Below the pieces are notes generated by a model, which had not been told where the DNA came from, made no database searches, and saw only the letters and a list, made by a program, of their open reading frames with translations. A stretch of 64,000 bases of DNA, taken from positions 13,640,001 through 13,704,000 of the forward strand of contig OX637293.1 of NCBI GenBank assembly GCA_951799445.1. The letters run 5' to 3'. The position numbers were made by a program, and so were the translations under genes. Source of the DNA: Pseudisothecium myosuroides. Taxonomy: Eukaryota; Streptophyta; Bryopsida; Hypnales; Lembophyllaceae. Each line of letters starts with the position of its first letter. Within the stretch, counting starts at the first letter, position 1. This document shows, in pieces, positions 1-64,000 of the stretch.

Positions 1-350
1 GGAATTCTAAATCTAACTCTAGGACCCGACCTAGTGGCCTCGCTGTGGATCCCTCGGACCAAATTAGCCATGATTTGCCACTTCCTAACTAGGATTTAGC
101 CCTCTGGGGCTATCTGACTCGCATCCTCCAAATCTGGCCATTTAGTTATTTATATTCCATTTTTAGGCCAGATTTGGGGGATTCTAAGTAAAAACACAAA
201 TCTAGACCAAATACTATAATGGGTATGACACAACCCTATTTCGGTTCTACACTCTTTTTATGGGTTTTTGTATACTTTTATCAACTTTAAATTGCAAATT
301 TCCAAAAAAAATAATTCTACGAGTCCCAAGTGACAAATTGGAAGCTCACA
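1..350 (-). mobile_element. LTR fragment of a gypsy-type element, cut by the window edge
   Basis: Read on the minus strand, this begins TGTGAGCTTCC at 350 and aligns over its whole length, with many mismatches and small indels, to the plus-strand sequence starting TGTGAGCTCCC at 50259. Similarity begins exactly at the TG in both copies and the flanks differ, as expected for an LTR start. The 5' flank here is the trihelix gene, so the element inserted into that gene's 3' end. The rest of the LTR lies beyond base 1. Confidence 0.65.
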
Positions 351-534
351 GCAGCGAAGGAGAGCTCGGGTGAAACGGTGATCTCAGGGGATTTGATGAC
401 CTCGGCAGTGTTGGGGCGTTGCGGGGAAACGTCGACGTGGGCAGTGAGTTGGCACTGTCACTGGCCACTGTCTCATCTTCAAGCACCTCCAAGACATCGT
501 CTGCATTAGGTTCACTCTCAACCTCCTCTGTGTC
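351..534 (-). pseudogene. Open frame beyond the stop of the trihelix gene, cut by an LTR
   Basis: After the TAA at 535..537 the same frame stays open for about 61 codons. It has an acidic, then Ser/Pro-rich composition (for example EEVESEPNADD), and then meets the LTR at 350, whose first bases supply the next stop (TGA, 346..348). This looks like the original C-terminus of the trihelix protein. Either the TAA is a premature stop (CAA to TAA is one transition) or the gene ends naturally at 535 and the open frame is chance. Confidence 0.45.
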
Positions 535-1760
535 TTACTTTTGCCCTTCACGGCTGCCCTGGAAATTGCCGTCTGATGGAAATCGAAGATCACGAATGTG
601 AAGGGGCTGCATCTGTGGTCTGTTGCCAAACCAGTCGTTTATTGCAACAAAGAATTCTTGACCAAATTGTCGGGGAAGCCCTTGTGCCTTCCATTCAGTT
701 GCATTCATCTTCCAGTAATTAGAAACTTCACGTCCTATGCGAGATGAGTAGTCTGCGAGCTTCTTGTAATCTGGTCCAACCTGATTCCACTTCGTCTTAC
801 AGGCTGCACCATCATGCACGCAAGGGGAGCAATCGGCAGCCATGACGTGTTCTGAAATTCGTTGCCACTTGGTGCTGTCGGGAATCATCAAGTGCCGGGA
901 GTCACGAACTTCCAACTCGTGCAGGTACATGTCTCTCTTCGCTTGTATTAAAGCCAGAACTTCTGCAGATGCCCAGTTTGGACCTCGATCCTTTCTGGGA
1001 CGTTTTGCTTGGCTGGGGCCGCTAGGGCTTTCTTGGGCAGCGGGGACAGGCTGCGCAACAGTCCCCCTTGAAGACGCGGATGGAGGCAGGCCGCCCAGGC
1101 TACTGAAAGCAGAGTTCCCTGCAAGACACAACAACAAACGCAGCTGTGAGTTGTTGACTACAAAGTTTTTCTTGGTGCACGTCATGTGCAGCAAGAGTGG
1201 TTTCCCGAATCCAGGTGATTGCTGACACGGACACTATAGGAATGAGAAGTAGGAGAAAAGGACAGCATTCAAAGTTCAGTGCTTCCTCATTCGTCAGCTT
1301 AACACATTCTGGTCTTAAAATTTGATGTTGTATGCCTCTTCAAAGGATGGCAGGTCATCAGTGAAATACGACATATATAAATTGCGGAATAAAACGGCAA
1401 GTCAAGACGCCTTGGATGCTGCTGCGGAGCCACTCTCTGAAGACAGCGGAGCTACACGTGGAGGCATGTGCAATCGGGTTTTACTATGAGCCTAGCAACT
1501 TCGAAGTGGACAGGACTCCAGCGACTGTAAGTGTTTCCTCCGGTCATGTTTTCACTTTCAGCTGTCAATGAGCATTCACTCATGGAGGCATCAGAGTGTG
1601 TGTTGTTGTTTTGCAAGTCAGTGATCTAAGGAGACGCTATGAAACTGAATTCTGGCTCGCAGGAGATTTTTAGAAAGGTCAGTGGGGACATACCTGATAC
1701 GGGCCTTGCTGTTGGACGGATTGGGCCTCCTTGACGTTGTGGTCCGTGTGGAGAGTCCAT
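535..1760 (-). CDS. Trihelix / Myb-SANT-like DNA-binding protein, two exons
   Basis: Exon 1 is 1760..1694 (ATG at 1760, donor CAG|GTATGT). Exon 2 starts at 1118 after a pyrimidine-rich acceptor (TGTGTCTTGCAG) and reads to TAA at 535..537. Phases match (1 nt plus 2 nt), giving 216 residues. A Pro/Ser/Arg-rich leader and a basic stretch (KRPRKDRG) precede a trihelix-type domain with spaced tryptophans (NWASAEV, KWQRI, CKTKWNQV) and a following amphipathic helix (SNYWKM). Members of this family bind GT-rich DNA and act as nuclear regulators, or serve as the Myb-like partner in PIF/Harbinger transposons; nothing nearby resembles a Harbinger transposase. The frame continues after the stop to an LTR insertion at 350, so the gene may be truncated. 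Splicing is inferred from the sequence. Confidence 0.7.
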
Positions 1761-3649
1761 AGCATTCAAATTTTCAATCCTGCTCAAGTGCAAAGATCAC
1801 GTCAGCCTTAAAACTCTCTGACATTGTGTTCACTTTGTAGGACGACAGAACTGTGCGCCACTGCGAATGACGGAGCTGCTGTGGAAGTCAGCAGAACGCT
1901 ATGGCACTTCTTACACACGCTGGCTACAGCTTCCATCATCGGCAATGACAAGGAATGCAACAATCTTAATTGTCCACGAGATCTTACACATCTGCACTAT
2001 TTTCAGTACTCGTTTGTCTAGCAAAACAGCCTTCTCTTTGACCGACACGACTGCACTGCTGTAAGTACTTCCCAACTACTGTGATTGTCTGCAAGGAATT
2101 GCTACTGAAGGGCCATGACAGCTCTTCACGTTGACAATGGAATTCCACCAAAAACACACGTTCATTTCCGGAAGTCAATGCTGAAACCTACAGCAGGAAA
2201 TGCTCTGAAGTTCAAAAAGCATTCACCTGATCAGATGACGTTCAATTTACAATTCCCGTCCGCAATGAGGTCGTCAGATGGACTCGCACGTGATGCACTA
2301 GCTAGCGCAGCGTATGATCCTCCCAGCGTCCGCAGTAGTCGCTTCGCCAGAATTCCGCCAAATGCGTAGACAAAGCAACTACAGGGACGGGCTTCCTCTT
2401 CACGTAAAACCTGGAATTAAAATAACCTTTTTCATGGAGCCGCCACTCTCGGCTCTTAATTACTGGCGACTCTTTCATAATGGCCCACCCTCTGGCCACG
2501 TATATAAAAGCGTTCTTATTCCTCTGAAATCTCCGTTTTCCCAAGATCAACAACTTCTTCATTAAAAATGGACGTCAAATTAATTTTGCCCACTGGCAGC
2601 CGTAGCACCGCTCTTTTTTGGCCTCCACCAAACCACAAACGTAGGTTCGGTCACTAAGATGCGCTGCTGCTGTGAATCCTCTATCACTTGCAGACCGCTG
2701 TCCCGCCTAACACCCCCTGTTTAATGACAGGTGGGAACATACCTTTAGCTGCTGAGTTTTCCTTTAGCCTTTTGTTGTGGAGTATTGTATACACAAATCA
2801 CTACTCTTTAAAATTTGTGTTGAGGACAGGGGAGTCTCTACTTCAAAACATGGCCTCTATACAGTCCACACAAAGCAGTCAGGTTTTGATAATTTGGTTT
2901 CTTCATTTCTTGTTCTATATCATCTGGTATTATATTTGGACTTTCGCAGGGTTGTTTGTTTCTAAGCTATTTGATGTGACAACGATAACAAGTTATTAGC
3001 ACTGAAGACACCTCGCATACGTTCTGTGACAAACTAACAGTCTGTTGTGGTACATGGGTGCAGGTGAGGTGCTAATACTCATGAAATCTCTTAGAAGATT
3101 CAAACAGGGTTTATTTCCTTTACCCAACTTTAGTCCCAATTAAAAAAAAAGATTTGTATAGTATTATGGAATTTCCATGAGATGTTTGAGTGCTTCCTAT
3201 GAAGCTATTTTATTACACTATAGTGAACCTTGTTCCTCATCTCTTATGATACATGGTTATAGGGTTACATGAGGAATACCTGTTTCGTTTAGAAAATAAG
3301 ACTGTTCCTGTGTTTACTCTATATATTTTTGTCACTACTTGATGGCTCTATAATTTGCTATTTTGAATCTAATGAGATCATACAGCTCAGATGAGTCAAT
3401 ATGCAAAATACTGTGATGGAACTGTGATTGAAATAGACATTTGATCGATTTGACTGAAAATAAGGAGTACTTGTTCAAGTAGCTATTCTGCATTTGGAAT
3501 TGAGAAGATCAGATAAGTGCTCTTGTGTAAAAGAGATGTTCCAAGAAAAGGTTTTTTTTTTGGGTAGTGACGGATCTCGAGGCCTTATGGAGGCCTAATT
3601 TTCCTCCTAGTGCATTCAAAACTAACCTTGTGAATTTTTTTTTTTAATC
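1761..3649. other. Gene-poor stretch with one TATA-like site
   Basis: I see only short chance ORFs. The part nearest 1760 should hold the trihelix promoter. TATATAAAAG at 2501..2510 is a good plus-strand TATA box, and an ATG at 2569 opens a reading frame of only about 29 codons. No recognisable product follows. Confidence 0.4.
2501..2510 (+). promoter_or_regulatory. TATA-like box
   Basis: TATATAAAAG lies in a moderately GC-rich context. There is no convincing downstream gene, so it could be a relic or a promoter for non-coding RNA. Confidence 0.3.
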
Positions 3650-4290
3650 CAATCTTGATCACCACACCAAATTTCAATTTAAAAAAACAAAAATTATATT
3701 TTTGGTAAAAAAAAATTATATTTTTTTTGTATTACATAATAATTGATTGAAGAATATGGGTGATGAATTTTAAAATTTTTATTGTGCAAATATTTAAGAA
3801 ACATCAATGTGCACATCTCACTTTGAGGGAAAAACCACATTACCTAGGAAATTTTTTGTACTATAGAGAATTAAATGTCAAGGTGTCACTAATCAAAAAT
3901 TTGTACAACAATTTTTTTCTAAATTATAATTAGATTTTGGTAAACCAATTGAACCATCGTGCTCAAAGATATAGTAGTATTCATCATACAAAGATCAATT
4001 GGTAAAATATAATTACAATTTAGATGTATCTATTTAATAAAATTTGGAAGGCATTACCTTGACGTTGAATTCTCCGTAGTGTAAATTTTTTCCTACATAA
4101 TGTGTTTTTTCCCTCAAATTGAGATGTGAACATTGATGTTTCTTAAATATTTGCACAATAAAAATTTAAGAATTCATCATCCATATTTTTCAATCAATTA
4201 TTATGTAATGCAATGAAAAACACATGAAACAATTCACCAAAAATGAATTTTTTGTTTTTCTAAATTGAAATTTTGTGTGTTGGTTAGTTT
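3650..4290. repeat. Long foldback repeat (MITE-like), arms about 260 bp
   Basis: Left arm about 3650..3935 and right arm about 4025..4290 are inverted copies. For example, TATTTAAGAAACATCAATG at 3790 is the reverse complement of CATTGATGTTTCTTAAATA at 4133. Arms are about 80-85% identical by eye, with a loop near 90 bp. There is no coding capacity. It is probably a non-autonomous foldback DNA element; termini and target duplication are not clear. Confidence 0.7.
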
Positions 4291-4904
4291 TGAAAAATAG
4301 GTCTGAAGAGGTCAAATTTTCAAATATATTTTTGTAAGTCGAAATTGGGAATTACCTCACTTCACCTAGGGCACTCTTTACCTCTTCACACTAATTGAAT
4401 GAACTATCCACTGATGAAACTTAGATGAAAATCATATGATTAGAGATACTATGAAAAAAGTGTAAATCATGCTATATTGATTATATTTGAAATATTGCAA
4501 AATTCCAATAATTTTTAAAGTGCATATCCCTCAGGAACCAGGGAATAGTCTAAATTTTCAAAAGTGTAAATATGTATTATAAAAAAACCTCAAAATAACA
4601 ATTTCATGATGATTTTCAAACAAAAGTTGTAACCTAAAGCTTTTTTCAACTAAAATGTGCTTGTTTATTTTAGGACAAGTATATATAAAATGGAAATTTT
4701 GTTATATTGACAATTTTAGGTGCCTCCATCATAAAGTTCATAGGTGTCACTTATACTAGTAGAAAGTGAATTTGTAATGTGATCCATACATCATATCCAT
4801 ATAATTAGATCAACTAATGCAATAATCATTATTTTCCAACAAAATTTGAAACCAAGATTTAAAAATAAAAAAATAATTTTAGAAGCTATTTACCCCAAAA
4901 TGAC

Positions 4905-5480
4905 CCTGAGGGCAAAATGTGTCCTTGACCAATTTTTGAAGTTAGATAAAACCTTACCAAATTACTATTTTTAGTAGTTTATATTTTTGAAAAATTCTTT
5001 TTGAAGTTTAGTTTTTGCTTCAAAAATTTGATTTTGAAAATGATTGATTATGATTTTTCTATTCAAGATTTTGTGCACAGGTGTCCATTGCAATTTTGAC
5101 TTTTTGTAGTGTTGAAAGCTCTTGGGAATGAGCCTCAAATACACTAGGTTTTTGAGAAAAAATCACATTAGAAATTCATTTAAAAAAATTTCAGAGTAGA
5201 TTTTGAGAAGTCATAAATTGATTGAGGTTATGCATGTTAGGCCCTTTAACCTCATATTTTTTGGGTGACCAACTTTTTAGATTTGACATGTGAAAAGGAG
5301 GATTGAAAGACTCCAAATCACTTTCACAGTTTTAACACCCTCATGATCAAACATTATAATCTTTCAATATTTAAGGGATATTGTTTTATTCTTTCTAATG
5401 TGATCTCTAACATGTCTAGTTTGATTTTATATGGTTACAATTCAAAATAATTGATACAACATATCAAAATGTTGGCTTTT
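4905..5480 (-). repeat. Dispersed AT-rich repeat, copy 1
   Basis: This segment reappears in inverted orientation at about 38463..39010, inside the giant transposon. Shared stretches include CCTAACATGCATAA and AATCTAAAAAGTTGGTCACC. Neither copy has a long ORF. It shows that the AT-rich filler in and outside the transposon belongs to the same genomic repeat pool. Confidence 0.6.
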
Positions 5481-6559
5481 TGTTCAATTTAGAGCAAATT
5501 TTTAGAAGCTTAAGAAATTCCAAGGTCATTTTGGGGTTAAATAGTCAATTAAAATAACTTCAAAAATTATTTTTCAAAAATTCAAAAGTATAAGGTATCA
5601 TTTATTTTTTACATTTGTATATTTTGTTGAGCTTCTTACAAAATTTCTTCAATTCTTCTAGATTTGGAAACAATTGTTGTTCACCATTTGAGCATTCAGG
5701 TATAAAAAAAGACAATCTATTCAAAACAATACTCCAAACAAGTCAAAAGGGTATATCAAAATACCTTTGAAGATTCAACAAAGAAATAGTGAGTATTCAA
5801 TATTTTTTCACAATTCTATTGATTCACAATTAAAATATATTATCAAATTCTTTATATTTTCGTATGGAGTACCAAAAATAACACAGTAGACTAAATTGGT
5901 TTTGATAGTTTTATGATGCTTTCACTTCTATGTGAAAAAAAACTACATTGTAGGATTATCATTGCCTTGTTATTAAACTAAAAGCAATCAAAAACTTCAG
6001 ATTCTATGTTGAAAGCAGTTTTTCAGAAGTCAAAAGCTTGCTTCCCCCACTTTTTACCAGCGCCTCCCTAAAATTTTGTCATTTAACAATTGTAATTCTC
6101 TTCTTGCAACTATTGCACACATCCATGTAGAATTTTGAAAATTCGTTTTGTCTTGTATGCAAGGTTAAGGTGACTCTAGGTACATGAAAGTTCGCCCAAA
6201 GTAAATTAAAAAGAAATAAAAATAAACATGAAAAAGGATCATGTACAAGTGAATGAAAGCTACCGTACATTAGATTTAGATTCATTAGGCCCCATACAAA
6301 ATCATTTCAATTTTTGGTAAATTTGTTCTCATTAACTCGACTTAGAATTTTTTGAAGTTCATTTTATAGGCTTCAGAATTATTCGTGACCTTTAACAATA
6401 TTCACGACTTTACCGGTACTCACGGCTTGGGCTTCCTAGAATTTTTGAGGATTAAGATGATTTTCATTAATATTTTCTACAGTATATTCTATTATGCCAC
6501 ATTATAATTTCTGAAAATGCCATATTTCATTAGATGCCATATTTAATTATATTTGAATT

Positions 6560-6783
6560 ATTTTTAGACCATGACATTGGAAGCGCGAGCGGCGATAGGG
6601 ACCCTTTCTGTCCTGCTTCATTCCCACGAGAGTGACGAGCGTCCATTTCGCAGCAAGAGCTCCGCCCATCTTCCCGCACCCCATCAATCGTCGTCATCGT
6701 CCTCTCCATCTCTCGTAAGCGCTCTCCCTGCTCCTCGATCTCTGCATTTCCGCCGTTTTTCGCCGTTTTTCCTCTTCTTCTCG
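6560..6783 (+). promoter_or_regulatory. Promoter and first, non-coding exon of the mitochondrial protein gene
   Basis: Composition shifts abruptly from AT-rich to GC- and CT-rich at about 6575, with long CT runs (TCGTCATCGTCCTCTCC) typical of plant TSS regions and 5'UTRs. A strong donor, TCG|GTAAGT, lies at 6783/6784 and pairs with the acceptor GTGTGCAG at 7821/7822. That gives a 5'UTR intron of about 1 kb, common in highly expressed plant genes. Confidence 0.55.
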
Positions 6784-7833
6784 GTAAGTGTTTCCGCTCG
6801 AAATACTGATTGAAATTGTGGATTGGTGAAATTGCTTGATGTTAGGGAAGGTACACTCTTAGGGTTTCTTCCGGATGTTCTGTTCTGTTCTGTGAATTGG
6901 TTTCGAATCCTTTCATCTTGTGGTTACGGTTTGCTTCCTTTTTTGTGTTTAGGTTTCTGGGGGAATTAGGGTAAACTACTAGTGCCTTGTTTGTCGCTGT
7001 GTGGAGAGGGTGGTGCGTATCTTGATTTAGGACGAGTTTTCGTTTCGGCTCTCGAGGTAAGGTAGGGGTCACTATGAGATCGTTTAACCAATATGTAGGA
7101 GGTGTGATTTTCGGAAGATCGGCACAAACTCTCTCGAGAGGTTGATTTTTTTTTTATCACTATCTTATGTAATTTCGAAGTTGGAGATTGTAGATCAGTG
7201 TAAGTGGGGGTAGAGAATTTAATTTGTGTTTAAAGATCAGTGGCCGTAGACGTATAGGGTTGTCACACTCCAACCATGCTCCAACCAGTTGTATGAAGCA
7301 CAAGAGTGACTGAGCTATAAGTCTAATGTGAGTTGCTGGAGAGTGAGTTTAGGAGACGGGATCTACTCCTTAGGTTAAGCCATGGAACTCTTCTCTTGAG
7401 TAGAAGGTTTTGGATTGAAGGTGACATCGTGATATTGTTTCTGTTCCCGCTTAAAATTGCAATAACTTTCTTTTCAGGAACTACTTTGTGGCATGTGTGA
7501 TTGACGCTCTGAAGTTCCGGAAAGTTGCTTTTGGAATCATTCCGCGTGGTTAGGAGGTGTCCAATCTGATTTCTCAGAGCTTCGCAGTCTTGATTTCAAT
7601 AATTTGAAGCTTCCTGCACAATTTTTATTTTTATTTACTTTTTTTATGATGGAGTCAATTTTTAAAGATTTTCTGTCCTTTGTCTTTTCGTCTTCTTTGT
7701 CCTGGAGTTCTCCGTACTCTGCATTTTGCGAGGCATTGTAGCTTCTGGTTGCTTTCTCCCTTGATTCGAGTTTTCGCACGAGTCTAACGATAGCCTTTAT
7801 TTTTCCCGTTTCAAGTGTGCAGTGTCTGGCATC

Positions 7834-8100
7834 ATGGCGGCACCTTTAAGGCATCTGGCGAGCATGAAGGTCAAGGACGTTCCCACCTACGTGAAGTCAT
7901 CCCTTTCCCGGGAGAAGGTGATGAAGGACACGTGGTCGTGGTTGTACAATTACAACGAGAAGTACATTCAGACGGGCAGCATCAGGCCTCTCATGGATGT
8001 GATGATCTCTGTTGGATTCCTCTCCTACGCTATTTCCTGGCCCACGGAGATCCGGCATTTGCGTCATGAGGAGGAAGCAGCGAAGCATGCTAAGCACTAA
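7834..8100 (+). CDS. Small mitochondrial membrane protein, probable ATP synthase Fo subunit (f-like)
   Basis: Encodes 88 residues from ATG 7834 in a strong context (A at -3, G at +4), just after a splice acceptor (GTGTGCAG, 7815..7822) that ends the 5'UTR intron. The N-terminus (MAAPLRHLASMKVKDVP) is basic and hydroxylated. A single hydrophobic segment (residues about 57-73) is followed by a charged His/Glu-rich tail (RHEEEAAKHAKH). Size, the PTYVK motif and one membrane span near the C-terminus fit a small accessory Fo subunit of plant mitochondrial ATP synthase in the inner membrane. The subunit name rests on memory of the family. The frame is intact and this is the only clearly ordinary housekeeping gene in the window. 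Confidence 0.6.
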   Translation: MAAPLRHLASMKVKDVPTYVKSSLSREKVMKDTWSWLYNYNEKYIQTGSIRPLMDVMISVGFLSYAISWPTEIRHLRHEEEAAKHAKH

Positions 8101-9267
8101 ATCGATGCTCCAGTAGTTTTGTTTCCTACTGGTTAGATGCATTCCACTCTGGTTGTGAAGGGTACATAGTAAACATGTAGAGCCTTTATCGTGTTTATCC
8201 CTCTTCTGAAAATTCTCCGCCTATTCTACTGTACAATATCAATGTGCAGTGAATTGGAATAGGTCTTTTTGGATTGTGAACAAGATTTGTTCGTGATGAT
8301 CAAAATAAAGCAAGTCGGAGATATTGCCCGAACTGGTGCACCTTGGGTTCGAATAAACTGGATTATGGTTGCTATGCATATGATATGCTTCTCGTAATGC
8401 AGAGGTCACTATGATAACATCGTTGTGCTTCAGACTTGAATTTGATTGCACCGAGGTTGCTGTTTCTTTTCCATTTTGTGACGTATCAGATAACTGAATT
8501 GATCCAAACAAGTCCATGGATCTTGCGTCATTCACTGGAAGTGGGTAGCGAGGTAGATGAGCGACTAGCTACATTCTAGCTTGCATTTGACAGCTTTGTC
8601 CATCGTTACTGTAGTCTCGAGGCTTGCATAGCAATGAATTTGACCAAATTTGCAAACTTGGAACTCCATGTCGATGCGTATTCTAATGAAAAAATTTCAT
8701 GGCAGGGTCCTGGGGACCTTGCTAATGGCATCATTTTGGTGAATCGCACCCAATGACGGGTGGCAGAGCTGGTCTGCAGAAGGAGCGATTTCGTAATGGC
8801 AGTACAGAAGACGGGCTAAGTTAGCACTTGTATTTTGCCCAATTTGGCAACCAATATTGCAATTGACGGAATAGGAATTGTGAGGTTTGACACTCCCATA
8901 CCGATCATTTGGTACCACTTTCTTTGCTGCCTTCGCAATGCTCAACCCTTTCTAATGTCACACTGTCAAATGCAGAAGTGTATGCAATTGTTTGCAGAAG
9001 CAAAACACGTCCCACGTACTGACATTGTAAATGAGTCACACATCTGAATGAACAACTAAGGTACACATACCCAAAATTACCCCCAAGTACATTTGTTACA
9101 TTGTAGTGAAAACTGTGAAGGGTTGCATTATGACTTTTTGAGTGTTGTAACTTCAAGGAACATTTCCATGCAATTTAGACACCCATGGCAAAAGGGTCAT
9201 TTGGATTATTCCACAATTTGAAGGGATGCTTTTGGATTATCATTGCAATTATGTAGGGAGTTCAAAG
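8101..9267. other. 3'UTR of the mitochondrial protein gene, then gene-free DNA
   Basis: The first 200-300 bases are T-rich with AATAAA-like signals (AAAATAAAG near 8302) and probably form the 3'UTR. I see no further gene; the open frames here are short and unrecognisable. Confidence 0.4.
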
Positions 9268-9376
9268 AACCACATTAGAATCAAAGTGGACAAGAATAGT
9301 ACTCCTTGGGGACAACAATGCCAAACCACATTAGAATCAAAGTGGACAAGAATAGTATTCCTTGGAGACAACAATG
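9268..9376. repeat. 53-bp tandem duplication
   Basis: Copies at 9268..9320 and 9324..9376 begin AACCACATTAGAATCAAAG and differ at only about two positions, so the duplication is recent. Confidence 0.85.
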
Positions 9377-10098
9377 AGCAGCTAATGAAATGGAGTTGAC
9401 CAAAATACTCGTGGAAAAATCTTTGATTTGTTGTTCTATTGCAAAAATAAAATCTTGAATTTCATCAATCTACACAATGGACAACAATGGATCATCTTAC
9501 CTTACCACATGTCAAGTTTATAATACATGTGCAAGGAATCCATTTGTTTAGACTCCAAAGGCAATTCTAATATCTAAAGTTCTCTATCACTAAGGTAAGC
9601 AAATGAATTATAAATTCTAGCCCAATTTGGATCCCTGATCTAGAAACTAATTTTAGGATGGAAGTAGGGCTTAAAAGGTGAATTCAAAAGCCACCATTTT
9701 ATGAAATCAATGAGCGCCTTCGATATAATGGCAAAAGGTTCATACATTATTTAACAATGTGAAGGGACACTTTTGGATTGCCATTAGAATGGCATAGGAA
9801 ATTAAAAAAGCCACCCTTAGCGTCCTTAAAGGCAAGAGTAGTTTTCCTTAAGGTTTGTAATGGCAAACTATTGTGATTTTGCTTTGACATCCTAAGTAAT
9901 GTTTGTTTGTTTTCAAAAATGAGTTGACCAAAATATATATAAAATACTCTTTGACTTGATCTGATTTTGCTTAAAGTTTTGTAAATCTTATAAATGGAAT
10001 TATATGAACTAGGTCTATAAAGGATCTACAATAGGCTTCCAATCTTCCTAGTTTACAATATTTAATCCCTAAAGGACCAGCATGCAGTGTTTGGCAAC
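9377..10098. other. AT-rich gene-free stretch ending in a TTAA-type repeat end
   Basis: No coding signal. Near 10057 the string TTAATCCCTAAAGGACC matches the end of the TTAA-flanked repeat family described at 27158..28092. The truncated gypsy LTR begins about 40 bp later. Confidence 0.4.
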
Positions 10099-10294
10099 AT
10101 AGCAATTCCAACTAGGGTTTTGTTTTGTTTCCTCCATTATCCGAATTAGCAAGTCTTAGGAGCATAGAAAAGATCCATTGCTTGGAAGGCACAATGGATT
10201 GGCGCTAGACACCCGTAGATCGAGTCAGAACGGTTAATTACCGAGAGCCTGGTTGTGCTCGCTTCTTTACCAAGGGTGGGTAAACAAGCGCTCA
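10099..10294 (+). mobile_element. Gypsy element 5' end: truncated LTR, primer-binding site and leader
   Basis: This 196-bp block matches 54607..54802 without gaps and with only about six differences. The likely LTR end is CACA at 10193, followed by a primer-binding site TGGCGCTAGACACCC at 10200..10214, a form common in plant gypsy elements. Most of the LTR and all of gag and protease are missing: leader passes directly into a late part of pol at 10299. Confidence 0.65.
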
Positions 10295-10298
10295 CATA

Positions 10299-11193
10299 AT
10301 GGTGCGTCTTCCGAGAGCCCTAGGCCTACTTTCGGGCCTGGCCAGTTATATTGACGAGTGGGTCGACGACGACGGCGTTGACCACCCCTTTGCACCGTGC
10401 GAGGTAAAGTATGGGCCATTGCCTATTCCACAGTGCATCCGGACCTGGTTCACGGCGGCGACGTCTGTGCCCAAGGAAGGATCCTCCTCCATGGTTGAGG
10501 AGGAGGCTGATCTAGAACTCCTAGGGGAGGAACACGGCCACAACCTAGTATCACTGGTAGACGACATTGCGATGGAGGATGTCTACCACCTTCAAATCAA
10601 TGGAACTCAGGAAATGTCCTGGGAGACCATACCATTAGAGGAAGAGATTCTTCCCAACTTGCACTTCCGCAGGACCTCCGAGGGCTTGCAGGTGGGATCC
10701 GATCTACCATCCTACCCCCCGGTACCTAACGATTGGTACCATGGGCCGAGCGATCCGGTCCACGTCCAGGCATCCGATTGGAAAGAAATTGATGTCTCCT
10801 TCCCCGGCGAGGATACTAAGCTGATCAAGGTCGGTATGCACCTCGAAGGCGAAAAACTGGAGGAATACCGAGCCTTAATCATGAAGTATCGGGATGTCTT
10901 CGCATGGTCCTATCTCGAGCTTAGAGGTGTCCCATCTCACATTGTCCAGCATACCATTCCGGTCAAGCCCGACGTCCTGCCAGTACGACAACGGCAGAGA
11001 CGGATGAATCCGTCCCTCCAGCTGATCGTGAAGGCCGAGATCGAACCGTTATTGGCCGCTAAGTTCATCCGACCCGTGGAGATCACCGACTGGGTTTCTC
11101 CCATGGTCTTAATAAAGAAGAAGAACGGGAAACTGCGGGTATGTGTAGATTATCGACAGCTGAACAAGAACACCAGGAAGGACCACTTCCCTT
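10299..11193 (+). pseudogene. Ty3/gypsy pol, 5' part (N-terminal reverse transcriptase), interrupted
   Basis: The frame encodes a spacer and then the first reverse transcriptase blocks: DVFAWSY, FIRPVEITDWVSPMVLIKKK, LRVCVDYRQLNK and KDHFP. The style fits the Athila/Tat side of plant gypsy elements. The frame then enters foreign DNA at 11194 (the giant transposon) and resumes with the next conserved block at 44712. The apparent ORF to 11294 is therefore chimeric at its end. Gag and protease are absent, so this copy was defective before or independently of the insertion. Confidence 0.9.
11186..11193. repeat. Target-site duplication, left copy (CTTCCCTT)
   Basis: The eight bases are repeated exactly at 44704..44711. 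Removing one copy together with 11194..44703 restores an uninterrupted gypsy reading frame. Confidence 0.95.
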
Positions 11194-11205
11194 CAGGGTT
11201 GTCTT
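11194..11205 (+). repeat. Left terminal inverted repeat
   Basis: CAGGGTTGTCTT, perfect inverted match to 44692..44703. Similarity beyond it is patchy (CCCCGAC versus GTCTGAC). Confidence 0.93.
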
Positions 11206-11370
11206 CCCCGACCTGTCGACAACTCGACAAACACGACGTCACAGACAGACATGAGCCCCCCCGTCCGTCTAGTAAAGTCAACTTTTATCCTTGACTTTTT
11301 TTTAATTACCCTCCATTTACCTTAGCCTAGTTGGACGCCATGTGGCATCCACATGGCACAGTGCAAGGGC

Positions 11371-11790
11371 GCATGCGGGTGAAATGGGACTTCGGGTGGA
11401 GGGCGACTGCGGGGGCAAGGCGACCGCGGGTAGGGCGACTTCTCCTCGGGGGCGACTTCGGGTCAAGGGCGACTTCGGGTACAGGCTGGTCCAATTTGGA
11501 CCAGAGGTCGCCCAAGTCGATCCGCGGTCTCCCAGCAGCATGCGCACGCGCCCCGTACCCGCGGTCTCCAACCGGACCAGCACGCGCCCCTTCCCGCGGT
11601 CGCCAGCTCTCCCTGCGCGCGCCCTCCCGCACCCGCGGTCTCCGGACGACCTGCACGCGCCCCACCCGACCCGCGGTCTCCCTGTCGACCCGCACGCGCC
11701 CTTGGACCAGCGGTCGCCAGCCGCGGTCTAGCACCCGACCCGAGTTATTTTCTCGACCTGCACGCGCCCCTTGGACCAGCGGTCGCGTTC
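11371..11790. promoter_or_regulatory. GC-rich motif island 1 (left end and RING gene promoter)
   Basis: From 11390 to about 11480 the plus strand carries GGGCGACTTCGGGT-type units, facing the left terminus. From about 11500 to 11780 the opposite orientation appears (ACCCGCGGTCTCC, CACGCGCCC), facing the RING gene. CTATAAATCC near 11789 is a plausible TATA box. The island thus looks both subterminal and promoter-like. Confidence 0.65.
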
Positions 11791-11962
11791 CTATAAATCC
11801 GTCGCCCGTGTTCTTTTTTGGTACCTTCCTTCTTCACTTGGGCTATACGGCTTGTACCCATTCGTGGCTACATGCGATACCTTAAGTGAAGAAAAATAAC
11901 TATTTTTATTATCTACGGTTGCGGTTTTGGATTTTGGCGAGCCTCACGGTGGACATTTACTC

Positions 11963-14452
11963 ATGGCTAGCACAGGAAACACCAATGGGTCAGTTCCCAT
12001 TTCAGCTGCTGCTCGAAATGCCGGGGCAGTGAGAAAGGCTGCTCTAGACAAGAATCGGAAGCGCAGAGGTACTATACATCGAAAACGATTGCACGTGCTG
12101 AATAGTGCAAATCACCTTGCATTTAAAGGGTGGGACGAGGAGCCCGAACCATGGACATTACAAACCTGCGAAGATTACATTGAATGGTGCCACATCGACA
12201 AGTTATTTCCAGCATGGCGGCATTATCAAAACCGGCACACAAACAAGGCAAACTTGAAGTACTGTGAAAGTCCAGCTTTCCTTCAGAGATGCTTCGAGTT
12301 GTGGCAAGTCCTTTACAAAACCGCCTTCGTGGAAAGAAATGAAGTCCCGCTCTTCCTTGCGAGAGGAGCATATGCTGAGGTGTCACTAAACAAAGAGGTT
12401 GATTGGAGCACGGTCAAGGAAAGTACGTACATTACACGTCCAGAAAACGGTTCCATACCTAAAGGTGTTTTGACTTTTCCAGAGGGTGGACTTGGACCTA
12501 TTCGAAGTACTCCTAAGAATCAACCCCCTGTTCAAATTGAGAGCGCGGAATCCGAAGAGGATGACGATTCGGATGGTACGCGTCTTCCCAGGACAACACG
12601 AGTTGTTGAGGAGTTTTTAGCCCCCATTAACATTCAAAATGGAAGTACAAAGGCAGGGGAAACCTCGCGAGGACGTCATGACAGACCAGCACCAAGGGTG
12701 CGACGTTCAATCAATCGAATTGGAACTGCATCGGTCTCTATGGCGGTTTCAAGACCAGCTGCACCACCACCACATGCGAGCAACGTCTTCGATTTTAGCC
12801 AAGACGAAGACATGGCGACGGAACGAACCGTCCACGTTCTTCTTCCGCAATCTCGAGTACAACCAATTGACGACGTGATGACCTTGGCAAAGGCCCTAGA
12901 CTTCTTGAAGACGAAGGATGCCACCATAGCTTCTCTAGAATCTGATGTGAGCAAACTGCGGTCCGAGTGTGAACACAAGAAGGTCCTCATTTCACAACAG
13001 TCTGTAGAACTACAGCGCCTTCGAGACAAAGAGCGGGAGACTTTCAGTTTGTCGGATATGGATGACACCTTCATTGACCACGATCCACTGCAGCTGGAGA
13101 AGGTAGTAGGGGACTTGACCAGTGACATCCTTCACCGTTCTCCTCCTTCCAAGCGTATCAGGCGTGCTTCATTAATTCCAAGTGCACTTCCTACTGCCAC
13201 CATGATAGATACTACAAATGACACGACTGATCTCCATGGCACCCAAGATTCACTCTCTTTTCCAGCAGTACTACATTCCACACCGTTGGATAAGGATAAG
13301 AAACTTCTTAAGGATAATGGATTGCTTAGAAAGCGTTTGGCTAAGCTGCTGGCAACATACTATCATTGGAAGGTTGCGTGCATTTTAACCGTGGACCGAT
13401 CTCAACAAATCGCAGTGGAATTGGATAAAGTTTCGAAGAACTTTCATGCAAATGCACAGAAACGAGAGAACGGGCTCACATCGTGGGCATTGGTGGAAGA
13501 CATGTTTCCCAATGACATGCCCATGATGGCCGCGCCAGCAAAAAATCTAATCGATTGGGCGCAAAACGGTTGGGACCACGGAAATCAAATGTCCTCCCAC
13601 GACGACATCGAAGGGCGAACGTTGCTTTGGCCGAAGCCTGCTTCTTTTGTCTTGGACCAAACCATGTGTCCTATATGTCAAAACCAATTTGGACCTGAAG
13701 GCGGTTGGGCTCTTGGATCCTGTGCCCATGTCTACCACCCTCAATGCCTCATCACGCAATGTTTGATTAGACGATGTTGCGTTCTCTGCTCAGCACCATT
13801 CCATGATCGTCTGTATGCCATGTTCAATTTGATGACTTACATGCCACCTTCTTGGGAACATAGCGTTGACACAACGGCAAAGCGGAGCTTATGGGGTCGA
13901 GACTTGGTTTGGAGTTGGCGATTGGCCCAACATGACCAAGAAAAGGGACAACCTAGCGCTCAGTTGAATTGGGAAACTGACCCGGCCGAAATTGTTCAAG
14001 TTGCACCAAGGCTGATGGGAAAAGGCCCACAAAATGAAGGAAGGAGGGCATTCTTCTTCCAATGCCTTGGTGGATATTTTGATAAGAGTTCTTCCACCTT
14101 CAAGTGGGGTCCTCATCCTGAAGGGCACCGTTGGAATTTCCAAGGGGAGAGGACGGCCAATAACGATGAAAATGCCTCGTTAGAAGAGTTGAATGATGCG
14201 CAGTACATGGACTCCACGTATGGACCTTATTACTTGAGTCAAGCACTAGACTATTTGTTGGAAGTACACTCTCCGGGGACAACAAGGACCCTCCAAGCTC
14301 TCAAAGACTCCAATGTCTTGGAATCCATTTTGAATGCGGACGGACCAGCTTCACGAACTCATGCCAGGAGGAAGCTTGGGGTTGGAGAGTCATCCAACTA
14401 CGAACGTGGTGAAGGAAGTGGTACTCGAAATGACCCGAATGTTATTGTCTAA
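11963..14452 (+). CDS. CHIDKLFP-domain protein with coiled coil and RING-H2 finger (transposon cargo)
   Basis: 829 residues from ATG 11963; the frame is open further upstream but without an ATG. Residues about 20-165 hold a basic stretch (KNRKRRGTIHRKR) and a domain shared with two other genes of the element (FKGW, CHIDKLFP, RCFE, VDWSTVK). About 305-357 form a coiled coil (SLESDVSKLRSECEHKK). About 569-612 form a RING-H2-like finger: CPIC, then CAHVYH, PQC and CCVLC, giving C-x2-C, C-x-H-x2-H-x2-C and C-x2-C. RING-H2 fingers usually act as ubiquitin E3 ligases; that activity here is inference. The final 190 residues are unassigned. The frame is intact and is preceded by a GC island and TATA box. 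Confidence 0.85.
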   Translation: MASTGNTNGSVPISAAARNAGAVRKAALDKNRKRRGTIHRKRLHVLNSANHLAFKGWDEEPEPWTLQTCEDYIEWCHIDKLFPAWRHYQNRHTNKANLKYCESPAFLQRCFELWQVLYKTAFVERNEVPLFLARGAYAEVSLNKEVDWSTVKESTYITRPENGSIPKGVLTFPEGGLGPIRSTPKNQPPVQIESAESEEDDDSDGTRLPRTTRVVEEFLAPINIQNGSTKAGETSRGRHDRPAPRVRRSINRIGTASVSMAVSRPAAPPPHASNVFDFSQDEDMATERTVHVLLPQSRVQPIDDVMTLAKALDFLKTKDATIASLESDVSKLRSECEHKKVLISQQSVELQRLRDKERETFSLSDMDDTFIDHDPLQLEKVVGDLTSDILHRSPPSKRIRRASLIPSALPTATMIDTTNDTTDLHGTQDSLSFPAVLHSTPLDKDKKLLKDNGLLRKRLAKLLATYYHWKVACILTVDRSQQIAVELDKVSKNFHANAQKRENGLTSWALVEDMFPNDMPMMAAPAKNLIDWAQNGWDHGNQMSSHDDIEGRTLLWPKPASFVLDQTMCPICQNQFGPEGGWALGSCAHVYHPQCLITQCLIRRCCVLCSAPFHDRLYAMFNLMTYMPPSWEHSVDTTAKRSLWGRDLVWSWRLAQHDQEKGQPSAQLNWETDPAEIVQVAPRLMGKGPQNEGRRAFFFQCLGGYFDKSSSTFKWGPHPEGHRWNFQGERTANNDENASLEELNDAQYMDSTYGPYYLSQALDYLLEVHSPGTTRTLQALKDSNVLESILNADGPASRTHARRKLGVGESSNYERGEGSGTRNDPNVIV

Positions 14453-17400
14453 GCATTTTCATTCTCTGGTTGCATTGACGTCGCTTCTCGTAATAGTATA
14501 AATTATGATAGGCCCCCAGCATGTGGTCATAGCATATCCACCTATCCACGCTTGTTAGGTCGAGCTTTATTTTGTAATTTTGTTTTATCTCGGAAAATAG
14601 TCTTCTAAAGCTTCAAAGTTCAAACTGTAGTGATGTACTGCAATTTTATATTGCTTTTATTTTGATTATATATTACAATATTTTTTTGTACCGGAATTTG
14701 AGTGTTTACCATCAATATTACTATACGTTGCTCACTTGCTATTTAAAAAATGAATTGTTTAAATCATCTGACCATTGATTTGAGGTTCACGTTGATTTTG
14801 CATTTCCTTCTGCTGCTCTGCATGAACGGATAAAGTACAAAAGGAGAGTTCTGGTGTAATCTACCAATGGTTATGTTACTTGAACTTCACATAAGAATGT
14901 GATACCATTCCAAATAAGTAAACCTCTAAAGGACCTTAGCCCTTCTTCCACGAAAATACACTAGGAATTGCCATTTCTAATTTTCTATTTGTAAAATTGA
15001 AAGTTCTCAAAAGTATTCTCTGTCAATGTCTCACCATGAGGATGAAATATCCAAAAAGGCAAAAAAAATGAACTGTGCAAAGGAAAAAAAAATAGAATCC
15101 TAACCACAAAAATAGGTTAATATTTGACAAATTGCCAATTACAATCTCACCATTGGAATTATTTATACCTTAATCCATCTTCGAGCTTCTGATATTTTCA
15201 TTTTCTATTCATTATTGAAACAACTTCTCCTTCATAATTTTGTAACCCCTAAAGGACCGAGGCATTTTTTCTGCGAAAATCAAATGAAAACTACCAATTC
15301 AGTTTCTAAGAGTATAAAATTATTTCAATAGATTTTTTTTAGCATCTAACCGTAGGCTCTAAGTCCTTTAACACCTAACTAGTATGCAGAAGTATGGAGA
15401 AAAATTTCAAAATTCTTGATCACATGCATTGCAAGATATTTGCGTTTAAACTTGAAAGTGGAAAACATAAGTTCTTCAACACATTGCGGCGGTAGATTTC
15501 TTGACTTTTAACATTTTTGAATTAAAATATTTGGACTATGGATTTTGAACTTTAAATCTAGAATTCATTTTAGAGTGACAAGAAAAAAAATTCTAGATAA
15601 ATTCATTTTCAATCTTAAAGAAATTGTTAAATAGAAGTAGGTACAAGATTATGGAAAAATCTAGAATCTTTTTATCTTTTAGGATGAAATGAAATGCACT
15701 GATTCCAATGATAAGATTGTTCTAACAAATAAAGTAAACCATGCAAAATTTATTTATTTGCAGAATTTTCCAAATTGCATTCAGAATAAAATAAATGATT
15801 CCTACAAGTCATTTTCTTCAAGAAAATGCTGTAAGCCTGTAACTGCCCCCCCCAAAAAAGGATGTCCATACCTTTCTCATAACAAATCCAAATGAAATGA
15901 ATCAAAACTTTCCATATAGATAAAAACATAATCTATAAAAAAAGAAAAAAAGAAAAAAAATGTTGGAAAAAATGTTGTTGCCCATTTGTCCCCCGTCCCC
16001 AATTGTGAGCTTGTTTGGTCATAACTCTTGTACAAAAGCACCAATTCTGGAAAAAAAAATTATATTCCTACAAAGCTTATTAGTTTTTCTATTTTCAAAA
16101 AACTTCTAAAAAATTATGACAAAAATTCAGCCGGTAGTAACTTGACCAAAATCCTATTTCGCCATTTGTTTCTTGAAGGGACAATGGACCACTGGGGGAG
16201 GTTGTAATGAGTGAAAATTAAATGAATTTAAGTGAAAATTTCTTTTGTGCTCTTTGAAGTGAAGTCTTGACCATTAAAAATTAGAAATTCAAAATGGGTA
16301 GTGCAAATCATCAAAGATGTGAATGTTCAAACTTTGAATACCTAAAAAGCCATTGTCCCTTCAGTGGACAAATAGGATTTACAACAGGTACATACAAGCT
16401 ACAAATTTTGCTTGATTTTATGAACCTTCTTTTCCAAATAAAAAAGTTGATTAGCGTTGTGGAAATATAAAATTCATTTCAATCTGTGGGCGAGAACAAA
16501 ATTTATGCCCGAATAACCTCAAAATAGGGGAGACAGGGTAGCAAACATATTTATTGCTAAACTTTTTACGGATCTAGTTTTCCTTTAAATTTTTTTTAAA
16601 AAAATTTCCAAAGCTCAAAAATGTTTCATTCAGATTTGTCATGAGAATGTTCTGGTCTTTCGAACAATTTTGTTTCTTCCAGGCAACTAGAATTTAGAGC
16701 GTGCACTTGAAAAAAAAATAGTAGGATTCATTTCTAAATGCATTTTTTGCATTTAAATAAAAAAGGGGCCATAAAATTTAAGGTGCTTGCTAAAAGAATG
16801 TCACCATTGGTATTAGTGCATTTTTATTCCATCTAAAAAATTATAATATTTTAGATTTTCCTTCTTGCTCATATCTAATTACCTACTTCTATTAAACAAA
16901 TTTTTGAATAATGAAAAACAAGTTCCCGGGAATTTTTTTGGAGTATAATAAACTCAGTTCCTCATTATAAAGATTTAAAGCCCTCCCACTTTGTACTCCT
17001 GGAAATTTAAGTTTAAAATGATCAAAATTAGGAAATGAAGCCCCGCGCCTCCGCAATGTGCTAAAAAATTCAATTTTTGCACTTCAAACGCAAATATGTT
17101 GCAATTGGTGTGGTTTTAGATTCTGTATTCTATCGACGCATTTCCATACTAGTTAGGTATAAGATCCTACGGTTCGATGTGGAAAAAATAAATTTTAAAT
17201 TTCTTGAATTTTGCGTTAAATTTGACAAATGACACTTTGAAGTTATTGTTTACACTAAAAAGACCTTTTGTTGCAAGGGATTTAGAATCTATTCAAACAG
17301 GGTGCATAAAATCAGATTTCATCACTTCAAATGCTAATATCTTGCAATGCATTGGATAGAAGTTTTGGAAATGGTACATTGTTACCCACACGTTTTATTA

Positions 17401-19046
17401 CTAGTCTTCTGGAAAACCCTACTGTGAAGTAGGCACAACAACCCTTTTTTAAACTTTTGTACTTTCTGAAAGAAAAATGGTAGTTGGATAAAGTTTCTTG
17501 ATTTAAATCAACATGGCGGAGAGTAGAATCTACAGTGTTAGGGGGAACAAATTGGAAAGATAGAAAATTTCATTCTTTTTAAAATTGTTAAGGGCATATT
17601 GAGACAAGATAGAGGAAAAAAATCATATTCCCGTAGAACTATAGGGTTCTTCTATTTTTAATTAAGTATTACCAAAAGCATGACAAAATTGAAGACTCTA
17701 CGTACTTGTCCGGATTTCCATTTGGGGGTCCGCATTCCTATGACGGTGGACATTGGACCATTTTGTTCCAAAAAACTCTAAGCATGCTTTTCCAAAAAAT
17801 AACATTGAAATTCTATTGTGCATGCCATTTTTACAATTTTGGTGAATATATTTTTGATAGGTGAATTCCTGAAGTCATTAAGGCTCCAAACCATTCAAAA
17901 ATCGCAATTGGCATTGCTTTCCCCCTTTTGACAAAAAAATTTAGAATTCGTGTGTTTGGCATATTTAATTGTAGGATCTATCTAGGCAATAGTACAAAAA
18001 AATTAAATATAGAATGAACCTTGATCAATTACATTTACAGGCTTCTAATCATTTGCCGGTTAGAGAATTCCCACTGTGGACAACAAACTTCTATTTCTTC
18101 AAGTTCAAGAATTGGATTTATAGTCTATAATTACTACTTCTTTTTCAATTTCAAGTGCCTATTAATTCCTAAAGAACCATTGTCCCTTCAGGGAACAAAT
18201 GCATTTTTGGGCAGGTACCTACGGGGAGAAATTTTATCGTGATTTCTTGGAAAAAGAATTTGAGATAGAAAAATTGATAAGTTTTGTGGAATTGTCACTT
18301 TTTCCAAAATCGGTGCCTGCGAACTAAATTTATGACCAAATAAGCTCAAAATAGGGGCCGGTGGCCGACGGGAGCCCGGGCAGCAAAACATAAGTAGACA
18401 AAAATTTTAAATTTCTATTTTTTTATTTTTTGGCTTATAGGATATATTTTTGTCTACCTTAAAAACTTTGATTCATTTCATTTGGATTTGTAATGACAAA
18501 GTTATAGACATTCTTGTTTTTTGGGCAGTTAGAGAATCTTCTTGAAAAAAATTACTCGTATGATTCATTTTTTAATGCAATTTTTGCAATTTAAAAGAAA
18601 AAAATTTCCATGCTCTGATTTATTTGCTAGAATAATCTCAGCATTGAGATTAGTGCATTTTAATTCCATTTAAAATATATTAAAATTTTAGATTTCCCCT
18701 CTATCTCGTACCCACTTCTATTTAGCAATTTTCTTAAGAATGATAATTAAGTTTTTTTGAATTTTTCTTTTTTCCTAGACTCTCGTCTCAATTCTCCACT
18801 ATAAATATTTAAAGCTCAAAACTAGTTAGTGAAAAAATTTTGAGTTCAAAATGTTCAAAGTAAAAAGATGTAGTCCCGCAATGTGTTGAAAAACTTGTTT
18901 TTTTCACTTTCAACGTTCATATCTTGCAATTTTTGCCGTCCAAAATTCTGAATTTTTTTCCACACCTGTTTATACTAGTTAGGTGTAAGATCCTACGGTT
19001 AGATTTGGAAAAAAAAAATTCAATTTTTCTGACTCTTAGCTATAGA
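14453..19046. other. AT-rich spacer of diverged repeats
   Basis: No gene seen. About 16340..17190 and 18160..19020 are diverged direct copies of one another: both pass through a CCATTGTCCCTTCAG block and end with AAGATCCTACGGTT. Around 15300..15700 and 22150..22450 there are inverted relatives. Strings of the type AACCCCTAAAGG (near 15245, 18168) mark likely ends of TTAA-type repeats. Confidence 0.5.
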
Positions 19047-19232
19047 CACTAGAAGAAAATTGCGTTGGAAATCGTAGTTTTGCGTGGGCTGGAATTTGTT
19101 GAAGCGCACGTTTCCAACGCAGAAATTTGTGTTAAAACGCGTTTTAACACAAATTTCTGCGTTGGAAACGTGGGCTTCAACAAATTCTAGCCCACGCAAA
19201 ACTACGATTTCCAACGCAATTTTCTTCTAGTG
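19047..19232. mobile_element. CACTA-type foldback MITE, 186 bp
   Basis: Nearly the whole element is a palindrome, beginning CACTAGAAGAAAATTGCG and ending in its complement, folding at GCGTTTTAACAC. A 3-bp direct duplication (AGA, 19044..19046 and 19233..19235) flanks it, as expected for CACTA elements. Near-perfect arms imply recent insertion into the older spacer. Confidence 0.85.
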
Positions 19233-19862
19233 AGATATGGCAATTTTGAGTGTTTTTGGCCAAAAGAAAGGGCCTTCGTCCTTTAGGGGTTAATGGGCCA
19301 AGAAATATAAAGTATAAAGTCCGACTTCGTGTACTATACATTGGAAGGATTCCTGAACATGACACAAAATGTATTTATTCTTTTCATACCAAAAGAATTT
19401 TGCTTTCGAATTTAAGTTTTAAAGTTATCCATGTATCAGACTCATTTGAAAATTCATGGAGCATATTACATTATGGGCAATTGTAAGACGTATGGGAGAA
19501 AACATCATATGCAAATTGACTGCCATCAGCTACCTATGTAACAATTCATATATTATATACAACATCATATTTGCAAAAATCATATTCAATTCATGATTCA
19601 TAGTACCTTCTACACTTCTACCAAAAGACTATACATGAAAATTCATAGAATCTAAGAAGTTCTAAGACCCAATGTTGTTATAGTATTTCTACACTTCTAC
19701 ATAAGGAAACCCACAAATTTAATCTTCTTGTACGCACTGTATCAAGCGGAACCACAATGTACACGCTTATATATGCCAAAATTTGAGATTTACGTACATA
19801 GTCACAATAGACAAGTGTCATCCAACAAAATTGTGTTCACAACGTTTCTTTGTCATGTGTTC

Positions 19863-21353
19863 CTAAGTTGCTTTTCTGCGTGGGAGGAAGTCACTCCACA
19901 TAGGCTCCGGGCCTATTTCCTCTAATTCTGGACCGGTCTTTCCTTCGGTATCCTTATACCACCTGTACCACTTGAAACGATAATCATTCTCGGCCTTTAG
20001 ATCAAGAAGCTCATTGGCCAATAAATGTACTCTCTGGTCACGCAACTGTACGCACTTTTGAAGCATTGCTAATTCCTCAGGATTACAACCATACCCAGAG
20101 GCTGCAGCCTCAGCATCCACGTTCGGGATGTCATGGACGGCGGCATCAAAATATTCTTTCTCTTTCTCTTTTATTTCAAGATTTAAGCTTCGCTTCTTGT
20201 TCTCTACTTGACGACGTCTGTGTTGAAGGGTTTCTAGTTTAGATTGCCATAAAAGATAGATGTCCACTGTGAACTCTTTTCCACTTTCAAGTTGTTTGAC
20301 ATACAAATCTCTATTTCTCTTCAATTCCACAAAATCCTTCTCATTTTGTTCAACGATGTTCACCAAAGCCTTCACTCGTTGCTTCAACACATCCACGGCG
20401 GTCGGATTCGCTTCACGCGCCTTTAAATTCTTCAATTGCTCAGTCTTGGCACGCAGAGCAAACCTTGTACTATCAATTTTTGCAATCAACAAAGTTCTAT
20501 CATCTTCTAAATCGCTTTCACTACCACTCTGCAGCTGCTCTTGCAAAGAGGGGTTTGTTTGTACAGCCTGGGCCACATCTTCCATGACTTCATCAGAGCA
20601 AGGGGGAACTACGATGGGATCTTCGACCCTTTTCCTCTTCTGGTGAACTCCCAAGTCGCCCTTGTCTAGTTCTTTCATGACGACATCTTCATCGTCACTA
20701 TGGAAAGAGTAGCCATCATACTCATGTGTGTGCTCATCTGAGCTAGAAGTAGCTGACCACTGTACCAAATCATCCGGAACAAATGACTTTCCACGCTTCA
20801 CGGAGGTCAACATCTTTGTCAAATCAATTGGTTTGTCTCCCGCCAAAATTGATGCGTTCTCTGGATGCACTCCAATGGGGATTTCCTTTAGTGTTGTCCA
20901 ATCCACCTTCTTCTTCAATATAAGTTCAGCATACACCATTCTCACAAGATAGAAACAGAAATTATCGTTTCGGTAAGTTTCAGACTCCAAGTACAATTGT
21001 TGCCATACCTCGCAGCATCTAATCATGAAGTCTTGGTCCTTGGAGTGTGCAAGATTTGCTTTGTTCTGCTTCACGTGTTGCTTATGACGACACAGAGGAA
21101 ATAACTTGTCAATGTGGCACCAATCCACATATTTTTGAACCGTTTTGTAACTCCAGGGTTCAGGTTCAGTTCTCCAACCCTTGAAAGCCTTGATCTTAGG
21201 GTTGAGCAAGATGGGCACACGCTTCTTGTGGTTCTTTCCTTTCCGTTTTCGAAGCTTGTCACGAATGGCCTTCTTCTCTAAGGCAGTGAGTGGCTCACTT
21301 TTGGAAGGGGGCGATGGTTCAAGCTCGTTCTCCATAGTGATTACTTTGTACAT
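19863..21353 (-). CDS. CHIDKLFP-domain coiled-coil protein (transposon cargo)
   Basis: 496 residues from the first ATG (21353). A second ATG at 21335 has a better context (A at -3, G at +4) and would give 490. A Lys/Arg-rich N-terminus (RKRKGKNHKKR) leads into the shared domain, residues about 50-165: AFKGWRTEPEPWSY, WCHIDKLFP, NKANL, VYAELILKKKVDWTTLK. An acidic middle follows, then a long Lys/Glu-rich coiled coil (about 275-410). There is no RING finger, unlike the paralogue at 11963. A basic N-terminus with a coiled coil suggests an oligomeric DNA- or chromatin-binding protein, but no known family is recognised. The frame is intact. Its GC island and leader block lie upstream at 21582..21905. 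Confidence 0.85.
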   Translation of the reverse strand: MYKVITMENELEPSPPSKSEPLTALEKKAIRDKLRKRKGKNHKKRVPILLNPKIKAFKGWRTEPEPWSYKTVQKYVDWCHIDKLFPLCRHKQHVKQNKANLAHSKDQDFMIRCCEVWQQLYLESETYRNDNFCFYLVRMVYAELILKKKVDWTTLKEIPIGVHPENASILAGDKPIDLTKMLTSVKRGKSFVPDDLVQWSATSSSDEHTHEYDGYSFHSDDEDVVMKELDKGDLGVHQKRKRVEDPIVVPPCSDEVMEDVAQAVQTNPSLQEQLQSGSESDLEDDRTLLIAKIDSTRFALRAKTEQLKNLKAREANPTAVDVLKQRVKALVNIVEQNEKDFVELKRNRDLYVKQLESGKEFTVDIYLLWQSKLETLQHRRRQVENKKRSLNLEIKEKEKEYFDAAVHDIPNVDAEAAASGYGCNPEELAMLQKCVQLRDQRVHLLANELLDLKAENDYRFKWYRWYKDTEGKTGPELEEIGPEPMWSDFLPRRKAT

Positions 21354-21581
21354 TAAACGCTACTCCAAATACTATGCCAAATGGGGATGCACAAGCACTT
21401 GTTCTACGAGAGGGACACTACAACCCCCTTGACCTTCACATTTACAAAAATACAATCATAAACATTTACAACCACAATCTATTCTAGAAATAATCTCGCG
21501 TAATTTACGGTCTATGCACCGGAATGGAAGAACCCGAGTTGAAGAAGGACAAAATATCCCCCCCCAAACCAGGAATCCCCT

Positions 21582-21616
21582 CACGGGCATGCAGTCAGCC
21601 ACTTCGAGGTGGGTGA
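21582..21616 (-). promoter_or_regulatory. Conserved leader block upstream of the 19863..21353 gene
   Basis: On the gene's strand it reads CACCCACCTCGAAGTGGCTG followed by ACTGCATGCCCGTG. It is almost identical to 26511..26545 before the kinase gene and related to 34913..34950 before the other coiled-coil gene. A G-run and T-run follow in each case. It is probably a core promoter or transcribed leader element. Confidence 0.7.
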
Positions 21617-21629
21617 CAGTCATCGCGCA

Positions 21630-21905
21630 GAGGGGACGACTGACGACCGCCAGTCCAGGAGACTCCTGAAGTACCCGAAGTCGCTATGGGGCGAGTGCGG
21701 GTCCCGCCCAGCCGAAGTCGCCCGATTGGTACCCGTCTGAATGATACCCGAGGTCGTGGGGTGAGTGCGGGTCGGGAGGTACCCGAGGTCGTGGGGCGAT
21801 TGCGGGTCGGGAGGTACACGAGGTCGTTGGGGCGACTGCGGGTCGGGAGGTACGCGAGGTCGCTGGGGCGACTGCGGGTCGGGAGGTACCCGCGGTCTCC
21901 ACTGA
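21630..21905 (-). promoter_or_regulatory. GC-rich motif island 2
   Basis: Several units of GACCCGCAGTCGCCC type, read on the minus strand toward the gene starting at 21353. The distal edge abuts a repeat end (CCTACCTTA, 21906). Confidence 0.75.
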
Positions 21906-22150
21906 TAAGGTAGGAGGTCCTATATTGGAGCATTTAAGGGCTGGAACTGAATTTTGAGGAGGTAAAATATCTTGAAATTTTTTTCAGTCAATTTTCCTTG
22001 AAAAACAGATTGAACTGACATCTAACCCAAGTGGTTTCATATTTTTTCATGCTTTTTTGAATTAGTTAAAAAAATTTGAAGTTGAAATGGCATAGGGCTG
22101 TAAAATGGTGCCCTACCTAAAATGTACACAATCTGTACATTGATGGAGGC
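21906..22150 (-). repeat. TAAGGTAGG-type MITE, truncated copy
   Basis: Starts TAAGGTAGGAGGTCC and matches, in inverted orientation, 57018..57348 (complete) and 43895..44168. The inner end is lost near 22150. Confidence 0.7.
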
Positions 22151-23394
22151 TATGAAAAAAACTTTTCCAGCACATTGCGGGACTAGCTTTTTTATTTTGA
22201 ACATTTTTTACTTATATGTTTTCTATTATAGGCCTATAGGGCTTTGAACTTTAAATCTTAATAGTGAAGAACTCAGTTGAGCCGACTTGAGCGTCTAGAG
22301 AAAGAATATATTCAAGAAAACTTAATTTTAATTCTCCAAAAAAATGTCAAGTACAAGTAGGTATGAGATAGAAGGAAAATCTGAAATATTAAATTCTGAA
22401 ATATAGAATTAAAATGCACTAATACCAATGGTGAGTTGGTGACATTGCTCTAGCAAGCAAAACAAAATATAGGCTTTTCTAGTCCTTACAAAACGTGAAG
22501 TTTTATCTTTCAACATCTTAGGAAAAAAACACGTATGTACTATTACTTGTGCACTTTAGACAATCTGTCGGAAAATGGGTTGAAAACATATATAAAAAAA
22601 TTACACCAATTTTTTTTTTGTATTCACTTGTAAATAACTTGTAAAATTGAAGGTAGTACTGAATGAAAGATAAAACTAATATGCTATTAATTTTTGGAAG
22701 AATTTGAAAATTGTTAATTTCAATGGTGAGAATATTCTAATAAAAAATTAATATCTTTTATTTTCATTTTCATTTCAAAATTTCAAAATCAAGAGCAAAA
22801 GATGACTTCAAATGTTTTTTCTACCTTAAAAAACCGCAATATAAAACTCCTCATAACTCTTACCTCATTATTTGAAATTGAGTGGTTCAATTTTTTGGAG
22901 GTAGGGATCAATCTACAGAATTCCAAATAAATATTTTTTATTCTTACAAAAATTAAATTTTGTTGTCCTGTTTGCCATTGAAATGGAAAAAAAATCTAAC
23001 TTTTGCATTACTTATTGGAATGACACGAAACAAAGCTTCACATGTACATTATGATAAATAGCATCCGTCCTAAAAGTTTCATGCAAAAATTCCAAATTAT
23101 AAAGTCAATAGAGCCTGCCCAAATTCTCAAAAAGCCAAAAGTCGGCTCCTTGGTAGTTTAGGGGTTAATGAAAAAACTTCATGTGTTGCAGTCAGGAATG
23201 CTAAGAACTTAGATGGACAATTTCATTAAAATGCTGGTATTCCAAGTGCCACGGAGATGGTGTGCCATTTTCACCATCTAGGAGAGATATAGATTTAGAA
23301 CAGCTGTTTTGAATTGTTTTCATGCCATTTTAAAATAATATTGCCATTTAAATGAAATTGCCCATTTAGGTCTTGAAGACCTCATTATTATTAT
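22151..23394. other. AT-rich spacer, no gene
   Basis: No coding signal. The first 300 bases are an inverted relative of 18560..18900. A TTTAGGGGTTAA string near 23155 marks another TTAA-type repeat end. Confidence 0.45.
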
Positions 23395-23843
23395 TATACT
23401 ACTAAAATCACAACTCCCTTTGTAATATCACAAATGCTGCCATTAATAATAGGGGCTCATGCTTGGAATGCTATGCATTCGTTGTATCACATATAGTAAA
23501 ATTTTGAAATATTTGAATAGAATGCATGATAATGATTTCAATAAGTCTTTGAAATAATTAATTTTAATATTTTGTAAAAATATTTTCAATCATGCATACA
23601 TAAAAATAATATTTTCACACAATGTTATATTACAGAAATAGAGTAGTAGTTTGCAATCACCTCTGGAATATCACTTTTTCAACTTTTATGAATTTCAAAA
23701 TTCTATTGCTACTACCAAATGATTTGAGAAATTTATTCAATTGAAGCGAATTTGATTTTTTGTTCTGCATTTTATCTAATATATAAAAATTCTAATAAAA
23801 TTCTAATGATGAATGCGTAGCATAGCAAGCGCCAACCGCTAGT
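23395..23843. mobile_element. Helitron-like element, copy 1
   Basis: Begins TATACTACTAAAATCA and ends CCAACCGCTAGT, resembling the A/T-rich start and CTAGT end of plant Helitrons. Near the ends, CTATGCATTCG-type sequence at the start is the inverted partner of GAATGCGTAGCATAGCAAG at the end. There is no coding capacity. It is joined head-to-tail to copy 2. Confidence 0.55.
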
Positions 23844-24549
23844 TATACTACTAAAATCATAACTCCCTTTGTAATATTACAAATGCTACCATTAATAATA
23901 GGGGCTCATGCTTGCTATGCTACGCATTCATTGTATCACATAGTAGTAAAATTTTGATATATTTGAATAGAATGCATGATAATGATTTCAATAAGTCTTT
24001 GAAATAATTAATTTTAATATTTTGTAAAAATATTTTCAATCATGCATATATAAAAATAAAAAATTTACACAATATTATATTACAGAAATAGAGTAGTAGT
24101 TTGCAATCACCTCTGTAATATCATTTTAACAGCTTTTATGATTTCAAAATTCTATTGCTACTACCAAATGATTTGAGAAATTTATTCAATTGAAGCGATT
24201 TTGGATTTCACAACAATTAAGTTGTTCATGAAATTTACAAATTTTTCTTTTCAATTCACCCAGTTTTTAGGTTGCCATTGTTCATAATAATTGAATCAAC
24301 TTTTGAATGCATTACAATAAATGTGTATCTTTTACAGTTTTCACCATTTCATATATTTCATTCATCATTCAATAAATTTCTCTTGTACGTTTCAATATAT
24401 GCTTACTTATAAACAAAATTATACAAAGATTTTAGTCATTTTTATTTGAAGATTTATTGAGATTTTTGTTCTGCATTTTATCTAATATATAAAAATTCTA
24501 ATAAAATTCTAATGATGAATGCGTAGCATAGCAAGCGCCAACCGCTAAT
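23844..24549. mobile_element. Helitron-like element, copy 2
   Basis: Repeats copy 1 from TATACTACTAAAATCA with few changes and carries about 250 extra bases (about 24212..24465) before the shared 3' end, which is now CGCTAAT. It contains the exact subterminal pair CTTGCTATGCTACGCATTCA and its complement. Confidence 0.55.
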
Positions 24550-24838
24550 TAATGTTAAAAAAGGAAAACTTTTAGTCATTCATAATAGAATTCAATCATT
24601 GGTAACAAAAACACTCATGACATAAATTATACAATGTTTGTGCCTAAAAGCAAAATTTGAGGTAGAACACATTGAACAACACAATTTGCACATACAATCA
24701 TCCATACTTTTATAAAATTAGCACTTCATATAAAATGTAGTTTATGAGTTCATAGTGCTATTTTCAAATGGAAGATGAACAACGTCTCCTACATTCTTGT
24801 TCTTGCTAAAAACAATAACATTATATCTAACTACTCTA

Positions 24839-26424
24839 CTACACGACAGAATCCCGGAAAACTAATTCGGGAGGCTTCATCAACCACGGTTTACCCATGA
24901 GCATGTCCACCACTTCAGCGCATGTTCGTCTTTTTTGAACATCAGGCTCGGTAAGTTCGCGTAGCTTCATCGCAAAGTATCGTTGTGTGTTGACATTTAT
25001 GAATAAGTCCGCATCGAAGTCGTGCCCATTTCTAATTTTCATCGACTGGGCCAGCTTTCCTATAGAAAACGAATCCGACTTCACCGTATATTTGTGTGTT
25101 GCTTGCATCATCTCTAGGCTCCTTTCCGGGTCTTCATTTGAATACATATAGAACAACTCCGGAGCCACCCACCATTTTCCTTTGAAGTAACGATCCTTGT
25201 CTTCTTCTCTTCTATATGCATAATGTGAGGCGTATCCTTCATGAATGCGACTAGCAAGTCCCCAATCACAAATCCCGATGTTGATAACGTCTTCCGAGTA
25301 TCCCGGAAAATGAAACAATACGTTTTGAGGGGACAAGTCATTGTGTAGCACCCCTGCTTGGTGCACAAGACTTGTGACATACACCAAAGCCCAAGCCAAC
25401 TTCGCCTTGTGCCTTCGGTACAAGCTAATTTTTTGTACCTCTTCCCCTGTAAGTTCCTTCACCAGCTTGATTTGATTCCATTCAGCATGTGGCACCACCT
25501 TGTCGTTGAGAACAATCATGTTCTTCAAATGACCACCATTCCACCATAATGTGTACGCCTCCATTGTATAGTCATGGACAGCCAAGAATTTAATAATGGC
25601 TGGATGATTCAATGGACAGGCAAGGGCCTCTGTGGAACGATCCACCCTTGCCTCACGCGGGTTTGTTGCTTTTGACACTTTCCCTGCAAATGTACATGTC
25701 GCGGGATTATATCCATTCCTTCAATGCGTACTTTGCGCACCTTCCTGTATCCACCTTGGTTGTCGTATCCAGTGAGGCCAACAACTTGAGCCTCTCTCGA
25801 GATCCACGTGACACATGATGCACCATCCTTAGACAATTGAGCCTTCAATGCAGTAGCAAGCCATCCGATACCCCTAGTTTGTTGTCTTGACAATCTTTTT
25901 ACTGCGTCTTGCCACCACTCCATCTTCTGGCGAAACTCCCTTGCCGCCTCCCCATCTGGAAATCCGGGCACAAGAGGGCGCAACTCAAGCATCAATCTCT
26001 TAGTGTTGAATATGCATGCTTGCTGACAGTTTGATATCCAAGTGTGAATTCGATTATGGTACACATCTTGCACGTCCTTATATTCCGCATTCTCATTGCA
26101 CTTTTCCGTAATTAGAGCCAGGAAATCATCCTTCAACTTCTCAATGCCTGGCCCTTTATTTCTCAAGTACTTCTTCTCCAAATACTGGGTGCTTTTTTCC
26201 TCGTACCATTGCAAAGCCATCCTGTATACAAAGGTCGTATATCTTGGCGGAGGATAATCCGGATCCTTCTCGTTTGCTGTCCTTGGCTTTTTTGGCTTTG
26301 ATGGACCCGCGCCCCCTATTTGCCCACTTGCAGATATATCCGGAAGAAACTGACTAGGATTGTCAAGGTCCCTATCCCAAATAGAGATCCGTGATGTACT
26401 GCTCCCTTCCCGTGGATCAGACAT
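24839..26424 (-). CDS. Protein kinase-like cargo protein with one frameshift
   Basis: ATG at 26424. The first frame runs to 25609 and the second continues to TAG at 24839. They join near 25697, within about 10 codons of the kinase VAIK-type lysine (FAGK, second frame). Residues about 50-190 are an unassigned helical region rich in W, K and E. The kinase part has a Gly-containing strand (NQGGYRKVRKV), a catalytic loop HNDLSPQNVLF (HND for the usual HRD), a metal motif DWGLA (for DFG), APELF (APE) and SDSFSIG. Key Asp and Asn residues are kept, so an active fold is possible. The shift could be a 1-base loss, an assembly error or, less likely, a very short intron (TTTGCAG acceptor at 25684..25690). 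It is a unique neighbour of the CHIDKLFP genes with the same promoter type. Confidence 0.75.
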
Positions 26425-26510
26425 GGTTGTTGTTAGTGATAGTGATCGCTTTCTTCAACTTCGGGCGTAGAAACTGCAAAAATTTCCCCCCCTCAACTCC
26501 CCCCTTGGCC

Positions 26511-26545
26511 CACGGGCACGCATTCAGCCACTTCGAGGTGGGTGA
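26511..26545 (-). promoter_or_regulatory. Conserved leader block upstream of the kinase gene
   Basis: On the gene strand: CACCCACCTCGAAGTGGCTG then AATGCGTGCCCGTG, nearly identical to 21582..21616. A G-rich run and AATTTTTGC follow, as in the other genes. A TATA-like GAGTATATATGCGG lies just upstream (26585..26598). Confidence 0.7.
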
Positions 26546-26554
26546 AAGCCGTTG

Positions 26555-26795
26555 CGCAAGGCCAAGAGTGGTGACTCCGGGTCTAGGCGACCGCATATAT
26601 ACTCGAGTTCGCATTGGGGCGCGTGCAGGTCTTAGGGCGACCGCGGGTTTGGGCAACCGCGGGTTCCCGCGCCAAGTGGCGACTGTGGGTTTCTGCGGAG
26701 ACTGGGCGACTTCGACTGTGACAGTAGGCGACCTCAGGTGCGGCAGCAAGCGACTTCGGGTAGGGCGACTTCGGGTAGGGAGACCTCTGGTACTG
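26555..26795 (-). promoter_or_regulatory. GC-rich motif island 3
   Basis: Repeated TACCCGAAGTCGCCC-type units on the minus strand, pointing at the kinase gene. Two tandem copies are clear at about 26750..26785. Confidence 0.75.
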
Positions 26796-27157
26796 GAGGG
26801 CCTTTTTTCATTTTTTAACTTCTTGCCAAAGTGGCGATATAAAATGTTAGAGTGGTGCTCCAAATGTCAACATTAATCCACATATTGGAAAGAAAATATC
26901 CAATTTGCACATATTACATGTCTATAACTCTATATTGATCCACCACTTGGCAATTTCGTACAATAATTTTTTGTAGGTCGGAGTTTCCAGGTGAAAAAAT
27001 CTCCAATTGGCCGAATACATTGAGCAAACTACTTAAAAAAAGGCTAACAGGTGCGCAAACTCTAGAAAGGTCAATTTACAACCTCAAGCAATGACTCCCA
27101 CTTTTAGTCTCGGGTTAGAAAAGACCTCCGGCTTGTCGCCCGTCATTAAATATTTAA

Positions 27158-28092
27158 CCCCTAAAGGTCACAGACTATGTTTTCACCAGAACCACTCCGA
27201 AACTGCCATTTCTAATATAAGTACCAAACTTTAGAAAAAAAATAATTTTGGACACATGTAACCGTAAGATCTTATAGAACACTGGTGTGAGAAGATGTGG
27301 AACAAATTTCAGAATTTTCCGCCGAGCGGATTGGAAAATATTAGCGTTTGAATTGACAAAACCCCTTTTTGGGTCCCTTCAAAAATCCGGGCAACTTCAT
27401 TTCACAAGGTCACATTTGTATGAAAGAATGCCCAAAATGGTGGTCACTCTTTGGATTCATTCTTCTAGGCAAGTTGGCTACATGCTTGCAAAATTTGAGA
27501 TCATTTGGAATTTCACAACATATAGGAAAAAAATAGTAAGTAGAAAGAAGTAGAGTATGATTCAAAACACTAAATTGTTAAGAATTTATTTCTGGAATTG
27601 AAAAATGCCAATTCCAACGGTTGTAATGTTGTAATACAAAATCTAAATCCTATTTTGTTAATTTTTTTCAAAAATATTGGAAATTGAGTGAAATAAAGGA
27701 CTTCAAAGTTTATTTTAGAGTAGAGATTCCATAACTACCCTCAAACTAAGAATCCTCATAACTTGGGACTCATTAATCAAAATGGAATGATTTAAAGCTT
27801 TCTACGTACATATAAATCTAAAAAACCAATTTCAAATTTTTATTTTAAAAAAAAATGATTTTTAAAGAATTTTTTTGAGCAGCCCGGACTGCCCGCCATA
27901 CACAAAACATTACATATCATACAATAACTTTTTAACCATGTAGTCAAAAATTATGAAAATTGTTGGGCCTTAAAGCTACTCCTCGGGAACAACTTGTGTG
28001 AAGATTTCAAAGAAAAAAAATAAAAAGTCCACTTGTAATGAGCTGCCCAAAATCACCATGTTGTCCAAAAACGGTGTTTGGACCTTTAGGGG
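27158..28092. mobile_element. TTAA-flanked element with CCCCTAAAGGTC ends (piggyBac-like signature)
   Basis: A 12-bp perfect inverted repeat (CCCCTAAAGGTC) bounds 935 bp, and TTAA occurs immediately outside both ends (27154..27157, 28093..28096). No transposase ORF. TTAA targets with CCC-type ends are the piggyBac signature. Similar single ends occur near 10057, 15245, 18166, 19282, 23155 and 39045. Confidence 0.55.
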
Positions 28093-28096
28093 TTAA

Positions 28097-30103
28097 GGTG
28101 AAAGTGAGTCAGTCACATTTGTCGGGGCCTAGGTTTTTGAAGCTCTACGCTTTTTTTCCTTTCCTAAATTTTGAGGGGTGAAAGTCAATCACTCCCATTT
28201 TCAAGATTCCCTTATAAAATAATTCAACATTTTTATGTCAATACCGTCCGCTAAACCACTAGTATGTCAAATTTCCCGAGCTTATCAGTCTACATGTGAA
28301 ATGATTACTGAAAGAACTAAAATCCCGTTCACTATTCCACCACCTTGATGATAAAACCTTATAGAAAATCCTAAACCCATAAGTGAAATTGTTGTTGTTC
28401 TTCATCCTTTGTGGGTTCTAACATTTCAAGTTCAAATTCCTAAGGTTAAGAATTACAAGAAGTGGGAGTACTTATCAAAGTTTAGGTTCTTCATGAATTT
28501 TCTAAAATTCCTACAAATTTAAAAGAGGCTTTTGGCATTTAGAAGAAAAGGCACCATTCCACAATATTTTGAAGTGAAAAGAATCGTAATCAAATTCTGG
28601 TTTGCAGTAGTTTATGTTTCTCCTAAAGTCATTTTCAAGTGATATTGTGTGAGCATCTTCCATTCAATTTTGAAAATTCAATGATTATTTTTTTGTCTTT
28701 CTGATGATTTGATACCCATTTAGAGTTGCAACCCTTCATGTTCTAGTATTTAAGCCTCTCAAAAATAGGCCTCAAATTCATAAGATTAGAGAGAACAAAT
28801 GTCTTTGTGAATTAGGTTATTGAAAGTATACAGTCTATTTGATAATTTTTCAATAAAATTAGGCTTACGTAATTTATGCACTTCATTTTCAAATTTTTGT
28901 GGTCACCAATTTGTAAGTATCAAAACCGAAAACAAGTATTTCAAGAACTAAATCCTTTTCATTAATTTAGCACCCTCATGGCCACCCCTAAACCCCAGTA
29001 TTATTTCAATAAGTGATATTGTCATGGGGTTTTGGCTCATATTATCATTAACATGTCTTGTTTTAGATTGTATGCTTTTGCCTTTTGCCTTAAGGAATAT
29101 TCATAGAACTTGTCAAGCAACACATTTGAGATTAAATTTGGTAAGAATTCATAGAAGACCCAAAAATTAACTTCTAGATATAGGAATTTCAAGTCAACAA
29201 CCAAGAAACGCTTTGCTAATGATGTAAATACAAATGGCATACTCACAAATTTTGTACTTTAATCCCTAACAAACCAGGCTTATTACCTCCCCAACAGTCA
29301 AAAAAGCCATTTCTATTGCAAAAGGAATAAATCCAAGTGCAAAAATAAAAAATTTCACATCTAAGCGTAATATCTTATATTACAGTAGTTTAAATATGTA
29401 TGGCCGAAATTTCTAAAACTTTGACCATCGAGATTGAAAAAACATTCCATCCAAAGTGAAGAAAACAAATTCTTTTACACCCTCTAAGACTAGATTTCTT
29501 GGCTTTCAATCATCTGAACTAAATTTGATTGGATTACTAAAACCTTCTTTGGGGGGACTTTTTATGATAAAAATTTGAGGTCATAATCTATTAAGAAAAA
29601 TCCAATATTCTTTTTTTTCCTTTTTGCTCTTATCTCTTCATTGTCCACCCTGTGTGGCTTGGCTGTTTTGTATTGTGTTTTTCTTCTTTTTATGCAATAG
29701 CTCCTTCCATTTGTTCAAAATATATATATACATAAACAACAGAATTCACTAAATAGAAAAATTGATCATCAAAACTAGGTAAAACAGTGGGAGGGAAAGT
29801 AAAATTATTGATAGCTTGAAGATGGAATGAAAACACAATGAGCTCAACAACAAGAATGTTGCAACCAATAAATTTAAGCATGCCTAACAATTTCTTTTGG
29901 ATAATTGTAATAATTTCATATAAAAACAAATCCTATAAGTTATGCTTGGATTTCCCACAAAACTAAGATTGTCCATTTCTTTCTCATCTTAACTCCAAAT
30001 TGAATGAATTAAAGCTTCACATGTGGACAGAAGTATAGTACTCAAGAAAAAGAAATTCACAAAAACTGTTTTGCCTTTTTTTAATTTATGTGCCACACTT
30101 ATG
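28097..30103. other. AT-rich spacer, no gene
   Basis: No coding signal. Parts near 29000..29080 resemble the dispersed repeat at 4905..5480. Confidence 0.4.
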
Positions 30104-30380
30104 TAAGGTGGGTACACCTAAAAGCGCCACTTGTTGGCACTGTGTATAGTTACTGTTGTTCGGCTGATTAGATTTTGATTTAGTTGTGTTGGCAAGAACA
30201 AGCACATTCCAACGCACCCAAAAACATAAGATTTGAATACTGTATACAAAAGTTATTAGCAGTCAAAGTCAGTTTCTGAAAGCGCCATCTACAACCTGTG
30301 AAGATGACTGATTTTGAAAATGTATACTTGTTTGAGATGGCGCTTTTAGGTCAGGTGCCATTTTAGGTGTACCTACCTTA
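30104..30380. mobile_element. MITE with TAAGGTRGGTACACC ends
   Basis: Left end TAAGGTGGGTACACCTAAAA and right end (complement) TAAGGTAGGTACACCTAAAA flank 277 bp with no ORF. TA at both outer edges suggests a TA target, as in Stowaway/Tc1-mariner. The internal AAAAGCGCCA is also inverted. Confidence 0.65.
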
Positions 30381-30404
30381 GTTCACCTGAAAAACACATG
30401 TCGG

Positions 30405-31125
30405 TCTTCCACCCGAGGCCGCCTCGGACCCGCAGTCGCCCTTGGTCGCCCACCCGTAGTCGCCCTCTGACCAGCACTCGCCCTGTGACCCGAAGTCGCC
30501 TCTTCAAAGAACAATTGTCGCCACTTTTTTGTGGCACTTCCTGCACCAGCGTTCCCCCTCTGATCCGCACTCGCCCTGTGACCCGAAGTCGCCCCTCCAA
30601 AGAGCAATTGTCGCCACTTGGTTGTGGCACTTCCTGCACCAGCGTTCCACAAGGACCCGCACTCGCCCTGTGACCCGAAGTCGCCCATTCAAAGAGCAAT
30701 TGTGGTTGTGGCACTTCCTACACCAGCGTTCCACAAGGACCCGCACTCGCCCTGTGACCCGAAGTCACCCGCAATTGTCGCCACTTTTTTTTGGCACTTC
30801 CTGCACCAGCATTCGACAACGACCCGCACTCGCCCTGTGACCCGAAGTCGCCCCTTCAAAGAGCAATTCTGGACACATTTTTGGGCACCTCCTGCACCAA
30901 CGTTCGACAAGGACCCGCACTCGCCATGTGACCCAAAGTCGCCCCTTGAAAGAGCAATTGTGTCTACATTTCTGTGGCACTTTGTGCACCAGCGGTCGCC
31001 AAGTCCCGCACTCGCCCTGTGACCCGAAGTCGCCCTCACCGAGGAACGATTTGTGGGCACCATCTGTGCCAATTTCTGCAGCAGCGGTCGACAAGGACCC
31101 GCACTCGCCCTTGGTCCACCAAGCC
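30405..31125 (+). promoter_or_regulatory. GC-rich motif island 4, without a gene
   Basis: About seven tandem units of roughly 85-95 bp, each with CCGCACTCGCCCTGTGACCC, GAAGTCGCCC and CACTTCCTGCACCAGCG. Orientation points right, but no gene follows before the minisatellite. ORFs across it on both strands are by-products of the repeat. Confidence 0.7.
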
Positions 31126-31306
31126 AGACACTAAGGTAACAGCTGCAGGATTCCCTAAACCGAGGTTGTGTAGGTGCTCCCTATTCCATAGTTCTGTAAA
31201 GGAATTTTGCATTAAATGATCCCTGTGAATTCCTTGTGAAGGAATATTGTGTCAAAAAGTGAACTACAATTTAGTTACAATTTAGTTTAAAGTATAAAGT
31301 CCTCTC

Positions 31307-31339
31307 AAACCCTAAACCCTAAACCCTATACCCTAAACC
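31307..31339. repeat. Interstitial plant telomere-type repeat
   Basis: Three perfect CCCTAAA-type units followed by degenerate ones, lying between motif island 4 and the minisatellites. Confidence 0.8.
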
Positions 31340-31360
31340 TTAAAACCATAACCTTTAAAC

Positions 31361-31753
31361 AAGAAGTGGGAGGGCTTTGTTACAATTTTTCTAAAGATTT
31401 AACATAGAACCTCCATTTTAATTCCACTTCCTCAAGCGTGCCTCGGTGTCTTGATTTTAATTGGGAGTGCCTAAATTGGGATGGAGAGTTCCTAATGCCC
31501 ATGGCCTCTTCATTTTATTTTTAATCTTGAAATGACCGTGTTAATTGGAATTTGTGGAACGTGATAAGTATAGAGGATGAAACCCAAAAAATGGGGAGGG
31601 AATTAAAAAAGAAGAAGTGGGAGGGCTTTGTTACAATTTTTCTAAACATTTAACATAGAACCTCCATTTTAATTCCACTTCCTCAAGCGTGCCTCGGTGT
31701 CTTGATTTTAATTGGGAGTGCCTAAATTGGGATGGAGAGTTCCTAATGCCCAT
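31361..31753. repeat. Direct duplication, about 142 bp, period 251
   Basis: 31361..31502 and 31612..31753 both start GAAGTGGGAGGGCTTTG (within AAGAAGTGGG) and end CTAATGCCCA; they differ at very few bases. Confidence 0.8.
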
Positions 31754-31759
31754 TGCCCC

Positions 31760-33830
31760 CTTCTCAAACCCACTTAGGATTAAAAAGGGGAAGGAGTAGA
31801 AACAAATGCAAAGTGATGGAACTATTATTCATTTCATTCAAACCCACTTAGGATTAAAAAAAAATGGGGAGGGAATAGAAACAAATACAAAGTGATGGAC
31901 TTATTATTCATTTCATTCAAACCCACTTAGGATTTAAAAAAATGGGGAGGGAATAGAAACAAATACAAAGTGATGGAACTATTATTCATTTCATTCAAAC
32001 CCACTTAGGATTAAAAAAAATGGGGAGGGAATAGAAACAAATACAAAGTGATGGAACATTTATTCATTTCATTCAAACCCACTTAGGATTAAAAAATATG
32101 GGGAGGGAATAGAAACAATACAAAGTGATGGACTTATTATTCATTTCATTCAAACCCACTTAGGATTAAAAAAAAATGGGGAGGGAATAGAAACAAATAC
32201 AAAGTGATGGAACATTTATTCATTTCATTCAAACCCACTTAGGATTGAAAAAAATGGGGAGGGAATAGAAACAAATGCAAAGTGATGGAACTATTATTCA
32301 TTTCATTCAAACCCACTTAGGATTAAAAAAAATGGGGAGGGAATAGAAACAATACAAAGTGATGGACTTATTATTCATTTCATTGAAACCCACTTAGGAT
32401 TAAAAAAAATGGAGAGGGAATAGAAACAAATAAAAAGTGATGGAACATTTATTCATTTTATTCAAACCCACTTAGGATTAAAAAAAATGGGGAGGGAATA
32501 GAAACAAATACAAAGTGATGGAACATTTATTCATTTCATTCAAACCCACTTAGGATTAAAAAATATGGGGAGGGAATAGAAACAACACAAAGTGATGGAC
32601 TTATTATTCATTTCATTCAAACCCACTTAGGATTAAAAAAAATGGGGAGGGAATAGAAACAAATACAAAGTGATGGAACATTTATTCATTTCATTCAAAC
32701 CCACTTAGGATTGAAAAAAATGGGGAGGGAATAGAAACAAATACAAAGTGATGGACTTATTATTCATTTCATTCAAACCCACTTAGGATTAAAAAATATG
32801 GGGAGGGAATAGAAACAAATACAAAGTGATGGACTTATTATTCATTTCATTCAAACCCACTTAAAATTAAAAAAAATGGGGAGGGAATAGAAACAAATAC
32901 AAAGTGATGGAACATTTATTCATTTTATTCAAACCCACTTAGGATTAAAAAAAATGGGGAGGGAATAGAAACAAATACAAAGTGATGGAACATTTATTCA
33001 TTTTATTCAAACCCACTTAGGATTAAAAAATATGGGGAGGGAATAGAAACAAATACAAAGTGATGGACTTATTATTCATTTCATTGAAACCCACTTAGGA
33101 TTAAAAAAAATGGGGAGGGAATAGAAACAAATACAAAGTGATGGAACATTTATTCATTTTATTCAAACCCACTTAGGATTAAAAAATATGGGGAGGGAAT
33201 AGAAACAAATACAAAGTGATGGACTTATTATTCATTTCATTCAAACCCACTTAAAATTAAAAAAAATGGGGAGGGAATAGAAACAAATACAAAGTGATGG
33301 AACATTTATTCATTTCATTCAAATCCACTTAGGATTAAAAAAAATGGGGAGGGAATAGAAACAAATACAAAGTGATGGAACTATTATTCATTTCATTCAA
33401 ACCCACTTAGGATTAAAAAATATGGGGAGGGAATAGAAACAATACAAAGTGATGGACTTATTATTCATTTCATTCAAACCCATTTAGGATTGAAAGAAAT
33501 GGGGAGGGAATAGAAACAAATACAAAGTGATGGAACATTTATTCATTTCATTCAAACCCACTTAGGATTAAAAAAAATGGGGAGGGAATAGAAACAAATA
33601 CAAAGTGATGGAACATTTATTCATTTCATTCAAACCCACTTAGGATTAAAAAATATGGGGAGGGAATAGAAACAAATACAAAGTGATGGAACATTTATTC
33701 ATTTTATTCAAACCCACTTAGGATTGAAAGAAATGGGGAGGGAATAGAAACAAATACAAAGTGATGGAATTATTTAGATGGAGTTATTTTTCATTATGTT
33801 CAAATGCACTTAGAATTAAAAAAAAATGGG
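31760..33830. repeat. Minisatellite, about 78-bp unit, about 27 copies
   Basis: Unit core: AACCCACTTAGGATTAAAAA, GGGGAGGGAATAGAAACAAA, TACAAAGTGATGG, TTATTCATTTCATTC. Variants (AAAAATGGGG with AACATTTATTC versus AAATATGGGG with ACTTATTATTC) recur in ordered groups, suggesting higher-order units made by repeated unequal exchange. The last copies (33800 on) are degenerate. Confidence 0.92.
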
Positions 33831-34477
33831 ATGGGGGAAGGGTGTGCTGTAGGATATTAAGTGATGGAATTATTTTCCATTCACTTAGGAATCACTTAGG
33901 ATAAAGAATAAAACTTCTCGCCCCATATTTATATGTTGAGAAGTCTGTGTTATGAGTAGAAATGAAATTCATGAATGCAAATGAACATTGAGAAAAATTA
34001 TACAAATGTATAAAACTTCTTTAGGAGGCCGGAGCTGCGTTAAGGCGTTTCTAACCGCTGCTATAAATAGTTGCAACACGGACATGGAGTGGTTCTAAAA
34101 TTGACCTCTATAGTCCTTGAAAGAATTGAATGAAAAAAGTATTATTAATTGAAAGAACCAATCATTCTCTTTGCTTTCTCCATCATTCTTTAGAATTGCC
34201 AGTGAAGAGTTCATGGAAAACTTGGGGTGTGAAATGCTTGCAAAAATACAAAAACACTTGTGTTACATTCGTCATGTATTTCTCTTTGTCTGAAACATTA
34301 GTTAAAAATATTTTCATCCAAGGAAATACGTGAAAAACGAGGACCAGCCCTTTCAAGGTCAATTTATGAGCCTTTCACCTTAGTGCATTTATGGGTTGTT
34401 GACGAACTAATGCCAACTGCCCTCTCATATGGATGCTGGTGTTAGAGCGCCTGTGATTTTCAAGTGAACAGACTCTG
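33831..34477. other. Short gene-free stretch
   Basis: CTGCTATAAATAG near 34058 is TATA-like, but only short ORFs follow. Otherwise nothing is recognised. Confidence 0.35.
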
Positions 34478-34862
34478 ACCCGCAGTCGCCCACACCCGCA
34501 GTCGCCCCAGAGCCGCAGTCTCCGTTCCCCGACGTCACCCGACTTGCACGCGCCCTCGGACCCGCAGTCGCCCCAGACCCGCGGTCTGTGCTGCCCGCGC
34601 TGGACGTCACCCGACTTGCACGCGCCCTCGGACCCGCAGTCGCCCCAGACCCGCGGTCTCCGTTGCCTGCGCTGGACGCACCCGACCTGCACGCGCCCTC
34701 GGACCCGCGGTCGCCCAGGACCTATGCACGCGCCCTCTGGCGACCTCGGGTTGTTGCTGATCGGAGGTCGTTGCCCTGACGTGCACGCGCCCCGAGAACC
34801 TCGAGTCAGTGTCAGACCCGCGGTCTCCTTCACCCGCACTCGCCCCAGGGCGACCTCGGGTA
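34478..34862 (+). promoter_or_regulatory. GC-rich motif island 5
   Basis: Several GACCCGCAGTCGCCC units plus a tandem block (GACGTCACCCGACTTGCACG, CGCCCTCGGACCCGC) upstream of the gene at 35074, all in the direction of transcription. Confidence 0.75.
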
Positions 34863-34912
34863 CTTAAGAATTGACTGGCCCTCATTCTGCACACTTCCTG
34901 CGCTGTGCAACG

Positions 34913-34950
34913 TCTTCCAACCGCCTTGAAGCGTCTGGATGCGTGCCCGT
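34913..34950 (+). promoter_or_regulatory. Conserved leader block upstream of the 35074 gene
   Basis: Carries CCTTGAAGCGTCTGG then ATGCGTGCCCGTG, related to 21582..21616 and 26511..26545, followed by GGGAGGTTGGGGTC and CTTGCAATTTTT as in those leaders. Confidence 0.6.
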
Positions 34951-35073
34951 GTGTGGGAGGTTGGGGTCTAAACTCTTGCAATTTTTTTCCGTGGGCTTAC
35001 ACTCTACTGTTTTATTGTACTTTGGATACAACTCTATTTTAATTGACTACGTGCGTAACCAAAAACATTCACG

Positions 35074-36615
35074 ATGGATCCGAGCTTGAAGAAGAAAAAA
35101 CCAAAAGGAGATCGCCACCATAGGCGGCGTCTCGTCCTTATAGACCCAACGGTGGTGGCATTCCGAGGTTGGCGTAGCATCCAAGCAGATTGGACCTTGA
35201 CAACTTGCAAGGCATTTGTGGGATGGTGCCATATCGACAAGTTGTTCCCTTACCATCGGCACAGGCGCCATTTGAACCAAAACTATGCAAACCTACATTA
35301 TTGCAGAGATGACGCATTCGTGCAACGGTGTATCGAGGTGTATAGATTTTTATACGGAACACAAAGAATTCCACGAAGCGAAGTTGGGTTGAACATATGC
35401 CAAATGGTGTACGCAGAACTACAGTTGAATCGGACGGTGGATTGGAGGACCATAAAGGCATCGAAGAAAATCTCCATTCCAACAACTAGAGACATCCCGA
35501 GGGCGGGCCCTTCTATTAATCCACGGCAGGGGCTAGGGCCAAAGAAGAATATCAAAGACCTAGTGGCTGATGTAAACTATCAGTGGTCAGATTCATCTAA
35601 CGTAGACAGTTCGGATGATGAGGTTGGTCCCGACCCCGTGCACAGGATGGAAGACCCACCAGTGGAAGGAAATTTATCACTAGTAGTACCGGAAGAAGGG
35701 GACATGAGAGGTGCCCTCGTGATTTACGTGGAACCACTCATAGCAGTTGAACCAGTGCAAGGCACTCAAGCAAATTTGGACGAAGTACCTTGGGATGTGC
35801 ATGCACAGATGCATGAAAATGTGGAGGACAGATTTGAGGGTGAAATTATAACGCAACAAAGGATTGTGCCTTCCTTGCTACAAGAACGTGATGTTGTACT
35901 TTCGGATTACAGTATTCGGCGAACAAAAAAGTCTTATAAAGAGGTGCTGAAGAAGCTTCTAAAAGACTTAGAAGAAGAACAAGAGAAGTGTGAGATTTTG
36001 CAAGACCGGATGGCAAAGGATGTTGAGGCCGACGATGTCCACGCTCTTGAAGCACTAATTCAAAGCGGGCAAGTTCATTTGTCGGTCCAGCAAAAGGAGA
36101 TGGAAGAGTTGGAAGAATTTTACCTTAAATTCAAGAAGGGTCAAGATGGAGGGTCAAGCTCAAATGCCAACCCACTAGTGGAGGAACGTCTTCACAAAAT
36201 TATGGAAGACTGCAGAATGGAAGAGAATCGAGGAATCGAAGAAAGGAAAAGTGTGGCAGAGGCACAATTAAGGTTGAATCACCTCAAAGAAATGAAGGAC
36301 CATGCAACCGTTGACCGGGCTTTGCATTTGAATGCGGCATATGAGGATGTGCAACATCAAATATCTGCATTAGAGGTAGCTGACTTGAAAAAGAAGTTAG
36401 CTTCTTTGAAGAGATTGGAAGCCAAGTATGAGGAAAGCATATCACAAGAGAAGCAAAAGATCAATATACGGAAATTGCACAAGAAAGTATGGCTCCAGAA
36501 TAAACTGTGGACCTATGGCCGCTACCATGAGAATCAAGCGGAGGCGTACAGAGTGGCTGAAGCCGAGTTAGCAAAGAAGAAAAGAGAAGAAGAAGGCCAC
36601 ATGGATGTTGCATGA
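35074..36615 (+). CDS. CHIDKLFP-domain coiled-coil protein, second paralogue (transposon cargo)
   Basis: 513 residues from ATG 35074 (G at +4, A at -3). A basic start (KKKKPKGDRHHRRR) leads into the shared domain, residues about 25-135: FRGWRS, WCHIDKLFPYHRH, NYANLHYC, RCIEVYRFLY, VYAELQLNRTVDWRTIK. An acidic linker follows, then a long Glu/Lys/Leu coiled coil to the C-terminus. The layout matches the gene at 19863..21353, so the two are paralogues; the RING gene at 11963 shares only the N-terminal half. It probably forms dimers and binds nucleic acid through the basic end, but no known family is recognised. The frame is intact. Confidence 0.85.
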   Translation: MDPSLKKKKPKGDRHHRRRLVLIDPTVVAFRGWRSIQADWTLTTCKAFVGWCHIDKLFPYHRHRRHLNQNYANLHYCRDDAFVQRCIEVYRFLYGTQRIPRSEVGLNICQMVYAELQLNRTVDWRTIKASKKISIPTTRDIPRAGPSINPRQGLGPKKNIKDLVADVNYQWSDSSNVDSSDDEVGPDPVHRMEDPPVEGNLSLVVPEEGDMRGALVIYVEPLIAVEPVQGTQANLDEVPWDVHAQMHENVEDRFEGEIITQQRIVPSLLQERDVVLSDYSIRRTKKSYKEVLKKLLKDLEEEQEKCEILQDRMAKDVEADDVHALEALIQSGQVHLSVQQKEMEELEEFYLKFKKGQDGGSSSNANPLVEERLHKIMEDCRMEENRGIEERKSVAEAQLRLNHLKEMKDHATVDRALHLNAAYEDVQHQISALEVADLKKKLASLKRLEAKYEESISQEKQKINIRKLHKKVWLQNKLWTYGRYHENQAEAYRVAEAELAKKKREEEGHMDVA

Positions 36616-37589
36616 TTTTAGGGACTACAATTTTTTGTAGAGGTGTATATGTGGTTCTCTAAACATATGTATATGAAAAGTTTTTTTCTACATTTTAAGC
36701 TTTCCAATGCAATTACTGTGAATTCTATGTTGCTTGTATATGAATGAAAATCTAAATTCTTATAAACGCCATCATTGGATTCATTGCCATGTTTGGAAGT
36801 TGTGATGATTTGCAAATTCTATTGACTTGAGAATTAAGAGTTTTAGAGCCATTTTTTGTAGGATGGATGGTACTCACCATAATGTGGATAGAAGCTTTGT
36901 TTATGTCATTCCTATGAGTATTGCATAAATTAGCAGTGTTTTTCTAATTATTTTGTTCACCTTGTGCACATATTAGAAACTGTGTGAGATCTAATATAAA
37001 GTACTATTTATTCCTTGTATCTAAAATTTTAAAAATCGTTATATCTAATATAGAGTGTGTAAAATTACATGTACGGTATTCTAACTATTATAGGATTATG
37101 TTTAATATCATGTATTATATTTGATGTAGTTCGAATATAGGGGGGCAATAATAAGTGTAAAAAATAATTTTGTAAAGTGGGTATTTCATGTCCTTAAAGA
37201 AGAGATGTATGAAAAATGACACATTATTTGTCTCAAATTATCCCTGAACCTTGTTAGAGGGACTCTAGTTGTTTGAAGAATTATCTATAAAGTTTTTTGA
37301 AGTCACTTAGAATTTAAATTTTGCTTTATTATACTCTTATTTGTTCACTCCAATTTGTAGATGATTAGCAGTAAGTTGTTTGACACAATTACAGTCCATT
37401 GTTTATTATGGTGTACGAATGTATTTGTTTGGCCATAATACATTTTTCCAAACACATTGTACTAGTCGTTTAAGTACTATAAAAAAATAGTTTTAAAGAG
37501 AAGGGACATAATGAGGAGAAAGAAGAAAGGATAAACAAAAATAATAGAACCAAAAATCATAATTTTCATAATTTTCATAATCATAATTT

Positions 37590-38288
37590 TCAAATCATAA
37601 TTTTCACTCCATCATTACCCAATCCCAATGAAGCATACAAAATTTCAGTTTCAGAATTGCAAAATTGGATTGTTGGTAATTTTTTGAAGTCAATTTCTGC
37701 AATTTAACATAATGTTTTATTGAAAACAATTGATGGTGACTTCTCTTAATTTGATTGCATGGATACATAGGGAACATCCGTACGCACATCTTTCATATTA
37801 AAAAACACCCCCTTAAGTAACAAAAATATAATCTATTAAAAATTCAATATGAGGTGCCATATATCCTAACTTTGTGAAATACATATCTTTGTATTTTAAC
37901 TAGATTTTGGCAAGTAATTATACCATCATATTGAAATGTACAAAATTAGTTACAGTGTGAGAGTGAAATGCCAAAATGTAGTTAGAATATAGAGATATCC
38001 ATTTCTTCAAAGTTTGGTCATACAACACTTTTCAATGAACTCTTTGTTGATCATAATTTTGTTACGTAAGGGGATGTTTTTTAATATGAAAGATGTGCGT
38101 ACAGATGTTCCCTATGTATCCATGCAATCAAATTAAGAGAAGTCACCATCAATTGTTTTCAATAAAATATAATGTTAAAGTACAAAAATTGACTTCAAAA
38201 ACTCACCCAAAATCCAATTTTAGATTTTTGACACTGAAATTTTGTATGCTTCATTGGGATTGGGTAATATTTGAGTGAAAATTATGCA
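37590..38288. repeat. Foldback element, arms about 225 bp
   Basis: Left arm about 37595..37825 is the inverted copy of about 38045..38287; both carry GTACGCACATCTTTCATATT or its complement. Ends read ATAATTTTCACTC. The two mirror-image ORFs inside the arms are by-products. Confidence 0.75.
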
Positions 38289-38462
38289 AGCTTAAAAAAA
38301 GCCTATTTCATTCAACATTATGTACAAATCTTTAAATGGATAAAAAATGCAATTTGTAAGCTTTCAGTACCCAAGAGTATACATTAAAAAATCTGAACCT
38401 GTGTCCATATTTGAACCCATAAATGCCAAAGGCCTTTTTTGAGCCTCTAGGAATTTCCTCTA

Positions 38463-39010
38463 AATTGAAGAAAAGGTCAACATTTTGATAAATTGTATCA
38501 TTTTTTTTTAATTGTAACCGTACAAATTCAAACTAGACATGTTAGTAATCACATAGGAAAAGAAAACACAACAATATCACTTATGAATAGAAAGATTAAA
38601 ATGTTTGAATATGAGGGTGTTAAAACTAAGAAATTATTTCAATCCTCTTTTCACATATCAAATCTAAAAAGTTGGTCACCAAAAAAATATGAAGTCAAAG
38701 GGCCTAACATGCATAATCCCAATCAGTTTATGGCTTCTGAAAATGTACTCTACAATTTTTTTAAATGAATTTCTACTGGGATTTTTTCTTCAAGATCTAG
38801 TGTATTTGAAGCTCATTTTGAAGAGCTGTCAACACAATGGAAAGTCAAGATTACATTGGGAACCCTTGCACAAAATCTTGAATAGAAAAATCACAATAAT
38901 CATTTTTAAAATCGAATTTTTGATACTAAAACTAGACTTCAAAAAGAATTTTACAAAAATGTAAACTATTAAAAATAGCGACTTGGTTAGATTTTATTTA
39001 ACTTCAAAGT
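38463..39010 (+). repeat. Dispersed AT-rich repeat, copy 2
   Basis: Inverted relative of 4905..5480, here inside the giant element. Confidence 0.6.
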
Positions 39011-39087
39011 ATTGCCGACACCAGAATTTGGTGCCTTGAGCATTTAGGGGTTAAGGGAAAGGAGGCGGAAACAGGAAAAATTATTAT

Positions 39088-39091
<4 letters not shown>

Positions 39092-39119
<28 letters not shown>
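39092..39119 (+). repeat. Poly(A) tract, 28 bp
   Basis: A pure A-run following (TTA)n, directly at the edge of motif island 6. It could be a retroposon tail or simple slippage. Confidence 0.8.
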
Positions 39120-39121
<2 letters not shown>

Positions 39122-39312
39122 ACCCGAGGTCGCCCTCTTCGTACCCGAGGTCGCCCTTGCTAGAACGCCGGTCACCTTCCTTGACCCGAAGTCGCCCCCC
39201 TCCTGACCCGAAGTCGCCCCATTCAACGTGCTCCCGCGTGCGGCCAGAGTAAGACTGTTGGTGTTTTGAGGTCGCCTGGAGTGAGCCGCAGTCGCTGATT
39301 GGGCGACCTCTG
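39120..39312 (+). promoter_or_regulatory. GC-rich motif island 6 and transposase promoter
   Basis: Units GACCCGAGGTCGCCC and GACCCGAAGTCGCCC point to the transposase gene. ACTATAAAGC at 39328..39337 is a good TATA box, and a CCCTTGAAGCGGGTGGCTTT string at about 39470 is a weak relative of the leader block. Confidence 0.7.
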
Positions 39313-39563
39313 GTGCAAGTAAGAGTAACTATAAAGCCCAGAGGGCCACCATTTCCTTCCCACCTTGCTCCGTTGACGAACTCACGACTTGAAACTTCTA
39401 AAGAGGCTTCCTGCGGACTTCAGATCTTCGGAGGGCAACAACCTTGCTTTGAGGGGTTTGAAAGACCCCTTGAAGCGGGTGGCTTTGTCATAACTTTTTT
39501 CGATACTACACGTTGCTGGATTATATTTTTTTTGAGTGAAAGACCTTGTAGACAATCACCAAT

Positions 39564-42500
39564 ATGGCTAATCGAGTTGTTGGGAGGACCAATGGTAATG
39601 ATACACGGAGGGCCACAAGGGAATGGGACCCTTGGTTGGTTTTGGAAACTGATCCTAACAAAGCCACAAATTCGAGGACATGCGTTTTTTGTGGATGGAA
39701 CAATGTCTTCGTACGGAAGAGGGCTCTCATGCACTTTGGATATGGAGGCAACCCCTCATCGGATCGTTGTAAACGTGCTCCGCGGTTAGTATTGGAGAAG
39801 TTCAGGAACTGTGAGGGGATTGTCCCAAAAGAAATGCTTTATGAAGAGATGTTTGGGGTGATTGAGGAAGGTGAGTCCGTTGCTGCGCCCGTTGCTGTGC
39901 CTATTGTGGCCTTGTCAGCAGAAGAATCCGCAGATCCTGTCGACACGAGCGAAATGCGGCCTTCTAATCCAGATTCGGTTGATTCTACTCCAGCAACACT
40001 TGTGAGAAGGAGGAATACTCCTTCCATTTCTCGCCAAATGAGCATGGATGAGGCGTTACAGGTGGGTGTCAGACAAAAGTTGGATACGATGTGGGCCTCT
40101 TTCTTCTACGAGGCCAACATTGCTTTCAACGTCGTGCGTCATCCAGCCTTTGTAAAAGCAGTGAAGGAAACGGCGGCAGCTGGATTAGTGTATCAACCGC
40201 CATCATACAACGCGGTGCGCACCAAAATGATAGATGTGAAGAAGGTTGCAGTTTCGAAGATGGTGTCAGAGCGGACAAAGCAGTCTATTGAGTTTTATGG
40301 AGCGACCTTTTGTTCAGATGGGTGGTCTGATACGAATTCTCGTCCGTTGTTGAATATAATGCTTGTGTGTCCTGCCGGCGATGTATTTTTGGGATCTGTT
40401 GACACCACTGGAGAGAGGAAGGACATTGCCTATACAACGAATACGATGGTGCAGTACATAGAGGAAGTTGAACCTAAGAACATTGTCCAACTATGTACGG
40501 ACAATGCAGCAGTGATGACGGGGACCCTGGCAAAATTGGAAGAAAAGTATCCTCACATGTTCAGGCAGGGATGTGCAGCGCACATTATGGATTTACTTAT
40601 GGAAGATTGGGGTAAGGAGAAGAGGGTTTCGGATCTAGTGACCAAGTGCCAAGCTATCGTGAAGTTCATCAAGAAGTACCATCATACCTTGGCTCTCTTT
40701 CGGAAGTATTCACCAAAATTGTCATTGCGACTTCCTTCCAAAACACGCTTCGCAGTGAACTTCCTCATGATAGACCGTTTGGTGGATTGCAAGCAAGCAT
40801 TGTTATCCGTGATTTCGGACGAGTCGTACGAAGCGTTTGAGAGTAGTTTGTTTTATCGGAAGAATGGTCAAGTGGTCAAAATGCGAGCGCGTAAAGCTCG
40901 AGAAGACATCCATTCGGAAGCGTTTTGGCAGGAATGTGCCAATTATCAGTACCTGATGAAGCCAGCTCTCTTAGCCCTTCGAGTGTTTGATGGAAAAGTT
41001 CCGGCAATGCCCCAAGCTTGGATGGTAATGCACGACCTGAAGCTCCATGTTTACTCTCTCCATGATGAGCCGTACTTTCTAGATGACGCAACAGCGGCAA
41101 AGTTCAGAAAGCAATTTGATGCTTGATGGAAACTGATGCATACTGACCTCCATTTTGCTGGGGCATTACTTAACCCATATTTGGCCGAAGTAGCAGTCAT
41201 TCACAACAATGGCGAGGCCAAGCGAGCCTTGAATCGAGTTATACGAAAACTAAGCGAGCCATTGGGAGTATCGGAAGATGATGCAATGAGCGAGTTGACG
41301 GAATTTGAAGAAAAGACAGGCCCATTCGACCCCTTACAGGAGGCTCCTGATATCACCCGCTGTAAACTACTGCCTCATCAGTGGTGGAATCGTGTGGGTG
41401 GCAATGCTCTTCCAAAAATTGCTAGGAGAATTTTGTCTTTGACATGTTCAGCATCATCATGTGAAAGGAATTGGAGCATGTATTCGTTTGTGCACAGTAA
41501 AGTGCAAAACCGTTTGACTACATCTAAGGCTGAAGCATTGGTGTATATCTACACCAACAGCAAACTAGCACGGGAGAAACGTGGAAAAAATCCTGCTGAA
41601 TTTTACGAAAAGTATTTGGAAGATGCAGATACAGACGAAGAGAACGAGGAGCCATTGTCCTCAGGATCTGAAGATGAAGTTGTACGAACGGCAGCACGAC
41701 AGGCTGAAAATCGTAGGGAGGTAGAGGAGCGTTTACACGGAAATAGATGGGCTGGATTGGTTCCTCCACGAGACAGTCCTCCACGACGACGACGACCTTA
41801 CGCAAACACATTTGTAGGTGGTGCTGATGAGAACAGTTTGTCAGAGGAGGAAGATCGACGCACACCTGACCGACCCCATGTCTCTGCTTGGGATGCATTT
41901 CCAATAATAAATTCACCGCCATTGAGGGCCAGAACTCCTGAGGACAACAATGAAGGTGTAGATATTCCAATGTCACAGGAAGTGGAACATGCCACGTCTC
42001 CCATATCAACTCTTCCATCCTTCAGCAGACCAGTGACTCGTCAGGCCGTTGCAGCAGTTACTATGCCAGTTACCGTAGAAAGTGAAGGGCAAGAGGAGGC
42101 AACACACGAAGAAGAGGTTTTGCCTGCAGGCTGTCCAATTTCTGCAGCACATAGCACTCCAACAACAGTAGATGCAGACGACGATGACGATTTGCCATTG
42201 GGAACTCTCTTGAACAGGAATCGTAACGCGTCTTCTAATCGAGGAGCAACCAGGGACGTTGCTAGGGCCAGGAGGTCTATTCCAACCCTTCCGACAAGGC
42301 CGGAGCTGAGTCAAGGTCCAGTGCAGAGCGTTGATGAGGAAGTCCGAGGCTCAGCTCCTCAAGCCACTCAGCCTTCATTAAGGTTTGGCCCTGGAGAATC
42401 GTCATTGGGAACGTGTGCACGTAAATCAAAGAAATGTTTTAGGAAGACGGATGACAAGAGACAGCGCAATCCTAAACGGCCCAACCAAGTTGTCCAGCGA

Positions 42501-42824
42501 TTTATTATAGGCGCAAGTAATTCCATCGTAAACCCTGGACAATCAAGCGGAGAAGCTGCACGACACCCTGCATCTAACACTGATGGAATCACTGATACAT
42601 TGAGGTTGGTTAAACGTTTGGTGTCCACTCAAGTACCCGGTGGTATAGACACTCAAGTGCAAAACCTAAATTCCGAGGTAGAACGTGAGCTACAACAAAT
42701 ACCAGTACCACGAGAAGAGGACGAGAACGAGAGCTCTGGCGATTACGAGCACACAGATTCACCGCGTGAAGACACGGATCCTGAAGCTGATGAAGTGTCT
42801 AGCGATGATACATTCACCCTATAA
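39564..42824 (+). pseudogene. hAT transposase, one in-frame TGA
   Basis: ATG 39564. The frame runs 520 codons to TGA (41124..41126) and continues in the same frame to 42824. A BED-like zinc finger (CVFCG, H, DRC) lies at residues about 40-75. A DUF659/RNase H-like core at about 205-330 carries FCSDGWSD and CTDNAAV acidic residues and GCAAHIMDLLM. The hAT dimerisation region at about 604-680 carries WWNRVGG, LPKIARRIL and SCERNWS. The last 350 or so residues are an acidic, low-complexity tail, longer than usual. The TGA falls just before the conserved WKLMHTDLH block, so it truncates the dimerisation domain unless read through. CGA to TGA at a CpG is the simplest cause. Start context and promoter are intact. 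Confidence 0.9.
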
Positions 42825-43894
42825 TTAATAGAATTATAACATTATATATGTAGAGGCAGTAAGTAGTATTGTTAGTATCAACAATTTTTTTTCCAATGCA
42901 TATATACTTATAGCTGAAGTGTACAACCAAATAGCTTATGGTTGGATTTTGTGTAGTGTCTACTTAGAGATGGCAATGTCTTAATTACATAGCAATGTCT
43001 CAAGTTTGTTGTGGTGACTTTCACAAGCGTTAGAGTGCTGAATATAACGGAGATGTGCAAGTTCATGTGAGTGTTGAAATCCACCTTTTGCCTCCTGCTA
43101 ATATGTATGATTTATTATTGTTTTTATAAATATTATTATTTTTATTTCTATAATTTCTATTGATATTATTGAATTACATTGTTATATTAGTTCTGGGCTA
43201 TAAATTAGACCAGAAGAAAAAAGTGAACATTTTCTAAACTTTATCAAGGTGATTGTACCAAATAGCTGCATAATTTAAGAGGACTGTACTCATGTTTTTT
43301 TGTATTTGGAATACTTGGAACTTAGAAAAAGAGCCTTTGACTTTTTCAAACATTGTATTTTGGACTGTTGGAAAAAAATAGCAGTGCCAAATTCCACAAT
43401 AATATAAAGATTGGTATTATGGCTAGAGAAAAAAGCAAAGAAAGGAATTAAAAGATTGAAGAAGGTCATTTGTAACTGCTTTATGAAATGATGGTCAGTT
43501 ACCAAGTAAAGCACCAAAATAATTATTTGCATTCTTTAAAATGGAAATTCTCCTAAACTCACTTTTTGGACTTGTATACAAGACTTTATTACTTTTTTTT
43601 AGAAATCTTCTTAAGAATAGCTAAAAGTGAACCACTTCTTCCAAACTTCATTTCCAAATCTATTTCTTTAAATAAAGCTATGTATCCTAAAGTCCTAAAT
43701 CCCATAATTTAAATTCGGAAAGTCTAACAATAAATCTAGGGCTCATTTTACAAAGTGAAACCATCTTTAAAAATAAATAAAAATTCTCTTCATTGTCCAG
43801 CCTTAGGGCATGGCCGCTTTGTATTTTTCTTTTAAAGTAGCGGGATTACCGTTTGTTTAAAATATATAATAAATCGCCCACACTACTCAAATGT
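42825..43894. other. AT-rich 3' flank of the transposase gene
   Basis: Probable 3'UTR and spacer; no gene seen. Confidence 0.4.
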
Positions 43895-44168
43895 ACACTA
43901 CTCATACATGTTGCTTTTTCATAGCCTTCACTAGTATTCAAATAGTGTACATTTTAAAGAGTGGGCGAATTTAGAGCCCTATGCCACTTAAACTTCAAAT
44001 TCTCACAAGTAATTCCAAAAAGCTCCAAAAAATATGAAACGACTTGGGTTACATGTCAATTCTTCTTGTTTTTCAAAGAAAATTTACTGAAAAATCTTTT
44101 GAGATGTTTCACCTCCCCAATATTCAATTTCAGCTCTTAAATTAGCAATTTCTGGACCTCCTACCTTA
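43895..44168 (+). repeat. TAAGGTAGG-type MITE, partial copy
   Basis: Matches 57018..57348 in the same orientation, ending CCTACCTTA at 44168, directly against motif island 7. The left end is missing. Confidence 0.65.
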
Positions 44169-44515
44169 GTTCAGTGGTCGCCTCTAAACCCGCAGTCGCC
44201 CCGGACCTGGGACCCGCAGTCGCCTTTGTATGTGCGACCCGGAGTCGCCCTGACGTGGGACCCGCAGTCGCCCTTGTATATGCGACCCGAAGTCGCCCCA
44301 GACTCTAAACCCGCAGTCGCCCTTGTATCTACGACCCGAAGTCGCCCCGGACCTGGGACCTGCAGTCGCCCATGGATTTGGTACCCGCAGTCGCCCAGTG
44401 TTTTTTACCCGCGGTCGCCCTCAATTTCAGACCCGCGGTCGCTCTCATTTTAAAAGCCGCAGTCGCCCAGGCAGCACCCGCACGCGCCCTGACCCGAAGT
44501 CGCCCTTCATGACGT
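44168..44515 (+). promoter_or_regulatory. GC-rich motif island 7 (right subterminal region)
   Basis: About ten units, GACCCGCAGTCGCCC, GACCCGAAGTCGCCC and variants, at a spacing near 30 bp, pointing to the right terminus. No gene of the element follows. Mirrored by the outward units of island 1 at the left end. Confidence 0.75.
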
Positions 44516-44691
44516 GGACATGGCAGTCTTGGGAGCCAGCCACGTAAGACAGTTTTTTTACCGAGGGGTAAAAAAAACCAAAACCCTAAAACCTTACTCG
44601 ACGACTTTGTCGCCCACACTTGACATTTGTCATACGCGACATCCGACGTCAGACGAACAACACGACGACCAAACCCCAAAACGTGTCAGAC

Positions 44692-44703
44692 AAGACAACC
44701 CTG
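44692..44703 (-). repeat. Right terminal inverted repeat
   Basis: AAGACAACCCTG, the exact complement of 11194..11205. Confidence 0.93.
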
Positions 44704-44711
44704 CTTCCCTT
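44704..44711. repeat. Target-site duplication, right copy (CTTCCCTT)
   Basis: Exact copy of 11186..11193. The gypsy frame resumes here. Confidence 0.95.
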
Positions 44712-47077
44712 TGCCCTTCATCAACACCATTGTAGACGAGGTGGCGGGAAATGAGATGTTCACCTTCATGGATGGGTATTCGGGCTACAATCAAATCTCG
44801 ATAGCCCCAGAAGATTGGTCCAAGACGGCATTCATCACACCATGGGGCACCTTCATCTATGTGGTGATGCCATTTGGCCTCTGCAATGTGCCCTCTGCCT
44901 TTCAGCGGGTAATGAGTTTGGCGTTCTCGGATCTACTCCACAAATCTATGACCGTCTATATTGACGACTTCAACACTCAGTCCAATGAGGAAGACCACCT
45001 TCCCCTTGTAGAGGAGTGCCTCATCCGCTGTCGGAAGACCGGGATTGCCCTTAATCCCGATAAGTTGTTCCTAGGAGTCAAAAAAGGAGTCCTACTGGGT
45101 TATGTAGTCTCCAAGGAAGGGAAAGCCGCGGACCCGGAGAAAGTGGAGGTTATAGTTAACCTCCCAGCCCCGACAGACGTCAAGGGCGTGCAGCGAGTGC
45201 TAGGGCACGCCGGATACTATCGAGAGCTAATCGAGGACTTTGCCACCCACGCCCAGCCACTGACCAATCTAATCAAGAAGTCAGTTAAGTTTGACTGGAC
45301 CCCTATATGCCAGCAGGGGTATGACGAGCTCAAAAGGAGGCTGGCCGCTGCCCCTGTCCTCAAGCCACCAAATTGGAACCAGCCCTTCCACGTCTATTGT
45401 GATGCCTCTGCATTAGCCGTCGGCGCAGCATTATGCCAGGTTGCGGAAGACACGAGCCGCGAGCACCCCATAGCCTTCTCCAGCCGACAGCTGACACTGG
45501 CAGAACGCAACTATAACACCACCGAAAGGGAGTGTCTCGCTATGATTTTCGCCGTCAAAAAATATCGACACTACCTACTTGCTAATTCGGTGGTCTTCTA
45601 CGTTGACCACATGGCCATTAAGTACATTGTAAACAAGGCCGAGTTAAGTGGAAGACTGGCCAGGTGGGTCTTACTCCTATCCGAATTTGACTATACGGTG
45701 GAATACAAAGCCGGTAAGAAGCATGAGAGGGCCGATCACCTATCACGAATCACTGGAGAAGTAGGGACTGAAGAACTTAGCGATGACTTTCCCGACGAAC
45801 AACTCTTCTTGGTTCGTGCAGTTCCTGCTTGGTACGAACACTTGGCCCAATTTTTGAGCACACAGCAGTACCCAGAAGGTTTGGAAAAGAACGAGCGCCG
45901 GAAGATCCGGGTCAATAGCACGCATTTTGCCCTCCTCGGCAATAGATTATATCGGCGAGGCATCGATGGGATTCTCCGTCGTTGCGTCTCCTATGACGAA
46001 GTACCATCCATTTTGGAAGCATGCCATGGCAGTGCATGTGGGGGTCACTTTTCGGGCCGTCTAACTGCTCAGAAGATACTCAGGGCAGGGTACTTTTGGC
46101 CGACACTATTTGCAGATGCGGAGGCTCACACTAAGGGATGCGACGCTTGTCAGCGTTATGCCCGAAATGATACTCGAATGGACCTCCCACTCCATCCATC
46201 TCTGCCCATCGCTCCATTGGAGAAATGGGGCATCGATTATGTGGGGCCTTTTGCTCCCATCTCATCGCAGCGAAACCAATACGTCATCGTTGCCACCGAA
46301 TATTTAACCAAGTGGGCGGAGGCTAAGGCAGTCAAGAAAGCCGATGGAAAGCAGACTGCCATCTTCCTCTACGAAAACATCATCTCTCGATTTGGATGTC
46401 CTAAAGTCTTGGTCAGTGATCGCGGATCCCACTTCCTCAACGAGACTATTGAGCTCATGACAGAGATGTTTCAAATCAATCATCGGAAGACCACTCCGTA
46501 CCACCCCCAGACCAATGGAAATACGGAAAGGGTTAACCAAACCCTGGTTCGCATCCTCCGCAAGACAGTGTCCGACAGCAAGCGGGATTGGGATGTCAAG
46601 CTAATCCCTGCCCTATGGGCCTACCGCACCGCTTACAAGGTGACCACACGGGCCACTCCCTTTTCTTTGATGTACGGGGTAGAAGCTATTCTGCCCATCG
46701 AATTTGAAGTCTAGTCTTTACGCATCGCCATCGATGAAAGACTAGACGATAGTCAGTCACTATGTGACCGGTTGGAGCGGCTGGAGGTCCTAAGCGAATC
46801 CAGGAGAGCGTCTTCTCAGCATGTGGAGAGCATCCAGAGACGCCGGAAGGTGGCATTCGACAAAAGGGCAAAAGTACGCACCCTCGAATCCGGGATGTGG
46901 GTTATGTTGCAGGACGCCAGGAAGATGGAATTTCCAGGGAAGTTCGACGCATTGTGGACCGGGCCCTATATCATACAAGAGACCTTCGCCAACAACTCCC
47001 TCCAGTTACAGAACCTGGATGGTTCCCAGTTCCCTACCCGGACCAACGGGGGCCGATGCAAGGAGTACCGGGTATGA
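44712..47077 (+). pseudogene. Ty3/gypsy pol, 3' part: reverse transcriptase, RNase H, integrase
   Basis: Continues the frame broken at 11193. Visible in order: reverse transcriptase blocks (DGYSGYNQI, MPFGLCNVPSAFQ, YIDDF), RNase H (VYCDASALAVGAAL, ADHLSRI), integrase zinc-binding H-H-C-C (HGSACGGHF ... CDACQ), and the D-D-E core (GIDYVG, SDRGSHF, HPQTNGNTERVN). TAG at 46712..46714 interrupts the frame, which then continues unshifted to TGA at 47077 with an integrase C-terminal region and no chromodomain. The stop, the lost gag and the 33.5-kb insertion make this a dead copy. Confidence 0.92.
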
Positions 47078-47554
47078 CAACCCCCGATCCGGCAGTTCAT
47101 CGGTTTTCTGTCCAAGGTATTAAAGATGACCCCCCCGTTTTCTTTTCTAAATAACTTGGATAAGATAGAAAAGCTATATATGCCTCCGACCAAAAAAAAT
47201 TCAATAGCTGTCATTTATTAATATTACCATTGGGATTGTTAAAAAGACTAGCTAGATAAAACATATAAAAATCCATAAAAAATCTTTTAACCAAAATGAT
47301 CCACACAGTCAGTTGGTTGTTAGTTCTTAGATCTCCCTATAAGTACTAAGACTTACAACGGAATTTACATCTAACATAAAAAGAAAGGCCTCTGGGTCAG
47401 CCAACACTGTTTGCCTTGTTTTAGTCTCGTGCCTTCTTAGGAGCTCAGGTCAGGGTAGATGGATGATGGCAGGGTCCTCATGCCTCACCCGCCTGTCAGA
47501 AGGTAGCATTAAGGGTTGAGCTAGATACAGCTCCCCATTTCAGATCCATTGCCA

Positions 47555-47800
47555 CTAGACGGTCGGAATATACGCCGTAGTGCTGAAAAGACGTCTAGCA
47601 GGGGGGATCTTGGTATACTTGCTAGACTGTTGTAATAGACGCCGAAGAGGCTGAAAAAATAGCTAGCTTGAGTGGGCACTTACTCACCAGACCGAGCATA
47701 ATATATACCGCAGTGTTGAAAAGGCGGCTGGTTTGAGGCGTCACTAAAATCTCGTCGGATCATCGTAATATACGCTATAGAAGTAGAGCTGAAAAGACGA
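47555..47800 (+). ncRNA. Four tandem hairpins with a conserved loop (candidate structured RNA of the retroelement)
   Basis: Hairpins at 47555..47598 (CTAGACG/CGTCTAG), 47621..47667 (GCTAG/CTAGC), 47682..47737 (CTCA-ACCAG with ACCG / CGG-CTGGT-TGAG) and 47752..47800 (TCGTC/GACGA). The stems differ in sequence but stay paired, while the loop keeps AATATACGCCGTAG and GCTGAAAAG. They lie between pol and the downstream ORF. Confidence 0.5.
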
Positions 47801-47910
47801 CTGACAGGGATTTCCGTACCGGGTCCTTCACGTCCTAGTATAAGAGCAAGGGGGGGACCCTTGTCTTTGTATGCTAGTTTGCTGTGATGTGCAGGTACAT
47901 AGATTAGCAG

Positions 47911-48126
47911 ATGGACCACGGTTGGTATGAGCCACCGTCGTCCCTCCCGTTTGGAGCATTCACCATCAGAGTTCAAGTCATCGAGAAGCTACGCTTCACC
48001 AGCTACATTCGCTCCCACTTCGGCCAAGCCTGTCTTGACCGCACACTGCGCAACCCTTGGCCACTTCTGCTTCCAGTCACCACTTACGTAGGTGCTTGGG
48101 AGAATGTCATCTACGTCCTAGTTTAG
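47911..48126 (+). CDS. Short ORF of the retroelement, unrecognised
   Basis: 71 codons from ATG 47911, ending shortly before the longer ORF at 48314. It contains aromatic and basic stretches (FTSYIRSHFGQACLD) but no known domain. It may be an exon or a decayed remnant of a post-pol ORF. Confidence 0.3.
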   Translation: MDHGWYEPPSSLPFGAFTIRVQVIEKLRFTSYIRSHFGQACLDRTLRNPWPLLLPVTTYVGAWENVIYVLV

Positions 48127-48313
48127 AGTCTTTCGAGCGAGCTGTGAGATCCGTGCTCCCCTTCTCCCTCGTCCTTTTCTCATCTTCCTCCCTTTCATTT
48201 TCCTTCAGTCCACCTTGCTCAGTCAAGGGTGGATCAGTTTCCACTTCATTCTTTCAGCCTCGTCGTTAGGCAACCGCCAAGCACACTAGGGGGATAGTAT
48301 AGAATAGGGCCTC

Positions 48314-49258
48314 ATGCCAGGTCAAAAAGATGTCGTCCCGGGGCCAATACCCCCGACCCCACCATCTTCTCCATCTTCCTCGTCTTCGCCTCCCCCGTCG
48401 CCGACACACTCGGGATCGTCAAACCGGTCCCCACCACGGCCTCGTACGGGATTGCCCGAATGGCCACATACCCATACAGAGTCGTCGGAGGAATTGGAGC
48501 GGTTGGCGCAACTGCCCCTCCCTGACCGACCGGGTAGCGATCACACCGACACCGAAGCAAGTTCACAGTCAATGGAGGAGGAAGAACAAGTCACGCTTCA
48601 AGAGGCGGCCCTGCTAGCCAGTATGCAGCCCCCGTCTCCGGCACCATCCTCACCAACGCGCTCGGGGCCGTCCACACAGCCTCTTGAAGAACTACCACGC
48701 GAGTTTCAGGACGAAGTCCTCACCCAACCCCATACCGAGAACGTATCACAATCCACTGACGGACATGAGTCCGGACCAGAAGAGGAGCCCATGGAGGGGC
48801 CCTTGACACAGCCAACCACTGGCATAGCTCCTCAACCAACCGAGGGGACCGAGCCAGCCAACCCGGATTTCGAAGGTATGCACCCAATGCCTGACGAGTT
48901 GGTAAGTCTGGCTATGCTCGTGGCCTCGCGACGGCGACGGAGGGAGGAAGCGGAGCAGCCCGGTCGGGAACGGCCATTGCAACGACTTCCCCGCGAACAA
49001 GAAGGCCGAGAACTTCCAGAGAGACGATCTCTAATGATTTACTTGCAGAACCAGACGAATGGAGATACCGGTGTGCAAACGACACTCTCGGGACTCTTCT
49101 ATACGTTGGAGGGGGACGAATCCATCAGAAGAAGATCTGTTGGCAACTGCCATGAGATCTTGGCCCTCGGACCATTGCGAATACTTCCGCCGAGCTTCAG
49201 AGCCATCCATACCTTGGATATCACCGTTCAAGTTCTTACATTCTTCGGAATGTTATAA
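48314..49258 (+). CDS. Pro/Ser/Glu-rich ORF downstream of pol, unrecognised
   Basis: 314 residues from ATG 48314. The first 60 are Pro/Ser-rich, followed by repeated acidic TQP-type segments (LTQPHTEN, LTQPTTG) and an Arg/Glu-rich region (VASRRRRREEAEQ). No signal peptide or membrane span is evident, so an envelope role is not supported. Athila/Tat elements often carry an extra ORF after pol, and this position fits. Composition is GC-rich like pol and unlike the AT-rich surroundings. Confidence 0.5.
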   Translation: MPGQKDVVPGPIPPTPPSSPSSSSSPPPSPTHSGSSNRSPPRPRTGLPEWPHTHTESSEELERLAQLPLPDRPGSDHTDTEASSQSMEEEEQVTLQEAALLASMQPPSPAPSSPTRSGPSTQPLEELPREFQDEVLTQPHTENVSQSTDGHESGPEEEPMEGPLTQPTTGIAPQPTEGTEPANPDFEGMHPMPDELVSLAMLVASRRRRREEAEQPGRERPLQRLPREQEGRELPERRSLMIYLQNQTNGDTGVQTTLSGLFYTLEGDESIRRRSVGNCHEILALGPLRILPPSFRAIHTLDITVQVLTFFGML

Positions 49259-49272
49259 ATTGCTTCCCTTGT

Positions 49273-49277
<5 letters not shown>

Positions 49278-49309
<32 letters not shown>
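49278..49309 (+). repeat. Poly(A) tract, 32 bp
   Basis: Follows the ORF's stop by only about 20 bp. Possibly the tail of a retroposed transcript or the edge of the SINE-like segment beyond. Confidence 0.8.
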
Positions 49310-49311
<2 letters not shown>

Positions 49312-49384
49312 TGCAAAAGAGGGGACGAGCACCGCAGTGGAGGTACTCTTATATATGCCACCCCCAACGGCCAACAGACGTCTC

Positions 49385-49560
49385 CAGTCATGGTTGACCG
49401 GTGGGCTACCTCAATGGTGTTACAGCTCTCATTTGTGAGGCCAGCGACACGGGTTCGAACTTTGGGCTGTTGTTGGGAGAGCCACCCCTGAGCTTGTGGC
49501 AGCCAGGCAATCCAGCCACCGACCTCCCTGGCGGGAGACACTTTTACAAGCGGCTCCCAA
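49385..49560 (+). mobile_element. tRNA-derived SINE candidate
   Basis: GGTGGGCTACCTCAATGG resembles an A box and D-arm, and GGGTTCGAAC at 49449..49458 is a good B box about 45 bp later. No full cloverleaf with an acceptor stem is seen, so it is not a tRNA gene. Confidence 0.4.
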
Positions 49561-49664
49561 GCACTGAGGTCTTGGACCCTTGCCCCCCCTCTTTTGTCAC
49601 ACTTGCCTTTTCACTTATGTTTTCCTTTTTGTTTTTTATTTTTTTCTTCTTTCAAAATCTTTTT

Positions 49665-49880
49665 AGTCCAAACTCACTCCGATGAGGGAAGAAGGCGGTT
49701 TTGAAATATTTTTTGGCTATAGGTCCCTATTTGCTGCATCAAAGACGGACAGGGGATTTCTCTCTATTCTATCTCCCTCTCTAGTTCCAAACTCACTCCG
49801 TTGAGGGCGGAAGGGTGGTTTTAAACATTTTATTATCTATAGTTCCAAATCAACTCCGATTGAGGCGGAAGGGGAAAAAA
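49665..49880. repeat. Three diverged tandem repeats with purine-rich cores
   Basis: CAAACTCACTCCGNTGAGGG (twice) and CAAATCAACTCCGATTGAGG, each followed by GGAAG-rich sequence. GGCGGAAGGGGAAAAAAC at 49863..49880 is polypurine-tract-like. Confidence 0.6.
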
Positions 49881-52020
49881 CAAGAAAATTAAAAACTAGA
49901 AAAATATAGCAAAATGAACAAAAAATCGTATCCCTCCCCTTTACGATGCCATCAAGACTTGTCTTGATGACATCCACTTCTGTCAGAGTCAGTTACATAA
50001 TGGGGGCATTTGTGGGTGACGCATACAGTGAGTTGTTCTCGATGACGAGATCATATCTCGATTCCACCAGAGTCACTTGTTTACACATTGATGGGGCCAG
50101 AGGTAGCAGTCCTGGTTGAAGCCTTTAGGTCTCATCCCCAGAACGATAGGTCAGTTCTTCCCTAAAACCTTAGAGATTGACCGTGTGCCCAAATAGGTCG
50201 TAGCAAAAGACTCTGGGTCCTTATGATTTTGCAAATCATACCGCAGATGGCCGCCATATGTGAGCTCCCAATTCGTCACTTGGGACTCATAGTCTTCTTT
50301 TTTCTTAGATTGTGCAATTTATGTCATAATTATATACAAAAAGCCCTAAAAAGAGTGTAAAACCAGAATGGGCATGTTACATACCAATATGCCCTTTGGT
50401 CCTAAATAGCCTTTTCTCCTTAGAATAGCCCTAAAACCCACTTGTAAATAGGTTAGAGCCATAGAAGTAGTGGGAACTAGAAGGTTTGAGGGTTCTTACC
50501 CGAAATAGCCTTAAATCACGGTGCATGTGACCCGGCTTGGCTAAATTGGTCTGAAGGAAGTCTAGGAAGATTCTTAGGTAGATTCCCCGAGAAAGGTTTC
50601 AGTTTCCCCATCCCATCGACGAATAGTAGAAACCCCAATTGTTAGCTTGTAGGTGTCACTTTCGCAAGACAGGCCGGTGGAGGAATCTACGGTCACCGGA
50701 TTGTGATCTTGGGTCTAAACCATACCGGGAAGTCAAAGGCGAAATCCATTCGCCAAGATTCTCCCGTATGCAAAAGATTCCCTGACTGCCGGTAAACCAA
50801 CGGAGGTATCTTTTGCCCTCCGTATCAAGACATGCAAGATCAAGATGTGAGCTTGCAAATCTCTTGGAAAACCCCATGAGAGGTTCCCCAAGAAGTTTCG
50901 GAATTTTCTGGATTGAAGAAATACTCCTTCCGGACGGTCAACCGCCAAAAATCACGATGGGAAATTCACGATAATTACCCAGGTGGCGGTAAAATCTCAC
51001 TAAAAATTAGGTTAGTTTCTTTTATGCTAATAACGTGCCCTGACAAGTTTCATGGTGTTTTGATAGCGGGAGACGGCCGAATCACCAACATTCCTTCGAA
51101 TTATCCACGTGGCGGGATTGATGTGGAGTTGACCGGCATCCCGGGAGCACACGGAGTCGGAACGAAGTCAACGAAGGGTCTTTTTTTACTCCCTAAGACC
51201 TCCCAGACCACCCTGGCTAGTCACTTTTGTCAGAAGAGGTAACCCCCCAAAAATAGATTTTTACCTCTTTTACTGACTCCAGTTGGCGATAGGTTACGGT
51301 GAGATTTTGGCGTTGGAATAGGGGGTAGAGGGATCCTAGGACTAAAAATGGCCTTCTGAAGCCAATGGCGCAATCGGTTTTTGATTTGGAGCTAATCTCC
51401 AATAGTTAGAGTGTTGGACCAGCGTAAAACCCAAACTACGTGAAAATCCTAAAAGATAAGGATGAAAATCCAAGTTGATAGGGTTACCACGGTTAAAAGA
51501 GGGGAGGTGAGGGCCTTCGGAAACCTATAAAATGGCCCTCATTTCTCTTCAAAACCACCCCCATTCATGTTTTGGGTCCGTGGGTCCAACTTATGTTGGA
51601 TTTTTTGGCGATTTTAGCCAAAAGCACTTCCACGGTGTTTTGAGCACGTGGTGCTCCGTTGTTGTTCTATTTTCAGCTTTTGAAGGTCTTGGGGGTCCTT
51701 CTTCCTTGTGTTTATGAGTTTTGAGTGGTCTTGGGTATTATTGGCTTCGTTTTGTGTCACTTTGGTCACTAACTTGTTGGTTCACGTTCTTTGCTTGAAG
51801 CACTAACTTGTTTGGGAGTCCCTTGAGCTTGTCCTCATCCTAAAGCTCCCCCCTAAACGCCTTGGCTTTGCCGCCCACCGAGGGGGTCTTTAGTATTCAA
51901 GGACTGTGTTTCTAACCCGTGTGTCCGTATTAACCTCCGAGAGTTCTTCCCTAGTCAGGGACCTCTTCTTGCTTTCTAGAGCCCTTGGCGTGTGGCCCTC
52001 CCCCCGGACGGTGGAGTTGT

Positions 52021-52369
52021 GGGCCCCCCTTGGGTCGTTATGTTCTAACAAGTCCGGTCTTTCTTTTATAGTGGTTGTTGACGTGTGGCTTTCCCCTTAG
52101 ACGGCGAAGCTTTGATCCCACCAGCACTTAAGTCTTAGAGAACGTGTTAAAACCCGGTTAGACGGCGAAGCTTCGAACTACCTCGTGCTCTCATGTGGGC
52201 CTCCCTTGGGTCGTTATGTTCTAACAAGTCCGGTCTTTCTTTTATAGTGGTTGTTGACGTGTGGCTTTCCCCTTAGACGACGAAGCTTTGATCCCACCAG
52301 CACTTAAGTCTTAGAGAACGTGTTAAAACCCGGTTAGACGGCGAAGCTTCGAACTACCTCGTGCTCTCA
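52021..52369. repeat. 176-bp tandem duplication
   Basis: 52021..52193 and 52197..52369 are nearly identical (GGTCGTTATGTTCTAACAAG ... CCTCGTGCTCTCA). Confidence 0.9.
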
Positions 52370-52589
52370 AAGTCTTAGGGTTGGTGTTAAAACCAACTCG
52401 ACGGCGAAGCTTTGACCTTCCCCGGAAGTTATGTACAAGGTTTAGTTTCCAAAACCTCTTGGAACTAATTAAGGTTTAGCCTCCAAAATCCCCCTACGGG
52501 CTTAGATCGAGTTACTTTTTTCCAGTTTAACTTTACCTTGTAGGGAGCCCGACTAGCACGCTTGGGCCCTCCCTAAAATCCCAGCCGGC

Positions 52590-52900
52590 CAAGGCCCTAG
52601 CCAGCCAGGCCACCGCAGCGCCAGACCACCACAGCGCCGGACCACCGCAGCAGCCGGGTACCGTAGCCCCGGGTACCGCAGCAGCCAGCCACCGCAGCGC
52701 CCGGGTACCGCAGCCGGGTACCGCAGCAGCCAGCCACCGCAGCGCCCGGGTACCGCAGCGGCCGGGTACCACAGCCGGGTACCGCAGCAGCCAGCCACCG
52801 CAGCACCGGTACCGCAGCAGCCAGCCACCGTAGCACTGGTACCGCAGCAGCCAGCCACCACAGCGCCAAGGCCCGCAGCAGCCAAACCATGGCAAAAAAA
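52590..52900. repeat. GC-rich minisatellite
   Basis: Irregular units of GGTACCGCAGCAGCCAGCCA and CCGCAGCGCC. The Ala/Gly/Leu/Trp-rich ORFs on the minus strand are products of the repeat. Confidence 0.9.
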
Positions 52901-53947
52901 TTTGGTCTTTTTCTCGTTCTTTCTCTTTTTTGTCCGTTTTCTTGGTAATTTAGGTCCTAGGGAAGGAAAGGAAAAAAAATTAAGTGATAAAGAAGTAGAA
53001 ATTAGCATAGTAGAAGGAAAAATTAGCATAGTAGAAGGAGAAATTAGACTAGTAGAAGTAGAAATTAGCATAGTAGAAGTGGGGAAGTGAAATAGTAGAG
53101 GTAGGGGTTGAGCAAGTGGACGTGTAAGCTAAGATATTGGAGGGTTGGGGGAGAAACTCGTGTTAAAGCACCAAGTAACCTGCAAACTCACACAATCACT
53201 CCACGCATAACTCACCCAAGCTCTACACACACCATAGCCAAAAACCTTGAGCATTACGAACAAAGAGGAAGATGAAATAGGAGAGAAGCATGCTAATGGA
53301 TAGATTGGGGGAAATCTCAACTAACCACTTTGGACCATTGGAAGAGTAAGTATAAGAGCAAGGTCAACCACCTAAACACTTGGGAAGACCAAGGTGTAAG
53401 AGGTGTAAGAACAAAGTCAACGCGTAAGAACTTTGGAAGACAAGTTGGTTGGGGAAAGAAGGGGAGAAAGAAATCCCACCACATCTACCACTTCATTCTC
53501 AAATCTTCCCCGATTCAAGAATCACTCAAGGAGCCAAGAATCCAAGAGGAAGGGACATGGCCGAGGGGGGGAACCTCGACCAGTTGATCCAAGACCTCCA
53601 AAATGAGGTGGGCCCCTAAACACCCCACTCTTCCGTGTTTAACTTTGTCTTATCAAAATAATTAGAAGGAGGCCGAGAGCTAGAGTAGGGAAGACCCAAA
53701 GTTAGGGTTAAATTAAGCTTAGAACATTATAGTAGAGGTTCACGGGATTCCAAAAAGTCATCATTCATCCAATTCCGAGTCAAAACGAAAGAGTTATGAG
53801 AGGATGAAGTTAGAGAGTCATGTTGGATGAAACTTAGCAAAATTCATCCAAAAGGAACCATGAGTATAAAATAAAAAGGGGGATTAATTGGGAACCCAGA
53901 AGTTAAAATAGAAGTTAGTTTTGGAATTAGGGCTAGCTGCAATTAGC

Positions 53948-53988
53948 GGATGAAGTTTGAAGGACCGATTAGCGGTCAAACTTCATCC
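53948..53988 (+). other. 41-nt stem-loop, copy 1
   Basis: GGATGAAGTTTG pairs with CAAACTTCATCC, and inside it ACCG pairs with CGGT around a 5-nt loop. Repeated at 54407..54447; two weaker relatives (GGATGAA ... TTCATCC) lie near 53826 and 54283. Confidence 0.65.
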
Positions 53989-54406
53989 ATGGATAACTTT
54001 TGATAGGAAACCCCAAATCTAATGTGATTAGTCAAATTAGAAAGCTAAAATCAAGACCTCCTCGAAACAAGTCTTAAGTTCTAAGATTAGTACATTAGTA
54101 ACCACACTTAAGGTCCTTAAGTAAGATTAGAAGGCGGATTAGGGACTTTTAAGATTAAGTTTAGGTTAAATATAGATTTAGAACGTCTTAGAGCAAGGTT
54201 AGGGTAACCCAAAACTAAACCCAGCTTAAGGAAATACCTAAATCCTAAGCAGTTAAGGAGGGATGAAGTCCGGAACAAGTAATGGATGAACCCTAGAAGA
54301 TTTCATCCATTTGAGTCAAGACTTGGTAATTAGGTTAACCTTAGGGGGTCAGGCTCATAGCCCAAATCTCAAGTCAAATCAAAATCCATAGTCCATAGAA
54401 AAGCAT

Positions 54407-54447
54407 GGATGAAGTTTGAGGAACCGAGTAGCGGTCAAACTTCATCC
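54407..54447 (+). other. 41-nt stem-loop, copy 2
   Basis: Same length and pairing as 53948..53988, with changes confined to the loop and bulge. Confidence 0.65.
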
Positions 54448-54606
54448 GTCCATAACTTTCTCTAGGAGGGTCCAAATCAAACAAGCTTTATACTTTTAGA
54501 AATGGCATGAGGTACTCTTTCATTTAGGATAGATAAGCTGAGACTAAGATTAACTCTTCTCCCAAACCACCAAGCCCTTTTAGGCTTTGATTCAGACTTA
54601 GCAGTT

Positions 54607-54802
54607 ATAGCAATTCCAACTAGGGTTTTGTTTTGTTTCCTCCATTATCCGAATTAGCGAGTCTTAGGAGCATAGAAAAGATCCATTGCTTGGAAGACAC
54701 AATGGATTGGCGCTAGACACCCATAGATCGAGTCAGAACGGTTAATTACCGAGAGCCTGGTTGTGCTCGCTTCTTTACCAAGCGTGGATAAACAAGCGCT
54801 CA
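54607..54802 (+). mobile_element. LTR end, second primer-binding site and leader fragment
   Basis: Gap-free match to 10099..10294. TGGCGCTAGACACCC at 54708..54722 shows that internal sequence, not host DNA, follows this LTR. The leader is lost after 54802. Confidence 0.7.
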
Positions 54803-57017
54803 AATACATGTCAGGCCAATGGAATGCGGTCGAGATCGTGGGTCTCGGGACACAGCTGCAGGACCATGCCCCCCAACAGAACTGCAGGACCGCAATACAA
54901 TTTTATTGTTCTTCGGGTCTGGCACAGAACGGACATGACGGCGGTTTTAGGATTTTAGGTGGCGGTTTTTAGGGTTTAGGGCGGCGGATTAGAGGGAGGA
55001 TGGCAAGTTAGTGTTTAGAATGGGTTTTTTTACGTCCTGCACCCGGTCCTGCATAATTGAGTCCCAGGGTTGCTAGCAGGCGAGCCTGTGAGCCTGTGAG
55101 CCTGTGAGCGGGAAACTTTTTCTGAAGAAAAAATAGATGAGGGACCTATGACCGTGGATTTAGGGTGTCATAAAATTCAAGAGATGTGAGGTCATTTTCT
55201 TCAACCTAGAGGCTTTCTTGAAAAATTATTTTAAATATTATTTGCAACCACTGAATTTTGTCAATTTTGAATATAATCACCTCAAGGGTGCAATCTTAAA
55301 AAAAATAAGGATATACATTTACGGTGGATAATTAATAGGAGGTATCATTTTTTGATGATCATTTATTTTGCAGTCTATCAATATATATAATTTTCTAATT
55401 TGGCTCATTTAAAAAGGGACAGACATTAATTTGAATTCCCAATTACCATGAATATATCACATGCTATATTATTTTAATTTTTTGCACTATTCACAACTAC
55501 AGAATTTGGTATAGGGTTTAGGGTTTTAAATTAATGGGCTTCTTAACCCTTTAGTGCTCCAACATGTACAAATTCATATCTAAATCTAGAAAGCTCTAAA
55601 AAATATGAAATAACGTCGGTTACATTCCAATCCAATTTTGCTTTTAAGAATAAATTTTTCGGAAGTCATTTAAAGAAGTCTAAAAAATATATCAAGTAGA
55701 ATAAAAAAACAAACAATACCTAACACTTCTAGGTAGCTTGAGTAAGTGGAAGCTATCTTTGACAAAAATGCCTGATCCAAGCCTATTTTCTAGAAAACAA
55801 TAATGTCTGTGGAAATAGCAAATAATGGCTACAAATGTAAATCCTAGCTAAACAAAGAAGATTCAAGGAGTTATACAATTTCAAGGCTTTGTCATGAAGC
55901 CGCAAAAAAACATTTACAGTTCTACGCTAAGATAAAAATTTAAGCCCAATTTTTGAAGAAAAATCAATATGTAAACTAGCAAGTACAAAGAATGTATGTA
56001 GTTCATGCACTTAGGCTAGTTCATCATGCCATTGTCGGGTCAGCTTCATATGAGAATTAGGTAAATTACACACAAACCGAGGGAAATATCTCACAGGGCC
56101 GTCCTAAAATGTAATGGCTACATCAAGAATTCCTATTAATGAATATGTTATGGGATTATGAATGTACCAGGGCTTTATTTTTTGGCTTTTTGGTGCCAGA
56201 TTGCACCAAAAAAAAAATTTGGCTAAAAAAGGTTATAAAAAATGCCAAAAAAATTAGATGAAATCGCTAGACAACTTTGAAATTTAAAAAAATATTAGAT
56301 GAAATCGCCTAATTGTGGATGAAAACCATACTATACATCCAATAAGTGGATGAATGTTGCAATTTGGAGCACCACTATAACATTTTATATCACCACTATG
56401 GCACTTCTTCAAAAATGAAAAAAAAAACCCTGGAATGTAAGCCTCATCAAAATATAAGTAGAGACCAAGCAAAATGTTTAATAAGATATCAATAAGATAG
56501 TTCACCACTACGAGTTGTTATTTCATAGGGTTTATATTCAACTGTGCTAAATAAAAGCCTAGGCTAAGTACAAAAAATAGTGAAATTAGGTTGCCTTAAC
56601 AATTAGGTTGCCTTACATCATGAAAGTTACCTTATAAGCCATTAATGTCAATAAATATTTCTAGAAATATTTTCATTTGTACACATGGAGGTTCATGAGT
56701 CCCAATTACAACAATATCTTATTCAAAAGTAGTGTATTCTTGTACAATAACTAAATATATTTTTTTAGTGTCAAATGTCGAGAAATTAGTATGGGGAAAC
56801 CTAATTTCACTATTTTTTGTACAACAAAAAATTCATGTGATTGGTAAATACAACATCAATTCAGCTCTGGTTAACTCAAATTCTGCGCTAAATAAAACAT
56901 AGAATGCATGAGATCGGGGTTTGAAGGTGGGATGTTTAAGTACTGGGCTCTACTACCGTGGCTCATTCACAAAGGTCTAGTTTTGGAAGGACCATCCTTT
57001 ATTCCTTGCATAGCGAC
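54803..57017. other. AT-rich stretch, no gene
   Basis: Contains three GAGCCTGT units near 55082 and a partial relative of the TAAGGTAGG-type repeat near 55560..55680. No coding signal. Confidence 0.4.
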
Positions 57018-57348
57018 TAAGGTAGGAAGTCCTTAAATGGAGCGGGCATTAAAATGGAGCCCTAACTGAAATGTAAATTGTTTGTACATGTTACTTTTTC
57101 ATAGCCTCCATCAATCACCAGACTGTGTACATTTTAGCTAGGGCACCATTTTAGAGCCCTATGCCATTTCAACTTCAAATTTTTTTAACTAATTCAAAAA
57201 AGCATAAAAAAATATGAAACAACTTGGGTTAGATGTTGGTTCAATCTATTTTTCAAGGAAAATTGACTGAAAAAAATTTCAAGATATTTCACCTCCTCAA
57301 AATTCAGTTCCAGCCCTTAAATGCTCCATTACAGGACCTCCTACCTTA
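57018..57348 (+). mobile_element. TAAGGTAGG-type MITE, complete copy
   Basis: Ends TAAGGTAGGAAGTCC and (complement) TAAGGTAGGAGGTCC bound 331 bp with no ORF. Reference copy for 21906..22150 and 43895..44168. Confidence 0.7.
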
Positions 57349-57874
57349 CTACAGTACAAAACAAAAAAGTTGCATGTGAAAAATGAATGATCTTTTTCAA
57401 ATTCTCAGATTAAGAGTGGTACATAAGTTAGATCATAAAAGTTTAATGAATTCAGAATAAGAATACAATATACTGTAAATGTCGGATTCAATGCCAGACC
57501 TTCATCCAGAATTAGGACATCTCTCCCATTAAATTCATAAACAATCGAAAATCTTAAATTTTCTTTTTCACTACTACATTCCATTTTTCCAAATCCGTTT
57601 GTGTTTAAGATACATCTAAAGACATTTTACATACCTCATATTATACTAATTGAAATCATTATTTTCAGCCCCAAGTTTTTTTGGGCCCTTCACATCTGTT
57701 CATTCTTATATTACTACTTTTATCACTTATTGCATACCCCAAAGAAATAACGCATTGCTCAAATGGAAAAAAAAAGAACTACGCCCACGATTTAGCCATA
57801 AAACACACAAATCCAATCATAATCATAACCAACACACAATACAGTAACTCACGAGATATGTCAATCTCCTGAAT

Positions 57875-60800
57875 CTAAGTCGCAGTAGATTCTGTCGCTG
57901 AATCGTCCGCAGTAGACGACTCAGAAGTCTCTCTACCCTCAGATGCTGACCTATCTATAAAATTTAAAACATTCAAAGCATAGTTTTGTTTTTTGCGTTT
58001 TGGTTTCTGACAGCCAAAATCTGCAAACGCCGAAGCCAACTGCTGGGCATACACCGGAAGATCAAAAGTCTTCTCCGGACTGAATAGAAGACTTCTACTC
58101 TTCATCATCGCATCTGCTGCCATCACTCTTGTACGACTGCAAATGTAAATATTACAATGTTAGACTTGTGAAGCATGAAAATGACCATGCCAAGAAATGA
58201 GGGAAAAAATTGAAACTTACTTACTAGGTTTAGTTTTCCGAATAAACCTCTTGGCCACCACAGGTGCCGACTCGGGATCTTGTGATTCAACAACTGCGGA
58301 CGTTGGTTGTGTTGTCACTACGACTGGAACCTCCTTCTTCAAGGGTTCTAGGAGGGCATCAAAAATGTCTTTGTTTTCCTCCAAAGCCACAATGTGACGG
58401 CCTAAGCCCCGACAAGCGAGAATCGATGCACCTGAAATTCACAAATTCAAAAGCTTCAGTTCAATGACTCATTTTGCAAAACCTCATATAAATTTTCAAT
58501 AATAAAATGAAAGACTAACCTGTAGATGCGCTGCAATCAAATACCACATCTCCTTCAACGATCGTGCCTTCAATGAGCATTTGCAAGAAGCGAGGGTCCT
58601 TCTCTCGACCCGCCCGCCATGGTTTATCACCATTCATCGCCATGTTCTCATCGAAAGTGTACTTGTTGATCATGTCGTTCCAAACAAGGTCAACATTAGC
58701 CTTCTTCATCGCCATTGATCGTTTGAAACAAAAATTTGATTTCGCCTCATCGCCAAGATGCTTTACAAGAATAGTCACGCCGAACTTCATCGTCTGCAAT
58801 CATTGCAATCAAACATACGTCAGAAACTACAATAACAAGATACATCACCAAGTTACACTTCAATTTCAACATGCAACATTTAACTTACCGTGCAACCCGA
58901 CTCAATAGCGGATGTCAACGGCAGACGGTTGACGCCACACAACTCCTTGAACTTCACCATCGGATATGTCTCACACAATCCTGCTATATTACTCTTGGAA
59001 TCTACACACCAAGAGTGAAAAACAATCATGCATCCGTCGTCTTGTAGATGCCAGTTGGCAAAAGCAAAAGCCGACTGAAGAGCCTCGTTCTCTTTGTCCC
59101 CGTTCCACATCGGCACCTCATTCTTTATTAAAGACACTCCCGGCACGGGCAAATTATCTGGACAATCAAAAATCACAAGGTCCACTCCCGGAAATCGGTT
59201 CACTACACCTCTGTACATGCGAGGCTTTCCTGCTGACAACTGCAAAGATAAATTACAGCAAACAATTAATCATTCATGCAAATCTTTTTCATTTCTTTAA
59301 GCTCATTCATGAAAGGCTAAACAAAATAAAGAAATTTACCTTCCTCAAGAACTCCAGCACCTCTGTCAAGCAATTCGGCGGATCGGAGTCCATGCTTTCT
59401 ACGACATCCTCAATGGAAAGATTCAGAATCAAATCCTCCATATTGATCGCGTCATCATCACCCAAAACAATCACCTGCGTCCCATGAGTGATGACTTCTT
59501 CAGTCAGCTGTGAAAGTGCCTTCCTCTTCATCCCGCTTTGAGATCCTACTTGCATCTGGGATCCTTGGTCCACCGTCGAAGAAGCTGGAACTGGAGCACC
59601 TCCATCGACTTTTTTCTTGCCTTTTGACTTGGCCTTCTCTTCCTTCTCCTTTTCCTTCTCCTTTTCCTTCTCCGCCAACTTCTCCTGCCGCTCCACTTCC
59701 TTCTTCTCCTTCGTGATCACGAGATTCACAAGCCGGGCTTCTTTCTTCTTATCATTGACCTCCCTCCTTGCAATGGCCCTTTTCTTCTGCTTGTCAGTCA
59801 ATGCTGCGAACTCATCAACCACGTAATCAATAACACCTTTATCTTCCAAAGATTTCCACAACTGTAGCTCCGACGGATGAACAAAAGTTCCGTTGCAATC
59901 TAAGTACCAACCCCCACCACTCAGATGAGCTGTCGTGAAGATACGCATCTGGGCTAGATTGTACATGCCAACACCTGAACTGCGGTCCAACCACGTGCTC
60001 AAAAATGGAGGGAGGTCATTCCTGGAGATTGCACCTTTGGCTTCAAGCTCTAGCTTGAAGTACCTGCAATACAAAAACAAACCAATCATTACAAAACATT
60101 TGAAAAATGAAAATTGAAATTCTAAAACTATTTTTATAAAAAAGTATATGGTAAAATAAGCCATGAGTTCAAACAACAATGGAAAATACTGTTTCTCATA
60201 ATCTACAAAAATACTCTCGGCAAACTGTCAAAATATCCAATAGAGCCACCAAAATAAAATGGGAACAAAGAATAGAACCCAAAACGGGAGTACCTTCAAG
60301 TACTTCTAAAACAACCGTCGGATCCGCAGGTGGTTTTAGAGGTACCTCAGGGTACTCCCATTTTAGGTTCTCGGGAAAAAAAAAAAAATTTAATTTTTTT
60401 TAAAAAAAATTCAGCATATTGTAGACAAAATAAGCATGTCCTCACAATCTTAAGAATCACATAATTACAAAGAAATATACTATTCATTTTTGGACATACC
60501 GATATAACACCCTTCGAACGACAAGATTTGTCCTTTCCAATGTCATGAAGCTGTCCCCCTTTTTGAACGGGCTGTTGCCTTTCAAGAATGGTCCGAAAGC
60601 TTGCTCCCAAAGCTTCCTCCGCCATCCCTCCAAGTACTCTACTAAGAACTCGGGTTGCTCCGGGACCCCGTAGTTTATTGGAATGTTGTCTTGTTTGACA
60701 ACATCATCAAAATACTCCACAGCAGCATCTTCAATCTGTTAATGCAACACTCAGATTAGCCCCTACAATTTATGAAATAGAATACTAGTGTTTGAATTTC

Positions 60801-62429
60801 AAAAAACATAAAAATTTAAATAATTATAGCACACAGTCACTCACCCCGGCGTAAAAAACACATTTGTTTAAGAACGGCCCAAGATGACCCTCGGAAACGG
60901 GCCTTGGCGGAAACTTCCGAGCTTCACGAGATGGAAACGATGAGTTCCACCACTGCAAGAATTTCACCTTGTGAAAAGATGTTGTGGCACATGTCCCCAC
61001 CATCTGTAGTTTCTCTAGTGTCATCTCTGGAGACTCATTTACGCTCCAATGCTTCTCCACCTGTCAAAAAATTCAATATTCGTTTATACCAATGATGACA
61101 TGCAAATCGAAATGAAAACATGTCCTCAATCCACTGAAAATTGAACTGACCTCTTGGAGAAACCCGGCCCCATTAATTGGCTGTGCGGCTGACAAGAGTT
61201 TACCCATCTTCGTGATTAATGTTTGATTTTTCTCTTTTGCTGCGACACGCATGGCATGAGCTACGCCATCGGGAGTCTTGAGTTCAAACTTGGTTGTCTC
61301 GTTATATTTTCTCACCCCCGCGTCCGCCGCCTGTGCTGCTGTGCAATCTCTTGCTGCAAACCACGGGTATCTTGTGAATGAAATAATACATGTAAATTAA
61401 AATAGTATATTATAATGCAATATAATGAGAACAGAGAAGGCGACCACATAAAGTGCTTACCCGAAAGAAAAATGAAGTAAATACTTCCTGAGGCATAGAA
61501 TACCACTTCTTGCTCGGTTTACCGACACATATCTTGACTTCTGAGGGCCTCAGCATCTCCTTGAACTTCTCGAAGGGAAGCTGACCGTACTTCTGAACCC
61601 GGTACAAATCATGTACCAAGTTCGTCTTAATGTGAGAGTCCTCCGTCGCCCTGCATGTCAAAACAAATGTGGGTCACTTCTCCCAAACAAAATACGCCAC
61701 ATGAAGTTTAAAATGACTACAAAGTACTTTGAAATGCAAACAAAAATGAGAATTGCATACTTAGTTGTTTATATCATGCATGACTTGCATGACTAACTCC
61801 TTCTTTCCCTTAGTGTCCAAGACAATGCAATCCACTAGACAGTGAAAATCCGGGTTTGCATACTCGACCCTCGTGATATACCTCATCCACGCTTGAAGTC
61901 GGTGATTTCCGTCGCAAACAAAGAACTTCAAGTTCTTCAAGAATCGCAATGCTGGCTCGGACTCAATGTAATCGTTGAATTCATCATTCTTCTTGTTCCA
62001 TATTGAATTCCAACGATTCATTTTATCGCTGGTGAACTCAGATGTCTCCCCGGCCTCATTGGTGGTTGACACGTAAAAAATTGCTGCTCCCTCACGATAG
62101 CCAAACACAAATTTGGTCTCCAGTTTTGTGATGTCGCATAACAATGTCAGCCGGACCATTGGCATCGCTACAAGCCTGCAAAGAGGAATTTGAAGCCGGA
62201 ACAACTTCGCCGGCTTCATTCCTAACATGTTGATTGTGGCGACGGAGTCAACCTTCTGAAGTCGACGGAGCTTGTCCTCCAACAATTCCTTCTCCTCGTC
62301 TTCTTCCACATCCGCTTCCATAAATGGTACCGCTTCTTGACCTACAATATCCGGCTGAGCTTCTTCACCCGTTTCTGGAGTTTCCAAAACTCTCTCCTCC
62401 TGAGTTTCATTTATAGGGGATAAATCCAT
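57875..62429 (-). CDS. ParB-like / permuted amino-methyltransferase fusion, ten exons
   Basis: ATG 62429. Exons: 62429..61798 or 61761, 61650..61461, 61370 or 61330..61151, 61060..60845, 60735..60501, 60063..59340, 59239..58889, 58796..58520, 58431..58221, 58136..57875. Introns 3-9 have GT-AG sites in matching phase; introns 1 and 2 do not resolve cleanly. Exon 1 has a ParB-like signature (VCDGNHRLQAWMRY). Exon 6 has a long Lys/Glu helix. Exon 7 carries DLVIFDCPDNLP where beta-class DNA amino-methyltransferases have DPPY. Exons 8-9 carry the AdoMet-binding half (VFDCSASTG, ACRGLGRHIVALEENKDIF). The order (catalytic block before AdoMet block) is that of beta-class enzymes. DCPD instead of DPPY makes catalysis uncertain. 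It may modify or bind DNA in the nucleus. Confidence 0.75.
60275..60370. repeat. 96-bp foldback MITE in intron 5
   Basis: GAACCCAAAACGGGAGTACC at one end and, complemented, GAACCTAAAATGGGAGTACC at the other, folding around GTCGGATCCGC. Confidence 0.7.
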
Positions 62430-62644
62430 CTAAAAGACAATACAAAACAAAATGGGTTATAAATGAATTTTCAAACCATTAACACTAAAGTAGTTCATGA
62501 ATCAATGGTACTGTAAAGCTTACAATAGCAATATATACCAAATAGAAAATACTGAAGTAAATACATGAAAAATCAGCCAACTAAAGTCATGGCCATCATA
62601 TACATATATCCATATAATGTTGAAAGTAAACTAGAAAAGTCTAT

Positions 62645-63115
62645 CTATGATGACTCTATGTCTACCGATTCATCTGAGTCAGAGCTCAGATGAATGATGA
62701 CAATCTCGTGCCTTGGTGTACTAGCACTACATGCACAATCACAGTACTCCTCTTGCAGAGGGCTACAAACGGATTCGGACACACTTGGTTCAGAGCTGTA
62801 TTCAGTCTCCGAGCTCTCTGATGAAAAAACGGGCTGCCTTCCCTTCCAATTCCTCTGCCAACTAAAATGATTCCCTCGTGGCCGTTTATTTGAATCCGTT
62901 GGAAGATTTACAAGATCCACAATTGCCCCAGTGCTTACTAAGTCATCCTCTTCACCTTCCTCAGCCTCAGAATCGCTGGAGATGTCCACGTTTGTTGGAG
63001 TAGGAATGACTGGCTCTGACTGCGCTCCCGCCGCAAGAATTGGGACCACGTCAGCAGGAACAATTGGTTTATCATCCATGGAAGATGATGCTTGAACAAG
63101 ACGGGCACCCACTGC
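62645..63115 (-). CDS. Last exon of an acidic Ser-rich protein with a SUMO-interacting-like motif
   Basis: Acceptor CACATACAG precedes 63115 and the frame ends at TAG, 62645. Upstream exons are not found before the window edge or are not recognisable. The 156 or so residues are acidic and Ser-rich (DISSDSEAEEGEEDD), with IVDLVNL and IVIIHLSSDSDE. The latter has the hydrophobic-core-plus-acidic-tail form of a SUMO-interacting motif. It lies 215 bp upstream of the ParB-methyltransferase ATG on the same strand, so it could instead be an upstream exon read in another isoform. Confidence 0.45.
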   Translation of the reverse strand, partial: AVGARLVQASSSMDDKPIVPADVVPILAAGAQSEPVIPTPTNVDISSDSEAEEGEEDDLVSTGAIVDLVNLPTDSNKRPRGNHFSWQRNWKGRQPVFSSESSETEYSSEPSVSESVCSPLQEEYCDCACSASTPRHEIVIIHLSSDSDESVDIESS

Positions 63116-63311
63116 CTGTATGTGCAAATTGAAACAAACATGTCAAATTTACAGCATGTAAACTTGAAATGAAATTATGAAAACAATAACACACAACGAG
63201 CAATTGAGCTTGATATCATTCAAAGTGAGTTTTATAAGTGAAAATAAGGAAGTGACAAATGAACTGACTAGGATGTGGACGAATGTATCTTCACCTTTGA
63301 AGTTGTAACAA

Positions 63312-63395
63312 TTGTGAAAAGTTTAAGAGAAGTACCGATATCATGGGTATCAGGTGGTACCCATGATATCGGTACTTCTCTTAAACTTTTCACAA
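63312..63395. repeat. Perfect 38-bp inverted repeat with an 8-nt loop
   Basis: Left arm 63312..63349 and right arm 63358..63395 are exact complements, loop TCAGGTGG. It lies in the presumed intron before 63115. Confidence 0.95.
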
Positions 63396-63506
63396 CTGAA
63401 GGCCACTTTCTCAAAATTAATCTCACAACTTTGCACATTCTAATGTTTTCTAAATAAAAAGAATTCCAGTATTGATGCCAAACAGAATTTCACATATGTT
63501 TATTAT

Positions 63507-63770
63507 AACAAAGTCAAATGAAGATTCTAAAAGCAAATACAAAGAATAAAATGTTTTAATAAAATTTTAAAGAAAAGAAAACAAAGATGTTTTACCCATA
63601 TTCAAGTTATTTTTATCCATATTTTACCCATATTCAAATTAACAAAGTCAAATGAAGATTCCAAAAGCAAATGCAAAGAATAAAATGTTTTTATAAAATT
63701 TTAAAGAAAAGAAAACAATTATTTTATACCTATATTCAAATTATGTTTACCCATATTTTTACCCGTATGC
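63507..63770. repeat. Tandem duplication, period about 134 bp
   Basis: AACAAAGTCAAATGAAGATT starts both copies (63507 and 63641). The rest of the window to 64000 is AT-rich with no gene seen. Confidence 0.8.
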
Positions 63771-64000
63771 AAATTAGAGCACCAATCTCCAACAAAAATT
63801 CTAAAATAATTTAAATAAATATTCATTACTCTCAAAAATGTATATAAATATAAAATTGGAAATGCATTAATCAAGATTAATTACAATTATATTAGATTGG
63901 TTATTTGACCTTCTAATCAAAATTTAAATACCAAATAAATATACTTAAAAAATTCAAAATTTATAATGATATCTAATGTATGACTAGAATTGTTCATATA

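Follow-up and report, generated by a model that had tools for sequence, protein, structure and literature searches.

The window, as we call the whole 64,000-nt stretch analysed here, lies on contig C7 of a 388-Mb genome and carries a giant hAT-type transposon with many relatives in this plant genome, which occur in many copies and usually with the same companion genes. The genome is recognised as a plant's by five matches above cut-off to SAM_LFY, the LEAFY domain, whose family is not known outside plants. The element put forward in the original prediction is real, and it is a lineage instead of one element. We put at roughly 0.78 the probability that the window copy is a 33.5-kb hAT transposon of autonomous type, damaged here, which comes from a lineage of giant multigene hAT elements and whose companion genes serve the element and not the host. 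Typical hAT elements are a few kb long and hold little besides the transposase. The gene set found here comprises a hAT transposase, a protein kinase and a RING-like protein (c1), plus two further proteins (c2 and c3) with the N-terminal domain of c1. The features are as follows (position in the window, strand, description).

10284..11193, +, interrupted gypsy pol frame, left part (host site)
11186..11193, no strand, left target site duplication CTTCCCTT
11194..11205, +, left terminal inverted repeat CAGGGTTGTCTT
11388..11740, no strand, GC-rich motif array, subterminal and 5' of c1
11900..14452, +, gene c1, an 850-residue open frame with an N-terminal CHIDKLFP domain and a RING-like zinc finger
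19863..21359, -, gene c2, a 498-residue frame with an N-terminal CHIDKLFP domain
21598..21933, no strand, GC-rich motif array 5' of c2
24839..26454, -, protein kinase gene (Pkinase E=4.7e-12), frame broken
26600..26866, no strand, GC-rich motif array 5' of the kinase
30420..31180, no strand, GC-rich motif array with no recognised gene adjoining
31764..33774, no strand, 78-nt tandem array, about 26 units
34478..34860, no strand, GC-rich motif array 5' of c3
35059..36615, +, gene c3, a 518-residue frame with an N-terminal CHIDKLFP domain
39122..39218, no strand, GC-rich motif array 5' of the transposase gene
39552..42824, +, hAT transposase (DUF659 and Dimer_Tnp_hAT, long C-terminal tail), one in-frame stop
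44188..44503, no strand, right subterminal GC-rich motif array
44692..44703, -, right terminal inverted repeat
44704..44711, no strand, right target site duplication CTTCCCTT
44712..46714, +, interrupted gypsy pol frame, right part (RT, RNase H, integrase)

The predicted boundaries are confirmed. The 8-bp target duplication is exact at 11186-11193 and 44704-44711, the inverted repeat just inside it (11194-11205 vs 44692-44703) matches at 12/12 positions, and removal of the insert with one duplication restores a gypsy frame of 970 codons, free of stops and with a continuous RT motif; when the gypsy flanks are joined with both duplications retained, a stop appears at about residue 313. Between the duplications the element measures 33,510 bp. 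A de novo scan of the window for exact 8-bp repeats next to 12-bp inverted ends with at most two mismatches returned many low-complexity pairs and only two pairs at 12/12, the element's own among them; the other (15883/33327) is AT-rich and ends within the 78-nt tandem array. In the whole genome, 26 of the best 40 left-end matches (of 131 candidates) start exactly at 11194.

Together with the best 40 of 214 right-end candidates, these matches could be paired by us at no fewer than 16 loci besides the window with both ends on one strand. Ends were inspected at 12 of the 17 paired loci, namely the window, the C11 9.71-Mb copy (fetched whole) and ten others. Eight pairs, seven of them independent, have 8/8 duplications (window, C11 9.71 Mb, C1 6.95-7.01 Mb, C3 9.39 Mb, C11 5.74 Mb, C3 13.84 Mb and two C7 loci) and two more have 7/8 (C11 0.60 Mb and C5 4.91 Mb), as is typical of the hAT superfamily; the pair at C11 6.15 Mb is doubtful, reaching 7/8 only after a 3-base shift, and no duplication was seen at the C11 0.95-Mb pair. 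The two C7 loci (C7:11337779-11348265 and 11381852-11391019) are short copies that face opposite ways and do not differ in their printed flanks or duplications; they probably represent one insertion followed by an inverted duplication. The terminal inverted repeats match at 12/12 positions in the window copy and 11/12 in the C11 9.71-Mb copy, and are more decayed in some others. An assembly artefact fusing unrelated pieces has a negligible chance of being the explanation, for the same interior recurs between the same ends on different contigs with different duplications.

The hAT transposase that had been predicted inside the element is confirmed by Pfam, with DUF659 (E=1.2e-32) and Dimer_Tnp_hAT (E=8.4e-8) both above the curated cut-offs. 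SDGW, CTDNA, CAAH and CERNWS are present in it as candidate landmarks that may correspond to the catalytic D, D, CxxH and E residues of hAT transposases. Protein c1 shows a RING-type pattern, and its Pfam matches fall below the curated cut-offs. The N-terminal stretch common to c1, c2 and c3 is roughly 120-150 residues long, has the core CHIDKLFP and is 39-50% identical among the three (tblastn). No domain was assigned to it by Pfam, PHROGs or PDB searches, Pfam found no domain common to any two of nine c-type proteins, and a PDB profile search gave weak matches only, the best (E=0.048) over the C-terminal part; it is a new domain.

Companion genes are linked to the transposase across families. 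Among the best 82 of 356 transposase candidates (some genes give two matches, and the family letters are ours), 16 matches are 86-100% identical to the window transposase (family A), 44 are 57-69% identical (family C) and 22 are 38-42% identical (family D and others); 15 of these last 22 are stop-free in the matched stretch and 12 have a listed 1076-residue open frame. A search with c3 gave 83 rows, sorted by eye into 61 c3-type and 22 c1-type matches. A listed transposase match lies within 15 kb downstream on the same strand in 44 of the 61 c3-type matches, and in none of them in any other arrangement, compared with a mean of 0.5 and a maximum of 3 in 300 runs of random placement on the same contigs (three contig sizes were guessed); at the remaining 17 no listed transposase match stands at the expected place. 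Counted from the best 82 of 356 transposase matches, c3 lies within 15 kb upstream of 6/16 in family A, 36/44 in family C and 0/22 of the D type. The linkage of c1 and c2 rests on the fetched copies and the 22 c1-type rows, 13 of which have a listed transposase match within 70 kb downstream.

The kinase extends this linkage further. Its search returned 138 rows, of which 89 were used, short pieces and weaker rows being left out. Among the same best 82 of 356 transposase matches, a kinase lies within 30 kb of 10/16 in family A (86-100%), all upstream on the opposite strand, of 33/44 in family C (57-69%), 30 upstream on the opposite strand and 3 otherwise, and of 19/22 of the D type (38-42%), where 17 are downstream on the opposite strand and 15 of these at 5.8-5.9 kb. 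The family D kinase that was fetched has one stop in its frame; over 233 residues it shares 32% identity with the window kinase, and it retains the HND and DWG motifs. Many of the weak rows left out show 21-25% identity in frames about 506 residues long, have no noted transposase match, and may represent a further family. At family D loci (e.g. C2:10766933, C4:33127226 and C6:24339395) the convergent kinase stands about 5.9 kb downstream at near-constant spacing, and the family looks young. A 619-residue frame upstream of a family D transposase (locus L054) was considered as a companion and rejected; it has 71 matches at 96% identity or more, itself included, and is therefore part of an abundant repeat, probably an adjoining LTR element. 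A fourth family, B, lies within the kinase gene of the copy at C11 0.60-0.65 Mb, starts with CAGGGTTGTC and has frames for its own transposase (33-38% identity), a RING-like protein (28%), a CHIDKLFP-like protein (30-39%) and a kinase-like protein (24%); its right end was not found, and by eye there is LTR-like sequence near the expected place.

These observations bear on the description of the companions as cargo genes, which must be given up. They are largely a fixed set whose order and orientation are kept beside transposases only 57-69% identical, and since c3 and the kinase recur beside these, and the kinase also at 38-42%, "cargo" is the wrong word. It is unlikely that the element is a Starship-like one whose companions were captured and kept for helping the host; its large size and its extra genes with kinase and RING-like folds would fit such an origin, but the same genes return in the same order and orientation next to divergent transposases, and a Pfam scan of seven internal ORFs found no tyrosine recombinase (DUF3435) captain. 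Starships of fungi are likewise giant and multigene, and are mobile, but they are built of a tyrosine recombinase captain and variable accessory genes, unlike the window element (available portions of PMC12506042 and PMC10175614). The proposed parallel with Starships consequently falls away, as the absence of a tyrosine recombinase among the seven ORFs leaves nothing that ties the element to them. The accessory genes are a recurrent set that most likely serves the element, and the linkage suggests that they travel with hAT elements of about 30 kb as servants of the element, not as random cargo.

In a large protein collection, relatives of the c-type proteins and of the transposase were scored among the roughly 8,000 best candidates. 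Six c-type relatives, at 39-66% identity to c3, and 53 relatives of the transposase were found, mostly from unnamed sources; the kinase N part has three relatives in this collection. Eight of the transposase matches carry an organism name: seven are plants at 25-33% identity and one is a Bacilli bacterium bin, with 61% over 42% of the query, which we take as putative contamination. A former virus, or a viral gene set that took up a hAT transposase, is a quite improbable source of the element. The multigene layout, the kinase, the RING-like protein and the common promoter-like arrays would suit it, but a search of a viral contig collection with two short c-type patterns gave 45 stretches matching one pattern and no confirmed c-type relative, PHROGs gave a single weak match (E=0.07), and no capsid or polymerase was found among the seven internal ORFs scanned. 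The same Pfam scan of these ORFs found none of the Polinton/Maverick genes (DNA polymerase, capsid, retroviral-type integrase). Teratorn, a piggyBac element with herpesvirus genes, is also giant and rich in genes and has a transposase of cut-and-paste type, but neither its piggyBac transposase nor its viral genes were matched in the scanned ORFs of the window element (as Teratorn is described in part of PMC10175614).

The original prediction passed its own test, which asked for another copy with both ends and the internal genes: two were located in the same assembly. Both are complete, one of 31.4 kb at C11 9.71 Mb and the other of 33.3 kb at C3 9.39 Mb. Each has its own 8-bp duplication, agrees with the window copy in the order and orientation of all five genes and reaches, by segment, a protein identity of about 89-95%; they cover 84.6% and 86.7% of the window element, respectively. 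Five copies besides the window's were fetched, three of them in part; 30,514 of the 33,510 bp are common to at least one of the five, and 27,099 bp to both complete copies. Most of what is not covered is the region of the 78-nt array, at 2,253 bp, together with three pieces 186-273 bp long. The large size is thus not mainly due to nested elements. That a hAT element of a few kb was swollen by nested insertions, or that two elements enclose host DNA as a macrotransposon, is accordingly very improbable: five genes recur in order, and no further copy of the 12-bp end with up to two mismatches was found inside the element, nor do the ends enclose unrelated host sequence as in macrotransposons or Pack-type elements, the gene set and its order recurring between copies and families. 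Such insertions do occur in the two longest copies (C1, 60 kb, and C11 0.60 Mb, 52 kb), and small insertions and the tandem array are peculiar to the window copy. Paired loci are 9.2 kb to 60 kb long; the shortest has the ends and 22 motif sites and, among the queries tried, kinase-like remnants only, and the match of the C4 copy is limited to the first 4.8 kb of the element.

Contig C11 (16.9 Mb, 4.4% of the genome) holds 21 of the best 40 left ends and 13 of the best 40 right ends, where 1.7 of each would be expected (the end lists are ranked best-first). It may be a sex chromosome or another low-recombination chromosome.

The GC-rich motif ACCCG[CA][AG][GC]TCGCC has 40 sites in the element and none in the window's other 30.5 kb. 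The sites form seven clusters: every one of the five genes has a cluster 5' of it, the right end has another, and the seventh has no recognised gene beside it. The 900 bp 5' of the genes contain 20 of the 40 sites (p=1.6e-8), the right end nine and the single geneless cluster 11. This p-value and the one below are guides only, because the patterns were picked after inspection and clustered sites are not independent. The geneless cluster (30420-31180) is the largest, and may mark a lost gene or a non-coding RNA. Family B has no site of the window motif in 21.5 kb and instead its own motif, CCGTCCGCC; four of its genes have 9 of the 10 sites in the 900 bp on their 5' side (p=9e-7). At the family C locus L055, clusters of ACCCGAGGTCGCC lie 5' of c3 and 5' of the transposase, and at another family C locus, L056, there are three sites of the window pattern only, all before c3, and related CGGTCGCCC sites before both genes. 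These private motifs before genes suggest shared regulation. The 78-nt array of the window did not align in the five other fetched copies; a 78-nt array with a similar GGGGAGGGAA core upstream of c3 is present at L055 (43-2300), and the transposases of these two array-bearing families are about 66% identical. L056 has a 31-nt array in place of the 78-nt array.

We infer biochemical roles for the accessory genes and a regulatory role for the arrays as follows. The DDE transposase would cut and paste at the inverted repeats, aided by the subterminal arrays; the element-encoded transposase or a CHIDKLFP-domain protein might recognise the common motif before each gene and switch the set on and off together; and the kinase and the RING-like protein may act on host or element proteins and so permit or time transposition. 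Tentatively, and at somewhat less than even odds, we further propose that the giant hAT lineage has a regulon of its own, in which the private GC-rich motif of each family would be at once a subterminal transposase-binding repeat and a promoter element for all its genes. The timing of movement in the plant would be controlled by the element's own kinase and RING-type protein, and one family, in which most frames are intact and the genes are spaced almost constantly, may still be moving at present.

The window copy is itself damaged. Its transposase has an in-frame stop at 41124-41126 that is absent from three compared copies, which led us to reject a conserved readthrough stop, and its kinase has a one-base frameshift near 25.66 kb that is absent from five aligned copies; an intron in the kinase was rejected, the frameshift being peculiar to the window copy. 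Stops or frameshifts interrupt several frames of both complete copies and occur somewhere in most of the family A genes compared, the stops of other copies differing from those of the window. Activity of family A is consequently putative at most, the window transposase and kinase being broken and most compared genes damaged.

In 24 of 25 comparisons of the window copy with other copies, dN/dS was 0.10-0.53. The values were 0.26-0.53 on six longer alignments of c1 and 0.10 on a 54-codon piece, 0.32-0.43 for c2, 0.37 and 0.51 for c3, 0.26-0.45 for the kinase N part, 0.31, 0.33, 0.51 and 1.05 for the kinase C part and 0.24-0.40 for the transposase. Neutral simulation with the non-coding substitution spectrum and one divergence per gene gave mean dN/dS of 0.76-0.90 and 1% points of 0.36-0.52, and was unstable for the kinase C part (1% point 0.19). 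With the 54-codon piece left out, 14 of 24 values fell under the neutral 1% point and 10 did not; those under it were 3/6 for c1, 3/3 for c2, 1/2 for c3, 2/4 for kinase N, 0/4 for kinase C, and 3/3 and 2/2 for the transposase parts. The companion genes look constrained about as much as the transposase, by a limited test in which every comparison includes the window copy as one common reference.

The element resembles Ac, Tol1 and Tol2 of the hAT superfamily in its 8-bp duplication, short inverted repeats and DUF659 and hAT dimerisation domains. It differs in scale: Tol1 and Tol2 are 4.4 kb and 4.7 kb long with their transposase, whereas the present elements are about 30 kb long with at least four further genes, and maize Ac elements of up to 22 kb are also mentioned (PMC10175614, in the portion available). 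The 14-kb ToxhAT of fungi was formerly described as a hAT with a cargo gene and is now, by its 2-bp TA duplication, regarded as a likely non-autonomous element of Tc1/mariner type (available part of PMC12506042). Giant KDZ, EnSpm and Sola-1 DNA transposons, from over 10 kb up to about 30 kb, occur in Ectocarpus and other algae, and many of them carry additional genes; KDZ and EnSpm giants are enriched on the Ectocarpus sex chromosomes, hAT elements make up 0.05% of that genome, and nested insertions are common there (PMC12477816, in the sections available). These algal giants and the window element are alike as large DNA transposons with extra genes, but their transposase superfamilies differ (same sections of PMC12477816); in Pfam, the matches of our transposase frames were to hAT-type domains, with none to anything KDZ-like. 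The main text of a review of giant transposons never uses the word hAT (PMC6431247), and we found no report of a giant multigene hAT of such kind in the open-access literature, most subscription papers lying outside this scope. Giant KDZ and EnSpm elements with accessory genes are already known from algae; a giant hAT whose gene set is conserved appears to be a new variant.

A lineage with a kinase, a RING-like protein and a new domain family kept next to its transposase would demonstrate that a life cycle of many genes, possibly regulated together, can arise in a cut-and-paste transposon of plants. It opens to experiment both the service of accessory proteins to a DNA transposon and the reason why giant elements gather on particular chromosomes.

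Some other repeats and frames were seen in the window. A 200-nt direct repeat, 97% identical (10099-10298 and 54607-54806), is possibly related to the interrupted gypsy element. The segments 21906-22159 and 57095-57348 are inverted copies, 94% complementary, and are about 76-77% related to part of the element's right end region, forming a small repeat family. Finally, a frame with a Myb/SANT-like DNA-binding domain (PF13837, E=6.4e-8) lies at 538-1233.
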